Source of the DNA: Nitrospira japonica
Lineage (GTDB): Bacteria; Nitrospirota; Thermodesulfovibrionia; Thermodesulfovibrionales; DYHX01
Assembly: GCA_020723925.1 (NCBI GenBank)
Contig: DYHX01000003.1
Coordinates: 1-52,584, forward strand
DNA: 52,584 nt
Direction: 5' to 3'
A model generated the notes under the pieces. The model was not told the origin of the DNA. It did not search any database and was given only the letters and a program-made list of their open reading frames with translations. Shown piece after piece: positions 1-52,584 of this stretch; the stretch's first letter is position 1, and each line of letters starts with the position of its first letter. The position numbers and the translations under genes are program-made.

Positions 1-170
1 TAATCTCTGAGGCACTTACGATTGCCATATTAATTATCTGTCGATTATAAAAATTTTGAGACAGCCTTTCCTATATCTATTTTTCGGTTCTATTTCGTTG
101 TGTATTATACCCTTGCTAAAATGGATTGACAAGGGAGGATGGTTTGTTAAATAGAGAGAATCAGGCCTTC

Positions 171-1067
171 TTAAGGCTTGTAGTCCGGGTATTGCGACTC
201 CTGCAGTGCCTTAATCCTGTCATCAAGATCAGGGTGTGTTGCGAACAGCGCTGCTATGCCGCGCCTCTTAGAGCCTGAAATCCCAAACGCTGCTATCTTG
301 TCAGGCAGATGGGGTTGTCGTATTGAGGCCTTTAGCCCCTCCAGAGCGCCAATCATAGGTTTTTTGCCGACCATATCTGCGGCTCCGCTGTCAGCCCTGT
401 ATTCACGCCTGCGTGAAAACCAGAAGACAATAATAGATGCCAATATGGCCAACATAATTTCCGCTATAATCGTTGTTATCCAAAAGCCAATTCCGTGACC
501 CCTCTCGTTTTTCAATATAACCCTGTCAACTACATAACCAATAACACGGGATAGGAAGATTACAAAAGTATTCACCACACCCTGAATAAGTGCAAGTGTT
601 ATCATATCTCCATTGGCTATATGTGCTACCTCATGGGCCAGTACGGCGCGACTCTGTTGCCTGTCCATGCGGCGTAATAATCCTGAAGACACTGCAACTA
701 ACGCATTGTTCCTTCGCATGCCAGTAGCAAAGGCATTCATGTCGTCGGCTAGGTATATGGCAACTTCTGGAGTTCCGATACGAGACTGTTTCGCTAAGTC
801 TGATACTGTTCTGACAAGCCATGCCTCTGTTTCGTTGCCCGGAGAACTTATTGCTTTTGCACCAGTGAGTCTTTTTGCTGTCCACTTCGACAGTGCAAGG
901 CTTATGAATGCCCCGCCCATGCCGAATATAGCAGCAAAGATAAGCAATGACTGGTAATTTATTCCGTAGGGAGTTAAATATGGTTCTACCCCGAGTATTC
1001 TAAGTGTAGTGCTTAGTACTATCAAAATTGCTATGTTTGTAATTAGAAAATAAAATACTCTGCGCAT
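171..1067 (-). CDS. htpX: HtpX-type membrane zinc metalloprotease (M48)
   Basis: ORF 298 aa; HEVAH zinc motif (AVLAHEVAHIANGDM), N-terminal TM helices, AGGAGG-like RBS upstream of ATG. Confidence 0.93.
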   Translation of the reverse strand: MRRVFYFLITNIAILIVLSTTLRILGVEPYLTPYGINYQSLLIFAAIFGMGGAFISLALSKWTAKRLTGAKAISSPGNETEAWLVRTVSDLAKQSRIGTPEVAIYLADDMNAFATGMRRNNALVAVSSGLLRRMDRQQSRAVLAHEVAHIANGDMITLALIQGVVNTFVIFLSRVIGYVVDRVILKNERGHGIGFWITTIIAEIMLAILASIIVFWFSRRREYRADSGAADMVGKKPMIGALEGLKASIRQPHLPDKIAAFGISGSKRRGIAALFATHPDLDDRIKALQESQYPDYKP

Positions 1068-1098
1068 TTTAACCTCCTTATCCTTACATTCATTGCTC

Positions 1099-3783
1099 TT
1101 ATTTTGCCATCTTTTTCAGTATCTGTTCAAGTTTTTTCAGTTGTTCACCGTAACCTGCCCAATCTCCCTGTCTCTGAAGTTCGTTTGCCCTTTCGAATGC
1201 CCGCACAGCCTCTTTTGCAAGTTCATCAATAGAGACCCTGACATCTTCGATTAATTTTCCTTTAGTCGGCAAAACCTTTCTACCTCCGAATAACCTCTGA
1301 AGACCGAGTTCAAGGTTTTCCTCCATAACAACATCGTTTTCATAGGCAACAATGACCCTTCTAAGTTCTGGAAGCCCACCCTTGTCTACCGCAGCCAGAT
1401 ACAAGGGCTGAACATATAAGAGGGAGCTTTCAATTGGGATAACAAGAAGGCTTCCCCTTATGACCTGTGAACCCCCCTGGCCCCACAGGGTGAGTTGTTG
1501 AGATATATATGAATCCTGGTCTATACGGGCATCGATCTGTCTTGGTCCGAATACGAGTCTGTCCCTTGGAAAGGTATATGCGATCAATTTGCCATAGTTT
1601 GGTTCGTCACACCTCGCTGAAAGCCATGCTGCTAAATTGTCCCTTTTGGAAGGTGTGTAGGGTAAAAGTAAAATGTATTCTTCTTTTTTCTCTTCTGGAA
1701 GTTTCATCATGGTGTAGTATGGCTCCATGGGCTTATCACCGTAAACAGGTATCTCCCATAGGTCTTCTTTATTGTAAAAAACCTTCGGATCGGTCATGTG
1801 GTAAATCGAAAACATTTTTGCCTGCACCTGAAGAAACCCTTGCGGGTATCTGATATGTTTCCTCAGGTCATCCTGCATTTTTGACATGGGTTTGAAAAGA
1901 TCAGGGAAGATAGCATTATAGACCCTGACCACCATATCATCAGAGTCACTTATGTAGAAATTAACGGACCCATTGTAAGCATCAACTATAACCTTCACAG
2001 AATTCCTCATATAATTGATATTTCTGTTTAATGGCTTTGAATAAGGAACTCTGTTAGATACGGTATAGGCATCTACAATCCAGAACAACCTTCCATCTTC
2101 AGAGACAACAATGTAAGGGTCTGTATCATATACAAGGAACGGAGCAATGAGACGCACCCTATCTAAAATATTCCTGTTGTATAATATCCTGCTTTCGGGA
2201 GTAATGTCAGATGAAAGGACGATCTTGCCTGTATTAAACTTCATTGCAAACACCGCTTTCTTGATTAAAGATGATAACTTTACCCCTCCATCGCCTTTAT
2301 ATGAAGTGTAGACATTCCCTTCAGATGTCGGATAACTGAACTCAGGCACCTTTGTCTTTACAATTACATAATCACTCGAAAGCTCGCCAAAATATATCTC
2401 GGGCCTTGTTATCTTTATGTCTGCAGAGGAGACAGGGGGTATGTCTTTGATGATGAATTCAGGCAGACCTTCCCTGGTGATCCTGCTCACAGGGCCCATG
2501 GTGATGCCGTTACCGTGGGTGAAGACCATCTTCTCATTAATCCACGATTTACCTGGCAGGTCGTTGTAAGAGAGTTCCCTCGGAGACATCATGACCTGCA
2601 TATATTCGCCGTTGACTGCATATCGGTCATTGTCAACACCTGTAAATTTATAGTATGTCCTTATCTGCTGGAGCTGGCTGTACGTCCTGAGGAGAGGCGA
2701 GTCATCCCACAACCTGATGTTCTTAATAGTAGCATTGTTTCTTTCAATATCTTTAGCTGTCAGATTGTATGAAACATCAAACGGCCTGACCTCTATCCTT
2801 TCGAGGTCATAACCAACCCTGGTAAATTTAATACCGTGCTCTATGAATGGCCTCTCAAGGGCAAGTTCATTAGGTGCGACCTTAAGATTCTGGAGCAAAG
2901 ATGGATAAACCATAAGGCCGACCACATAGACCAGTGCTGTAAAACCTATCGGGAAAAATGCTATTTTCCATGACCCTCTGAAAAGTCCTGCAATGAAAAG
3001 AACACCGGTTATTAATGTAAGGATAATCAGCAATCTTAATGCAAGGAGTTTAGCATGAATGTCCGTGTATCCAGCCCCAAAGATTACACCATGTGCCGAG
3101 AATAATAGATTAAATTTATCGAGATAAAAACCAAAGGCTATATTCAGAATAAATAACCCTGCAAGAATTCTGATATGCCTTTTGACCCTTCCATCGATGG
3201 ATATATTGTTCTCCCTTGCGGTTATACCTCCCCTGAGAAGATAGTTAGCGGCCACGATGAAAAGCGCTGCCATAATGGTGAGACCTGCAAAACCTTTGAT
3301 GGATTCAATCAGGGGGAGTTCAAATAGATAAAAACCAATGTCCTTACTGAAGATAGGGTCACTTATACCTACATCCATGCGGTTCTGGAAGGTCAAGACC
3401 TCTTTCCATATAGAGCTGCCCCAGATGCCGGCAAAAAGTCCTGTCAGAATTCCTGCCAATATAGTCAGAGGTTTAACCACCTTATTTAATCCCCCTGTAT
3501 TCAGAGAGATTCTTGTTTGCTCTATGAAAAGCAGGTCGATCGATGGAAAATTAATTCTGTTTGCGACAATCACATTGGTTAATATAAAGGCAAGAGAAGA
3601 TAGACCGAATGCTAAGCCTACCAGAACCCTGGTCGAAAGAACCTTTGTGAAGACGTCTGGATAATTGACCTCATTGAAGAAGAGCCAGTTTGTGTATAAA
3701 TTGATTATTGTTACACTCCCAAATACGATAAGAAAAATTAAAGCGGCTAAAATAAGAATAAATGTCCTGTTCCTCTTCATCAT
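1099..3783 (-). CDS. UPF0182 family large membrane protein
   Basis: 894 aa ORF with several N-terminal TM segments and UPF0182-like soluble domain; GAGGAGG RBS. Confidence 0.88.
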   Translation of the reverse strand: MMKRNRTFILILAALIFLIVFGSVTIINLYTNWLFFNEVNYPDVFTKVLSTRVLVGLAFGLSSLAFILTNVIVANRINFPSIDLLFIEQTRISLNTGGLNKVVKPLTILAGILTGLFAGIWGSSIWKEVLTFQNRMDVGISDPIFSKDIGFYLFELPLIESIKGFAGLTIMAALFIVAANYLLRGGITARENNISIDGRVKRHIRILAGLFILNIAFGFYLDKFNLLFSAHGVIFGAGYTDIHAKLLALRLLIILTLITGVLFIAGLFRGSWKIAFFPIGFTALVYVVGLMVYPSLLQNLKVAPNELALERPFIEHGIKFTRVGYDLERIEVRPFDVSYNLTAKDIERNNATIKNIRLWDDSPLLRTYSQLQQIRTYYKFTGVDNDRYAVNGEYMQVMMSPRELSYNDLPGKSWINEKMVFTHGNGITMGPVSRITREGLPEFIIKDIPPVSSADIKITRPEIYFGELSSDYVIVKTKVPEFSYPTSEGNVYTSYKGDGGVKLSSLIKKAVFAMKFNTGKIVLSSDITPESRILYNRNILDRVRLIAPFLVYDTDPYIVVSEDGRLFWIVDAYTVSNRVPYSKPLNRNINYMRNSVKVIVDAYNGSVNFYISDSDDMVVRVYNAIFPDLFKPMSKMQDDLRKHIRYPQGFLQVQAKMFSIYHMTDPKVFYNKEDLWEIPVYGDKPMEPYYTMMKLPEEKKEEYILLLPYTPSKRDNLAAWLSARCDEPNYGKLIAYTFPRDRLVFGPRQIDARIDQDSYISQQLTLWGQGGSQVIRGSLLVIPIESSLLYVQPLYLAAVDKGGLPELRRVIVAYENDVVMEENLELGLQRLFGGRKVLPTKGKLIEDVRVSIDELAKEAVRAFERANELQRQGDWAGYGEQLKKLEQILKKMAK

Positions 3784-3825
3784 CTCTAAACCTCCTCTCG
3801 ATTTTAAATGGATAGCGAGCGTATT

Positions 3826-3913
3826 CCCCGCAGCTTGCTGCGGGGTTTAGCAAGCGAATATAAAAATAATAATTCCTTGCATTAAGATTCCCTGTAGCAA
3901 GCTACGGGGAATC
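3826..3913. repeat. Pair of REP-like hairpins (CCCCGCAGC-TT-GCTGCGGGG and GATTCCCTGTAGC-AA-GCTACGGGGAATC) in opposite orientation
   Basis: Hairpin 3826-3845 and hairpin 3886-3913 read directly; located between divergent genes. Confidence 0.75.
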
Positions 3914-3998
3914 TTCAATTACAGGGTAAAAATTACTGGTCAAACCATTATATATATCCAGGGTGATAATAACAACCGTATTTAGTATAATTATAACT

Positions 3999-4646
3999 AT
4001 GAATGGATATTCTTTAGAGCATTTGATAACTGCAGTTGTAGCTGGACAAAATGACAGAGCTGTATCTATTGCGGAGGTATTACTTAAAAACGGCACAAGC
4101 CCCGAATCATTAATACAGGATGGACTGACTGTGGCGCTCCGCTCCCTCGATGCTAAGTGCACCGCTGAGGAGTTTAATCTCTTAGAGATAATGCTTGCAG
4201 GCAGGGCGATGATGACAGTCATGGACAATGTCATTGCAACACACCTTTTGAGCAGCTCTACAATTGAGCCTGTCCCTGAAAAGACAATTATTATAGGCAC
4301 AATAAAAGGAGACATCCATGAGCTTGGCAAAAATGTAGTAAAGATGATGCTTAAGGCTCAGGGGCTCAGGGTTATAGACATTGGCAAAGATGCAAGCCCT
4401 GAGAGCTTTGTCAAGGCTGCAATGTTAGAAAGTGCAAGATTTATCGGCGTAAGCAGCCTGATCACATTGACAATGCCATTTATAAGAGAGATAAGACCGC
4501 TGTTGAACGATACAGGGCTTGATAATGTAAAAATACTTGCTGGAGGGGCTGCAATACAGCAGGCATCTCCCTCGGACCTCAATGTTGATTTTGTCGCTCA
4601 GGACGTATTTGATGCCGTACACTACCTAAATGGGCTCACCTCATGA
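3999..4646 (+). CDS. Methyltransferase-cognate corrinoid (B12-binding) protein
   Basis: GDIHELGKNVV (DxHxxG cobalamin ligand motif) and B12-binding fold; start refined to MNGYSLEHL. Confidence 0.88.
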   Translation: MNGYSLEHLITAVVAGQNDRAVSIAEVLLKNGTSPESLIQDGLTVALRSLDAKCTAEEFNLLEIMLAGRAMMTVMDNVIATHLLSSSTIEPVPEKTIIIGTIKGDIHELGKNVVKMMLKAQGLRVIDIGKDASPESFVKAAMLESARFIGVSSLITLTMPFIREIRPLLNDTGLDNVKILAGGAAIQQASPSDLNVDFVAQDVFDAVHYLNGLTS

Positions 4647-5653
4647 CATCATATGAACGAGTATTAAACACTATAGAAGGTAAAGGCATTGACAGGGTCT
4701 CCGCAGCTCCGGAGATATTTGGCCTTTCAGCAAGGATAAATGGGTACACTATAAAACAGTATGTGACAGACGCACAAACACTCGCTTTATGTCAGATTAA
4801 AAGCCAACAGGTGTTTGGTTGCGATATTGTATTTGCCTTTGCTGATACAGCGCTGGAGGCTGAGGCAGTTGGATGCAGGCTTTACTATCCTGATAATGCA
4901 TATCCCTATATCGTTGATCATATCATTAAAACCTCAAAAGACATCGATAAGCTTAAAATACCAGACCCGTTCAGAGACGGCAGAATGCCATTAGTAGTTG
5001 AGGCATGCCGCTCAATGCATAATGAGCTAAAAGACGACTGTGTGGTAACAGCATGTGTGCCTGGTCCTATAAGCCTTGCAGCCCAACTCTCAGGGCTTGA
5101 GACATTTATGTTTTTGATAGCAGACGACTTAGACTCTGTGGAAAAAATACTTAATTTTTCAGAGGATGTGATAATGCGTTATGCAGAGGCACTTTTAAAG
5201 TCAGGTGCGCACTCTATAATGCTTTTTGACCCTGTCGCATCCCCGGCAGTTGTGCCGCCCTCTGTGTTTAAAGATCTGGAAGCCCCTCGTTTAAAACGGA
5301 TGACCGATGCACTCAGGGCGATGGGGTCAAAGTTCCTGTGGTTAAGCATTGCAGGGGCTACTCAAAAAATACTCCCGCTTTTTTCAGGTATAGGGATTGA
5401 CCTTGCTACCGTAGACTATGTAGTGCCTATATCTGATGCCATACGCCTCACCGAAGGTGTAATTATAAACGGCAATATAAAACCGCTGTCCTTTGTCACT
5501 GCCCAACCAGATGAGATAAAACAGATTGCCATTAACTGCTTAAATGAGGCAAAGGGCAGATTTATATTAGGCTCTGGGTGCGAAATGCCTCTTGAGTCGA
5601 AACCTGAGAACATAGGAGCGCTAATAGATGCGGCAGTTTCATCGCCCCTTTAA
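4643..5653 (+). CDS. MtaA/UroD-family methyltransferase-like protein
   Basis: 336 aa UroD-fold sequence, overlaps corrinoid gene by 4 nt (ATGA). Confidence 0.8.
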   Translation: MTSYERVLNTIEGKGIDRVSAAPEIFGLSARINGYTIKQYVTDAQTLALCQIKSQQVFGCDIVFAFADTALEAEAVGCRLYYPDNAYPYIVDHIIKTSKDIDKLKIPDPFRDGRMPLVVEACRSMHNELKDDCVVTACVPGPISLAAQLSGLETFMFLIADDLDSVEKILNFSEDVIMRYAEALLKSGAHSIMLFDPVASPAVVPPSVFKDLEAPRLKRMTDALRAMGSKFLWLSIAGATQKILPLFSGIGIDLATVDYVVPISDAIRLTEGVIINGNIKPLSFVTAQPDEIKQIAINCLNEAKGRFILGSGCEMPLESKPENIGALIDAAVSSPL

Positions 5654-6314
5654 GCTTGTAGCCTGTGAGGTATTTAAAAAAGATATCCTCAGAATACAGC
5701 ACAGGTTTAATTTGACATCACAGTATGATACGCTTTTTCTAGCTTTTGGATACCACAGAAATCCAAAAGAACTATCAAAAAAACTGCAAGAGATTATTGA
5801 TAAATGCACAGATTATGAGTATACCATCCTTTCATACGGCTGCTGCGGAGGCGGTGCTATGGGCTTTGAGGTAAAAGAGACTCCGGTTGTGATACCAAGA
5901 GTCCATGACTGCTTTGATATTTTTTTAGGCAGACAAAAACGGACAGCACTTTTTAGAGAAGAGCCCGGGACTTACTTTCTATCGGATGGATGGGTCGCAT
6001 CAGACGGCACCCCATTTGAAAAGCTGAATAACAATAAAAGCAACTTAACTGTTGGCCTTGAAGACAATAATCTTATAACTCTGGCTTACAGCGGCTATAA
6101 AAGGCTGGTCTTTATCAGGACAGGCTCTGAATTAGATATAACCAATAGCCGAGTAAGGCTCTCCGCATCCATGATGGGATGGGATATGGTTGAAATAAAC
6201 TCAGACATGTCTGTATTACACAGACTTTTGAACTTTCAATGGGACAGTAATGATTTTTTAACGCTTAAAACTGGAGAGCGGTTTGATATACAAAGATTGA
6301 TAAAATCAGCATAA
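5628..6314 (+). CDS. DUF1638-like protein of corrinoid methyltransferase clusters
   Basis: 228 aa; SYGCCGGGAMGFE motif; translationally overlapped with preceding gene. Confidence 0.65.
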   Translation: MRQFHRPFKLVACEVFKKDILRIQHRFNLTSQYDTLFLAFGYHRNPKELSKKLQEIIDKCTDYEYTILSYGCCGGGAMGFEVKETPVVIPRVHDCFDIFLGRQKRTALFREEPGTYFLSDGWVASDGTPFEKLNNNKSNLTVGLEDNNLITLAYSGYKRLVFIRTGSELDITNSRVRLSASMMGWDMVEINSDMSVLHRLLNFQWDSNDFLTLKTGERFDIQRLIKSA

Positions 6315-6355
6315 GCCTTCGGTGCATAAAAAAATATGTAGGGGTTTATTTAAGC

Positions 6356-8188
6356 ATGAAAGACAAACACTTAAAGATTACCATACAGCCTGGCAATAAA
6401 AGAATTACCGTGCCTAAAGGTTCAAACCTTTTAAGCGTGCTCACCTTCGCCGGGGTAACTATCCCAACCCTTTGCAATCACAATGGCTCATGCGGTAAGT
6501 GCAGGGTTATATTAAGAACAGTGGCAGATGAGCCGTCAGATGTTGAACGCTTCTCCCTTGGCGAGGCATTAATAAGCGAAGGTTACAGACTTGCCTGTAA
6601 GACAATCATTTTTAATGACTGTGAAGTCGTTATCCCGCAGGAAAGCGTAGAGAATATGTTTGAACCTTCTTACACGGGTGAAGAGATTAGCCAGATATCA
6701 GAAATGCCTTATGCTGTAGAGCCGCATATCTTACAAAAAGAGGTCAATCTTACCAGTAGCAAAATCTTCCCTATAGACAAAAGGGTGTTGGCAGCAGTTG
6801 GTGAAAACTATAGCATCAGACCATCACTTATCTATCACCTAAAAGAAAAGGCATCAGGGCATTCATGGGCTGTGCTTAACAAAAGCCGTAGAGAGGTCAC
6901 TGATATTATAAAAAAACCCACTGCTGTATTAGCAGCCTTAGATATTGGAACAACAACTATAGCAGGGTATTTATTTGATGTAGCAGGGGGGAAACTGCTA
7001 AGCGCATCTACCATCTTTAACCCTACAACTGTATTTGGCGGAGATGTGATAAGCCGCCTTACATTTGCAGCGACTAACCCTGACGGCACAGCAAGGCTTC
7101 ACAGAAGTCTCTTAGAAGGGGTAAGGAACATATTACAGATACTTTGCAAGCGTGCAGAGCGTCAATCAAAAGATATATACCAGATTGCTGTGTGCGGCAA
7201 CACCATAATGCAGCATATATTCATAGGTATTGATGCCTCATGCATGGGTATTGCCCCATATGAGCCAACCATAACCAATCTATACAACATAAGACTGCGG
7301 CATATAAAAGACTACAAGGCATTGGGGCTTAATCAAGATATAGATGTCTTGATAATGCCGGCGGTAAGCGCATTTATAGGGGGCGATGCTGTTGCTTGCG
7401 CCCTTGCTGTAAGCCTGCACAAGAAAGATAGACCATCCCTTATTATAGATTTAGGCACTAATGGAGAGATGCTTTTAGGGCACAAAAAAGGTATATGGGC
7501 TGCATCAGCAAGCGCAGGGCCTGCCTTTGAAGGATATAGTCTAAGTTCAGGCATGCGTGCGGGGATTGGCGCAATAGAATATGTGGCGATAAACAATCAT
7601 CTGAGCGTCAAATACCGTGTAATAGGGGGGGGAGCACCTGTAGGCTTATGCGGCTCAGGGGCGATTTCAACAATGGCCCACCTTGTAGGCTATGGTTTTA
7701 TCACTGAAAAAGGTCATTTAAAGGCTTCTCAACAGTCTCAGCGTTTTACAGACGGAGGGTTTGTCATTGCCTCTGCAGAAGAGACATCAACGGGTAGACC
7801 AATAACATTCACCCGTAAGGACGTAGAGGCGCTTCAGTCAGCAAAGGCTGCATTTGCATGCGGCATCTCATATCTGATAAAGGCTGCAGACATCAGCCCT
7901 GAGGATATAGAAAATGTCTATCTTGCAGGCGCATTCGGAAACAGGATTGAAGTTGACGACCTCAAGGTCATAGGGCTCATACCGTCAGACATCAAGGCAG
8001 CAACTTCGTATATAGGCAATGCAGCAGGGATTGGCGTATCTATGGCGCTGCTGTCAGACACCGCGCAAAGCGACGCTCAAGCTATTGCAGATATGACAAA
8101 ACATATAAACCTCGGCGCTTCATTACAGTTTGAGGATGAATTCGTCAACGCCCTTTTCTTCAAAAATTCAGGATGCTATGGAAGGTAA
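6356..8188 (+). CDS. RACo-type corrinoid activation protein: N-terminal [2Fe-2S] ferredoxin plus ASKHA ATPase domain
   Basis: CNHNGSCGKCRV 2Fe-2S motif; LDIGTTTIAGY and LIIDLGTNGEM ASKHA motifs. Confidence 0.9.
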   Translation: MKDKHLKITIQPGNKRITVPKGSNLLSVLTFAGVTIPTLCNHNGSCGKCRVILRTVADEPSDVERFSLGEALISEGYRLACKTIIFNDCEVVIPQESVENMFEPSYTGEEISQISEMPYAVEPHILQKEVNLTSSKIFPIDKRVLAAVGENYSIRPSLIYHLKEKASGHSWAVLNKSRREVTDIIKKPTAVLAALDIGTTTIAGYLFDVAGGKLLSASTIFNPTTVFGGDVISRLTFAATNPDGTARLHRSLLEGVRNILQILCKRAERQSKDIYQIAVCGNTIMQHIFIGIDASCMGIAPYEPTITNLYNIRLRHIKDYKALGLNQDIDVLIMPAVSAFIGGDAVACALAVSLHKKDRPSLIIDLGTNGEMLLGHKKGIWAASASAGPAFEGYSLSSGMRAGIGAIEYVAINNHLSVKYRVIGGGAPVGLCGSGAISTMAHLVGYGFITEKGHLKASQQSQRFTDGGFVIASAEETSTGRPITFTRKDVEALQSAKAAFACGISYLIKAADISPEDIENVYLAGAFGNRIEVDDLKVIGLIPSDIKAATSYIGNAAGIGVSMALLSDTAQSDAQAIADMTKHINLGASLQFEDEFVNALFFKNSGCYGR

Positions 8189-9929
8189 CAACAAAGAGGC
8201 TGATATAAACCTTTCAGGGCTTTCTACAATTATTAAGCTCAACAATATGTTTGGATTTCTCCCGATCAGTCTTAATGAAATGCTCTTAGCCACCGTGGGA
8301 GAGGTCTTAAAACTCTTTAACCCCAATAGCTGTGCTATTTTCATGATAAAGGATCAAGACGTAATAGAACTCGCAGCAATTCAAGGTAAAGAAAGCATTA
8401 AACCGGACTTTGACCCTCATAAGAGCCATGATATAAAGCACTGTAAGGTCGTAAGAGATAGTCTTCTCTTTGTGTCTGATGATAAACACCACTGCGCAAA
8501 CCGTCAACCTTATGGTGAAGGATATCCCTTTCATGTCTGTATTCCTATAATTGCTGAAAAGGTTGTAGGGGTACTTTCGATGGATTTTTTAAATAAAAAG
8601 GCCATTTTCTCTGATGAACTTAATATCCTTCTTTCTATAACCAATCAGGCAGCTATTGCAATTCAGCGCACTATGCTTTTCAATGACATGAAAAAGGAAA
8701 AGATAGAGCTTGAAACCGCTTACAAAGAGATACAAAAACTCAATAACGAACTCAGTAAGAAAATATCAGAGCTCAAAGATACTCAGGAGCAGTTATTACA
8801 GTCTCAAAAAATGGAGGCGCTGGGAAGACTGGCAGGCGGCATAGCCCATGATTTTAACAATTTGTTGACCGTTGTAATTGGATATTCTGAACTAACACTT
8901 AACGAATTGTCCCAGGAAAGTTCGCTCAGGTTCAATACTAACAAGGTATTAAAAGCTACTGACCGCCTAAAGTCACTAACTGGGCAGTTGCTTGCATTCA
9001 GCAGAAAGCAGTTTATTGATTCCCGTATAATAAACCCCAATAGATTAATAACTGATTTTGCTGTTATGCTAAAACGACTAATAGGGGAAGACATAGAGCT
9101 TGAGATAGCACTGTCGCCTGATGTCGGCAGCATAAGGGCTGACCACAGACAAATAGAACAGGTGATTATGAACCTGTGCATAAACTCAAAGCAGGCAATG
9201 CCAAACGGCGGGAAACTCTTTATAGAGACAAAAAATGTAAAGCTTAACGAAATATATACTAAGCATTATCTCGATATAACACCAGGGTGGTATGTGATGA
9301 TAGCCGTGTCAGACACAGGGCATGGCATGTCTGAAGATGTGATAGCTCACATATTTGAGCCTTTCTTTACAACCAGAGAAATAGGTCAGGGAACAGGTCT
9401 CGGGCTTTCTGTTGTTCACGGTATTGTAAAACAGCACAACGGCGGCATACGGGTATATAGTGAGATCGGGAAAGGCACAACCTTTGAGATATACCTTCCA
9501 ATCATTGAAGAGCCAATATCTGATTTAACTGAACCATATCAGGATTCAAATATGCCCAGAGGAAGTGAAAGCATTTTATTGGTTGAGGACGAAGATTTAG
9601 TAAGGGAACTCATAAGAGACATGCTCTCAGGGAGTGGATACAGCATCACAATAGCTTCAAACGGAGAGGAGACTATGAAACTCATCCAGAAGACCAACAG
9701 TTGCTTTGACCTATTGATAACCGATGTCGTTTTGCCCGGGATGAATGGCATGGAGCTTGCCAACAATATAAGGGCCTTAATACCAGATATAAAAGTCCTG
9801 TATATCTCAGGCCATAATGAAGATATAATACACAAATGCGGCGTATTAGAAGAAGGGATCTCATTTCTTCGAAAACCATTCACAGCGCTATCATTAAATA
9901 GTAAAGTCAGAGAGGTCTTAACATCTTAA
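8178..9929 (+). CDS. GAF-domain hybrid histidine kinase with C-terminal receiver
   Basis: GGIAHDFNNLL H-box, GTGLGLSVVHGIVKQH G-box, C-terminal REC (ILLVEDEDLVREL...LLITDVVLPGMNG); start refined to MEGNNKEAD, overlaps RACo gene. Confidence 0.9.
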   Translation: MEGNNKEADINLSGLSTIIKLNNMFGFLPISLNEMLLATVGEVLKLFNPNSCAIFMIKDQDVIELAAIQGKESIKPDFDPHKSHDIKHCKVVRDSLLFVSDDKHHCANRQPYGEGYPFHVCIPIIAEKVVGVLSMDFLNKKAIFSDELNILLSITNQAAIAIQRTMLFNDMKKEKIELETAYKEIQKLNNELSKKISELKDTQEQLLQSQKMEALGRLAGGIAHDFNNLLTVVIGYSELTLNELSQESSLRFNTNKVLKATDRLKSLTGQLLAFSRKQFIDSRIINPNRLITDFAVMLKRLIGEDIELEIALSPDVGSIRADHRQIEQVIMNLCINSKQAMPNGGKLFIETKNVKLNEIYTKHYLDITPGWYVMIAVSDTGHGMSEDVIAHIFEPFFTTREIGQGTGLGLSVVHGIVKQHNGGIRVYSEIGKGTTFEIYLPIIEEPISDLTEPYQDSNMPRGSESILLVEDEDLVRELIRDMLSGSGYSITIASNGEETMKLIQKTNSCFDLLITDVVLPGMNGMELANNIRALIPDIKVLYISGHNEDIIHKCGVLEEGISFLRKPFTALSLNSKVREVLTS

Positions 9930-10014
9930 AACGCATCAGAAATATTCAACATATAATTTGGTCATTAGCCCAAAAGATGCAGACATGGATTCAAAATTTC
10001 TTCAATGCGACGTA

Positions 10015-10169
10015 TTTATTACCTAAATTGAGCGATTTATTATGCAAACCCATGACAGCCGAGACGGCTGTCCTACCCTATGGGTATATAGGTGTTATCC
10101 AGTAGGACAGGCGTCTCGCCTGTCAAAGAGTGATTTATGATTAAAGAATCGCTCAATTTGGGTATTAAA
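10015..10169. repeat. ~155 bp nested palindromic (REPIN/MITE-like) element
   Basis: Outer arms 10015-10037 / 10147-10169 (21/23 complementary); inner hairpins GACAGCC-GAGAC-GGCTGTC (10054-10072) and GACAGGC-GTCTC-GCCTGTC (10106-10124). Confidence 0.85.
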
Positions 10170-10241
10170 TAAAATCCGAAAGATAGCTTGCTATTTTTGG
10201 TAAAATTGAGATACTGCTGATGTGAAGGAGGCGATATACAG

Positions 10242-11357
10242 ATGAACGGTGCATTATTTCAGGGTTCATGGAAGATAACGACAATAATGGGGATACCTAT
10301 CAGGATTCATTTTTCATGGCTTATTGTCTTTGGTTTGATAACGTGGTCATTATCTACCTACTATTTCCCGAAGGCAGCCCCTGAACTTCCAGCAGCCTCT
10401 TACTGGATTAAAGGTGCTATAGCAGCATTCCTGCTCTTTGCCTCTGTTGCATTTCATGAACTTGCACATTCATATATCGCTAAGAAATACAGGATTTCTA
10501 TCATAAGTATTACACTGTTCATTTTCGGGGGCGTTGCACAGATGAAAGGAGAACCCCCACATCCAAAGGCAGAATTCAGGATTGCAATTGCTGGCCCCCT
10601 TTCGAGCTTTTTCTTATCAGGTCTTTTTTTTCTGCTCTATATAAATACGGTTGGTGCCGGAACAAAGGCCCTCTTTTCGTATCTTGCGCAGCTCAATTTT
10701 ATACTTGGAACATTCAATCTCATCCCGGGCTTTCCGATGGATGGTGGAAGGGTATTAAGGTCAATAATATGGAAAAGGACAAAAGATTACTTTTATGCCA
10801 CTCGAAAGGCATCCAGTTTCGGGCAGAAGATTGCCCTTTTCTTTATCTTTTTTGGATTGTTCTCGATCTTCACAGGCTTCCCGGGGGGATTATGGCTGAT
10901 GCTCATAGGCTGGTTTCTTTATACTGCAGCCCAGGCGAGTTATCAGCAGGCAACCCTTCAGGAGACCCTTTCAGGCATTAAAGTCAAAGATATAATGGTG
11001 AGGGATATTGTGACTCTCAGTTCATCGATTGCTATCGACGAGGCTGTGGATAGTTATTTTCTTAGATATGGATATGGTGGATTTCCTGTTGTCGAGGATG
11101 GAAAATTTCTCGGCATCATAACCCTTAAAGAGGTTAAAGATGTTCCCAGGGAGGACTGGGGAAAGGTGAAGGTGTCTGATGTTTTAGTGCCCCATAACAA
11201 AAAGTGGGAGGTGTCCCCTGAGGTCGATACAATGAAGGCCCTTGAATTAATGATAAACGAAGACAAGGGGAGGCTTGTGGTTACAGAGAAAGACAGTATC
11301 ATAGGTTTAATCACAAGAAATGGCATTGCACGGTATGTGCAGATTATGGGGAGATAA
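10242..11357 (+). CDS. Site-2-protease-type membrane metalloprotease with C-terminal CBS domains
   Basis: FHELAHSYIA and NLIPGFPMDGGRVLRS motifs, two CBS-like repeats. Confidence 0.93.
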   Translation: MNGALFQGSWKITTIMGIPIRIHFSWLIVFGLITWSLSTYYFPKAAPELPAASYWIKGAIAAFLLFASVAFHELAHSYIAKKYRISIISITLFIFGGVAQMKGEPPHPKAEFRIAIAGPLSSFFLSGLFFLLYINTVGAGTKALFSYLAQLNFILGTFNLIPGFPMDGGRVLRSIIWKRTKDYFYATRKASSFGQKIALFFIFFGLFSIFTGFPGGLWLMLIGWFLYTAAQASYQQATLQETLSGIKVKDIMVRDIVTLSSSIAIDEAVDSYFLRYGYGGFPVVEDGKFLGIITLKEVKDVPREDWGKVKVSDVLVPHNKKWEVSPEVDTMKALELMINEDKGRLVVTEKDSIIGLITRNGIARYVQIMGR

Positions 11358-11369
11358 CATGGTAATTAA

Positions 11370-14354
11370 CTAAAGGGTTACGACAAACTCCAGCTCTTTT
11401 TCTCCTGACAAAAATCCCTTCCTCAAAACCCTGACCTTCACAGTATCGCCCTGTTTTTTATAGAGGAGAAATATCTTTATGTCATCTACACTTTCAATTC
11501 TGGTGTCGTCCAATGAAATGATAATGTCATTCTTTTTTAACCCAGCCTTTTCTGAGACACTGTCTTTTGGGAAGCCCTCTATCTTTACCTTCCCATCTTT
11601 TTCGCTTAGCATGACCATAAGCTTTGGCGAAGAGGGTGGGGTTATTTGCTCAGGGAAGAGGATATAATCAGCAATATCCCTTTCAACAGACGTGTCATTC
11701 AGTATTATTGCATAATCGAACCCATTGCGCCTGAATGCCCTTTTCGGAATTCCAGAGCCAAAAGACATATGGCCAACTCCTGCAAGTACAACCATTTGAT
11801 GGGCAGGATTTTTCTTAAGGAATTCATCTATTGATTGAGCCATGGTCTCATCCCATAGAATCTGTGCCTGATAGAAGAAGTCAAAGTTCCTGTTTTCTGA
11901 TCCCTTATGTTTCTCAAAAACCTCCTTGAGGCTATTCTTGTATTTTTCATCTGTCAAATCCATGTTCTCTGGTATCTCTCTCTTCTCCTCTTCTGTCAGG
12001 GAATCAAGGCCGGCCGTCGAGACTTTATTTACAATTTCTCTACTTATATTTAGGGCTACTACAGGTATTTTTACTTCCCTTGCAAACTCTATAATATCCC
12101 TGTAGAGATTGTAGTCAAATCCCCATCTCTTAAAATACTGAGATGACTTCAGAAATTCCTTTTCGTCTATTTTGCCTGCCGTATAATCATCCAGTGCCTT
12201 TTGAAATGGCCTCTGAAACATCTCCATGCCTATGGCTATTTTTGGATTTTTCTTGTAAAGGGCATTGATTACCTCAAGCTGAACCATGTGGTGTTCATAC
12301 CTGTCGTGGGATTCTCCAACATAGATTATCTTTTTATCTGAAACCCTCTTTATTATTTCATTGATGTCCAGAATCTTTGCCACCTCGACACCAACTGCAG
12401 GCTCTGTCAAAGGCATCCTTAACCCCCTTTCGCTTTTGTCGATCCTTTTTTCAATATTTTTCCCTTCTTTAAAAGCAGTCATGCTGTATTTCCCATAGTG
12501 GAATATCTTTTTAGCCGCTGCGTTTACCTCTTCTTTTGAATCACCGTGTGCAATGGCGATCACCCTGGATGAGTTCCATGGGTTTTCTTTTACCATAAAT
12601 ATAAAGCCTGAAGATGGATGTTCTATCTTTCCAAAAAGCCTTTTGATAATGGGGCTTTCACTGCCGAGGACAAGAAGAGAAGATGTTTTTATATCCTCTT
12701 CCTTCACCTCTTTTTCTTCTTTTACGCTAAAGCCTTTTCTCTTGAAAAGCCCGACCATACCAGAATAGACTTCTCCATCTTTTTGCGGGAGGACTATCAG
12801 CCTTTTTTCATCTCCAAGAAGCCTTGCTATTACAGGGGGGATTTCTTTTGAAGATGGTTTTTTGAAGACATCATAGTCTTCATCGAGGATTATCTCCATT
12901 GGCTTTTCCTGGGTAAGAATTTCAAAACTCTTTTTTTCACTATCAACCCTTGCGACCTCTTTTATTTCCCCCCTGGCTGTTTTAATTGTGACCGGAATGT
13001 CAAGGATATATGATCTTCCTTTCTGGACAATATCAAAGACCACTGCCCATTGAATACCTTTTCCTTTTACCTTCGGGTTTTTTATCTCCAGAACAGGAGC
13101 TCCTTTTTCGTCCACCCATTGTCTGAAAAACCAGCCAAGATCTTTTCCTGAGATCTTTTCGAATATCCTCTTAATGTCAGCCCATGATGCCTTCTGAAAT
13201 CTCTTTTCTTCCATAAAGGCTCTAAGAGACCGATAAAACCTTTCTTCACCCACAAGTTTCTTGAGCATGTGAAAGACCATTGCCCCTTTTCCATAGCCTA
13301 TGGCCTTTGATGCGAGATCTGTCCTGCTGATGAAATTCTTAAGTGGAGTCTCATTCCCTGAAGTGACATAACTTTCGTAGTCTATTAGAATCTGTTTTCT
13401 GTATTCCAGGCCTCTTCCTTTTTGCTCTTCATATAGATAGTCTGAGAGATATGTGGTCAGCCCCTCTGCCCAGTTTCCCTTTTCATAATCAATATAAACG
13501 AGATTTCCAAACCACTGGTGGAGCACTTCATGTCCAAGTGATGTCTCTACGATAAATGGGAGTCTCACTACATCCTGTCCAAGAAGGGTGAAGGTTGGCA
13601 TTGCATATCCTGTTGGAAGAAAATTTTCTACAACCGAAAATCTTTTATAGGGATATTTTCCTATAAGCTTTTCGTATAGCTCTAAATATTTTTTAGTGTA
13701 TTCTAAATAGATGCTGGCAAGGCCGATATCTTCAGGGAAAAAATAGGCGTAGATGTCAATACCCCTGAAGCTTTCTTTTACAACTTTATACCTGCTCGCT
13801 ATTAAGCTTATACCGTCAACTGGATGGGGGAAGATAAAGGAAAATTCCTTTGCACCTGACTTTATCTCAGTCTTTATCTCCTCCGCCTCTGATACAGCCT
13901 CATAATCTTCTATGAGCGTTACTTTCAGATTATAATAGGAAAGCCCTTCTATGGCAGGATACCAGTTTCCTGTGAGAAATATCCCCTTTTTGCCGATAAC
14001 ACTCTTTGAGACCGCTCCATAATTTGTGATACCTTCTAAGCTTCCACCGTTTTCGAGTATTGCTTCATACCATATTTCTAGAATACTGCCTTTCTCATGT
14101 TTTATCCTGACGACACCTTTTTTAATATCTGGTTTTATGGGTTTGCCATTGAGTTTTGCAGAAATGATATTGAGGTTCTCTGTATGAATTAAAGTCTCTC
14201 TCCCATCTGATAGGGTGATTCGGGATATGCCCTTGAGAAGACTTTTCTCTATATCAAAAGAGACATCAAGGTTATGAAAGGGCATACCTTCTTCTGCCAT
14301 GGAAACCCAGGGGAGTAAAAGTAAAAGGATAACCAGCAGTATATTCACTCGCAC
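11370..14354 (-). CDS. Fusion protein: M1 aminopeptidase-like domain + ChaN/heme-binding-uptake-like domain + PDZ domain, secreted
   Basis: HEVLHQWFGN...NWAEGLTTYLSDYLYEE; IIYVGESHDRYEHHMVQLEVI ChaN-like; C-terminal PDZ (GLKKNDIIISLDDTRIESVDDI). Start refined to GTG at 14354 preceding signal peptide VRVNILLVILLLLLPWVSMA. Confidence 0.8.
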   Translation of the reverse strand: MRVNILLVILLLLLPWVSMAEEGMPFHNLDVSFDIEKSLLKGISRITLSDGRETLIHTENLNIISAKLNGKPIKPDIKKGVVRIKHEKGSILEIWYEAILENGGSLEGITNYGAVSKSVIGKKGIFLTGNWYPAIEGLSYYNLKVTLIEDYEAVSEAEEIKTEIKSGAKEFSFIFPHPVDGISLIASRYKVVKESFRGIDIYAYFFPEDIGLASIYLEYTKKYLELYEKLIGKYPYKRFSVVENFLPTGYAMPTFTLLGQDVVRLPFIVETSLGHEVLHQWFGNLVYIDYEKGNWAEGLTTYLSDYLYEEQKGRGLEYRKQILIDYESYVTSGNETPLKNFISRTDLASKAIGYGKGAMVFHMLKKLVGEERFYRSLRAFMEEKRFQKASWADIKRIFEKISGKDLGWFFRQWVDEKGAPVLEIKNPKVKGKGIQWAVVFDIVQKGRSYILDIPVTIKTARGEIKEVARVDSEKKSFEILTQEKPMEIILDEDYDVFKKPSSKEIPPVIARLLGDEKRLIVLPQKDGEVYSGMVGLFKRKGFSVKEEKEVKEEDIKTSSLLVLGSESPIIKRLFGKIEHPSSGFIFMVKENPWNSSRVIAIAHGDSKEEVNAAAKKIFHYGKYSMTAFKEGKNIEKRIDKSERGLRMPLTEPAVGVEVAKILDINEIIKRVSDKKIIYVGESHDRYEHHMVQLEVINALYKKNPKIAIGMEMFQRPFQKALDDYTAGKIDEKEFLKSSQYFKRWGFDYNLYRDIIEFAREVKIPVVALNISREIVNKVSTAGLDSLTEEEKREIPENMDLTDEKYKNSLKEVFEKHKGSENRNFDFFYQAQILWDETMAQSIDEFLKKNPAHQMVVLAGVGHMSFGSGIPKRAFRRNGFDYAIILNDTSVERDIADYILFPEQITPPSSPKLMVMLSEKDGKVKIEGFPKDSVSEKAGLKKNDIIISLDDTRIESVDDIKIFLLYKKQGDTVKVRVLRKGFLSGEKELEFVVTL

Positions 14355-14364
14355 TGTTTTTCCC

Positions 14365-14587
14365 AAAAATAGACATAGAGTTATAAACTGGTTAATACCA
14401 ATATCTGAGGTAGGCATGGCAGGTGAAAAATTTTTAGTTCGACACCTTGAAATCCTACCTGTAAAAATAAACCGTATGCACCTCAAAAACCATTGATAAA
14501 ACAATGAGATAGATATGTCCATTTCTGATAATCTGTCGATTCTAAAAATTATGAATCCTGCCATGCCTGCCTTCTATGTCTATTTTT
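14365..14587. repeat. Large imperfect inverted repeat in divergent intergenic region
   Basis: AAAAATAGACATAGA...GGCATGGCAGG...AAAATTTTTAGTTCGAC (14365-14443) versus GTCGATTCTAAAAATTATGAATCCTGCCATGCCTGCCTTCTATGTCTATTTTT (14535-14587). Confidence 0.75.
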
Positions 14588-14645
14588 CGGGGTTTTTCCT
14601 CGATTTTGCATTTTGATTTTTATTCGACTATGCTACCATAAAATT

Positions 14646-16652
14646 ATGGAATTTGAATTCTTAAAATCACTGGTTATTATCTTTGGTGTCTCAGCCCTGG
14701 TGGTCTTTCTTCTTAACCGACTGAAGATACCCTCTATTGTCGGTTTTCTTATAGCAGGCGTCATTATCGGCCCTCACGGGCTTGGGTTGGTAAAGGATGT
14801 CCATGATGTAGAGCTTCTTGCTGAGATTGGCGTAATACTTCTTCTTTTCGTAATAGGTATCGAGTTCTCTCTATCCAACCTCATGAGGATGAAAAAGGCT
14901 GTAATCGGAGGCGGAGGAGCACAGGTAGCCCTCACCATATTGTTATCCGCCGGGGCAGCATATCTTGTTACCGGGAACACCAACAGATCAGTTTTCTTTG
15001 GCTTTCTTGTCGCCTTAAGCAGCACTGCCATAGTTCTCAAGATGCTTTCTGAAAGGGCTGAGACAGACTCTCCCCACGGACGCATGATGGTAGGCATCTT
15101 GATATTCCAGGACCTCTGTGTTGTACCTCTTATGTTCCTTATCCCTGCAATGGGAGGGGAGGGCATAAGTATTCCAGTGTTGGCGATAAAGATGGGGAAG
15201 GCGGCACTCTTAGTTGCTGCTATTCTGCTATTAGCAAGGTGGATTGTGCCAGGGCTTTTACATCAGGTCGTTCATACAAGGAGCCGTGAGCTTTTTATAA
15301 CAACTATCATACTCCTGTGTTTGGGGATAGCACTTCTCACCTCAAAGTTTGGCCTTTCACTTGCCCTTGGGGCTTTTTTGGCTGGCCTTGTTGTATCTGA
15401 ATCAGAATACGCACACCAGGCCACATCAGAGATACTCCCATTCAAGGACAGCTTCATCGGACTTTTTTTCGTGTCTGTCGGTATGCTGATGGATATTGGT
15501 TTTATGTCGGATAATTGCCTGGTAATCGCAATGGCAGTTACAGCAATATTCGGCCTCAAGACGATAACAGGTATGCTATCGGCCATTGTAATAGGCAGCC
15601 CCCTCAGGACTGCCTTGCACACAGGGCTTGGCCTTGCACAGATAGGAGAGTTTTCCTTTGTCCTTGCAGTCGCAGGAAAGGCTGTTGGGCTTATAACAGA
15701 GGATTTTTACCAGATATTCCTTTCATCCTCTGTGGCGACCATGATAATGACACCTTTTGTGCTCAAGTCAGCGCCAACAGTGTCAGGCTGGATAACATCG
15801 AGGTCTCTGCTTAAGCGGGCGAGCAGGATGAGAAAGATTTCTGAGGGCCAGGCGTTTCCAAGGAAAAAATCAGGCCATGTCATCATTGTTGGCTTTGGGC
15901 TGAATGGCAGAAATCTGGCCAGAGTCTTGAAAAGGGCAGACATACCATATGTCGTCCTTGAATTAAATAGCGGTGCAGTCAGGGAGATGAAGAAAAAGGG
16001 GGAGCCGATATATTATGGCGATGGAACCAGCACTGGAATAATGCAGAAGCTAGGCATTAGCAGGGCCAGGCTCCTTGTGATTGCCATCTCTGACCCTACT
16101 TCAACAAGAAGGATGGTGGATATAGCAAGGAAGGAAAACCCAGACCTCTATATCATTGTGAGGACACGTTATCTGGCCGAGGTTGATGACCTCAAGGCAC
16201 TCGGCGCCAATGAGGTTATCCCAGAGGAGTTCGAGACCTCCATAGAGATATTCTCAAGGGTGCTTCACCAATACCAATTCCCAAGGAATGTGATAACAGA
16301 GCATATTGAGCGGATAAGAAGCGATAGCTATGAGGTTTTAAGGAAAGTCGAAATACCAAAAAAGCACTTAGTTGAGAGCGAAATGCTTGCGGGGATTGAA
16401 ACCGAGACTTTTCTCATAAAGGAAGGCTCTCATGTAGCCGGGCATTCTATCCGTGACCTTCACCTCCGCTCTGAGACAGGGGCCACAATAATAGCAGTGG
16501 AGCGTGAAGATAAGATTCATCAGAATCCTGAGCCTGGTTTTATCCTGAAACCTAACGACATAATCTTATTGATTGGCAAAAAAGAAGATATAAACCATGC
16601 AATAGAATTTTTGGAATCAGATAGGTTTATTGTATGGAAATATCACCGTTGA
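14646..16652 (+). CDS. KefB-type monovalent cation:proton antiporter with TrkA-N and TrkA-C domains
   Basis: CPA2 TM domain (PSIVGFLIAGVIIGPHG), HVIIVGFGLNGRNLARVL NAD-binding domain; start refined to MEFEFLKS. Confidence 0.92.
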   Translation: MEFEFLKSLVIIFGVSALVVFLLNRLKIPSIVGFLIAGVIIGPHGLGLVKDVHDVELLAEIGVILLLFVIGIEFSLSNLMRMKKAVIGGGGAQVALTILLSAGAAYLVTGNTNRSVFFGFLVALSSTAIVLKMLSERAETDSPHGRMMVGILIFQDLCVVPLMFLIPAMGGEGISIPVLAIKMGKAALLVAAILLLARWIVPGLLHQVVHTRSRELFITTIILLCLGIALLTSKFGLSLALGAFLAGLVVSESEYAHQATSEILPFKDSFIGLFFVSVGMLMDIGFMSDNCLVIAMAVTAIFGLKTITGMLSAIVIGSPLRTALHTGLGLAQIGEFSFVLAVAGKAVGLITEDFYQIFLSSSVATMIMTPFVLKSAPTVSGWITSRSLLKRASRMRKISEGQAFPRKKSGHVIIVGFGLNGRNLARVLKRADIPYVVLELNSGAVREMKKKGEPIYYGDGTSTGIMQKLGISRARLLVIAISDPTSTRRMVDIARKENPDLYIIVRTRYLAEVDDLKALGANEVIPEEFETSIEIFSRVLHQYQFPRNVITEHIERIRSDSYEVLRKVEIPKKHLVESEMLAGIETETFLIKEGSHVAGHSIRDLHLRSETGATIIAVEREDKIHQNPEPGFILKPNDIILLIGKKEDINHAIEFLESDRFIVWKYHR

Positions 16653-16730
16653 GATTAAACTGATATATATATAATATCATTGTCTGGCAGGAATGAAAAT
16701 TGACTTCTATCCGATACGAAATTATTATAA

Positions 16731-16782
16731 ACGTAAGACGTGAAACGTAGTTGCCGTTTCACATCTCACGTCTTACATCAGG
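16731..16782. repeat. Inverted arms of 7-bp-periodic repeats upstream of thyX
   Basis: ACGTAAG ACGTGAA ACGTAGT then CGTTTCA CATCTCA CGTCTTA CATCAGG; perfect 10-bp GTAAGACGTG/CACGTCTTAC. Confidence 0.75.
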
Positions 16783-16790
16783 GAGTCTAT

Positions 16791-17546
16791 ATGCCAGAAG
16801 CGAAACTAAAGGTAATCCTTTTACGCCACACTCCAAATCCTGAGGAGACCATTGCCATGGCTGCGAAGCTCTGCTACAGTCCTGCTGATATTGAATCCCT
16901 TAAAGATAAAATTGAGACTAAAGACCAAAAGATATTTGTAGAGAAACTTGTAAAGATGGGACATATGTCTCCCATTGAGCATGCGTCTTTCACTTTTGCA
17001 ATAGAGGGTATTTCTCGCGCATGTTCTCATCAGCTTGTCCGTCACAGGCTTGCCTCATACAGCCAGCAATCACAGAGATATGTATCAGAATCCAGAGCAC
17101 AGAGCACAGAACACAGAGCACAGACATTTGACTATATAATTCCACCTTCTATAGCAGAAGAACGGGAGGCAAAGAAGGCATTTGAGAATTTTATGATTGA
17201 AGCACAACGGGCATATGATTTCCTTGTCAGAAAGCTGAATGAAAAGGGCATAAAGGGCGAGGCTGCCAATCAGGATGCGAGGTTTGTGCTCCCAAACGCT
17301 GCAGAGACAAAGATAATCGTTACGATGAATGCAAGGGAGCTGCTGCATTTCTTCAGGCAGAGATGCTGCAACCGCGCACAATGGGAGATAAGGGCAATGG
17401 CAGAGATGATGCTACAGTCGGTAAAGGGTGTTGCCCCTGTAGTATTTGCTAAAGCAGGCCCAGGGTGCCTCTATGCACCATGCCCCGAGGGTGAATACAC
17501 ATGCGGAAAGATAAAAGCGGTGAGGAAGAAGTATGGAGTTAAGTAG
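16791..17546 (+). CDS. thyX: Flavin-dependent thymidylate synthase
   Basis: RHRLASYSQQSQRYV ThyX signature (RHRx7S); start refined to MPEAKLKVILL. Confidence 0.95.
   Translation: MPEAKLKVILLRHTPNPEETIAMAAKLCYSPADIESLKDKIETKDQKIFVEKLVKMGHMSPIEHASFTFAIEGISRACSHQLVRHRLASYSQQSQRYVSESRAQSTEHRAQTFDYIIPPSIAEEREAKKAFENFMIEAQRAYDFLVRKLNEKGIKGEAANQDARFVLPNAAETKIIVTMNARELLHFFRQRCCNRAQWEIRAMAEMMLQSVKGVAPVVFAKAGPGCLYAPCPEGEYTCGKIKAVRKKYGVK
17094..17121. repeat. Four tandem 7-bp units (AGAGCAC x2, AGAACAC, AGAGCAC) inside thyX
   Basis: Direct reading; encodes ESRAQSTEHRAQT. Confidence 0.9.
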
Positions 17547-17636
17547 AAAGGAATGATATTGCTTATTTAAATATGTGATATGATGGTATTAAAATCAGGC
17601 TAATATTGATATTAATCAGTACTACAGGGAGGGACT

Positions 17637-17804
17637 ATGCCGATTTATGAGTATGTTTGTATGGTCTGCAAGAAAGAATTTACAGTCATCCTTTCTTTTA
17701 GTGAATATGAGGCGAAGCCAAAAATCACCTGTCCGCACTGCGGAAACGACCACGTGGAGAGGAGATTAAGCACATTTTTCGCAAAGACTGCGAAGAAATC
17801 TTAA
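17637..17804 (+). CDS. FmdB-type small zinc-ribbon protein (55 aa)
   Basis: Below ORF-track cutoff; MPIYEYVCMVCKKEFTVILSFSEYEAKPKITCPHCGNDHVERRLSTFFAKTAKKS, CxxC...CxxC; GGGAGGGAC RBS. Confidence 0.88.
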   Translation: MPIYEYVCMVCKKEFTVILSFSEYEAKPKITCPHCGNDHVERRLSTFFAKTAKKS

Positions 17805-17831
17805 ATAATGATAGGATAGGTTTTATTTAAT

Positions 17832-18023
17832 TTAAATTTCCCCTTTCTTTAACAGTTCCCTTATCTTCTTAGCCTTTTCGTCAAGGGCATAGAATAGAAA
17901 CCGATTTGCATCTTCAAGCCATTCAAGGCGCATCTCGACTGGTAGGGATATATATTTCTTGATATCCTCTTCACTTATATCGTAGAAATAACCTTTTAAC
18001 TCATTTCTCTCTTTATTCTTCAT
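17832..18023 (-). CDS. Small helical protein, partner of upstream nucleotidyltransferase
   Basis: 63 aa; ATG overlaps stop of upstream gene (TAATG). Confidence 0.6.
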   Translation of the reverse strand: MKNKERNELKGYFYDISEEDIKKYISLPVEMRLEWLEDANRFLFYALDEKAKKIRELLKKGEI

Positions 18024-18511
18024 TACTTTATCTTCTTTAATTTCTCAAGCATTTTAATATCTGACAAGTCCTGCTTCCTCGGGGATATCTTTTTCATCTT
18101 AATCATATCATCGATAGAGATTACAGGAATATCAAGGCCAGCGGCCTTCACAGTGATTCGTCTTTCATAGGCTCTGTCAAAGTCTACAGGATTTCTTATA
18201 AACACATCGACCTCCTGATAGGGCTTCTCTGGGTTGTATAAGGTAAATGCGAGCATATTCTTTTCTTTAAACCAGTAGTCCCTTTTTGATTCATCAATAA
18301 ACTCCTCCATCTGGACAGGCACCCTGGGCCTATAATTAAGCCTTTTCATGGCTTCAATAAAGTGATTAGAATTTTTTGTAGAAAGTTCAATCATCAAGTC
18401 GAGGTCTGATGTCATCCTTGGAATGCCATAAAAGTTAAGTGCCATGGCACCTACTACAAGAAATTTGATCTCTGCTTTTATGAGGGTCTGGAATATATCT
18501 TCGTAATACAT
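18023..18511 (-). CDS. Nucleotidyltransferase-fold protein (AbiEii/DUF6036-like)
   Basis: VGAMALNFYGIPRMTSDLDLMIEL (GS-like + DxD motifs). Confidence 0.7.
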   Translation of the reverse strand: MYYEDIFQTLIKAEIKFLVVGAMALNFYGIPRMTSDLDLMIELSTKNSNHFIEAMKRLNYRPRVPVQMEEFIDESKRDYWFKEKNMLAFTLYNPEKPYQEVDVFIRNPVDFDRAYERRITVKAAGLDIPVISIDDMIKMKKISPRKQDLSDIKMLEKLKKIK

Positions 18512-18630
18512 ACAAACTCATTGTAGCAGAACTTCTTTAACATGGAAACACCATTCAGATTAAGGCTTTCAAAAGTATTTGAATTTTTATTAAGATATAT
18601 ATCAATGAAATTAAGGAAATGAGGTAAGTT

Positions 18631-19398
18631 ATGGCATTTGTAATAGCCCTGGCGGGTAAAGGTGGTACCGGAAAGACGAGCATTGCAGGTCTTGCGGTTA
18701 GATATATTGTCGAGAAAAAGAAGAAGCCTGTGCTTGCAGTCGACGCTGATTCGAATAGCTGTCTCAATGAGGCCCTCGGTGTTGATATTCATACAACCAT
18801 AGGACATCTAAGAGAGGAATCCCTCCAGACCATAAGGAGCGGAGCAGAAAGGCCAGGTGGGATGTCTATGGAGCAGCTCTTTGACTATCAGGTACAGCAG
18901 TCCATTATAGAGTCAAAGGGGTTTGACCTTATGGTTATGGGACGCCCTGAAGGGCCTGGATGCTATTGTGCAGCAAATAATATTATAAGGAAATATACAG
19001 ATAAGCTCTCAGAGACCTATCCCTATGTTGTTATAGACAACGAGGCCGGTATGGAGCACCTGAGCAGAAGGACTACCCACAAAGTTGATCTGCTATTAAT
19101 TATCAGTGATCCGACTGTCAGGGGTGTCCAGACTGCAAAGAGGATTAACGACCTTGTTGATGAATTGAACCTTGATATCGATAGAAGGGTTTTGATAATA
19201 AACAGGATTTCAGGGTCTGATGGAGAGTTGCTCAAGAACCTTGCAGAAGACTCTGGGCTTCATGTTGCAGGCATTGTCCCTCAGGACAGCACAATATTTA
19301 ATTATGACCTTCAGGGAAAACCGATATTTCAACTTCCAGAGGATTCACCAGCATTAAGGACAGTTTTCAATATTCTGGATTTGCTTAACATACCATAA
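18631..19398 (+). CDS. cooC: CooC-type CODH nickel-insertion ATPase
   Basis: AGKGGTGKTS P-loop, AVDADSNSCLNEALG; immediately upstream of CODH/ACS genes. Confidence 0.88.
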   Translation: MAFVIALAGKGGTGKTSIAGLAVRYIVEKKKKPVLAVDADSNSCLNEALGVDIHTTIGHLREESLQTIRSGAERPGGMSMEQLFDYQVQQSIIESKGFDLMVMGRPEGPGCYCAANNIIRKYTDKLSETYPYVVIDNEAGMEHLSRRTTHKVDLLLIISDPTVRGVQTAKRINDLVDELNLDIDRRVLIINRISGSDGELLKNLAEDSGLHVAGIVPQDSTIFNYDLQGKPIFQLPEDSPALRTVFNILDLLNIP

Positions 19399-19551
19399 GG
19401 GATTACAAAGATTATAAATAATTTAGGATTTAAACCCAATTTATAAGTTTATAAATTAAAATAATTACTAAAACTCTTTACCTTAAGTGTTAATTTGTGT
19501 TATTTTTTACATCTTAACTGAATTTAAAGACAGGAAAGGAGTCTCCAGAGG

Positions 19552-20334
19552 ATGCTTATAATCGGCGAGAAGTTAAGCATTATAGCCAAAAGGGTCAGAG
19601 ATGCTATGCTGAAGAAGGACAAAGGTCCAATACAGGAGATTGCAACTGCCCAGTGGAAGGCAGGGGCAGGGATGATAGATGCGAATATCGGCCCTGCCGA
19701 GGACGGAGGAGAGGCATTGATGGAATGGATGGTCACAACAATCCAGGAGCTCGTTCCTCTTCCGATATGTCTTGATACAACAAATGCGAGCGCAATAGAA
19801 GCAGGTCTTAAAGTCCATAATAATGAATGGGGCAGGCCCCTTATAAACTCAACCTCAAACGACCCTGAAAGGTTTCCAATCCTTGAGCTTGCTGCAAAAT
19901 ACAATTCACAGGTAATCGGTCTTACAGTCGGGAAGGGTGGTCTTCCTGCAGATGCGGAGGAGAGGGCAGCTATAGCAGCAGAGATGATGGCAAGGGCTAT
20001 GGAGTATGGAGTTCCCCTTGAAGATCTTTATCTTGACCCGCTCGTCCTCCAGATAGCAACATCCCAGGATCATGCAAGGCATGTGATAAAGGCAATAAAG
20101 ATGTTTCAGGAACTTAATGACCCTCCAATGAAAACAGTGGTTGGGCTGAGCAACATATCGAATGGATGTCCAAAGAACATAAGGCCGATTCTGAACAGCT
20201 ATTATCTCTCACTTTTAATGTATGAGGGGCTTACTGCTGCCATAGCAGACCCTCATGAGGTAGCTGTAACAGCAAAAACCATAGATGTGATAATGGGCAG
20301 GACACTTTATGCCCATTCCTATCTTGAGATGTAG
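19552..20334 (+). CDS. acsE: Methyltetrahydrofolate:corrinoid/Fe-S protein methyltransferase
   Basis: Pterin-binding fold, AGAGMIDANIGP; GLSNISNGCP; ACS operon context. Confidence 0.9.
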   Translation: MLIIGEKLSIIAKRVRDAMLKKDKGPIQEIATAQWKAGAGMIDANIGPAEDGGEALMEWMVTTIQELVPLPICLDTTNASAIEAGLKVHNNEWGRPLINSTSNDPERFPILELAAKYNSQVIGLTVGKGGLPADAEERAAIAAEMMARAMEYGVPLEDLYLDPLVLQIATSQDHARHVIKAIKMFQELNDPPMKTVVGLSNISNGCPKNIRPILNSYYLSLLMYEGLTAAIADPHEVAVTAKTIDVIMGRTLYAHSYLEM

Positions 20335-20345
20335 GAGGCGATAAG

Positions 20346-21287
20346 ATGGCCTTTACACCGCCAAAAGAGACTCATGCAGGTAAGGTTTATGCAGTAACGA
20401 TAGGTTCAGGTGAAGGTGCTGTAACATTCGGAGGCGAGAATGTCCTTCCGTTCAATACCTTCGAAGGTGCATCACCACACAGGCCTGTGATTGCCTATGA
20501 AATCCAGGACGTCCTACCATCTGACTGGCCTGAAAATGTCCAGAAACCCTATGAGGGAGTATCTGGCGACCCTGCTACATGGGCAAGGTTCTGCCAGAAT
20601 ACACTTAAGGCAAAGGCTATAGCCCTGAGGCTTGTCGGAACCCATCCTGACAGGGAGAACCGCTCTCCAGAGGATGCAGCAAAGACTGTCAGGGATGTCC
20701 TTGCAGCGCTCAACGTTCCCCTTATAATCCTCGGAAGCAACCATGTAGAAAAGGATGCGCCTGTGCTTATTGCTGCAGCAGAGGCTGCAAAGGACAGAAA
20801 CTGCATAATCGGAAAGGCTCAGGAAGGAAATTACAAGACTATTACTGCTGCTGCCATGGCAAATAACCACAAGCTAATAGCCATGTCAGAGCTTGATATA
20901 AACCTCTCAAAACAGCTTAACATCCTTATAACCCAGATGGGATTTGACAAGGAGAGGCTCATTACGGACCCGATGTGCTCAGCCCTTGGATATGGACTTG
21001 AATACACATACTCTGTTATGGAGAGGATAAGGCTTGCTGCCCTTGCACAGAATGATTTAACTATGCAGCCGCCGATGCTTGGCGATGTTGGCATGTATGT
21101 CTGGAAGATTAAAGAGACCCAGGCGCCTGAATCTGAACTGCCACAGTGGGGTTCGACAGAGGAGAGGGGTATAGCATGGGAGGCAACCACAGCCACAGCG
21201 CTCCTTGTAGCTGGCGCAGAGCTTCTTATCATGAGGCATCCCATGGCTGTAGAGGCGGTAGAGAAGGTAATAGAAGAACTTGTTTGA
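20346..21287 (+). CDS. acsD: CODH/ACS corrinoid Fe-S protein small (delta) subunit
   Basis: CdhD-like sequence; operon position. Confidence 0.92.
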   Translation: MAFTPPKETHAGKVYAVTIGSGEGAVTFGGENVLPFNTFEGASPHRPVIAYEIQDVLPSDWPENVQKPYEGVSGDPATWARFCQNTLKAKAIALRLVGTHPDRENRSPEDAAKTVRDVLAALNVPLIILGSNHVEKDAPVLIAAAEAAKDRNCIIGKAQEGNYKTITAAAMANNHKLIAMSELDINLSKQLNILITQMGFDKERLITDPMCSALGYGLEYTYSVMERIRLAALAQNDLTMQPPMLGDVGMYVWKIKETQAPESELPQWGSTEERGIAWEATTATALLVAGAELLIMRHPMAVEAVEKVIEELV

Positions 21288-21294
21288 AACTATG

Positions 21295-21364
21295 ACACGG
21301 CGAAACAGGGACACGGCGACTCGGAGAAAAATCTCCCCTGCACCGTTTCTCCCATTCTCCGTGT
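21295..21364. repeat. 4+4 inverted 8-bp repeat array (acsD-acsC spacer)
   Basis: ACACGGCG AAACAGGG ACACGGCG ACTCGGAG - AAAAAT - CTCCCCTG CACCGTTT CTCCCATT CTCCGTGT. Confidence 0.85.
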
Positions 21365-21395
21365 TGTTCATATTTTAGAAATTTGGAGGAAAAAG

Positions 21396-22739
21396 ATGGC
21401 GTTAACAGGCGTTGAAATATTTAAACTCCTTCCAAAAACAAACTGTAAGAAGTGCGGGCATCCAACCTGTCTTGCCTTTGCAATGAAACTTGCCCAGAGG
21501 CAGGCATCACTTGATTCATGTCCTGATGTCTCTGAAGATGCAAGGAGGATTTTGGGTGAGGCATCTGCTCCTCCAGTAAGGCCGATTAGTCTTGGCGTTG
21601 GTGATAAGGCAGTAAAGATGGGAGAGGAGACTGTCCTTTTCAGGCATGACAAGAAGTTCGTTAATCCCTGCGCATTTGCCCTTGAGATAAAGGACACACT
21701 TTCAGAGGCGGATATAACAAAGAAGATAGAAGATGTTGTTAACTCAGAGATAGACCGTGTGGGTCAGAAACTCAAGATCGATGCGATCGCACTCACAAAC
21801 GAATCTGGAGATGCAGGGAAACTCGAGACTGCTGCAAAGCTTATTTCGTCAAAGGCACCGCAGGTTCCTGTCATAATCTGCACAACAAATCTTCAGGCTG
21901 CAGAGGCAGCAGTAAAGCCATTTGATGACAGGAGGCCTTTGATATATGGTGCAAATGCAGATAATGCAGAGGCAATGGCAAATGTGGCCAAGACCTTCAA
22001 GGCAACGCTCGGGGTCTCTGCTAAGGGACTTGATGAACTCTCCACACTAACGGAGAAGATTAAGTCTTTTGATGTCGAGGATATGGTTATAGATTCAAGC
22101 GCAAGAAGGGCGAAGGAGATACTTGAGGACAACACCCTTATAAGAAGGGCTGCAATAAGGAAGAACTTCAAGCCTCTTGGCTATCCAGTTATAACATTTG
22201 CACAGCGTGAAGACAGCCTGCATGAGGCACTCATAGCAACCATCGGTGTTGCAAAATACTCTTCAATCATAATCCTGAGCAGCATCGAGAAGTGGAAGAA
22301 CCTTGCCCTCTTTACATTGAGGCAGAACCTCTACACAGACCCACAGGTCCCAATGCAGGTTGAGCAGAAGATATACAAGATTGGCGAGGCAACTCCAGAG
22401 GCTCCGCTATTAATCACAACAAACTTCTCGCTTACATACTTCATTGTCTCTGGCGAGATAGAAAACAGTAAGGTTCCATGCAGACTTGCTGTTATGGACT
22501 GCGAGGGGCTCTCGGTTCTTACAGCATGGGCTGCTGGAAAGTTCACAGCGTCAAAGATTGCACAGTTTATAAAGGAAAGCGGTATTGAAAACGAGGTAAA
22601 ACACAGGGATCTCGTTATACCTGGATATGTTGCGATCTTAAGTGGCTCCGTAGAGGAGAAGCTTGAAGGATGGAAGGTAACTGTTGGGCCGAGAGAGGCA
22701 AACGGGCTGCCTGCATTTTTAAGGGCAAGAGCAACATAA
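21396..22739 (+). CDS. acsC: CODH/ACS corrinoid Fe-S protein large (gamma) subunit
   Basis: N-terminal CKKCGHPTCLAFAMKLA [4Fe-4S] motif; C-terminal B12-binding region. Confidence 0.94.
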   Translation: MALTGVEIFKLLPKTNCKKCGHPTCLAFAMKLAQRQASLDSCPDVSEDARRILGEASAPPVRPISLGVGDKAVKMGEETVLFRHDKKFVNPCAFALEIKDTLSEADITKKIEDVVNSEIDRVGQKLKIDAIALTNESGDAGKLETAAKLISSKAPQVPVIICTTNLQAAEAAVKPFDDRRPLIYGANADNAEAMANVAKTFKATLGVSAKGLDELSTLTEKIKSFDVEDMVIDSSARRAKEILEDNTLIRRAAIRKNFKPLGYPVITFAQREDSLHEALIATIGVAKYSSIIILSSIEKWKNLALFTLRQNLYTDPQVPMQVEQKIYKIGEATPEAPLLITTNFSLTYFIVSGEIENSKVPCRLAVMDCEGLSVLTAWAAGKFTASKIAQFIKESGIENEVKHRDLVIPGYVAILSGSVEEKLEGWKVTVGPREANGLPAFLRARAT

Positions 22740-22742
22740 AGA

Positions 22743-22844
22743 CAGTGTCAGTGTCAGTGAATAGTGTCAGCAATTAGTGCAAGTGAATAGTGACAGTGTC
22801 AGTAAAAGAAAAGAACTGACACTGAACACTGACATTAATCACTA
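22743..22844. repeat. AGTGTC/AGTGAAT short tandem repeat array with inverted arm (acsC-acsB spacer)
   Basis: (AGTGTC)2 AGTGAAT AGTGTC ...; perfect 10-bp stem CAGTGTCAGT (22794-22803)/ACTGACACTG (22815-22824). Confidence 0.85.
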
Positions 22845-22865
22845 TAAATAACATAGGAGGTTGGA

Positions 22866-25064
22866 ATGTCTAAGATAATAGCCTCAGCAGCTATAAGGGG
22901 CGCACATAAGCTGGTTAACCAGGCCGAAGAGATGCTCCAGCAGGCTATTGCTGAAAAGGGTGAGGGCTTTGCCTTTGAATTCCCTGACACAGCATATCAC
23001 CTTCCCATGATCTATGCCATAACAGGCCATGCGGTTAAGACCCTTGGTGATATGAAGATAGCTCTTGGAAACACAAAAAAACTCCTTCATGAAGAACCAA
23101 AGGAACACCTCTATAAGCCATATCTTGGAGAGGCATTAGACTCTGGTATGGCAACACTCTTTGCAGAAGAGATTATAATGGCTCTCCGCTACATAAATGA
23201 GCTTGAGCCACATAAGGACCCTGATACCGGCTATGTTTATAATGGGTTCATCACTGACACCATCCAGCGTAACCTCGGCATACAGCTTGTTGACGGCACT
23301 ATGCCTGGCTTTGCTGCCATCATTGGTGCTGCACCCAATGAAGATATTGCTGTAAATATAGTAAGGGAGCTTCAGGAAAAGAATATACTCACATTTTTAT
23401 CCGGTCATACCAATGGTGACAGTGTCACAAAACAGTTGCAGAGAAAGGGCATTGAACTTGGCTGGGAAACAAGAATAGTCCCGCTCGGACCAGAAACAGA
23501 GCACACAATTTATGCCCTTGACTGGGCAATAAGAGCATCCCTGATATTCGGTGGTAAAAAACCAGGAGACTTTAAAGAGCATCTCAAATATCAAAAGGAC
23601 AGGGTCTTTGCTTTTGCACTCGCACTTGGTGAGCTTGATGACATCAAGTGGTCAACAGGTGCTGGTGCTATAAATATGGGCTTCCCTGCAGTATGCGATA
23701 CAGAGGTGCCTGTCATACATCCAACAGGCGTATGCACATATGAAGAGGTTGACAGGGAGCTTGACCATAACAAAATTGTCCAGAAGGCAATCGAAGTTAG
23801 AGGGCTTAAAATTACAGTTGAGAAGCCCCCGATACCTGTTGCATACGGCCCTGCCTTTGAGGGTGAAAGGATAAGGAAAGAGGATACATTTATCGAGTTT
23901 GGCGGCCAGAGGACACCATCATTCGAATGGGTCAGGACAAAGGAGCTCGATGAGATCGAGGACAACAAGGTCATCATTGTTGGCGCTGAGTGGAAGGAGC
24001 GGTTTGAGAAGGGCGGCCAGATGCCGCTTGGGATAGTGATAGATGTTGCTGGCCGTAAGATGCAGAAGGATTTTGAATCTGTCATCGAAAGAAAGGTTCA
24101 CCACAACATCAATGAGGCCCAGGGAGTATGGCATATGGGCCAGCGTGATATTAACTGGATAAGGATAAGCCACAACGCAAAGAAAGAAGGGCTGACACTC
24201 GAACATATAGGCATAATTCAGGCCACGATGACACACCACAGGTTTAAATCCATCGTGGACAAGGTTCAGGTCACGCTTTATGTAGATGAAAAAGATGTTC
24301 TCGCCATGCAGGAAGAGGCAAGGAAGTCATATCGAGAGCGTGACCAGAGGGTTGGAAGCATGACAGATGAATCAGTGGATATATTCTATTCGTGTCTCCT
24401 CTGCCAGTCTTTTGCACCAAGCCATGTCTGTGTTATTACGCCTGAGAGGCTCGGTCTCTGTGGTGCATATAACTGGCTTGATGGGAAGGCTGCCTATGAG
24501 ATAGACCCTACTGGTGGAAACCAGCCTATTCCAAAAGGCCAGACGCTTGATACTGTAAATGGCCGCTGGTCAGGTGTTGATGAATATCTTAAAAAGGCAT
24601 CAGGTGGCGCTGTCGAGACCATGAACGCATATACAATAATGGACAACCCCATGACATCTTGCGGATGTTTTGAATGTATACTTGCGATCATCCCTGAGGC
24701 AAACGGGGTGATGCTTGTACAGAGAGGTCATACTGGGATGACACCAATAGGCATGAAATTTTCCACACTCGCGGGAACTGTTGGCGGTGGTGTACAGTCT
24801 CCCGGTTTCATGGGTATAGGGAGGAACTTTATCACAAGCAAGAAATTTTTATATGGTGATGGAGGCATCAAGAGGATTGTCTGGATGACAAAGAACCTGA
24901 AAGAGGGTCTTAAAGAGGCATTCAACCAGAGGGCAGCAGAGGAAGGAGTTCCAGATCTTCTTAACAAGATTGCTGATGAGACAGTGGCTGAGGATTCAGA
25001 AAAACTCCTCGAATTCCTTACAGGTGTTGGACATCCTGCACTTGAGATGGAGTCGATGATATAA
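22866..25064 (+). CDS. acsB: Acetyl-CoA synthase (CODH/ACS beta/alpha catalytic subunit)
   Basis: 732 aa; SCLLCQSFAPSHVCVITPERLGLCGAYNWLDGKA A-cluster ligands. Confidence 0.96.
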   Translation: MSKIIASAAIRGAHKLVNQAEEMLQQAIAEKGEGFAFEFPDTAYHLPMIYAITGHAVKTLGDMKIALGNTKKLLHEEPKEHLYKPYLGEALDSGMATLFAEEIIMALRYINELEPHKDPDTGYVYNGFITDTIQRNLGIQLVDGTMPGFAAIIGAAPNEDIAVNIVRELQEKNILTFLSGHTNGDSVTKQLQRKGIELGWETRIVPLGPETEHTIYALDWAIRASLIFGGKKPGDFKEHLKYQKDRVFAFALALGELDDIKWSTGAGAINMGFPAVCDTEVPVIHPTGVCTYEEVDRELDHNKIVQKAIEVRGLKITVEKPPIPVAYGPAFEGERIRKEDTFIEFGGQRTPSFEWVRTKELDEIEDNKVIIVGAEWKERFEKGGQMPLGIVIDVAGRKMQKDFESVIERKVHHNINEAQGVWHMGQRDINWIRISHNAKKEGLTLEHIGIIQATMTHHRFKSIVDKVQVTLYVDEKDVLAMQEEARKSYRERDQRVGSMTDESVDIFYSCLLCQSFAPSHVCVITPERLGLCGAYNWLDGKAAYEIDPTGGNQPIPKGQTLDTVNGRWSGVDEYLKKASGGAVETMNAYTIMDNPMTSCGCFECILAIIPEANGVMLVQRGHTGMTPIGMKFSTLAGTVGGGVQSPGFMGIGRNFITSKKFLYGDGGIKRIVWMTKNLKEGLKEAFNQRAAEEGVPDLLNKIADETVAEDSEKLLEFLTGVGHPALEMESMI

Positions 25065-25068
25065 ACTG

Positions 25069-25145
25069 ACGCGGAGACGGGGAGACACGGAGAATCGGAG
25101 AAATAATTTTTTTCACCGTGTCTCCATTTCACCGTTTCCCCGTGT
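25069..25145. repeat. 4+4 inverted 8-bp repeat array (acsB-acsA spacer)
   Basis: ACGCGGAG ACGGGGAG ACACGGAG AATCGGAG - loop - CACCGTGT CTCCATTT CACCGTTT CCCCGTGT. Confidence 0.87.
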
Positions 25146-25167
25146 CAATGAAAAAGGTGGAGGTAAA

Positions 25168-27153
25168 ATGGATAGTACAAAAAGCGCCGATAAATTGGCA
25201 GAACAGATAATAGAGTGGGGCGAAGCCCATGGAATGGAGACCTGTTTTGAAAGGACAGAAAGACTGAAGCCATGCCCTATAGGTTCCAGTGGTGCATGCT
25301 GTAAAGTCTGCCATATGGGGCCATGCAGATTTGTGGGTAAAAATGCAGAGGAAGAAGCAAGAGGCATATGCGGCGCAACGCTTCCAACAGTTGCAGCAAG
25401 GAATCTTGTAAGGATGATTGCTGCAGGGACTGCTGCACACAGCGACCATGCAAGGGACATGGCATTTACCTTACTCGCAGTTGCCAATGGAGAGACAAAG
25501 GACTTTCAGATAAAGGATGTGAGAAAACTCTACAGGGTTGCAGAGATACTCGGCGTTGAATTTGGAAATGGAAGGGCAGTTAACGATGTGGCGAGAGATG
25601 TAGCCCTTAAATTCATTGAAGATTTTGGCAGACAAAAAGGAGAGATAAATTACCTTAAGAGGGCACCCAAAAAGACCCAGGAAAGATGGAAGAAGTGGGG
25701 TGTTGCTACAAGGGGTATAGACAGAGAAGTTGCTGAGGCTATGCACAGGACATCTATTGGTGTTGACCATGACCCTGACCATCTCCTTACACATGGTTTA
25801 AGAACTGCCCTTGCTGATGGATGGGGCGGCTGCATGATAGCCACAGATATTACCGATATTCTTTTTGGAACTCCAAGACCTGTAAAGGCAGAGGCAAGTT
25901 TTGGAATATTCAAAGAGGATGAGGTCAACCTCGTTGTTCATGGACATGAACCATCCCTCGCAGAGATGATAGTAGATGTTACATCAGAGCCTGAGATGAT
26001 TGCCTATGCAAAATCAAAGGGCGCAAAAGGAATAAACCTTGGCGGTATGTGCTGTACTGCCAATGAAGTTCTGATGAGGCATGGTATTCCTACTGCTGGA
26101 GGCTTTACAAATCAAGAATTGGGGATAATGACAGGGCTTGTGGATGCAATCACAGTGGATGTGCAGTGTATAATGCCATCCATTGCTGAGCTTTCAAAGA
26201 AATTCCATACAAAGGTTATAACAACCTCTGAAAAAGCAAAGATTCCGGGTGCAATGCATGTGGAGTACGATGAACACAGGGCAAAAGAGATAGCAAGGGA
26301 GATAGTGAAGATTGCATGTGACAATTTCCCTAACAGAACAACAGGGGGGAGCCATATTACAGACAGGTTCCCTGTAATTGCAGGCTTTTCCCATGAATAT
26401 ATAGAATATATGCAGGGCGGTTCATGGAGGGGCTCATTCAGACCTCTGAATGATGCGATCATTGCAGGAAGGATTCGTGGGGTTGTTGGACTTGCAGGAT
26501 GTGACAATCCGAGAGTACAGTCACAGGGGATTCACAGATTTCTTGCAACAGAGCTTATCAAGAATGATGTGCTTATTGTTTCCACAGGTTGCGGCTCTGC
26601 TGCATGCGGGACTGCTGGTTTTCTTACACCCGAGATGGCATTAGAGAATGCTGGCCCTGGTCTGAGAGAAGTGTGTGAGGCTATTGGAATTCCACCAATA
26701 CTTCACCTTGGTGCATGTGTCGATAATTCAAGAATTTTGACCATTCTTTCGGCAATGGCAGAAGAAGGTGGTCTCTCTGATGAGATTGGTGGTATGCCTG
26801 GAGTTGGTATTGCTCCTGAGTGGATGTCTGAGAAGGCAATTGCCATCGGATGTTATTTTGCTGCATCAGGTGTTCCTGTAATATTCGGCGGCGAATCACC
26901 TGTTGGAGCAAGTCAGGAAGTAACAAGGATAATGACAGAGGTATGGATGGAGAGATTCAGGGGTGCAATGCATTTCGAGCCAGACCCTGAGAAGATGCTG
27001 GCACTTGCCCTTGATTACATTGATAAGGCAAGGGCAGCCCTTAAGTTAAGAAAGTACGAGCCAGGAAGATTTGGCACTGAAAGGGTGCTCATGGATATGG
27101 CTGCAAGGCGTGAAATCGAGAAGGCTGCAAAACCGCATATTGGAATATATTAG
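25168..27153 (+). CDS. acsA: Ni-Fe-S carbon monoxide dehydrogenase catalytic subunit
   Basis: CPIGSSGACCKVCHMGPCRF cluster B/D motif; ATELIKNDVLIVSTGCGSAACGTAG C-cluster region. Confidence 0.96.
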   Translation: MDSTKSADKLAEQIIEWGEAHGMETCFERTERLKPCPIGSSGACCKVCHMGPCRFVGKNAEEEARGICGATLPTVAARNLVRMIAAGTAAHSDHARDMAFTLLAVANGETKDFQIKDVRKLYRVAEILGVEFGNGRAVNDVARDVALKFIEDFGRQKGEINYLKRAPKKTQERWKKWGVATRGIDREVAEAMHRTSIGVDHDPDHLLTHGLRTALADGWGGCMIATDITDILFGTPRPVKAEASFGIFKEDEVNLVVHGHEPSLAEMIVDVTSEPEMIAYAKSKGAKGINLGGMCCTANEVLMRHGIPTAGGFTNQELGIMTGLVDAITVDVQCIMPSIAELSKKFHTKVITTSEKAKIPGAMHVEYDEHRAKEIAREIVKIACDNFPNRTTGGSHITDRFPVIAGFSHEYIEYMQGGSWRGSFRPLNDAIIAGRIRGVVGLAGCDNPRVQSQGIHRFLATELIKNDVLIVSTGCGSAACGTAGFLTPEMALENAGPGLREVCEAIGIPPILHLGACVDNSRILTILSAMAEEGGLSDEIGGMPGVGIAPEWMSEKAIAIGCYFAASGVPVIFGGESPVGASQEVTRIMTEVWMERFRGAMHFEPDPEKMLALALDYIDKARAALKLRKYEPGRFGTERVLMDMAARREIEKAAKPHIGIY

Positions 27154-27212
27154 TGAATAGTAAAAATAAGTGTCTATGACTATTCACTGTTCACTAACGA
27201 CTATTCACTGTT
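27152..27212. repeat. Five 7-bp units (GACTATT CACTGTT CACTAAC GACTATT CACTGTT) with inverted upstream arm AGTGAATAGT
   Basis: Direct reading; AGTGAATAGT 27152-27161 pairs with ACTATTCACT 27179-27188. Confidence 0.87.
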
Positions 27213-27222
27213 TGGGGGTTAG

Positions 27223-27708
27223 ATGAAAATAGAAGAGCTGAATGTGGATGAAAGGATAGGCAGCGCTGGCGATGTCCTTACAGAGAGCCAGAAAAAGAGG
27301 GGGCTACTGATCCATGCATTCCAGAGTATACAGAAGGAGCACAATTATCTGCCAGAGGATGTTTTGCAACAATTATCAAAGAAACTTGATATACCGCTAT
27401 CTGACGTTTACAGCACAGCCTCTTTTTACAAACACTTCTACTTTAACCCGAGGGGTAAGAACATAGTCTGCGTATGCATGGGCACTGCCTGCCATGTAAG
27501 GGGAGCAGGAAAGGTATTGGAGAAATTGGGGAAAACCTTCGGGGTGAAGGAAGGCGAGACAACTCCTGATTTATCGTTGACCCTTGAGACTGTAGGTTGT
27601 GTCGGCTGTTGCGGACTGGCCCCTGTTGCTACAGTAAATGACGAGGTTGTGGGTGACCTTAGCGCTAAAAAGGTTGATGAGATAATAAAGAAAGTTAAAG
27701 AGGGGTGA
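27223..27708 (+). CDS. NuoE/HndA-type [2Fe-2S] subunit
   Basis: CMGTACHVRGAGKVLE ... TVGCVGCCGLAP thioredoxin-like 2Fe-2S motif. Confidence 0.92.
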   Translation: MKIEELNVDERIGSAGDVLTESQKKRGLLIHAFQSIQKEHNYLPEDVLQQLSKKLDIPLSDVYSTASFYKHFYFNPRGKNIVCVCMGTACHVRGAGKVLEKLGKTFGVKEGETTPDLSLTLETVGCVGCCGLAPVATVNDEVVGDLSAKKVDEIIKKVKEG

Positions 27709-27709
27709 G

Positions 27710-29596
27710 ATGGGAAAGCTAAAGAGCGCAGAGGATTTGAGAAACCTGAGAAAACTCCTTGAGGATGAGACGTTTAAACCGGGAACCCCGAGGATGAGGG
27801 TCTGCAGCGGTACCGCCTGCACTGCCACAGGCTCACAAAAAGTTGTAAATGCTATACAGGATGAGGCAGCAAGGAGGGGGATAACCCTCGATATTGTAAA
27901 GACAGGCTGCCAGGGTTTTTGCCAGAAAGGGCCTGTCATGAAGGTTGAACCACAGGGGATATTCTATCAGAAGGTTAACCCGGAACACGCCTCATGGCTC
28001 ATTAGCTATACAGTCATCGGAGGGATACCATACAGGCAGGGCCTTTTCAGGGAAAATATTTTGAGCGAACCTATACCTGAGATGACAGATGTACCCTTTT
28101 ATAAGAAACAGGTGAGAATAGTTTTGAAAAACAATGAGCTTATAGACCCACGAAATATCTATCATTATATAGCTGTTGGCGGATATTCAGCCCTGGAGAA
28201 GGCCATTGGCTCCATGACCCCTGATGAGGTATTGAATGAGATAGATAGGGCGAACCTGAGGGGCCGCGGCGGCGCAGGGTTTCCAGCAGGGAAGAAATGG
28301 AGGCACACGAAGAATGCCCCGGGAGAGATAAAGTTTGTAATAGCAAACGGTGATGAAGGAGACCCTGGAGCATTTATGGACAGGTCTGTTATGGAAGGGG
28401 ATCCCCACAGCCTTTTTGAGGGGATGCTCCTCTGCGCGTATGCCATTGGCGCACAATACGGGCTTATCTATGTGAGGCACGAATATCCATTAGCTGTTAA
28501 GAACCTGGGGATTGCAATTAAGCAGGCGGAGGAACTTGGGCTGCTCGGCAAGAATATCCTCGGCAGCAACCTTAGCTTTACCATTGATATAAGGGAAGGC
28601 GCCGGTGCCTTTGTATGCGGTGAATCAACTGCACTTGTTGCATCCATCGAGGGTGAGAGGGGATTCCCAAGGCCGAGACCCCCGAGGCTTTCCGAACCAG
28701 GCGGTGGGGTATGGGGTTATCCGAGTAATTTGAATAATATAGAGACATATGCATGTGTGCCTCCTATAATCGAGAGAGGGGCTGATTGGTTTCGAAGCAT
28801 TGGCACAGAGAATTCTCCAGGCACAAAGGTCTTTGCCCTTACAGGCAAGGTTAAAAACACAGGGCTTGTTGAGGTTCCGATGGGGATAACCCTCAGGGAG
28901 ATTGTTTTTGATATCGGCGGCGGTATTACGGGAGGCAAAAAGTTCAAGGCTGTGCAGACCGGTGGGCCTTCTGGAGGCTGCCTGCCTGCAGAATACCTTA
29001 ACCTGTCTGTGGATTTCGATTCCCTTACAAAGGTTGGCTCTATGATGGGCTCAGGCGGTATGGTCGTCATGGATGAGGACAACTGCATAGTCGATGTTGC
29101 AAAGTTTTTCCTCTCATTCACACAGTCAGAGTCCTGTGGCAAGTGTCCTCCGTGCAGAATAGGCACATCACAGATGCTCGAAATCCTCGAAAAAATAACT
29201 TCAGGACAGGGAGAAGAGGGCGATATCGAACGACTTGAGAAGATAGGAAGGCTTGTCCATGACGGCTCTCTCTGTGGTCTTGGCCAGAGCGCACCGAACC
29301 CTGTGCTTTCTACAATAAAATATTTCAGAGAAGAATACGAAGAACACATATATGATAAATATTGTAGGGCAAAGGCATGTAGCGGTCTTGGCATGTTCAG
29401 GATAGACAATGATGAATGCTTCCTTTGCGGGCTCTGCAAGCAGGCGTGTGCATTCGATGCTGTAAAAGAGACAAAGGATAAATTTTTTATAGATCAAGAC
29501 TACTGCACAAAATGCAAGGCGTGTTACCCTGCATGCCCGATAGGGGCGGTGAAAATAGAAAAACAAGCAAGAAAAAGTGTCAGTGTCAGTGAATAG
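27710..29596 (+). CDS. NuoF/HndC/HydB-type NADH-binding flavoprotein with N-terminal 2Fe-2S-like and C-terminal 2x[4Fe-4S] domains
   Basis: GRGGAGFPAGKKW, NGDEGDPGAFMDR, ESCGKCPPCRIG; C-terminal ferredoxin CFLCGLCKQAC / CTKCKACYPACP. Confidence 0.93.
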   Translation: MGKLKSAEDLRNLRKLLEDETFKPGTPRMRVCSGTACTATGSQKVVNAIQDEAARRGITLDIVKTGCQGFCQKGPVMKVEPQGIFYQKVNPEHASWLISYTVIGGIPYRQGLFRENILSEPIPEMTDVPFYKKQVRIVLKNNELIDPRNIYHYIAVGGYSALEKAIGSMTPDEVLNEIDRANLRGRGGAGFPAGKKWRHTKNAPGEIKFVIANGDEGDPGAFMDRSVMEGDPHSLFEGMLLCAYAIGAQYGLIYVRHEYPLAVKNLGIAIKQAEELGLLGKNILGSNLSFTIDIREGAGAFVCGESTALVASIEGERGFPRPRPPRLSEPGGGVWGYPSNLNNIETYACVPPIIERGADWFRSIGTENSPGTKVFALTGKVKNTGLVEVPMGITLREIVFDIGGGITGGKKFKAVQTGGPSGGCLPAEYLNLSVDFDSLTKVGSMMGSGGMVVMDEDNCIVDVAKFFLSFTQSESCGKCPPCRIGTSQMLEILEKITSGQGEEGDIERLEKIGRLVHDGSLCGLGQSAPNPVLSTIKYFREEYEEHIYDKYCRAKACSGLGMFRIDNDECFLCGLCKQACAFDAVKETKDKFFIDQDYCTKCKACYPACPIGAVKIEKQARKSVSVSE

Positions 29597-29602
29597 TGTC
29601 AG
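29576..29602. repeat. 27-bp repeat AGTGTCAGTGTCAGTGAATAGTGTCAG encoding NuoF C-terminus and stop
   Basis: Identical to 22744-22770. Confidence 0.92.
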
Positions 29603-29654
29603 TAAGAATTTTACTAAGAAGACCACAAGTAAGGCGACATAATTATGTTTGTTT

Positions 29655-29715
29655 TGTCATCCCGACTTGAACGGGATCATTCTTCAAGAAGGATTCCTGA
29701 CAAGCAGGAATGACA
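29655..29715. repeat. REPIN-like inverted hairpin pair, flanked by AAGTAAGGC/GCCTTACTT arms
   Basis: TGTCATCCCGACTTGAACGGGATCATTCTTC...GAAGGATTCCTGACAAGCAGGAATGACA; outer arms 29627-29635 and 29725-29733. Confidence 0.85.
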
Positions 29716-29776
29716 GAGTGTGGTGCCTTACTTATGACCGTATTTGTAACTGACACTGACACTAACTGGAGGCAAG

Positions 29777-30367
29777 ATGACAGAGCAGAAGGAAAAAAAG
29801 GTTGAGGACATAAAGAAAGAGGCAGAGGCAACAAAAAAATGCCCTGTCAACAAGGCCTTTTACTACATAGATGAGTTTCTGTCCGGCCCAATGTGCGGTA
29901 AATGCCTGCCGTGTTCTCTTGGGAGTTATGAGGCAAGGATTCGCCTTGATAATATAGTTCAAGGGAAAGGCGCAGAGGTTGACCTATACGCCCTGAAGAG
30001 GATTGCAAATGAGATGCTTGAAGGCTCCATGTGCAAGAAAGGCAAGGATACAGCTAAATTTATACTTGACTGGATGAGTACAGATGTTTATAGGGAGCAT
30101 ATTGAAGGAAAGTGCCCTGAGATGGAATGCCTTGCCCTCATAGAATACAGGATTATTCCCGAAAGATGCATTATGTGTGGGGACTGCCAGGAGGTTTGCA
30201 AGTATAATGCGATTATGGGTGAGAAGAAGGTGACGTATCTTTCAGGGTATCTGCCTTTTGAGATAAGGCAGAAGAGGTGCACCAAATGTGGTGAGTGCGT
30301 AAAAGTCTGCCCGACAGCGTCAATTGTGATTGTTGATGTAAAAAGTAAAGAGCTTGTTGGAGTATAA
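29777..30367 (+). CDS. Stand-alone NuoF C-terminal ([4Fe-4S]-binding) domain fused to 2x[4Fe-4S] ferredoxin
   Basis: GPMCGKCLPCSLGSYEARIRL...GSMCKKGKDTAKFIL plus CIMCGDCQEVC and CTKCGECVKVCP. Confidence 0.8.
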   Translation: MTEQKEKKVEDIKKEAEATKKCPVNKAFYYIDEFLSGPMCGKCLPCSLGSYEARIRLDNIVQGKGAEVDLYALKRIANEMLEGSMCKKGKDTAKFILDWMSTDVYREHIEGKCPEMECLALIEYRIIPERCIMCGDCQEVCKYNAIMGEKKVTYLSGYLPFEIRQKRCTKCGECVKVCPTASIVIVDVKSKELVGV

Positions 30368-30376
30368 CTTTAAAAT

Positions 30377-30452
30377 TGTCACCCTGAACTTGTTTCAGGG
30401 TCTAATAAATTAAAATTGATTATTAAGATGCTGAAACGAGTTCAGCATGACA
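30377..30452. repeat. REPIN-like inverted hairpin pair
   Basis: TGTCACCCTGAACTTGTTTCAGGGTCT ... AGATGCTGAAACGAGTTCAGCATGACA. Confidence 0.85.
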
Positions 30453-30470
30453 TTAATAGGGGAGGCATAG

Positions 30471-32498
30471 ATGGCAAATATGGTAAAACTCACAATAGAT
30501 GGTAAAGAGATTTGTGCTCCTGAAGGGATGAACCTCGTAGAGGCTGCTGAGGCTACTGGCATTCATATTCCAAACCTCTGCTACCTGAAAGGCATGAAGG
30601 GTATAGGTGCATGCAGGATGTGTCTTGTTGAGGTAGAAGGTATGAAAGGTCCAATGATAGCATGCACAATGAAGGTCAAAGAGGGCATGGTTATCAACAC
30701 AAAGACAGAAAAGGTTCAAGAAGTTCGTAAATTTGTCATAGACCTTATTCTCTCGATGCATCCACTTGACTGTATGACCTGCACAAAGGCAGGGGTATGT
30801 AACCTCCAGAAGTATGCATATGACTTTGAGATAAAAGAGTCAAGTTTCACAAGGAAGAAGTTTGGATATCCAGTTGATGAGGCAAACCCATTCATAAAGC
30901 GTGACCCCGACTACTGCATACTCTGCGGAAAATGCGTTCGTATCTGTAAAGAGCAGGGGACAAAAGTCCTCGAGTTTATGGGAAGGGGTGTTGGCTCAAA
31001 GGTTACAACAGCAAATGATAAGCCTCTTCAGGAATCGGGCTGCACATTTTGTGGAAGTTGCGTGGATGCATGCCCTGTTAATGCCCTTCTTGAGGCTGAC
31101 AGATGGAGGAAGGGAAGGGAATGGGAATATGAGAAGGTAGGTTCTGTGTGTCTTTCATGCGGTAATGCATGTGATATAACAGTCAGCGTGCATGACAATG
31201 AGGTAGCAAAGATAAACGCAGGTGCGCCAGAGGGTTCTATTGAACAATACATATGTGCAATAGGGAGATTCGGTTTTGACTGCATGAAGAGTGAGACGAG
31301 GCTCACATCTCCGATGAAGAGGGTGGGTAACGAACTCAAGGAGACAACATGGGAGGATGCCATCGAAACAGTTGCAAAGGAACTGAAGAAGGCTGGTGAA
31401 AATGCAGGATTTATATCAACAGCAGGAATCCTGAATGAAGATGCTCTTACCCTAAAGAAATTCGCATCGGATGCTGTAAAGACAAAGAATGTCGATACAA
31501 CTGCAAGCCTTTACGGAGATGCAGATACATTAATATCAGGAAGTGCAAAGCTTGATTCAGCAGACCTCTTTGTACTTGTGGATTTAAATCCAAGCCAATG
31601 GGACAGGGTACTGCCTGCAATTGATGCTGTCATCAGAAGAAGGATTAATGCAGGTGCAAAACTGATTGTCATTAATTCTTCAGAGCCGAAGGTTGCATCT
31701 GTGGCAACGGTAAATCTTATTGAGAACGAGTCGTCAGCCCTTATGTCCCTTGCAAAGGCACTTATTGATAAAGGCTTGACAGGCGATAAAAAGCTCGCAT
31801 CAGCAGTTTCAAATGCATCAGTTACAGAGGCAGTGGAAAAGGCAGCAACACTTTATATGGAGGCAAAGAATCCTGTGATACTCACATCTCCTGCAATGTA
31901 TCCTGCTGCTGCCAATATCAGCCTCTTAAAGGGCGTAGCAGTATCAGTGCCTGTTGAGTCCAATGCAAAGGGTGTAATTTTAATGGGACTCACAACAGAG
32001 GGAAAGACATACAAGGAGATGGTCTCAGGCGGCATGAATGTCCTCTATGCTGCTGGTGAGATACCCGCCCTGAAGTCAGAGGTCAGGGCGAATGTGGATT
32101 TCCTGATTGTTCAGAACTCTCATCTTTCAGAGCTTGCAAAGCAGGCAGATATTGTCCTGCCATCGGCAACCTTCCTTGAGGCAGAAGGCAGCATTGTGGA
32201 TTACCTTGGAAGGCTCAAGTATGTGCTTAAGGCTGTCGAGCCAGCAGGCGAGGCAAAACAGCACAGGAATATTTTTATAGAACTCTCAAAGGCGATGGGC
32301 AGTCCGATAAAAGAACCAAAAGAAACTGAGATAAAGAAGGCAATGAAAATAAAGGCAAAGCCATCGTTCAGCCCATTTAAGAAGAAAGAGGGGCTTGATA
32401 TATCCCCGAATGAGATGATCGAGTCTATCAACGCATCTGTGATCAATGGCTCAAGGCTCCTCTGGCTCAAGGAAACAGAGAAAACCGTTACAGTTTGA
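30471..32498 (+). CDS. NuoG-like Fe-S/molybdopterin-oxidoreductase-fold subunit
   Basis: 2Fe-2S (CYLKGMKGIGACRMCLVEV), HPLDCMTCTKAGVC His-Cys cluster, 2x4Fe-4S, CLSCGNACD Mo-bisMGD [4Fe-4S] motif. Confidence 0.88.
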   Translation: MANMVKLTIDGKEICAPEGMNLVEAAEATGIHIPNLCYLKGMKGIGACRMCLVEVEGMKGPMIACTMKVKEGMVINTKTEKVQEVRKFVIDLILSMHPLDCMTCTKAGVCNLQKYAYDFEIKESSFTRKKFGYPVDEANPFIKRDPDYCILCGKCVRICKEQGTKVLEFMGRGVGSKVTTANDKPLQESGCTFCGSCVDACPVNALLEADRWRKGREWEYEKVGSVCLSCGNACDITVSVHDNEVAKINAGAPEGSIEQYICAIGRFGFDCMKSETRLTSPMKRVGNELKETTWEDAIETVAKELKKAGENAGFISTAGILNEDALTLKKFASDAVKTKNVDTTASLYGDADTLISGSAKLDSADLFVLVDLNPSQWDRVLPAIDAVIRRRINAGAKLIVINSSEPKVASVATVNLIENESSALMSLAKALIDKGLTGDKKLASAVSNASVTEAVEKAATLYMEAKNPVILTSPAMYPAAANISLLKGVAVSVPVESNAKGVILMGLTTEGKTYKEMVSGGMNVLYAAGEIPALKSEVRANVDFLIVQNSHLSELAKQADIVLPSATFLEAEGSIVDYLGRLKYVLKAVEPAGEAKQHRNIFIELSKAMGSPIKEPKETEIKKAMKIKAKPSFSPFKKKEGLDISPNEMIESINASVINGSRLLWLKETEKTVTV

Positions 32499-32592
32499 GT
32501 AAGGCTAAGAATCTGAAAGCAAAAATATTTTAGCCACTATTCAATAGTCAATAACAACTACGGGGTTTATATTGTCCTCCTTCATTTTGCAT

Positions 32593-33810
32593 TTAATGGT
32601 TAGTTTCCTTAAGCGGCAGAAATTTTACTCCGAATGTGTATAACAATGCAAAGAGGGCAGTTATCCCCAGCGTAATAACAATCTCAAAGAATGTCGGGAA
32701 ATATGAAGGAAGCCCTTCTTTTAATACCGGAAGCACCTGTCCTGCTGTGACGAAATTATATCTCATCACGAATAAACCCATGAGAACGAGCAGTGAGCTA
32801 ACAAATATTCCACGATGTGTTACCTTTGGAGTTAGAAGTATTATTATCGGAATAATCGTTCCAAGCAGTATTTCAAAGACATAGAAAGAAAAGCTGAATG
32901 GTCCATTTATCAGCAACATAATTGAGTTTATCTTTTCAGGGTTATTTACGCTTGAAAAGATCATCCATGAGTTAAACAAAAGCCCCATAGAAAGCATCAG
33001 GGCCAATAATTTGCCAAGCTCACATATTAATCTACTTAGTTTATCACCAATCTCTTCCCCTCTTATCCAGTATGTAAGGATTGTGATGAACAGAAAGAAG
33101 GAAAGCCCTGAAAATGTTGCTGATAGAACAAAATAAGCAGGGTAGAACGCACCATACCAGAGTGATCTCGCCTCTGTGTGCGCAAAGACTGCACCGAGTG
33201 TGCTTACTGCCGCGAGTCCTGTAACGAATGCTGATCCTCCTGCTGCCTTTGCAAGTTTATGGTCAAGGTGAACCGACCTTTCGGATTCATCCTTCCTTCC
33301 AAAAACGAGCAGGCTATAAAATACCTGTTTGTATCCTGTTGAGGTGTTGGCAATCTTTGCCATATCAGCCCTCGCAAGTAACAGGTATTCTATAATCACA
33401 AAAAGCAGATATACAGAATAGAAGAACCCCATCCACAATATACCTGACTTGAGGTTGGGGCTTAAATACACATAGACAAATGCCCTCTCTACATGTCCAA
33501 GATGAAGGAGGATTGCTAAAAGACCTGACATAATAGCTATTGAGGCAAAGAATACACCCCTTTTGCTTATTAATTCATATCTTTTGATGCCAAAGACATG
33601 CCCTAACGATGTTATAACACACATGCCTGAACCTGATACTACAAAGAAGACATATACAGATACAAGCATTGTCCACGGGATGTGTGTTGATATCTCAAGT
33701 ATCTCCTGACCCTCTACAAAGCTCAACAGAACTACAAATGCCCCAAGGATAATAAAGGCAAGTAGGAAACTCATCCACCAATAAAAAATTGTATCTCTGC
33801 TGGAAATCAT
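32593..33810 (-). CDS. NrfD-family quinone-interacting membrane subunit
   Basis: 405 aa with ~10 TM segments; downstream of 4Fe-4S protein; GGGAGG RBS. Confidence 0.85.
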   Translation of the reverse strand: MISSRDTIFYWWMSFLLAFIILGAFVVLLSFVEGQEILEISTHIPWTMLVSVYVFFVVSGSGMCVITSLGHVFGIKRYELISKRGVFFASIAIMSGLLAILLHLGHVERAFVYVYLSPNLKSGILWMGFFYSVYLLFVIIEYLLLARADMAKIANTSTGYKQVFYSLLVFGRKDESERSVHLDHKLAKAAGGSAFVTGLAAVSTLGAVFAHTEARSLWYGAFYPAYFVLSATFSGLSFFLFITILTYWIRGEEIGDKLSRLICELGKLLALMLSMGLLFNSWMIFSSVNNPEKINSIMLLINGPFSFSFYVFEILLGTIIPIIILLTPKVTHRGIFVSSLLVLMGLFVMRYNFVTAGQVLPVLKEGLPSYFPTFFEIVITLGITALFALLYTFGVKFLPLKETNH

Positions 33811-33819
33811 GCCTCCCCC

Positions 33820-34641
33820 CTATTCTTTGTCACCACTTCCGCGTGAAAAAAGATATAAAACACCCGCAAGTACTGCCCCTGCAAGAAAGCCGGTGGAACT
33901 TATCCTTAGCCTGTCAATGTCCTCGGATACTATTTTTTGTGGTGCAACAATAAGCCCCATTTCTTCGGGAGGAGCCGGCAGGATGGTGATAACATCTGTT
34001 CCCCCTGCCTCCTTCTCTCCAAGTACATAACCTCTGACAAGCTGAGCCTTTACCCTCGCTTTCCTCAGCATCAGGTCTCTGTATCCATAATCCAGTGCCT
34101 CAACAGGACAGGCAGCCACACAGGCGGGTTTGAGTTTTGGTATCCTGTCATAACAGAGATGGCACTTCCTTGTGATTCTCTTATGAAAATCAAATCTTGG
34201 CACCTTAAATGGACATGCCTGATAGCAATACCTGCAGCCTATACACTTTGTCTCGTCTATGACAACAGCGCCTGTTACTGGATTTTTTGTAATGGCGGTT
34301 ACAGGGCATACACCTGCACAGGCAGGTTTTATGCAATTCTGACATTGCCACTTTAAAAATTTCCCTATCTCGCCATTACGGCTGCTCCGAACAAAGTTAA
34401 CCACTGTATAGGTGGTCCCGTCCATATCCCTTACCAGCGTCTCAGGGACTTCGTAGGGTGGAAGTTTATTCCAACGCTTGCAGGCAGACATGCAGCGCCT
34501 GCATCCTATGCACTTGAAGGTATCCATGAGCTTTGCATACCTTCTCTCGCCTGTCTTAGGATTTACGGCGAGCGAGGCAGGCGCCGCGCCCATCAGCTTT
34601 ATAAAATCACGCCTTGTAAGGTTACTGTCTTCCCATGCCAT
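33820..34641 (-). CDS. Tat-exported 4x[4Fe-4S] ferredoxin-like electron-transfer subunit (NrfC/HybA type)
   Basis: Twin-arginine NLTRRDFIKLMGAA; CIGCRRCMSACKRWNK, CQNCIKPACAGVCP, CIGCRYCYQACP, CHLCYDRI; start refined to MAWEDSN with GGAG RBS. Confidence 0.9.
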   Translation of the reverse strand: MAWEDSNLTRRDFIKLMGAAPASLAVNPKTGERRYAKLMDTFKCIGCRRCMSACKRWNKLPPYEVPETLVRDMDGTTYTVVNFVRSSRNGEIGKFLKWQCQNCIKPACAGVCPVTAITKNPVTGAVVIDETKCIGCRYCYQACPFKVPRFDFHKRITRKCHLCYDRIPKLKPACVAACPVEALDYGYRDLMLRKARVKAQLVRGYVLGEKEAGGTDVITILPAPPEEMGLIVAPQKIVSEDIDRLRISSTGFLAGAVLAGVLYLFSRGSGDKE

Positions 34642-34660
34642 TTCCGTATCTCCATTCTTG

Positions 34661-34738
34661 TTTGTCATCGCGAGGCTGACAAAGTCAGCCAAAGCAATCT
34701 CAAGACGAGATTTCTCGCTTCGCTCGGAATGACAAAAA
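34661..34738. repeat. REP-like palindromic element overlapping track N-terminus of Fe-S ORF
   Basis: TTTGTCAT...GGCTGAC-AAA-GTCAGCC...CTCGCTTCGCTCGGAATGACAAA. Confidence 0.8.
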
Positions 34739-34752
34739 GTGAGTAATAAAAC

Positions 34753-36165
34753 CTATTTCTTTGGTGCTTCTTCTTTCTTATCTACCTTATCTACAGGTTT
34801 TTCAATTGAAATTGTTACTTTTCCAAGTCCGAATTGTTCTCTCCTTTTGTTTTTAACTGCCTCCACTACCTTCATCATATCTTCGGGCTTGTCTTTTTCA
34901 TGGTAATGGCATGCATTGCAGGAGTTTGGCTGTTTTGCAAGACCGCCGTGTTTAAGGGTTTCAGAAGGGCTTACGAACTTAAATCTGTGGCTGCTTATGT
35001 CAAACTCTGCTTCTCCCCTCTTAACTGCTGTCTGGGAGGTCTTTGGCATGTGACAGCCCCTGCAGTCATTGGTTGTGTGGATGCCGTGGAAACCTTCATT
35101 AGTTATCTTATGGCAATTTAAGCATAATTCATTGGCAGGTGCCTTTAATGAGCCCTTGCTTAGTGCTCCTTTTTGATGCACTGCATGACAGTCCCAGCAG
35201 TTTACACCCGAAAGTGCATGTTTGCTCTTTGCCCAGTCTACATACTGCTGGCGATGCATCTTTGGACTGCCGTCAGGCCACTCGCCAGGTTTTTCGTCAT
35301 AATAGCTCCTTAATACCAAGCCGGGTAGATACCCAGCAGGACCTCCAGAATATTCATAATGTTTCGGACCATAAGGCGATTCCGTGTTCTTTACTGATAC
35401 ACCTCTATTGTGGCACTGTCCACATATCTGAGCAGCACGTTTTGCATCGTGTATCTTTGCAGGATTAACTATGGTCGTGGACTTTAAACCGAGAGGCGCC
35501 TTCAAATGCTCACTTCCCGGCCCATGGCATGACTCACATCCTATCCCGCGTTCTACCAGAGTGGTATCGAATCTATCATTTTTTGCATCATAATTAATCT
35601 TTACTCCAACTGCGTGGCAGCCTGAGCAGTGATACTGCCATGCCCTTCCTTTGTCACTCCAGTATTTGCCGTCTCCGGGCTTCTGTTTTGCAAGACCATG
35701 ATAATCCGTCCATTTCTTTGTCTCCACATTCCACTGAACCGGTAAGACATGGAGTGCGCCGTTTGGGAATTCTGTTAAATATCTCTGCTTCCATGCACCT
35801 CCGATAACATATTTAAGCTCGTATGTTTCTTCTTTACCATCACGACCTATTGTTGTAACATAGTGTTTACCATCTTTTGTAGACATCTTTGTTGTGTAGT
35901 CGCCTGCTTTAAAGGTGTTGTTCTTTGTGAAATCACCGACTACAGTATTTATACTTGCAGGTCTTTCCTGATGGGGATGGAGGGTTGTGAGCCAGCTTTC
36001 ATACTGGTCTTTGTGACAGCCTGCGCACCTCTGTGAGCCTACATATTCAGCCTTTGAAATGGCAGTAATCATCTCATCTGTATATCCAAAAGGTTGCTGT
36101 GTATAAACCATCAGCACAGCAACTACAAGCACTATTGAAAATAATATGACTTTCATATGTTTCAT
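34753..36165 (-). CDS. Octaheme c-type cytochrome
   Basis: Eight CxxCH motifs (CAGCH, CSGCH, CESCH, CGQCH, CWDCH, CLNCH, CRGCH, CNACH), N-terminal signal/anchor. Confidence 0.93.
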   Translation of the reverse strand: MKHMKVILFSIVLVVAVLMVYTQQPFGYTDEMITAISKAEYVGSQRCAGCHKDQYESWLTTLHPHQERPASINTVVGDFTKNNTFKAGDYTTKMSTKDGKHYVTTIGRDGKEETYELKYVIGGAWKQRYLTEFPNGALHVLPVQWNVETKKWTDYHGLAKQKPGDGKYWSDKGRAWQYHCSGCHAVGVKINYDAKNDRFDTTLVERGIGCESCHGPGSEHLKAPLGLKSTTIVNPAKIHDAKRAAQICGQCHNRGVSVKNTESPYGPKHYEYSGGPAGYLPGLVLRSYYDEKPGEWPDGSPKMHRQQYVDWAKSKHALSGVNCWDCHAVHQKGALSKGSLKAPANELCLNCHKITNEGFHGIHTTNDCRGCHMPKTSQTAVKRGEAEFDISSHRFKFVSPSETLKHGGLAKQPNSCNACHYHEKDKPEDMMKVVEAVKNKRREQFGLGKVTISIEKPVDKVDKKEEAPKK

Positions 36166-36180
36166 TTCTATAACCTCCCT

Positions 36181-37575
36181 TTATTTTTTAGGAGCAGTCT
36201 CTTTTACAGGTGGTACAGGTGGTATGCGCTTTCCTAAACCGACTGATTCCCTCTTTTTATTCCTTACAGCATCTATTGCCATCTGTAAATCTTCAGGGCT
36301 GTCCTTTTCGTGATAGTGGCATCCGTTGCAGGAGTTGGGTTGCTTTGCAAGTCCACCATATTTAAGTGTTTCAGCAGGACTTACGAACTTAAACCTGTGG
36401 CTGCTTATATCAAACTCAGCCTCACCCCTCTTAACAGCCGTCTGGGATGTCTTTGGCATGTGGCATCCCCTGCAGTCATTATTGCCGTGTATGCTATGTG
36501 TTATATCACTATCTATCTTATGGCAATTTAAGCATAATTCATTGGCAGGTGCCTTTAATGACCCCTTGCTCAGCGCTCCTTTCTGATGGACTGCATGACA
36601 GTCCCAGCAATTTACACCTGAAAGTGCATGTTTGCTCTTTGCCCAGTCTACATACTGCTGGCGATGCATCTTTGGACTGCCGTCAGGCCATTCAGCGGGC
36701 TTTTCATTGTAATAGTTTCTCAATACAAGACCTGGCAAATACCCTGCTGGTCCAGCAGGGTATTCATAAAATTCTGGACCATGAAGAGAATCTGTCTTTT
36801 TCACAGATACACCTCTGTCATGGCACTGACCGCATATCTGCGCAGCCCTCTTTGCATCGTGTATCTTTGCAGGATTAACTATGGTTGTAAATTTCTTGTT
36901 CATCGGTGCAATGACATGCTCACTGCCTGCTCCATGGCATGACTCACAACCTATACCTCTTTCTACAACAGTTGTATTGAACCTGTCCTTTTTAGCATCA
37001 TAGTTAATCTGTAGTCCTGTCACATGGCATGTGCCGCATTGATATTGCCATGTGCGGTTTTTGTCACTCCAGTATTTGCCGTCTCCGGGCTTCTGTTTTG
37101 CAAGACCATGATAATCCGTCCATTTCTTTGTCTCCACATTCCACTGAACCGGTAAGATATGGAGTGCGCCGTTTGGGAATTCTATTAAGTATCTCTGCTT
37201 CCATGCACCACCAATTACATACTTGATTTCATAAGTTCCTTCTTTACCCTCAGGACCTATAGTTGTGACATAGTATTTCCCATCCTTTGTGAACATCTTT
37301 GCTGTATAACCGCCTGCCGTAAATGTGTTGTCCTTTATAAAATCTCCGACTACAGTATTTTTATTTGCTGGCCTTTCCTGATAAGGATGCAGTGTTGAAA
37401 GCCATGACTCATACTGGTCTTCATGACAGCCCGCACACACCTTTGAACCAACATATTTTGATTTGGATATGGCTGCAATCCTTTCATCAGTGTAATCAGC
37501 AAAAAGACCTGTCACTAATAATGACAGGAATGCTGTCGAAATGATAAGAGCGATTATGAGATATATCTTTTTCAT
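36181..37575 (-). CDS. Octaheme c-type cytochrome (close paralog of 34753-36165)
   Basis: Eight CxxCH motifs; near identical over long blocks to the neighbour. Confidence 0.93.
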   Translation of the reverse strand: MKKIYLIIALIISTAFLSLLVTGLFADYTDERIAAISKSKYVGSKVCAGCHEDQYESWLSTLHPYQERPANKNTVVGDFIKDNTFTAGGYTAKMFTKDGKYYVTTIGPEGKEGTYEIKYVIGGAWKQRYLIEFPNGALHILPVQWNVETKKWTDYHGLAKQKPGDGKYWSDKNRTWQYQCGTCHVTGLQINYDAKKDRFNTTVVERGIGCESCHGAGSEHVIAPMNKKFTTIVNPAKIHDAKRAAQICGQCHDRGVSVKKTDSLHGPEFYEYPAGPAGYLPGLVLRNYYNEKPAEWPDGSPKMHRQQYVDWAKSKHALSGVNCWDCHAVHQKGALSKGSLKAPANELCLNCHKIDSDITHSIHGNNDCRGCHMPKTSQTAVKRGEAEFDISSHRFKFVSPAETLKYGGLAKQPNSCNGCHYHEKDSPEDLQMAIDAVRNKKRESVGLGKRIPPVPPVKETAPKK

Positions 37576-38805
37576 TTACTTTGCCTCCTTCCGAGCGGTA
37601 ACAGGTTTTGGTGTGCCTGCCTGTTTTACCGAAGACCATGCACCCATAAGCTCAGCGAGAGGCGTATCTTTATGGTGATGGCATCCGCTGCACGAATTTG
37701 GCTGGTTTTTGACCCCATCGTGCTTAAAGCTTTCATCAGGACCCACAAACTTGAAGCTGTGGCTTCTTTCTTCTCCTGCATACATGCCTTCTTTTACAGT
37801 TTTAGGCATATGGCAGGCTATGCAGCTACCAAAAGTATGTATTGTATGAGACGCTTTTGCCTCAAGCTGAAGCGGCTTATGACAGCTTTTACATAGCTCA
37901 TCCCCCGCCTGCTTGGTCTGAAATAGCGTTTCTTTTTCATGGACACTGTGGCAGGTAAAACATGCTACGCCTGCTTTTGCATGCTCGCTCCTTTCCCAGT
38001 CTATGTATTGTTGATGGTGGAGTTTTGAATCCTTGCTCGGCCAGAATTTATCAGGATTCTTTTCAGGGGATACTGTTTTAAAAAAGAGCCTCAGATTTGC
38101 CCCTGGGGTTACCCTGTAATTTACAGGATAGGCATATTCCCCGCTCTTGTCCGTACCAGAGTTGTGGCATGAGCCGCATATATCAGCGGCAGCCCTTGGT
38201 GTAAGCTTTGCAGGGTTTATAATGGTGAATATCTCATAGCCGAGGACAGCTTTTACATGGTTGCTGCCAGGTCCGTGGCATGACTCACATCCTATGCCTG
38301 CCTCTTTGAATGTCTTTTTTGCAGGGTCTACACCAGTAGCATGGCAGCCTCCACATTCCTTAAACCATGGCCTTTCCTTCCACCTCTTGTCTTCAGGTGT
38401 TTCCTCCCACTTCCCTGCTTCTACATTAAACTGAGCAGGAAGTATGAAATACTCATCCCCGACCTTTGTAAGATACCTCTGCCTCCACTGACTTCCGATG
38501 GTATAAAGGATATCCTCTTTCTTAAATGTCTTTGGTGCAGTCGGGGCATCAAAATCACCGAGTACAGCTGCTGGGTCTTTTTTGACATCCACCATCATCT
38601 TTGCGTGAAGGGTCCCCTTCCAGTTGGAATATAACCTCTCATGACATTTTCTGCACTCATCCGAGCCTACGAATGTAGCATTCACCATGTCCTTAAATTC
38701 TCCTTTTGGCGCCTCTCTCTTTTTGACTACTATGATTGTTGTAACAACCACTATAGAGAGAGTCAGGAGAAAGATGATGCCGATAATCCATGGTAATTTC
38801 TTCAT
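37576..38805 (-). CDS. Octaheme c-type cytochrome (divergent paralog)
   Basis: Eight CxxCH motifs (CRKCH, CGGCH, CESCH, CGSCH, CFTCH, CKSCH, CIACH, CSGCH), N-terminal TM anchor. Confidence 0.93.
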   Translation of the reverse strand: MKKLPWIIGIIFLLTLSIVVVTTIIVVKKREAPKGEFKDMVNATFVGSDECRKCHERLYSNWKGTLHAKMMVDVKKDPAAVLGDFDAPTAPKTFKKEDILYTIGSQWRQRYLTKVGDEYFILPAQFNVEAGKWEETPEDKRWKERPWFKECGGCHATGVDPAKKTFKEAGIGCESCHGPGSNHVKAVLGYEIFTIINPAKLTPRAAADICGSCHNSGTDKSGEYAYPVNYRVTPGANLRLFFKTVSPEKNPDKFWPSKDSKLHHQQYIDWERSEHAKAGVACFTCHSVHEKETLFQTKQAGDELCKSCHKPLQLEAKASHTIHTFGSCIACHMPKTVKEGMYAGEERSHSFKFVGPDESFKHDGVKNQPNSCSGCHHHKDTPLAELMGAWSSVKQAGTPKPVTARKEAK

Positions 38806-39100
38806 CCTACCACTCCTTTCTGCCCTGAGCTGGCAATGTTTTTAATAATTAAATTTGAGGTGTTAATAGATTTAGCCTTCAGGATTTGTTTCAATTTTCA
38901 CTCCTCAGGAGGAATATGGTCAATAGAAAAGTTATTCACTAATCTGGGATTTTTGTGAAGAAAAATTCACGGCAGCTCTGTAAAGATTATCTGGGTATAG
39001 ATGAGGACAAAGATTACAGTGTTCAAGATAACCACTTCATGATTTTGTGCCAATAGAGAGATGTCCAATATGTATGAATCTATCTTTAAGAAGCATATCG

Positions 39101-39832
39101 TCAGACTATTCTAATCGTTAAGAGCACTCCGATTATTATCACCATAGTTGCAACATAGAGTTTGAAGGCTTTCAGTGATAGCTTATTTAACAGGTTTTTC
39201 CCCGCAAATGTCCCTGCAAATGCTGATAGGGTTGTAATAAGCAAGAGCAGTTCACTGGTAGCAAGTGCCTCTCTGTTGTTAAATATATAAACAGGGATTC
39301 TTGTAATATCAACAATGGATGCAATAATAGCTGCTGTGGCGACAAATGTCTCTTTTGAAATATCGTAGTTGAGCAGATATGCACTGCGGATTGCTCCCTG
39401 ATTGCCCACAAATCCACCGAGAAGTCCTGATAGAAAGCCGCCTATGAAATCTATTCTTTTCGGTAGTTTAAATTTTTCGCCTCCCCCTGTTGCCTCTTTT
39501 AAACCGAGAAATATTAAAGATAAACCAAGCAAAATCTTTACAACTGATGAATCCATTTTGCCCTGAAAGAATGCGCCTATAAAAGCGCCCATTAGTGTTA
39601 ATACCCCAAACCGTTTTAAAATATCCAGACTCACATGCCTGCTGAAAAGGGATAGTTTTAAAAGATTATTCGCCAGATGTACAACTGCTACTATCAGGAT
39701 GGCAATCTTGACATCATAGAATATGAGAAATACTGGCGTTAAAATCGTGCCCAGCCCGAACCCTGTCATGAGAGTTAAGGCAGCAGCCATGAATGCCATG
39801 AGAACAGGAATTAAGATGTTTATTTCAATCAT
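39101..39832 (-). CDS. TauE/SafE family permease
   Basis: 243 aa polytopic protein, GFGLGTILTPVFLIF, GFLSGLLGGFVGNQG. Confidence 0.85.
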   Translation of the reverse strand: MIEINILIPVLMAFMAAALTLMTGFGLGTILTPVFLIFYDVKIAILIVAVVHLANNLLKLSLFSRHVSLDILKRFGVLTLMGAFIGAFFQGKMDSSVVKILLGLSLIFLGLKEATGGGEKFKLPKRIDFIGGFLSGLLGGFVGNQGAIRSAYLLNYDISKETFVATAAIIASIVDITRIPVYIFNNREALATSELLLLITTLSAFAGTFAGKNLLNKLSLKAFKLYVATMVIIIGVLLTIRIV

Positions 39833-40124
39833 GCATTACCTCGTCTATGAGCTCATTTATCTTTTCTTTAATCTGTGACAGTGTCCTTATGCCCTTTGTC
39901 GTTGTTCTGTAATACTTTCTTATTTTTCCACCAACATTTTCTGAATACGACCTCAAGAACTTTTCCTCTTCAAGTTTGTGAAGGACAGGATAAAGCGTTC
40001 CAGGACTCAGCTTATATCCATGTCTGCCAAGCTCCTCAATAAGCCACAAACCATACACAGGCTCTTTAGATGCATGGTGTAGGATATGAATTCTTATAAA
40101 ACCTAAAAAGAAATCTCTAAGCAT
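39825..40124 (-). CDS. PadR-family transcriptional regulator
   Basis: YGLWLIEELGRHGYKLSPGTLYPVLHKLEEEKFL; overlaps the TauE gene. Confidence 0.9.
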   Translation of the reverse strand: MLRDFFLGFIRIHILHHASKEPVYGLWLIEELGRHGYKLSPGTLYPVLHKLEEEKFLRSYSENVGGKIRKYYRTTTKGIRTLSQIKEKINELIDEVMHD

Positions 40125-40154
40125 ATATCTAAATCCGATAACGGAATACGATAT
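40125..40154. promoter_or_regulatory. Candidate PadR autoregulatory palindrome
   Basis: ATATCtaaatCCGataaCGGaatacGATAT adjacent to padR start codon. Confidence 0.4.
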
Positions 40155-40202
40155 AAATTAAATAATAAAATATCTCCTTGTCAAGCATGCGGGTTGAGAT
40201 AA

Positions 40203-40853
40203 TTATGTTGAAAGGTGATTCTCTAAAATCTTAAGGCAGTCAAGGGTCTTTTCGCCTTCTTTTGTGATCACATATGACTTCTCTTTATCCTGTTCTATAA
40301 GCCCTGCCTCTTTAAGCATCCTCAGATGAAAAACCACCTTTGTATGGTCTTCTATGCCGAGTTCTCTCGTGATTTCCATAAAACGCATACTTGTTCTTGA
40401 GCAGAGCAATCTTATAATCTTTCTTCTTATGGGATTGGATAAAGAGCTCAGGGTATAGTCGAGGTCTAACTTCTTTATGCCTTCTTCAAACTTTGACTCT
40501 TCAATCGCCCGCCTTATTGTTGTAAGGAGCTCCTCTATCTTAAAGGGTTTGGATATATAGTCGCTTGCCCCCTTTTTTATAGCATCTACTGCGTTTTCGA
40601 CTGTTGCAAAGGCCGTAATCATAATTACTCTTGTTTTTGGTCTAACCCTTCTAAGCTCTGCAAGGGCATCAATACCGCTCATCCTTGGCATCATTAAATC
40701 AAGGAGGGCGATATCGTAGTCTTCAGAGGCAGCCTTCTCTATCGCCTCCTTACCAGAGGCTGCTTCATCTGTATGGTATCCTGCCCCTTTCAGTATCTCA
40801 GAGAGGTTTGCCCTTAGTTCCGCATCATCATCTACTATGAGAATCTTTTTCAT
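40203..40853 (-). CDS. Response regulator: REC domain + ArsR-like winged helix
   Basis: KILIVDDDAELR; LSNPIRRKIIRLLCSRTSMRFMEITRELGIEDHTKVVFHLRMLKEAGLI. Confidence 0.88.
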   Translation of the reverse strand: MKKILIVDDDAELRANLSEILKGAGYHTDEAASGKEAIEKAASEDYDIALLDLMMPRMSGIDALAELRRVRPKTRVIMITAFATVENAVDAIKKGASDYISKPFKIEELLTTIRRAIEESKFEEGIKKLDLDYTLSSLSNPIRRKIIRLLCSRTSMRFMEITRELGIEDHTKVVFHLRMLKEAGLIEQDKEKSYVITKEGEKTLDCLKILENHLST

Positions 40854-42282
40854 TTTTCTCAATTGACGGAAGTTTAACGGTTACTGTTGTTCCTTTTCCA
40901 ACAGTGCTGGATATTTCTGTAGTGCCACTATGTTGATTGATTATGCCATAGCAGATTGAAAGACCAAGTCCTGTTCCTGCACCAACCTCTTTTGTTGTAA
41001 AGAATGGGTCAAATACCTTTGATAAGTTTTCTTCAGAAATCCCGACCCCTGTATCAGATATTTCTACCTTAATCTGTCCATTGCTATGTGAGGTAGAAAT
41101 GAAAATATTTCCCCCATCAGGCATTGCCTCGACAGAGTTGTTCAGGATGTTTATAAAGACCTGCTGCAGTTTCCCTGGGTCCCCCATTGCAGCAGGGACA
41201 TCTGATAGTTTTTGATGGATTGTTACATCATTGAGTTTGTATCTCAAGAGTGTGAGGGTGCTGGTTATTACATTATTGATATCTAAAGGGATGAATTCGG
41301 ATTCTCTCTGGCGGGAAAACTGCAATAGCTCCTTTGCAATAGTAGATGCCCTGTCTACATTCCTTTCAACCGCTTCAAGTTTTTGTAAAATGTCTTTGTC
41401 TGTGATGTTGTTTTTAAGTCTGTTCTTCAGAATCTGCATATTCAAAGATACATTTGTTAGGGGGTTGTTTATCTCATGAGCAATGCCAGTTGCAAGCTGT
41501 CCGAGAGAAGCCAATTTCTCAGACTGTGCAAGACGTTTTAGTTGTTGTTCTATCTTTTTCCTTGTTTCTATATCAAAAATATTAAGTGCCTTTATGATAA
41601 AGCAGGCGATCAAGACAGCTGATATGCCACGCAGCACCTCTACTGGGATTGGGAGATAAGGTAACATTGAGTGGGAAGGAACCATTCCTGCAAAGATGCT
41701 ATAAAATACAAAGGTGATACCAGCGTAAAAGAGATTTTTTGAAACAGAAAGGCTTAAGTTCTTTACCTCATGGGAGTATGTCACCAACCCATAAGCAGTT
41801 ACAAGCCCGCCAACAAGACCAAAGGTATTCCTTGCCAGGATGTCTGCTTTTTTAAAGAACTGGATATCCATACTGAATCCATGATTCCATAGATATATAA
41901 TCCAGAAGAGAAAAAGAATTGCAGGAATTCCCTTTAACCACTTCATGCGATTATTATCGATAGAGCGTATAAGTGCCAGGCCAAACTGTAAAAGGAAGAA
42001 AAAGGAGAGAACAACAACAAATACTGTTATTAACTTTATAAAGAATATTTCACGAGGTGATATATATTGCCCCTGTAAAAGCATGTAGAGTTCAAGCCAT
42101 TCGTGGGCTCCGTGTGCAAATCCAAACCCGGCCAAAAGATAGAGGCTGCCTGCAAGTTTCAACTCGCTTCCACTTATATCCTTAACCGCAATAGAGACAC
42201 CGAGAAAAAGGAATGCGAGACCATAAAAGAAATAAAGCAGACAGACCGGAGGGATATTTGTAAATAGGTTAAGTTCAGACAT
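40828..42282 (-). CDS. Membrane sensor histidine kinase
   Basis: N-terminal TM segments; ATGIAHEINNPLTNV H-box; GAGTGLGLSICYGIINQH. Confidence 0.92.
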   Translation of the reverse strand: MSELNLFTNIPPVCLLYFFYGLAFLFLGVSIAVKDISGSELKLAGSLYLLAGFGFAHGAHEWLELYMLLQGQYISPREIFFIKLITVFVVVLSFFFLLQFGLALIRSIDNNRMKWLKGIPAILFLFWIIYLWNHGFSMDIQFFKKADILARNTFGLVGGLVTAYGLVTYSHEVKNLSLSVSKNLFYAGITFVFYSIFAGMVPSHSMLPYLPIPVEVLRGISAVLIACFIIKALNIFDIETRKKIEQQLKRLAQSEKLASLGQLATGIAHEINNPLTNVSLNMQILKNRLKNNITDKDILQKLEAVERNVDRASTIAKELLQFSRQRESEFIPLDINNVITSTLTLLRYKLNDVTIHQKLSDVPAAMGDPGKLQQVFINILNNSVEAMPDGGNIFISTSHSNGQIKVEISDTGVGISEENLSKVFDPFFTTKEVGAGTGLGLSICYGIINQHSGTTEISSTVGKGTTVTVKLPSIEKNEKDSHSR

Positions 42283-42426
42283 AATAAATGTCTTTCATCC
42301 GTTTTATAAAATTATAGCACAAAGACAGAATACAGGGAAGGATAGTAGATTGACCGATGACTAAGTATACCATTAAACCTTATAATCTGTTTCATCACCC
42401 ATATTCGGCAATGTCCCATCTTCCCC

Positions 42427-42486
42427 TTGTCAATCCTCACTTAGCACAGATATAATAGTGGCGTTCGCAAGTTTTTTTGTTGCGAA
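42427..42486 (+). promoter_or_regulatory. Candidate sigma70-type promoter (TTGTCA-N18-TATAAT) and start-site hairpin TTCGCAA-GTTTTTTTG-TTGCGAA
   Basis: Read directly upstream of leuC-type gene. Confidence 0.45.
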
Positions 42487-42524
42487 TAAGGGCTTTTTAC
42501 TGAATAATTGCAAGAGGAGGATAG

Positions 42525-43793
42525 ATGACGATTACCGAAAAGATACTTGCAGCCCATGCTGATAAGAAAGAGGTTTCGCCAGGAGAGTTGATAAATGCGA
42601 AAGTAGACCTTGTGCTTGCCAATGACATAACCGCGCCAATCGCTATTCAGGAATTCAAAAAGATTGGTGCAAAGGGTGTCTTTGATAAAGACAGAGTTGC
42701 CTTTATCCCTGATCACTTTGCACCACAGAAGGACATAAAGGCGGCCGAGCAGTGCAAGATGCTGAGGGAGTTTTCAAGGGAGTACCATCTTAGTTTATAT
42801 TTTGAGGTTGGAAGAATGGGTATTGAACATGCACTGCTTCCTGAAGAGGGGCTTGTTGTGCCGGGGGATTTGATCATAGGTGCGGACAGTCATACATGCA
42901 CTTACGGTGCCCTCGGAGCATTCTCAACAGGCGTTGGCTCAACAGATGTCGCCTCTGCAATGGCAACAGGTGAGTGCTGGTTCAAGGTTCCTGAGTCAAT
43001 GAAATTTATATATTATGGAAAACTCAATAGATGGGTTGGTGGTAAAGACTTAATACTTCACACCATCGGAGACATTGGTGTTGATGGTGCCCTTTACAGA
43101 GCAATGGAATTTGAAGGGGAGACCATAAGAAACCTTCCCATGCATGCAAGGCTCACGATGTGTAACATGGCAGTAGAGGCAGGCGGAAAGAGTGGTATCA
43201 TTGTGCCTGATGAGATAACAGCGGCTTATGTAAAAAACAGGGCAAAAAGACCATACAAGTTCTATTCTTCAGATGAAGATTCAGATTATATAGAAATAAG
43301 ACAATATAACTGCTCAAAGATTCCCCTCACAGTTGCCTGTCCTCATCTTCCATCAAATACAAGGCCTGCCGTAGAGCTTTTTGAGGTGGCTATTGACCAG
43401 GTTGTAATAGGCTCTTGCACTAATGGAAGACTGGAGGATTTGAGGGAGGCTGCAGAGGTTATAAAAGGGAGGAAGGTAAATTCTAATGTGAGGTTGATAG
43501 TGATTCCTGCAACACAGAGGATTTACAAGCAGGCAATGAAAGAAGGGCTCCTTGATATATTCATAGATGCTGAGGCAGTAGTCTCGACGCCTACATGCGG
43601 GCCATGCCTTGGCGGACATATGGGAATCCTCGCAAAGGGGGAAAGGGCGCTTGCAACAACGAACAGGAATTTTGTCGGCCGTATGGGACATCCAGAGAGC
43701 GAAGTCTATCTCTCCAACCCCGCAGTGGCAGCAGCATCAGCAGTTCTTGGGAGGATCGGGGTTCCTGAGGAATTAGGGTTGCAAAGAGAGTAA
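42525..43793 (+). CDS. leuC: 3-isopropylmalate dehydratase/homoaconitase-type large subunit
   Basis: [47 protein letters not shown]. Confidence 0.88.
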
Positions 43794-43815
43794 TGCGTTA
43801 TGCGTAATGAGTAAT
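43788..43815. repeat. Four 7-bp units GAGTAAT GCGTTAT GCGTAAT GAGTAAT forming leuC stop / ridA start
   Basis: Direct reading. Confidence 0.85.
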
Positions 43816-44328
43816 AAAACCGTAATACCACCGGAAGATAAACTGAAAGAATTGGGTATTGAGCTTCCTGAGGCACCAAAGCCGCTGGGTTCTTATGTCC
43901 CATTTGTAAGGAGCGGGAACCTTGTCTTTCTCAGCGGGATGCTTCCGTTGAGAGGAGGAAAGCTCGTAAGGCAGGGCAGGGTAGGTGAGAATATTACTAT
44001 CGATGAAGCAAGGGAAGATGCAAGAGTAACAGCAATAAATGCATTGTCTGTCTTAAAATTAAACATAGGAAGTCTCAATAAGGTAACGAGATGTGTAAAG
44101 CTAACGGGCTATGTCGCCTCAGCCCCTGATTTTACAGAGCAGCCAAAGGTCCTTAATGCTGCCTCGGACCTGATGTTTGAGATTTTTGGAGAAGGAGGAA
44201 GGCATGCGAGGGCAGCAGTCGGCGTCTCTGTGCTCCCGCTCAATTCACCAATCGAAATAGAGTTCATATTTGAAATAGTTGCTTCTCATCTTCACTTCTT
44301 TACTCGCAACTCATTACTGTTTTATTGA
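43807..44328 (+). CDS. ridA: RidA/YjgF-family protein with repeat-derived C-terminal extension
   Basis: LVFLSGMLPLRGGKLVRQGRVG; VGVSVLPLNSPIEIEFIFEIV. Confidence 0.85.
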   Translation: MSNKTVIPPEDKLKELGIELPEAPKPLGSYVPFVRSGNLVFLSGMLPLRGGKLVRQGRVGENITIDEAREDARVTAINALSVLKLNIGSLNKVTRCVKLTGYVASAPDFTEQPKVLNAASDLMFEIFGEGGRHARAAVGVSVLPLNSPIEIEFIFEIVASHLHFFTRNSLLFY

Positions 44329-44331
44329 CCT

Positions 44332-45639
44332 ATGGTAAAACCTGTTGTTGTAATAGTCGGAAGACCAAATGTTGGCAAATCAACCCTCTTTAACAGGATG
44401 GTTGGCTCTGCCACTGCTATAGTCGAGGATATCCCTGGCGTTACGCGAGACAGAAACTATATGGAGGCAGAGTGGAATGAAAAGGTTTTTATCGCTGTTG
44501 ACACAGGAGGATTTTATCCCGAGCCAGCAGAAGACATATTCCTCCAGGTCAAGGAGCAGGCGCTGTTTGCAATTGACGAGGCAGACCTTATAATCCATCT
44601 GCTTGATGGCAAGGAGGGGCTTAATCCATCAGATATCGAGCTTTCAAGGATCCTCAGGGCATCAGGCAAGAAGGTCATCTGGGCTGTTAACAAGATAGAC
44701 GGACCTAAAAGGGAAGACAGGCTATACGACTTCTATCCCCTTGGAGTTGATGAACTTATACCTGTCTCAGCGGCAACCGGATATAATTTTGATGAATTTA
44801 TGGACAGAATTATTGCCCTGCTTCCACCTGCTGTTAAAAAAGATGTTGATTATCCCAAGGTTGCTGTTGTTGGCAGGCCGAATGTTGGCAAGTCCACACT
44901 TGTGAATGCCCTCCTTGGAAAGAAGAGGATGATTGTCAGTCCAATTCCAGGCACAACAAGGGACTCTATTGACACAGTCTGCAGCTACTATGGCAAGAAG
45001 TATCTGTTTATAGATACAGCAGGTATAAGAAGAAAGGGTAAGGTAGGCTACTCTGTCGAGAGATTCTCGATGGTCAGGGCAATAAGGAGTATAGAACGCT
45101 GTGATGTAGCACTCATAGTGCTTGATGCATCTGAAGGCATAGTAGAACAGGATCAGAAGATTGCAGGCATTGTGGAAAGATATGGCAGGGGGGCGGTATT
45201 TTTGCTGAACAAGTGGGACCTGTTAGAAGACCCTGAGACTGAATACAAGAGGCTCATTCCAGAGCTGCAGCGAAAGATGTGGTTTATCAGCCATGCCCCT
45301 GTGATTACAACAGCAGGCATGGAAAGAAAGAGGATTACAAAGGTTTTTCCTGTAATCGATGAGGTAATCGCTGAGAGGAAGAAGAGGATAAGCACAGCAG
45401 AAATGAACAGATTTTTGAGAGAGGTTGTATCAAGTGCGCCAATGCCTTTATATAAGGGTAAGGCAGTAAAACTCTATTACATGACCCAGGTCAAGACAGA
45501 GCCACCAGGCTTTGCAATCTTCACTAATCATCCAGAAGGCTTGAAAGAGGCGCATATAAGATACATAGAGAAATGTCTGAGAGATAAATTTTCCTTCAAG
45601 GGTACACCCATAAGAATTTATAAGAAATTAAAAATGTAG
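44332..45639 (+). CDS. der: Ribosome biogenesis GTPase Der (EngA)
   Basis: Two G domains: GRPNVGKSTLFNRM and GRPNVGKSTLVNALLG. Confidence 0.97.
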   Translation: MVKPVVVIVGRPNVGKSTLFNRMVGSATAIVEDIPGVTRDRNYMEAEWNEKVFIAVDTGGFYPEPAEDIFLQVKEQALFAIDEADLIIHLLDGKEGLNPSDIELSRILRASGKKVIWAVNKIDGPKREDRLYDFYPLGVDELIPVSAATGYNFDEFMDRIIALLPPAVKKDVDYPKVAVVGRPNVGKSTLVNALLGKKRMIVSPIPGTTRDSIDTVCSYYGKKYLFIDTAGIRRKGKVGYSVERFSMVRAIRSIERCDVALIVLDASEGIVEQDQKIAGIVERYGRGAVFLLNKWDLLEDPETEYKRLIPELQRKMWFISHAPVITTAGMERKRITKVFPVIDEVIAERKKRISTAEMNRFLREVVSSAPMPLYKGKAVKLYYMTQVKTEPPGFAIFTNHPEGLKEAHIRYIEKCLRDKFSFKGTPIRIYKKLKM

Positions 45640-45758
45640 ATGCAAAGTGCAAGATGCAATATGTGCAAGTGTATGTATATGAAAGCTTCTTGCATACACT
45701 TACACATTCACCCCCACACCTATGCATAGGTTGTGGGTGTAAACCCGTGGTGTGGGGG
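45639..45758. repeat. 7-bp repeat array plus nested hairpins in der-yihY spacer
   Basis: GATGCAA AGTGCAA GATGCAA; AAGTGTATG/CATACACTT; ACCTATGCATAGGT (45718-45731) perfect palindrome; CCCCCACACC/GGTGTGGGGG. Confidence 0.8.
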
Positions 45759-45774
45759 TTCACATTCGAGAGAG

Positions 45775-46590
45775 ATGAGATTTATAAGGGTCTTATTTAA
45801 GAGCTTTGTTGACTTTTTCAAGGATGGCGGGATAATGCTTGCTGCCTCGCTGTCATACTTCGCCATGATGGCGATTGTCCCATTCTGCCTCTTCCTCGTG
45901 ACAATCTTCGCATATTTCCTTGGTGAACACCAGGCCTTTTATAAATTTTTTGTGGCAAAGCTCATAAGTTTTTTCCCGAAGATTACCCATGAGATAACAG
46001 AGGAACTCAGGAAGATCATAACATTCAAGGGACTCGGAAAGTTCAGCCTCATACTCTATGGCTTTCTGTCCTACCAGTTCTTTTCATCTATGGAGTCGGC
46101 CATAAATGTGATATTCAAGATAAAAAAGAAGAGGGCATTTATAATCTCCCTGTTCCTCTCATTAGTTGTGGTGACATTGATAATAGCATTTCTTCTTATC
46201 TCCTTTAGTGCAACGTCAATAATCCCCTTGCTCAAGGTGCTGAAGGAGTTTTTCCCTGCGCTGAAGATTGGCAAGATAACAAGCTTTCTCATAAGGTTTG
46301 TTGTGCCATTCTTTCTTGTCCTATTTACTGTTATATCGATGTATATACTTTTACCAAAAAGGAGGATAAAATTCTTCCATGCCTTCTCTGGTGCGCTGTT
46401 TACTGCGATATTACTTGAGATTGCAAAACACCTCTTCACCTGGTATGTTGGGTCTGTCACAAAGCTTGGAACCATCTACGGCCCCCTGTCAGCATTCGTG
46501 GTATTCTTAGTGTGGATATTTTATTCGTCCTGCATATTCCTTATAGGCGGTGAGATTGTGCATAATCTGGGAGACTCAAAAGGAGACTGA
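45775..46590 (+). CDS. YihY/virulence factor BrkB-family membrane protein
   Basis: Polytopic protein, LAASLSYFAMMAIVPF, GTIYGPLSAFVVFLVWIFYSSCIFLIGGEI; start refined. Confidence 0.9.
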   Translation: MRFIRVLFKSFVDFFKDGGIMLAASLSYFAMMAIVPFCLFLVTIFAYFLGEHQAFYKFFVAKLISFFPKITHEITEELRKIITFKGLGKFSLILYGFLSYQFFSSMESAINVIFKIKKKRAFIISLFLSLVVVTLIIAFLLISFSATSIIPLLKVLKEFFPALKIGKITSFLIRFVVPFFLVLFTVISMYILLPKRRIKFFHAFSGALFTAILLEIAKHLFTWYVGSVTKLGTIYGPLSAFVVFLVWIFYSSCIFLIGGEIVHNLGDSKGD

Positions 46591-46591
46591 T

Positions 46592-46756
46592 TTGATAGAC
46601 CTTATTGGTAAGATTGTTGAGGTCAAGGCAAATGACATAACCTATACAGGAAAGCTTGTTGAAGTAGGGGAGACAGAAGTCCACCTCGAATCAGAATTAG
46701 GCTGGATCGTTATCCCGGCTGAGAATATTGCGTTTATAAGGGAGAAAGAGGATTAA
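46592..46756 (+). CDS. Small Sm-like hypothetical protein (54 aa), TTG start
   Basis: LIDLIGKIVEVKANDITYTGKLVEVGETEVHLESELGWIVIPAENIAFIREKED; AGGAG RBS 6 nt upstream of TTG. Confidence 0.6.
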   Translation: MIDLIGKIVEVKANDITYTGKLVEVGETEVHLESELGWIVIPAENIAFIREKED

Positions 46757-47649
46757 CCTAAATCCCCAAGTAAAAACTGAACAAGCGTCACTGCTGATAT
46801 TGCGGCTGTCTCTGCACGTAGTATTCGCCTGCCGAGAGACGTAACAATCAGTCCTTTAGACTTTGCAAGATTAACCTCTTCTTCTGTGAACCCACCCTCA
46901 GGGCCAATGGCAACAAAGAGTGGGCAGTGAATAGTGAATAGTGAATAGTGAATAGTATCTACTTTATTTTCTGCCGACTGTTCACTAACGACTATCGACT
47001 TTTTTAATTTCTCCACTGCCTCTGATATCTTTATGCCTCCTTCTTCCCAGAAGATGAGGCCGTTTATAGGCTGGGACAGTCCCGATTCTACCCCTCGTAA
47101 ACTCGGCGGTAAATCTGGGACAGTCCCATCGTGAGCGTGTAATCCCCCATCACCCCCCTTTAGAAAAGGGGGGGCGGGGGGATTTGAACTAAAAATGTCG
47201 CAGAAATTAACAGGCTCATGAACAACAGGAATCATAGTTCTACCGCTCTGTCTCGATGCCTCCTCTGCTATCTTTCTCCATCGCTCGACCTTTCTTGTCT
47301 CCCTTATCTGGCTCCTCTCTGTGATTGTCGGGATTATCTCTTTAACTCCAAGCTCTGTTGCTTTTTGAATAACGAGATCCATTTTTTCGCCCTTCATAAG
47401 TCCCTGTACAAGTGTAATATTGAGCGGAGACTCTGTATTGCAAGGGAATGTCTCTATGACCTCTGCAATGACCTCTCTTTTGTCTGTCTTAATGATGGTT
47501 GTTTTTAAACAGTTTCCCATACCATCAAATATGACCAGAGTATCGCCGACCTTACTTCTCAATACCGATGTTAGATACCTGGCCTGCTCCTTTTGTATTC
47601 GTATGTGTCTTTCTTTTAGATCAGCTGATGGCAGTAAGATTCGAGGCAT
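46753..47649 (-). CDS. rsmE: 16S rRNA m3U1498 methyltransferase RsmE with two repeat-derived in-frame insertions
   Basis: ATELGVKEIIPTITERSQ; AIGPEGGFTEEEV; RRILRAETAAISAV. Confidence 0.93.
   Translation of the reverse strand: MPRILLPSADLKERHIRIQKEQARYLTSVLRSKVGDTLVIFDGMGNCLKTTIIKTDKREVIAEVIETFPCNTESPLNITLVQGLMKGEKMDLVIQKATELGVKEIIPTITERSQIRETRKVERWRKIAEEASRQSGRTMIPVVHEPVNFCDIFSSNPPAPPFLKGGDGGLHAHDGTVPDLPPSLRGVESGLSQPINGLIFWEEGGIKISEAVEKLKKSIVVSEQSAENKVDTIHYSLFTIHCPLFVAIGPEGGFTEEEVNLAKSKGLIVTSLGRRILRAETAAISAVTLVQFLLGDLG
46927..47003. repeat. 7-bp repeat inverted arms inside rsmE
   Basis: (GTGAATA)4 46927-46954, spacer, GACTGTT CACTAAC GACTATC GACTTTT 46976-47003. Confidence 0.9.
47070..47189. 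repeat. Palindromic repeat insertion inside rsmE
   Basis: Two CTGGGACAGTCCC copies and ATCCCCC...CCCCCCTTTAGAAAAGGGGGGG...GGGGGGAT; encodes NPPAPPFLKGGDGGLHAHDGTVPDLPPSLRGVESGLSQP. Confidence 0.85.
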
Positions 47650-47658
47650 TAACCCCCT

Positions 47659-48762
47659 CTATTTTTCAGCGCTCGAAAATAAATCCTTCAGTTTCTCTTT
47701 AAACCCTTTCGAAACCTCATCACCATTTATTTTTGCAAATTCCTCGAGTATCTCCCTCTGTCTCGGTGTGAGTCTCTTTGGCACTTCAACATATACCCTG
47801 ACAATCTGGTCACCCTTTGCATGGCCGCCAAGTTTTTGTATACCTTTCCCCTTGAGATGGAAGGTCTTTCCAGAAGGAGTTCCAGCAGGAATCTTTATTT
47901 TTGCTATACCATCAAGGGTGGGCACTTCTATCTCTGCCCCAAGGGCTGCATGGGGAAATGCGATCGGAATCTCACAGAATAAATCCATCCCATCCCTTTT
48001 GAAGAAGGGGTGTTCATCAACATGCAGAATTATGTAGAGGTCACCTGGCGGACCTCCGTAGACACCAAGTTCACCTTCCCCTGACATCTTGAGTCTTGAA
48101 CCTGTATCAACGCCTGGGGGGATTTTTACTGATATGGTGCGGACCTTTTTAACCTTGCCATTTCCCCTACACGTTGTGCAGGGGTCTGTAATAATCTGGC
48201 CAGTTCCATGGCAGCGGCCACATGTCCTTGAAACGCTGAAGAACCCCTCCTGAAACCTGACATGCCCTGTACCTTTGCAATTTGGACATGAAACAGGTCC
48301 CTTGCCTGGCATGGAACCTGTGCCATTACATGGTGTGCAGTTTTCCCACCTTGGCACCTCTATGAATTCCTCAGTGCCAAAGGCAGCCTCCTCAAGGGTT
48401 ATATCGAGGTCATATCTCAGGTCATTGCCTTTTGTTGGCCTCGGTCTGCGCTGTCCTGTAAATGTTCCGAAGAAGTCTCCGAAGATATCCTCAAATACAT
48501 CCGTGAAGGCTGTTCCGCCTCTGAATGCTCCGAACCCAGCTCCAATGCCTTCTGCTGTTCCAAATCTGTCGTAGTTTGCCCTTTTTTCAGGATCGCTGAG
48601 GCAGGTGTATGCCTCGTTTATCTCCTTGAATTTTTCTTCGGACTCTTTATTCTCGGGGTTCCTGTCAGGGTGGTATTTCAGGGCAAGGCGCCTGAACGCC
48701 TTCTTAATTTCGGCTTCAGAAGCGTTTCTTGATACACCCAGCATTTCATAATAATCTCTCAT
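47659..48762 (-). CDS. dnaJ: Chaperone DnaJ
   Basis: J domain HPD; four CxxCxGxG zinc repeats. Confidence 0.97.
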
Positions 48763-48764
48763 TT

Positions 48765-48842
48765 TTATTAGTTATTAGTTTTAGTTAGGGATTTTCTGTC
48801 GTCTTTCCTTAACCCCTTAACTACTTGCTACTTATTACTTGT
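48765..48842. repeat. 7-bp repeats in dnaK-dnaJ spacer
   Basis: TTATTAG TTATTAG ... TACTTGC TACTTAT TACTTGT. Confidence 0.7.
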
Positions 48843-48843
48843 T

Positions 48844-50754
48844 TTAGTTCTCCTTCTTATTTTTATCTACTTCTTCGAATTCTGCTTCAACAACTTCTTC
48901 TTCAGGTGCTTTTGCTTTTGCTTCAGCACCTGCGCCTGCTTGTGCCCCTGCTGCCCTGTATATGTGCTCTGCAAATTTGTGAGAGGCCCTTGTGAGATTT
49001 TCAATTGCAGACTTTATCTCTGCCACATCTGTGCTTGTATCCTTGACTTTCTTACATTTTTCCAGTGCATCTTCTACATCTTTCTTCTCAGACTCGCTAA
49101 GCTTGTCTCCATATTCGCGGAGGGATTTTTCTGCTGTGTATACAAGGGTGTCAGCCTCATTCCTTGCCTCAGCGAGCTGTTTCTTCTTCTTGTCCTCCTC
49201 TGCATGGGACTCTGCATCCCGCATCATCTTTTTGATCTCTTCTTCTGTGAGGCCGCTTGATACAGTTATCCTTATGGATTGTTCTTTGCCTGTGCCAAGG
49301 TCCTTTGCTGACACATGGAGTATTCCATTGGCGTCGATATCAAATGATACCTCTATCTGTGGCATACCTCTTGGTGCTGGTGGTATTCCTACGAGTTCAA
49401 AAACCCCGAGGAGTTTGTTATCTGCTGCCATTTCCCTTTCACCCTGGGACACCTTGATCGTTACTGCAGGTTGATTGTCAGCAGCAGTCGAGAAGATTTG
49501 ACCCTTTTTTGTCGGGATTGTTGTATTCCTCTCTATAATCTTTGTGAATATACCACCGAGGGTCTCTATGCCGAGTGAGAGCGGAGTGACATCCAGGAGA
49601 AGTACTTCCCTGACCTCTCCTTTGAGCACTGCGGCCTGTATTGCAGCTCCCACAGCAACAACCTCATCCGGATTAACGGTTTTGTTTGGCTCCTTCCCAA
49701 AAAAGCCCTGAACTGTCTGCTGAACCTTTGGTGTCCTTGTCTGCCCGCCAACAAGAAGTACCTCATCAATATTCAAAGGAGATAAATTTGCATCACCGAG
49801 GGCATTTTTGCATGGCCCAATTGTTTTCTCTACGAGGTCTCCTGTAAGCTGTTCGAACTTTGCCCTTGAGAGTTTCATCAAGAGGTGTTTTGGACCTGTT
49901 GCATCGGCCGTTATGAACGGAAGGTTTATCTCTGTCTCCATGGCTGTCGAAAGCTCGATTTTTGCCCTTTCAGCAGCCTCTTTAAGCCTCTGCAGCGCCA
50001 TCTTATCCTGTTTCAGATCAATGCCCTGGTCTTTTTTGAATTCGCCTACCATCCAATCGATAATCCTCAGGTCAAAGTCATCACCGCCGAGGTATGTATC
50101 GCCATTCGTGGACTTTACCTCTATTACACCCTCACCGATCTCGAGTATGGATATATCGAATGTGCCTCCTCCAAGGTCATAGACAGCAATCTTCTCCTCT
50201 CTCTTCTTGTCCATCCCATAAGCAAGGGATGCAGCTGTTGGCTCGTTAATTATCCTCAATACATTAAGTCCTGCAATCTTGCCTGCATCTTTTGTTGCCT
50301 GGCGCTGGCTGTCGTCAAAATAGGCCGGTACTGTTACGACAGCATCTGTAACAGGTTCTCCGAGATAATCCTCAGCAGCCTGTTTCAGTTTCTGCAGTAT
50401 CATGGCAGATATCTCAGGAGGAGAATACATCTTTCCCCTTATCTCCACGTGGGCATCTCCATTGAGTGCCTCGACTATCCTGTATGGCAATCGCTTTTTT
50501 GCATGCTCAACCTGAGGGGAGTTGTACTTTCTTCCCATGAGCCTTTTTATTGAGAATATTGTATTCTCAGGGTTTGTAATCGCCTGTCTTTTGGCAATCT
50601 GGCCAACGAGTCTCTCCCCCTTTTCAGTAAAGGCAACGACAGATGGAGTTGTCCGGGTGCCCTCCTGGTTTGGGATGACCACAGGCTCGCCAGCCTGGAC
50701 AACGGCAACAACAGAGTTTGTTGTGCCAAGGTCTATTCCTATTGCTTTACCCAT
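48844..50754 (-). CDS. dnaK: Chaperone DnaK (Hsp70)
   Basis: [22 protein letters not shown]. Confidence 0.98.
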
Positions 50755-50759
50755 TTTTA

Positions 50760-51404
50760 TTATTCCTCCTCATCTTTATTTATATTTATTCTAATCTCTA
50801 TATTGCCTTCTTCTGTCTTTTCTTTCTCCTGACTCTCGACTAACGACTGACGACTATTGACTGTCTTTTGAGGTTTCTTTGATACAGCAACAAGGGAAGG
50901 GCGCAGCACTTTATCCCTGAACATGTAGCCCTTTCTAAACTCCTCAACCACTGTTTTTTCATCTGTGTCCTCTCTCTCAACCTGCGTCATAGCATGATGC
51001 AGCGATGGATCGAATCGTTTGCCGAGGGCAGAGATTGGAGTAATGCCGAATTTCTCAATGACCCTCTGGAACTCCTTGAGTGTTATCTCTACGCCCTGGA
51101 CGAGTCCCTGTGAAACATTATTCGATGAATGTTTCACAGCCAACTCGAGATTATCTATAACAGGCAGGAGTTCATACAGCAATGACTCATTGCTGTATTT
51201 TATAAGCTCCTCCTTATCTTTCAATACCCTCTTCCTGTAATTGTCGAACTCTGCATAGAGCCGCAGGTACCTGTCTTTTAATTCCTGTAGCTCCTCCTCG
51301 GGTTTTAGTTTTTCTGTCTCCACCACCTCTTCTTTTTCACCGATAACCTGTTCCATTCCTGAAACTTCTTCCTCTCTCTTCTCTATGGTTTTATTTTCTT
51401 CCAA
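50760..51404 (-). CDS. grpE: Nucleotide exchange factor GrpE
   Basis: GrpE coiled coil and [12 protein letters not shown]-terminal beta domain. Confidence 0.93.
50831..50865. repeat. Five 7-bp GACTNNN units inside grpE C-terminus
   Basis: GACTCTC GACTAAC GACTGAC GACTATT GACTGTC. Confidence 0.92.
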
Positions 51405-52440
51405 ACCATCCTCCTATCTCTCTGCTGAGCGCCCTTGTTATAAACTTTGCGGTCATATCGACTATGAAGATTGCCTTTGAATAGTCCATCCTTGTTGGGC
51501 CTATTATCCCAACGGTCCCGATAGGTCTATCGCCTTCTTTATATGTTGATGCTACAATGCTCAGTTTCTTCATTTCGTCATCAAGGTTTTCGGAACCTAT
51601 TACAACCTGCACTCCGTCCGATTCGGATAGCCTGTCAAGCAGTTTTATAATCAGGTGCTTGTCTTCTATGGCCCTTGAAATCTCTTTTATCTTCTCGATG
51701 TTTGAGAAATCAGGAAGTGATAGAACCTCTGAGAATCCAGAAATAAATATATCGCTATGAGGGAAAGACAATGCCTCCCTGCATATTCTTATCGCCCTTG
51801 ATATAAGGGTATCACATAGTGCCTTTTCTTTCGCCATTTCCTTTATTATCATCGAGCGAATTTCGTCAAGGGTATAGCCGGAGAACTCGGAATTCAGGTA
51901 TTCTGTTATCCTGTTAAGGTCTCTCTGCGTTAGCTCTGGATTCATATTCAGAATTCTGTTTTTTACCAGACCTTCGTTGGTAAAGAGCATTGCTACTGCC
52001 TGGTTCCCCCTGTATTTTAATAACTCGATCCTGTTCAATATTGTCCTGTCAGGGTTTGGAGGAAGTGCAACCCCGAGATAGTGCGAAAGAATCGAAAGTG
52101 TTTTTGTTGCCTCGCCAATGAGAATATTGATATCGTGTCTGATAGCCTCAAGTTTTCTTGTCAGGTCATGGACAAGCTCTTCATTTGGCTGATCTTCTTC
52201 ATGACGCAGGCAGTCAACATAAAATCTGTATCCCTTATCTGTAGGCACCCTTCCTGCAGAAGTGTGCGGCTGGCGCAGAAAGCCCATATCTTCGAGGTCA
52301 GCCATTATGTTTCTTATTGTTGCCGGAGAAAGGGCAAAAGAATACCTCTTTGTAACAAACCTTGACCCAACCGGGTCTGGATTGTTTATATAGCTCTGAA
52401 CTACTGCACAGAGCACTCTCTTGTTTCTCTCGTCAAGCAT
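51391..52440 (-). CDS. hrcA: Heat-inducible transcription repressor HrcA
   Basis: SFALSPATIRNIMADLEDMGFLRQPHTSAGRVPTDKGYRFYVD. Confidence 0.96.
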   Translation of the reverse strand: MLDERNKRVLCAVVQSYINNPDPVGSRFVTKRYSFALSPATIRNIMADLEDMGFLRQPHTSAGRVPTDKGYRFYVDCLRHEEDQPNEELVHDLTRKLEAIRHDINILIGEATKTLSILSHYLGVALPPNPDRTILNRIELLKYRGNQAVAMLFTNEGLVKNRILNMNPELTQRDLNRITEYLNSEFSGYTLDEIRSMIIKEMAKEKALCDTLISRAIRICREALSFPHSDIFISGFSEVLSLPDFSNIEKIKEISRAIEDKHLIIKLLDRLSESDGVQVVIGSENLDDEMKKLSIVASTYKEGDRPIGTVGIIGPTRMDYSKAIFIVDMTAKFITRALSREIGGWFGRK

Positions 52441-52459
52441 ATTTCGACAAGCTCAATAT

Positions 52460-52486
52460 TTAGCACTCTCAATGGTAGAGTGCTAA
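52460..52486. promoter_or_regulatory. CIRCE operator
   Basis: Perfect TTAGCACTC-N9-GAGTGCTAA just upstream of hrcA. Confidence 0.97.
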
Positions 52487-52538
52487 TAATTTAGCAGTTA
52501 ATTCCTCAAGGTGTCAAGTAGACTGTTAGCCTGTCAAG

Positions 52539-52580
52539 CCAAAATAGAAATGTCCTATTTTCACCAAAATAGAAATGTCC
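52539..52580. repeat. Two direct 17-bp repeats CCAAAATAGAAATGTCC at window edge
   Basis: 52539-52555 and 52564-52580, 25-bp period. Confidence 0.85.
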
Positions 52581-52584
52581 GGTT

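Follow-up and report, generated by a model that had tools for sequence, protein, structure and literature searches.

Heptad-repeat hairpins in operon spacers and genes of a Thermodesulfovibrionales genome: candidate relatives of the 23S rRNA intervening sequence

The window analysed here (the whole stretch of 52,584 nucleotides) is a complete contig (G000:C79) within a 1.87-Mb genome whose relatives belong to the Thermodesulfovibrionales (Nitrospirota). It carries thyX, a CODH/ACS operon, a Nuo-like gene pair, RidA and Der genes and an hrcA-grpE-dnaK-dnaJ-rsmE cluster; open reading frames (ORFs) were called mechanically throughout. A first-pass annotation had described at least 13 loci of one architecture, namely short units in strict 7- or 8-bp register, often joined to inverted arms. 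The 13 listed loci were tested against shuffled sequences for periodicity of 6-9 bp and for ungapped hairpins, and 11 of them were folded. The periodicity stands at 12 loci, where the periodic segment of 6-9 bp is matched by at most 3% of shuffles; the period is weak at 21295, with 14 of 200 shuffles matching it, yet this locus forms a strong hairpin of 8-bp units. The inverted arms held up in part: hairpins are clear at eight loci (16731, 21295, 22743, 25069, 27152, 29576, 45639 and 46927; folding z-scores of roughly -2 to -5), with 48765 and 44285 marginal and no hairpin at 17094 (thyX), 43788 and 50831 (grpE), all three of which are single arrays. A strict register was too strong a description, as 6-mers (AGTGTC) are mixed with 7-mers (AGTGAAT) at 22743 and 29576, and the location of a dispersed system in both operon spacers and genes was borne out.

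Along the window, a hairpin of the GTAAGACGTGAAACG type (16729..16773; arms 16729-16747 and 16755-16773; z -4.4) occupies the spacer before thyX. The mechanically called GTG start of thyX at 16740 falls inside this hairpin, and the ATG at 16791 is the likelier start. Within thyX, a single period-7 array (CAGAGCA; 17093..17124, forward strand) runs in frame, matched by 0 of 200 shuffles and with no hairpin. Three further elements lie in spacers of the CODH/ACS genes: a GACACGGC/ACACGGCG-type 8-mer hairpin ahead of cdhD (CODH/ACS delta; 21290..21365; z -4.8), an AGTGTC/AGTGAAT hairpin of mixed 6- and 7-mers between cdhD and acsB (22743..22850; folding and shuffles), and a hairpin of 8-bp units (GACGCGGA / TTTCACCG) between acsB and cooS (25068..25147; z -5.4). 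An AGTGAAT-family hairpin lies between a cooS-like and a NuoE-like gene (27150..27212; folding and shuffles). At 29576..29763, AGTGTC/AGTGAAT arms (29576-29603 and 29749-29763; shuffles) enclose a loop that holds a REP/MITE-like element (TGTCAT..ATGACA). The spacer before the RidA-like gene contains a single period-7 array of GTAATGC (43790..43815, forward strand; shuffles), the RidA-Der boundary a weak array (ACTCGCA ACTCATT ACTG; 44282..44320, forward strand; 3 of 200 shuffles), and the Der-BrkB spacer an AGATGCA array with a TGCAAGTG hairpin (45638..45707; hairpin arms 45661-45677 and 45691-45707; folding and shuffles). Within rsmE, an arm of four AGTGAAT units faces an AGTCG/AGTGAAC arm (46915..47004; shuffles and alignment); RsmE gains about 24 residues from this hairpin that are absent from relatives, and other species have other inserts nearby. 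The dnaK-dnaJ spacer carries a TTATTAG array with a weak inverted partner (48765..48843; z -1.7), and the C-terminal tail of grpE a single array on the reverse strand (AGTCGTT/AGTCGTC on the gene strand; 50831..50865; shuffles).

The periodicity extends well beyond the window. A stringent lag test over 628 kb of the host genome gave 141 period-7 loci, 4 of which are runs of N, leaving about 137 versus 3 in third-order Markov sequence. The excess of 7-bp tandem repeats over chance that characterizes heptamer long simple sequence repeats is thus present; peaks at periods 14 and 21 accompany period 7, period 8 is much weaker, and periods 9-13 are near background. The anatomy of the arrays was studied in 947 kb, about half of the host genome taken as stretches, which hold 233 arrays. 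Where two arrays lie at most 80 bp apart, a purine-rich array is followed by a pyrimidine-rich one in 33 cases, the opposite order occurs in 0, and like follows like in 16; a purine-then-pyrimidine order is its own reverse complement, and the bias is therefore a true polarity. Arms are more similar within a locus (0.65) than between loci (0.54; none of 5000 permutations as high), many arm pairs are built from different words, and some loci are nested (R1 R2..Y2 Y1). All-versus-all comparison returned 33 locus pairs of at least 85% identity over at least 40 bp; because such pairs share loops as well as arms, in both orientations, many loci are copies of elements. Dispersed families include a ATGGAATTCCTTTA loop family and an AGTGAAT/AGTCGTT family, the latter with the rsmE locus as a member. 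The same word order at unlinked sites, noted at the outset, was found again: AGTGAAT-AGTCGTT-AGTGAAC-AGTCG occurs on several contigs, and alignments of 50-78 bp between loci take in the loops. Long ORFs (mechanical calls) contain roughly half of the loci, which is below expectation yet not rare.

Turnover at orthologous sites is high among relatives, which were searched with one dictionary pattern; the assemblies are MAGs. Where close relatives have flanks that are 80-98% identical, the spacer usually carries a different periodic hairpin, or none, and sister genomes that are 91-94% identical (G013/G025 and G023/G053) have differing heptad hairpins at orthologous sites with near-identical flanks. 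Among relatives, the CODH operon spacer that holds the 22743 locus in the window contains at least seven hairpins or REP-like elements with no relation to one another, orthologues carrying either other hairpins or an element with a four-helix-bundle (4HB; PF05635) gene. The 97 orthologous comparisons, run in both directions and hence non-independent, gave a different periodic element in 35, another hairpin in 13, other sequence in 16, the same element in 18 and 'absent' in 15, about half of the last being trivial short matches and the remainder clean empties. No consistent target duplication was found at empty orthologous sites. At one site the lengths are 34 and 20 bp (L025/L024), a copy-number change that, like those between Coxiella strains, agrees with heptad slippage. 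Slippage in place is not the only source of change in the units; whole elements are copied and replaced. With such replacement, and with sense-strand RNA pairing that lacks a wobble bias, the earlier suggestion of selection acting on length is unneeded.

The first-pass annotation overlooked that the same arms flank 4HB genes, whose family is named for the protein of 23S rRNA intervening sequences (IVSs), in the host genome (L192), in relatives and in other phyla. At L030, a 4HB ORF lies between two arms. A PF05635 search of 61 genomes showed that short-period convergent arms adjoin most matches, L192 included, and in sampled neighbourhoods all five 4HB matches have an adjoining periodic array, on both sides at threshold 7 in two of the five. 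Arms were scored automatically in both 150-bp flanks of 65 4HB loci (50 chromosomal, 15 plasmid) and of 700 control genes. A periodic arm is present in both flanks at 47 of 65 4HB loci versus 6 of 700 controls (Fisher p=3e-53), and a strong inverted match between the flanks at 36 of 65 versus 3 of 700. The periods are 7 (most), 8 and 9. Both-flank arms occur at 35 of 50 chromosomal and 12 of 15 plasmid loci, the latter drawn from Cyanobacteriota, Gemmatimonadota, Bacteroidota and Alphaproteobacteria; this plasmid result agreed with a prediction, set beforehand, that unrelated 4HB genes on plasmids would have such arms. On the Riemerella plasmid, 50 kb hold no array apart from those flanking the 4HB gene, and background density therefore fails to explain the link. 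The two-arm threshold leaves 18 of 65 4HB genes below it, the arms of L251 have the same orientation, and polarity is weaker in ORF-bearing elements (26 RY, 5 YR). With this association the system acquires both a gene and an already known relative, the 23S rRNA intervening sequence.

ORF-bearing elements are few: two in the host genome versus hundreds of bare arrays, and none in the window, within which no PF05635 similarity was found. The transition between the two states that an IVS-like model requires is seen at the L231 site, and ORF loss at this site only: among three congeners, G013 has arms and a 4HB gene, in G045 those arms persist while an internal deletion has taken the ORF and left a short end, and G025 has nothing. 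The arm words of ORF-bearing elements show no greater likeness to arrays in their own genome than to arrays elsewhere; the dictionary is common to genomes, and a same-genome source of words for elements with and without the ORF was rejected on this ground. Two 4HB copies in G011 (L194, L223) are 95% identical, and their common sequence extends beyond the arms, so this pair does not define the ends; an orthologue search found no aligned empty site for the G013 loci L226 and L199. A phage origin of 4HB was rejected, with 0 matches in 50,697 phage records. The nearest solved structure to the host-genome 4HB protein is XCC0516 of Xanthomonas campestris (2GSC, E 1.7e-25), a homopentamer (PMC4990558).

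Co-occurrence was assessed over the same number of genomes, 61, counting as array-rich those rich in AGT/TGA heptads and controlling phylogeny only by a genus-level count. PF05635 is present in 22 of 25 array-rich genomes versus 13 of 36 others (p=6e-5; rho 0.68) and, by genus, in 17 of 18 versus 10 of 25 (p=3e-4). Three genomes (G028, G009 and G024) have arrays and no PF05635 match.

To our knowledge, IVSs have been described in rRNA genes only, and we know of no mobility enzyme for them. In the window the loci occupy spacers of mRNAs and protein-coding genes, and only L255, on an Azospirillum plasmid, lies within a 23S/16S rRNA gene: its 4HB gene sits inside 23S rRNA (Rfam E=3.9e-278) with a heptad stem, and by its sequence this locus, which bears the same arms, is a classical 23S rRNA intervening sequence. 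Complementary termini that form a stem are found at 8 of 13 window loci and in the arms of 4HB loci, and an S23p / PF05635 ORF inside, optional in known IVSs, is absent from the window and present in L192 and most ORF-bearing relatives. The likeness to the IVSs of Coxiella, Leptospira and Azospirillum (L255) comprises complementary termini on either side of a PF05635 ORF, repeated heptamers where the ORF meets them (Coxiella GACAGAT, PMC4990558; the L255 stem) and a sporadic, horizontally spread occurrence with the ORF often missing. Unlike these, the copies described here occupy operon spacers and protein genes, number hundreds in the genome and are nearly all ORF-less. In Coxiella, the tandem heptamers stand ahead of the S23 ORF in a copy number that varies by strain, and the IVS is excised by RNase III (PMC4990558); the same paper cites a 1993 suggestion by Ralph and McClelland that the IVS ORF serves mobility.

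The first-pass analogies with cyanobacterial STRRs and Rickettsia palindromic elements pointed in the right direction. STRRs are heptanucleotide tandem repeats of heterocystous cyanobacteria, in which 4HB genes on plasmids also have flanking arrays in this analysis; the STRR3 unit becomes AGTCAAC on rotation, and we know of no pairing or gene link for STRRs. Rickettsia palindromic elements are short palindromes inserted in frame in genes, with one consensus per family; the RsmE insert resembles them in being in frame, and they differ, as far as we know, in having neither heptad arrays nor a 4HB link. GGGAATC in Xanthomonas and GGGGA(T/C)T in Nostoc likewise form dispersed heptamer arrays that are mostly intergenic, often convergent pairs, and variable between close species, with one word per genome where the host genome has a large dictionary; the published reading of these heptamers is a G-quadruplex (PMC4692102). 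Xanthomonas campestris, which bears XCC0516, the nearest solved 4HB homologue, has 70 convergent GGGAATC pairs (PMC4692102). The TAACTGA direct repeats of Beggiatoaceae, Cyanobacteria and Bacteroidetes are also intergenic heptamer tandem repeats in scattered lineages, but they consist of a single word, lie mostly upstream of start codons and include only one reported inverted pair (PMC4679880). Searches of the open literature turned up no study that links the S23/4HB gene with arrays of heptamers beyond rRNA.

We consider it probable, at roughly 0.68, that the window loci belong to one kind with the 23S rRNA intervening sequence, as short selfish elements with inverted repeats that are mostly ORF-less. 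In a complete element, a pair of convergent arms, each made up of tandem words of 7 (sometimes 8 or 9) bp, would enclose a 4HB (PF05635) gene; this gene would be gone from most copies, all 13 of the window among them, leaving bare hairpins or single arms. Such elements would settle in spacers between stop codon and Shine-Dalgarno sequence and in tolerant protein loops, their arms would lengthen and shorten through heptad slippage, and they would be rapidly gained, swapped and deleted. We infer that they move as units; the 4HB protein, a pentamer in Xanthomonas, may bind the arms and thereby help movement, and by analogy with IVSs the arm RNA may be trimmed by RNase III, making the insertion tolerated. 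Speaking for this model are the genome-wide period 7, the 33:0 polarity, the dispersed families with common loops and the turnover; the arms around 47 of 65 4HB genes, the plasmid prediction, the otherwise array-free Riemerella plasmid and L255 in 23S rRNA; and the co-occurrence of PF05635 with arrays, the three states at L231, the Coxiella heptamers and the occurrence of XCC0516 in a species with convergent heptamer pairs. Counting against it are the scarcity of ORF-bearing elements (0 in the window, 2 in the genome) and arm words in them that are not genome-specific; the array-bearing genomes G028, G009 and G024 without PF05635, the 18 of 65 4HB genes under threshold and the orientation of L251; and the lack of a consistent target duplication, of a known mobility enzyme for IVSs and of ORF loss at more than one site, with a weaker correlation of arrays with RAYT as well.

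Ordinary heptamer microsatellites, produced by 7-nt slippage of the replicative polymerase and fold-back template switching with the 4HB gene as a recombined passenger, are an unlikely explanation. As summarised in PMC4679880, no long simple repeat is commoner than the heptamer in many bacteria, and a polymerase contact of 7 nt has been proposed; here units vary along arrays and words are common to several genomes; yet unlinked copies have loops in common, 4HB genes are flanked even where other arrays are lacking, as on the Riemerella plasmid, polarity is 33:0 and the two arms often use different words. The polarity, the nested loci and the arms with different words would instead suit a double-strand break at which a telomerase-like or template-switching polymerase added purine-rich heptads to both 3' ends before these were joined. 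We regard this as improbable: whole elements with conserved loops recur, polarity weakens in ORF-bearing elements, RVT_1 is absent from the host genome as well as from G013, G025, G045 and G049, and over the 61 genomes it shows no association with arrays (p=0.19, rho 0.04). The first-pass annotation had seen no reverse transcriptase nearby; as far as sequence shows, involvement of one is unlikely, and a reverse-transcriptase or telomerase-like origin was rejected.

RNA hairpins selected by the host at operon junctions as RNase III sites, mRNA stabilisers or attenuators are a very unlikely reading. Several loci fold strongly (z -4 to -5) and are placed between stop codon and Shine-Dalgarno sequence, but sense-strand mismatches show no excess of G.U over A.C (31 vs 28; 100 vs 91), leaving selection for RNA pairing unsupported, and losses are clean and many copies lie within coding sequence. 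Rfam 15 covariance models gave 0 matches in the window, and a known RNA family was set aside. REP-type palindromes mobilised by RAYT (Y1) transposases are just as remote a prospect, for although PF01797 is present in the host genome and correlates with arrays over the 61 genomes (rho 0.49), and REP/MITE-like elements occupy the same spacers, the presence/absence association of PF01797 is not significant (p=0.15), array-rich G025, G045 and G049 have no PF01797 match, and the REP-like elements are separate sequences sited in loops.

Returning to IVS-like selfish elements, a wider claim is tentative, and we hold it somewhat less likely to be right than wrong: genes for PF05635 proteins may form the core of a class of mobile elements that spans phyla, spreads without transposase or reverse transcriptase and uses convergent arms of 7-9 bp repeats as recognition sequence, with 23S IVSs, Xanthomonas/Nostoc heptamers, STRRs and operon hairpins as members or remnants. 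That the same arms flank the 4HB gene of rRNA-gene insertions suggests one overlooked selfish-element family behind several unrelated-looking repeat puzzles. If true, a single explanation would cover where 23S rRNA intervening sequences and their S23 protein came from, what underlies the heptanucleotide repeats seen in cyanobacteria, in Xanthomonas and elsewhere, and why environmental genomes contain 'four helix bundle protein' genes in such abundance. It would also account for the unrelated hairpins in operon spacers of related bacteria and advise caution in reading them as conserved regulators, and the mobility role suggested in 1993 for the IVS ORF would become testable in free-living laboratory strains.

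The point directly before a P-loop ATPase (..FFSGKGGVGKTT) is a recurrent site of 4HB elements, that is, of a four-helix-bundle protein gene (PF05635) lying between convergent arms of 7-9 bp tandem words: in four genomes (loci L193, L195, L198 and L224) the ATPase is immediately preceded by such an element at the identical position. 4HB elements were also found in the cas6-cas4 spacer of plasmid CRISPR operons from two cyanobacterial genera (L243 and L251), with arm words that differ between the two. In genome G011, two 4HB copies separated by 216 kb (L194 and L223) are 95% identical and have an internal stop in common; their arm units are different, and the homology runs past the arms.

Heptad hairpins share spacers with REP/MITE-like elements (ends TGTCATTCCCGC..GCGGAATGACA; window 29601-29745 and the spacers of L025, L027 and L028), which also occur within hairpin loops. 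A second in-frame insert of RsmE (about 47070-47200, minus strand; translation NPPAPPFLKGGDGGL..PDLPPSLRG) is a dispersed repeat distinct from the heptad hairpin in the same gene. The window additionally encodes an AbiEii-like nucleotidyltransferase of the type IV toxin-antitoxin family (18023-18511, minus strand).

An ORF-less hairpin of 9-mers (CGCAGAGGA / TCCTCTGCG) on a Gemmatirosa plasmid (L257:18041-18117) shows that the 9-bp variant occurs without the 4HB gene as well. In a 6-Mb relative (G056), TGA-type heptads number in the hundreds with nearly no AGT-type heptads, so that families within the order have markedly different word dictionaries.
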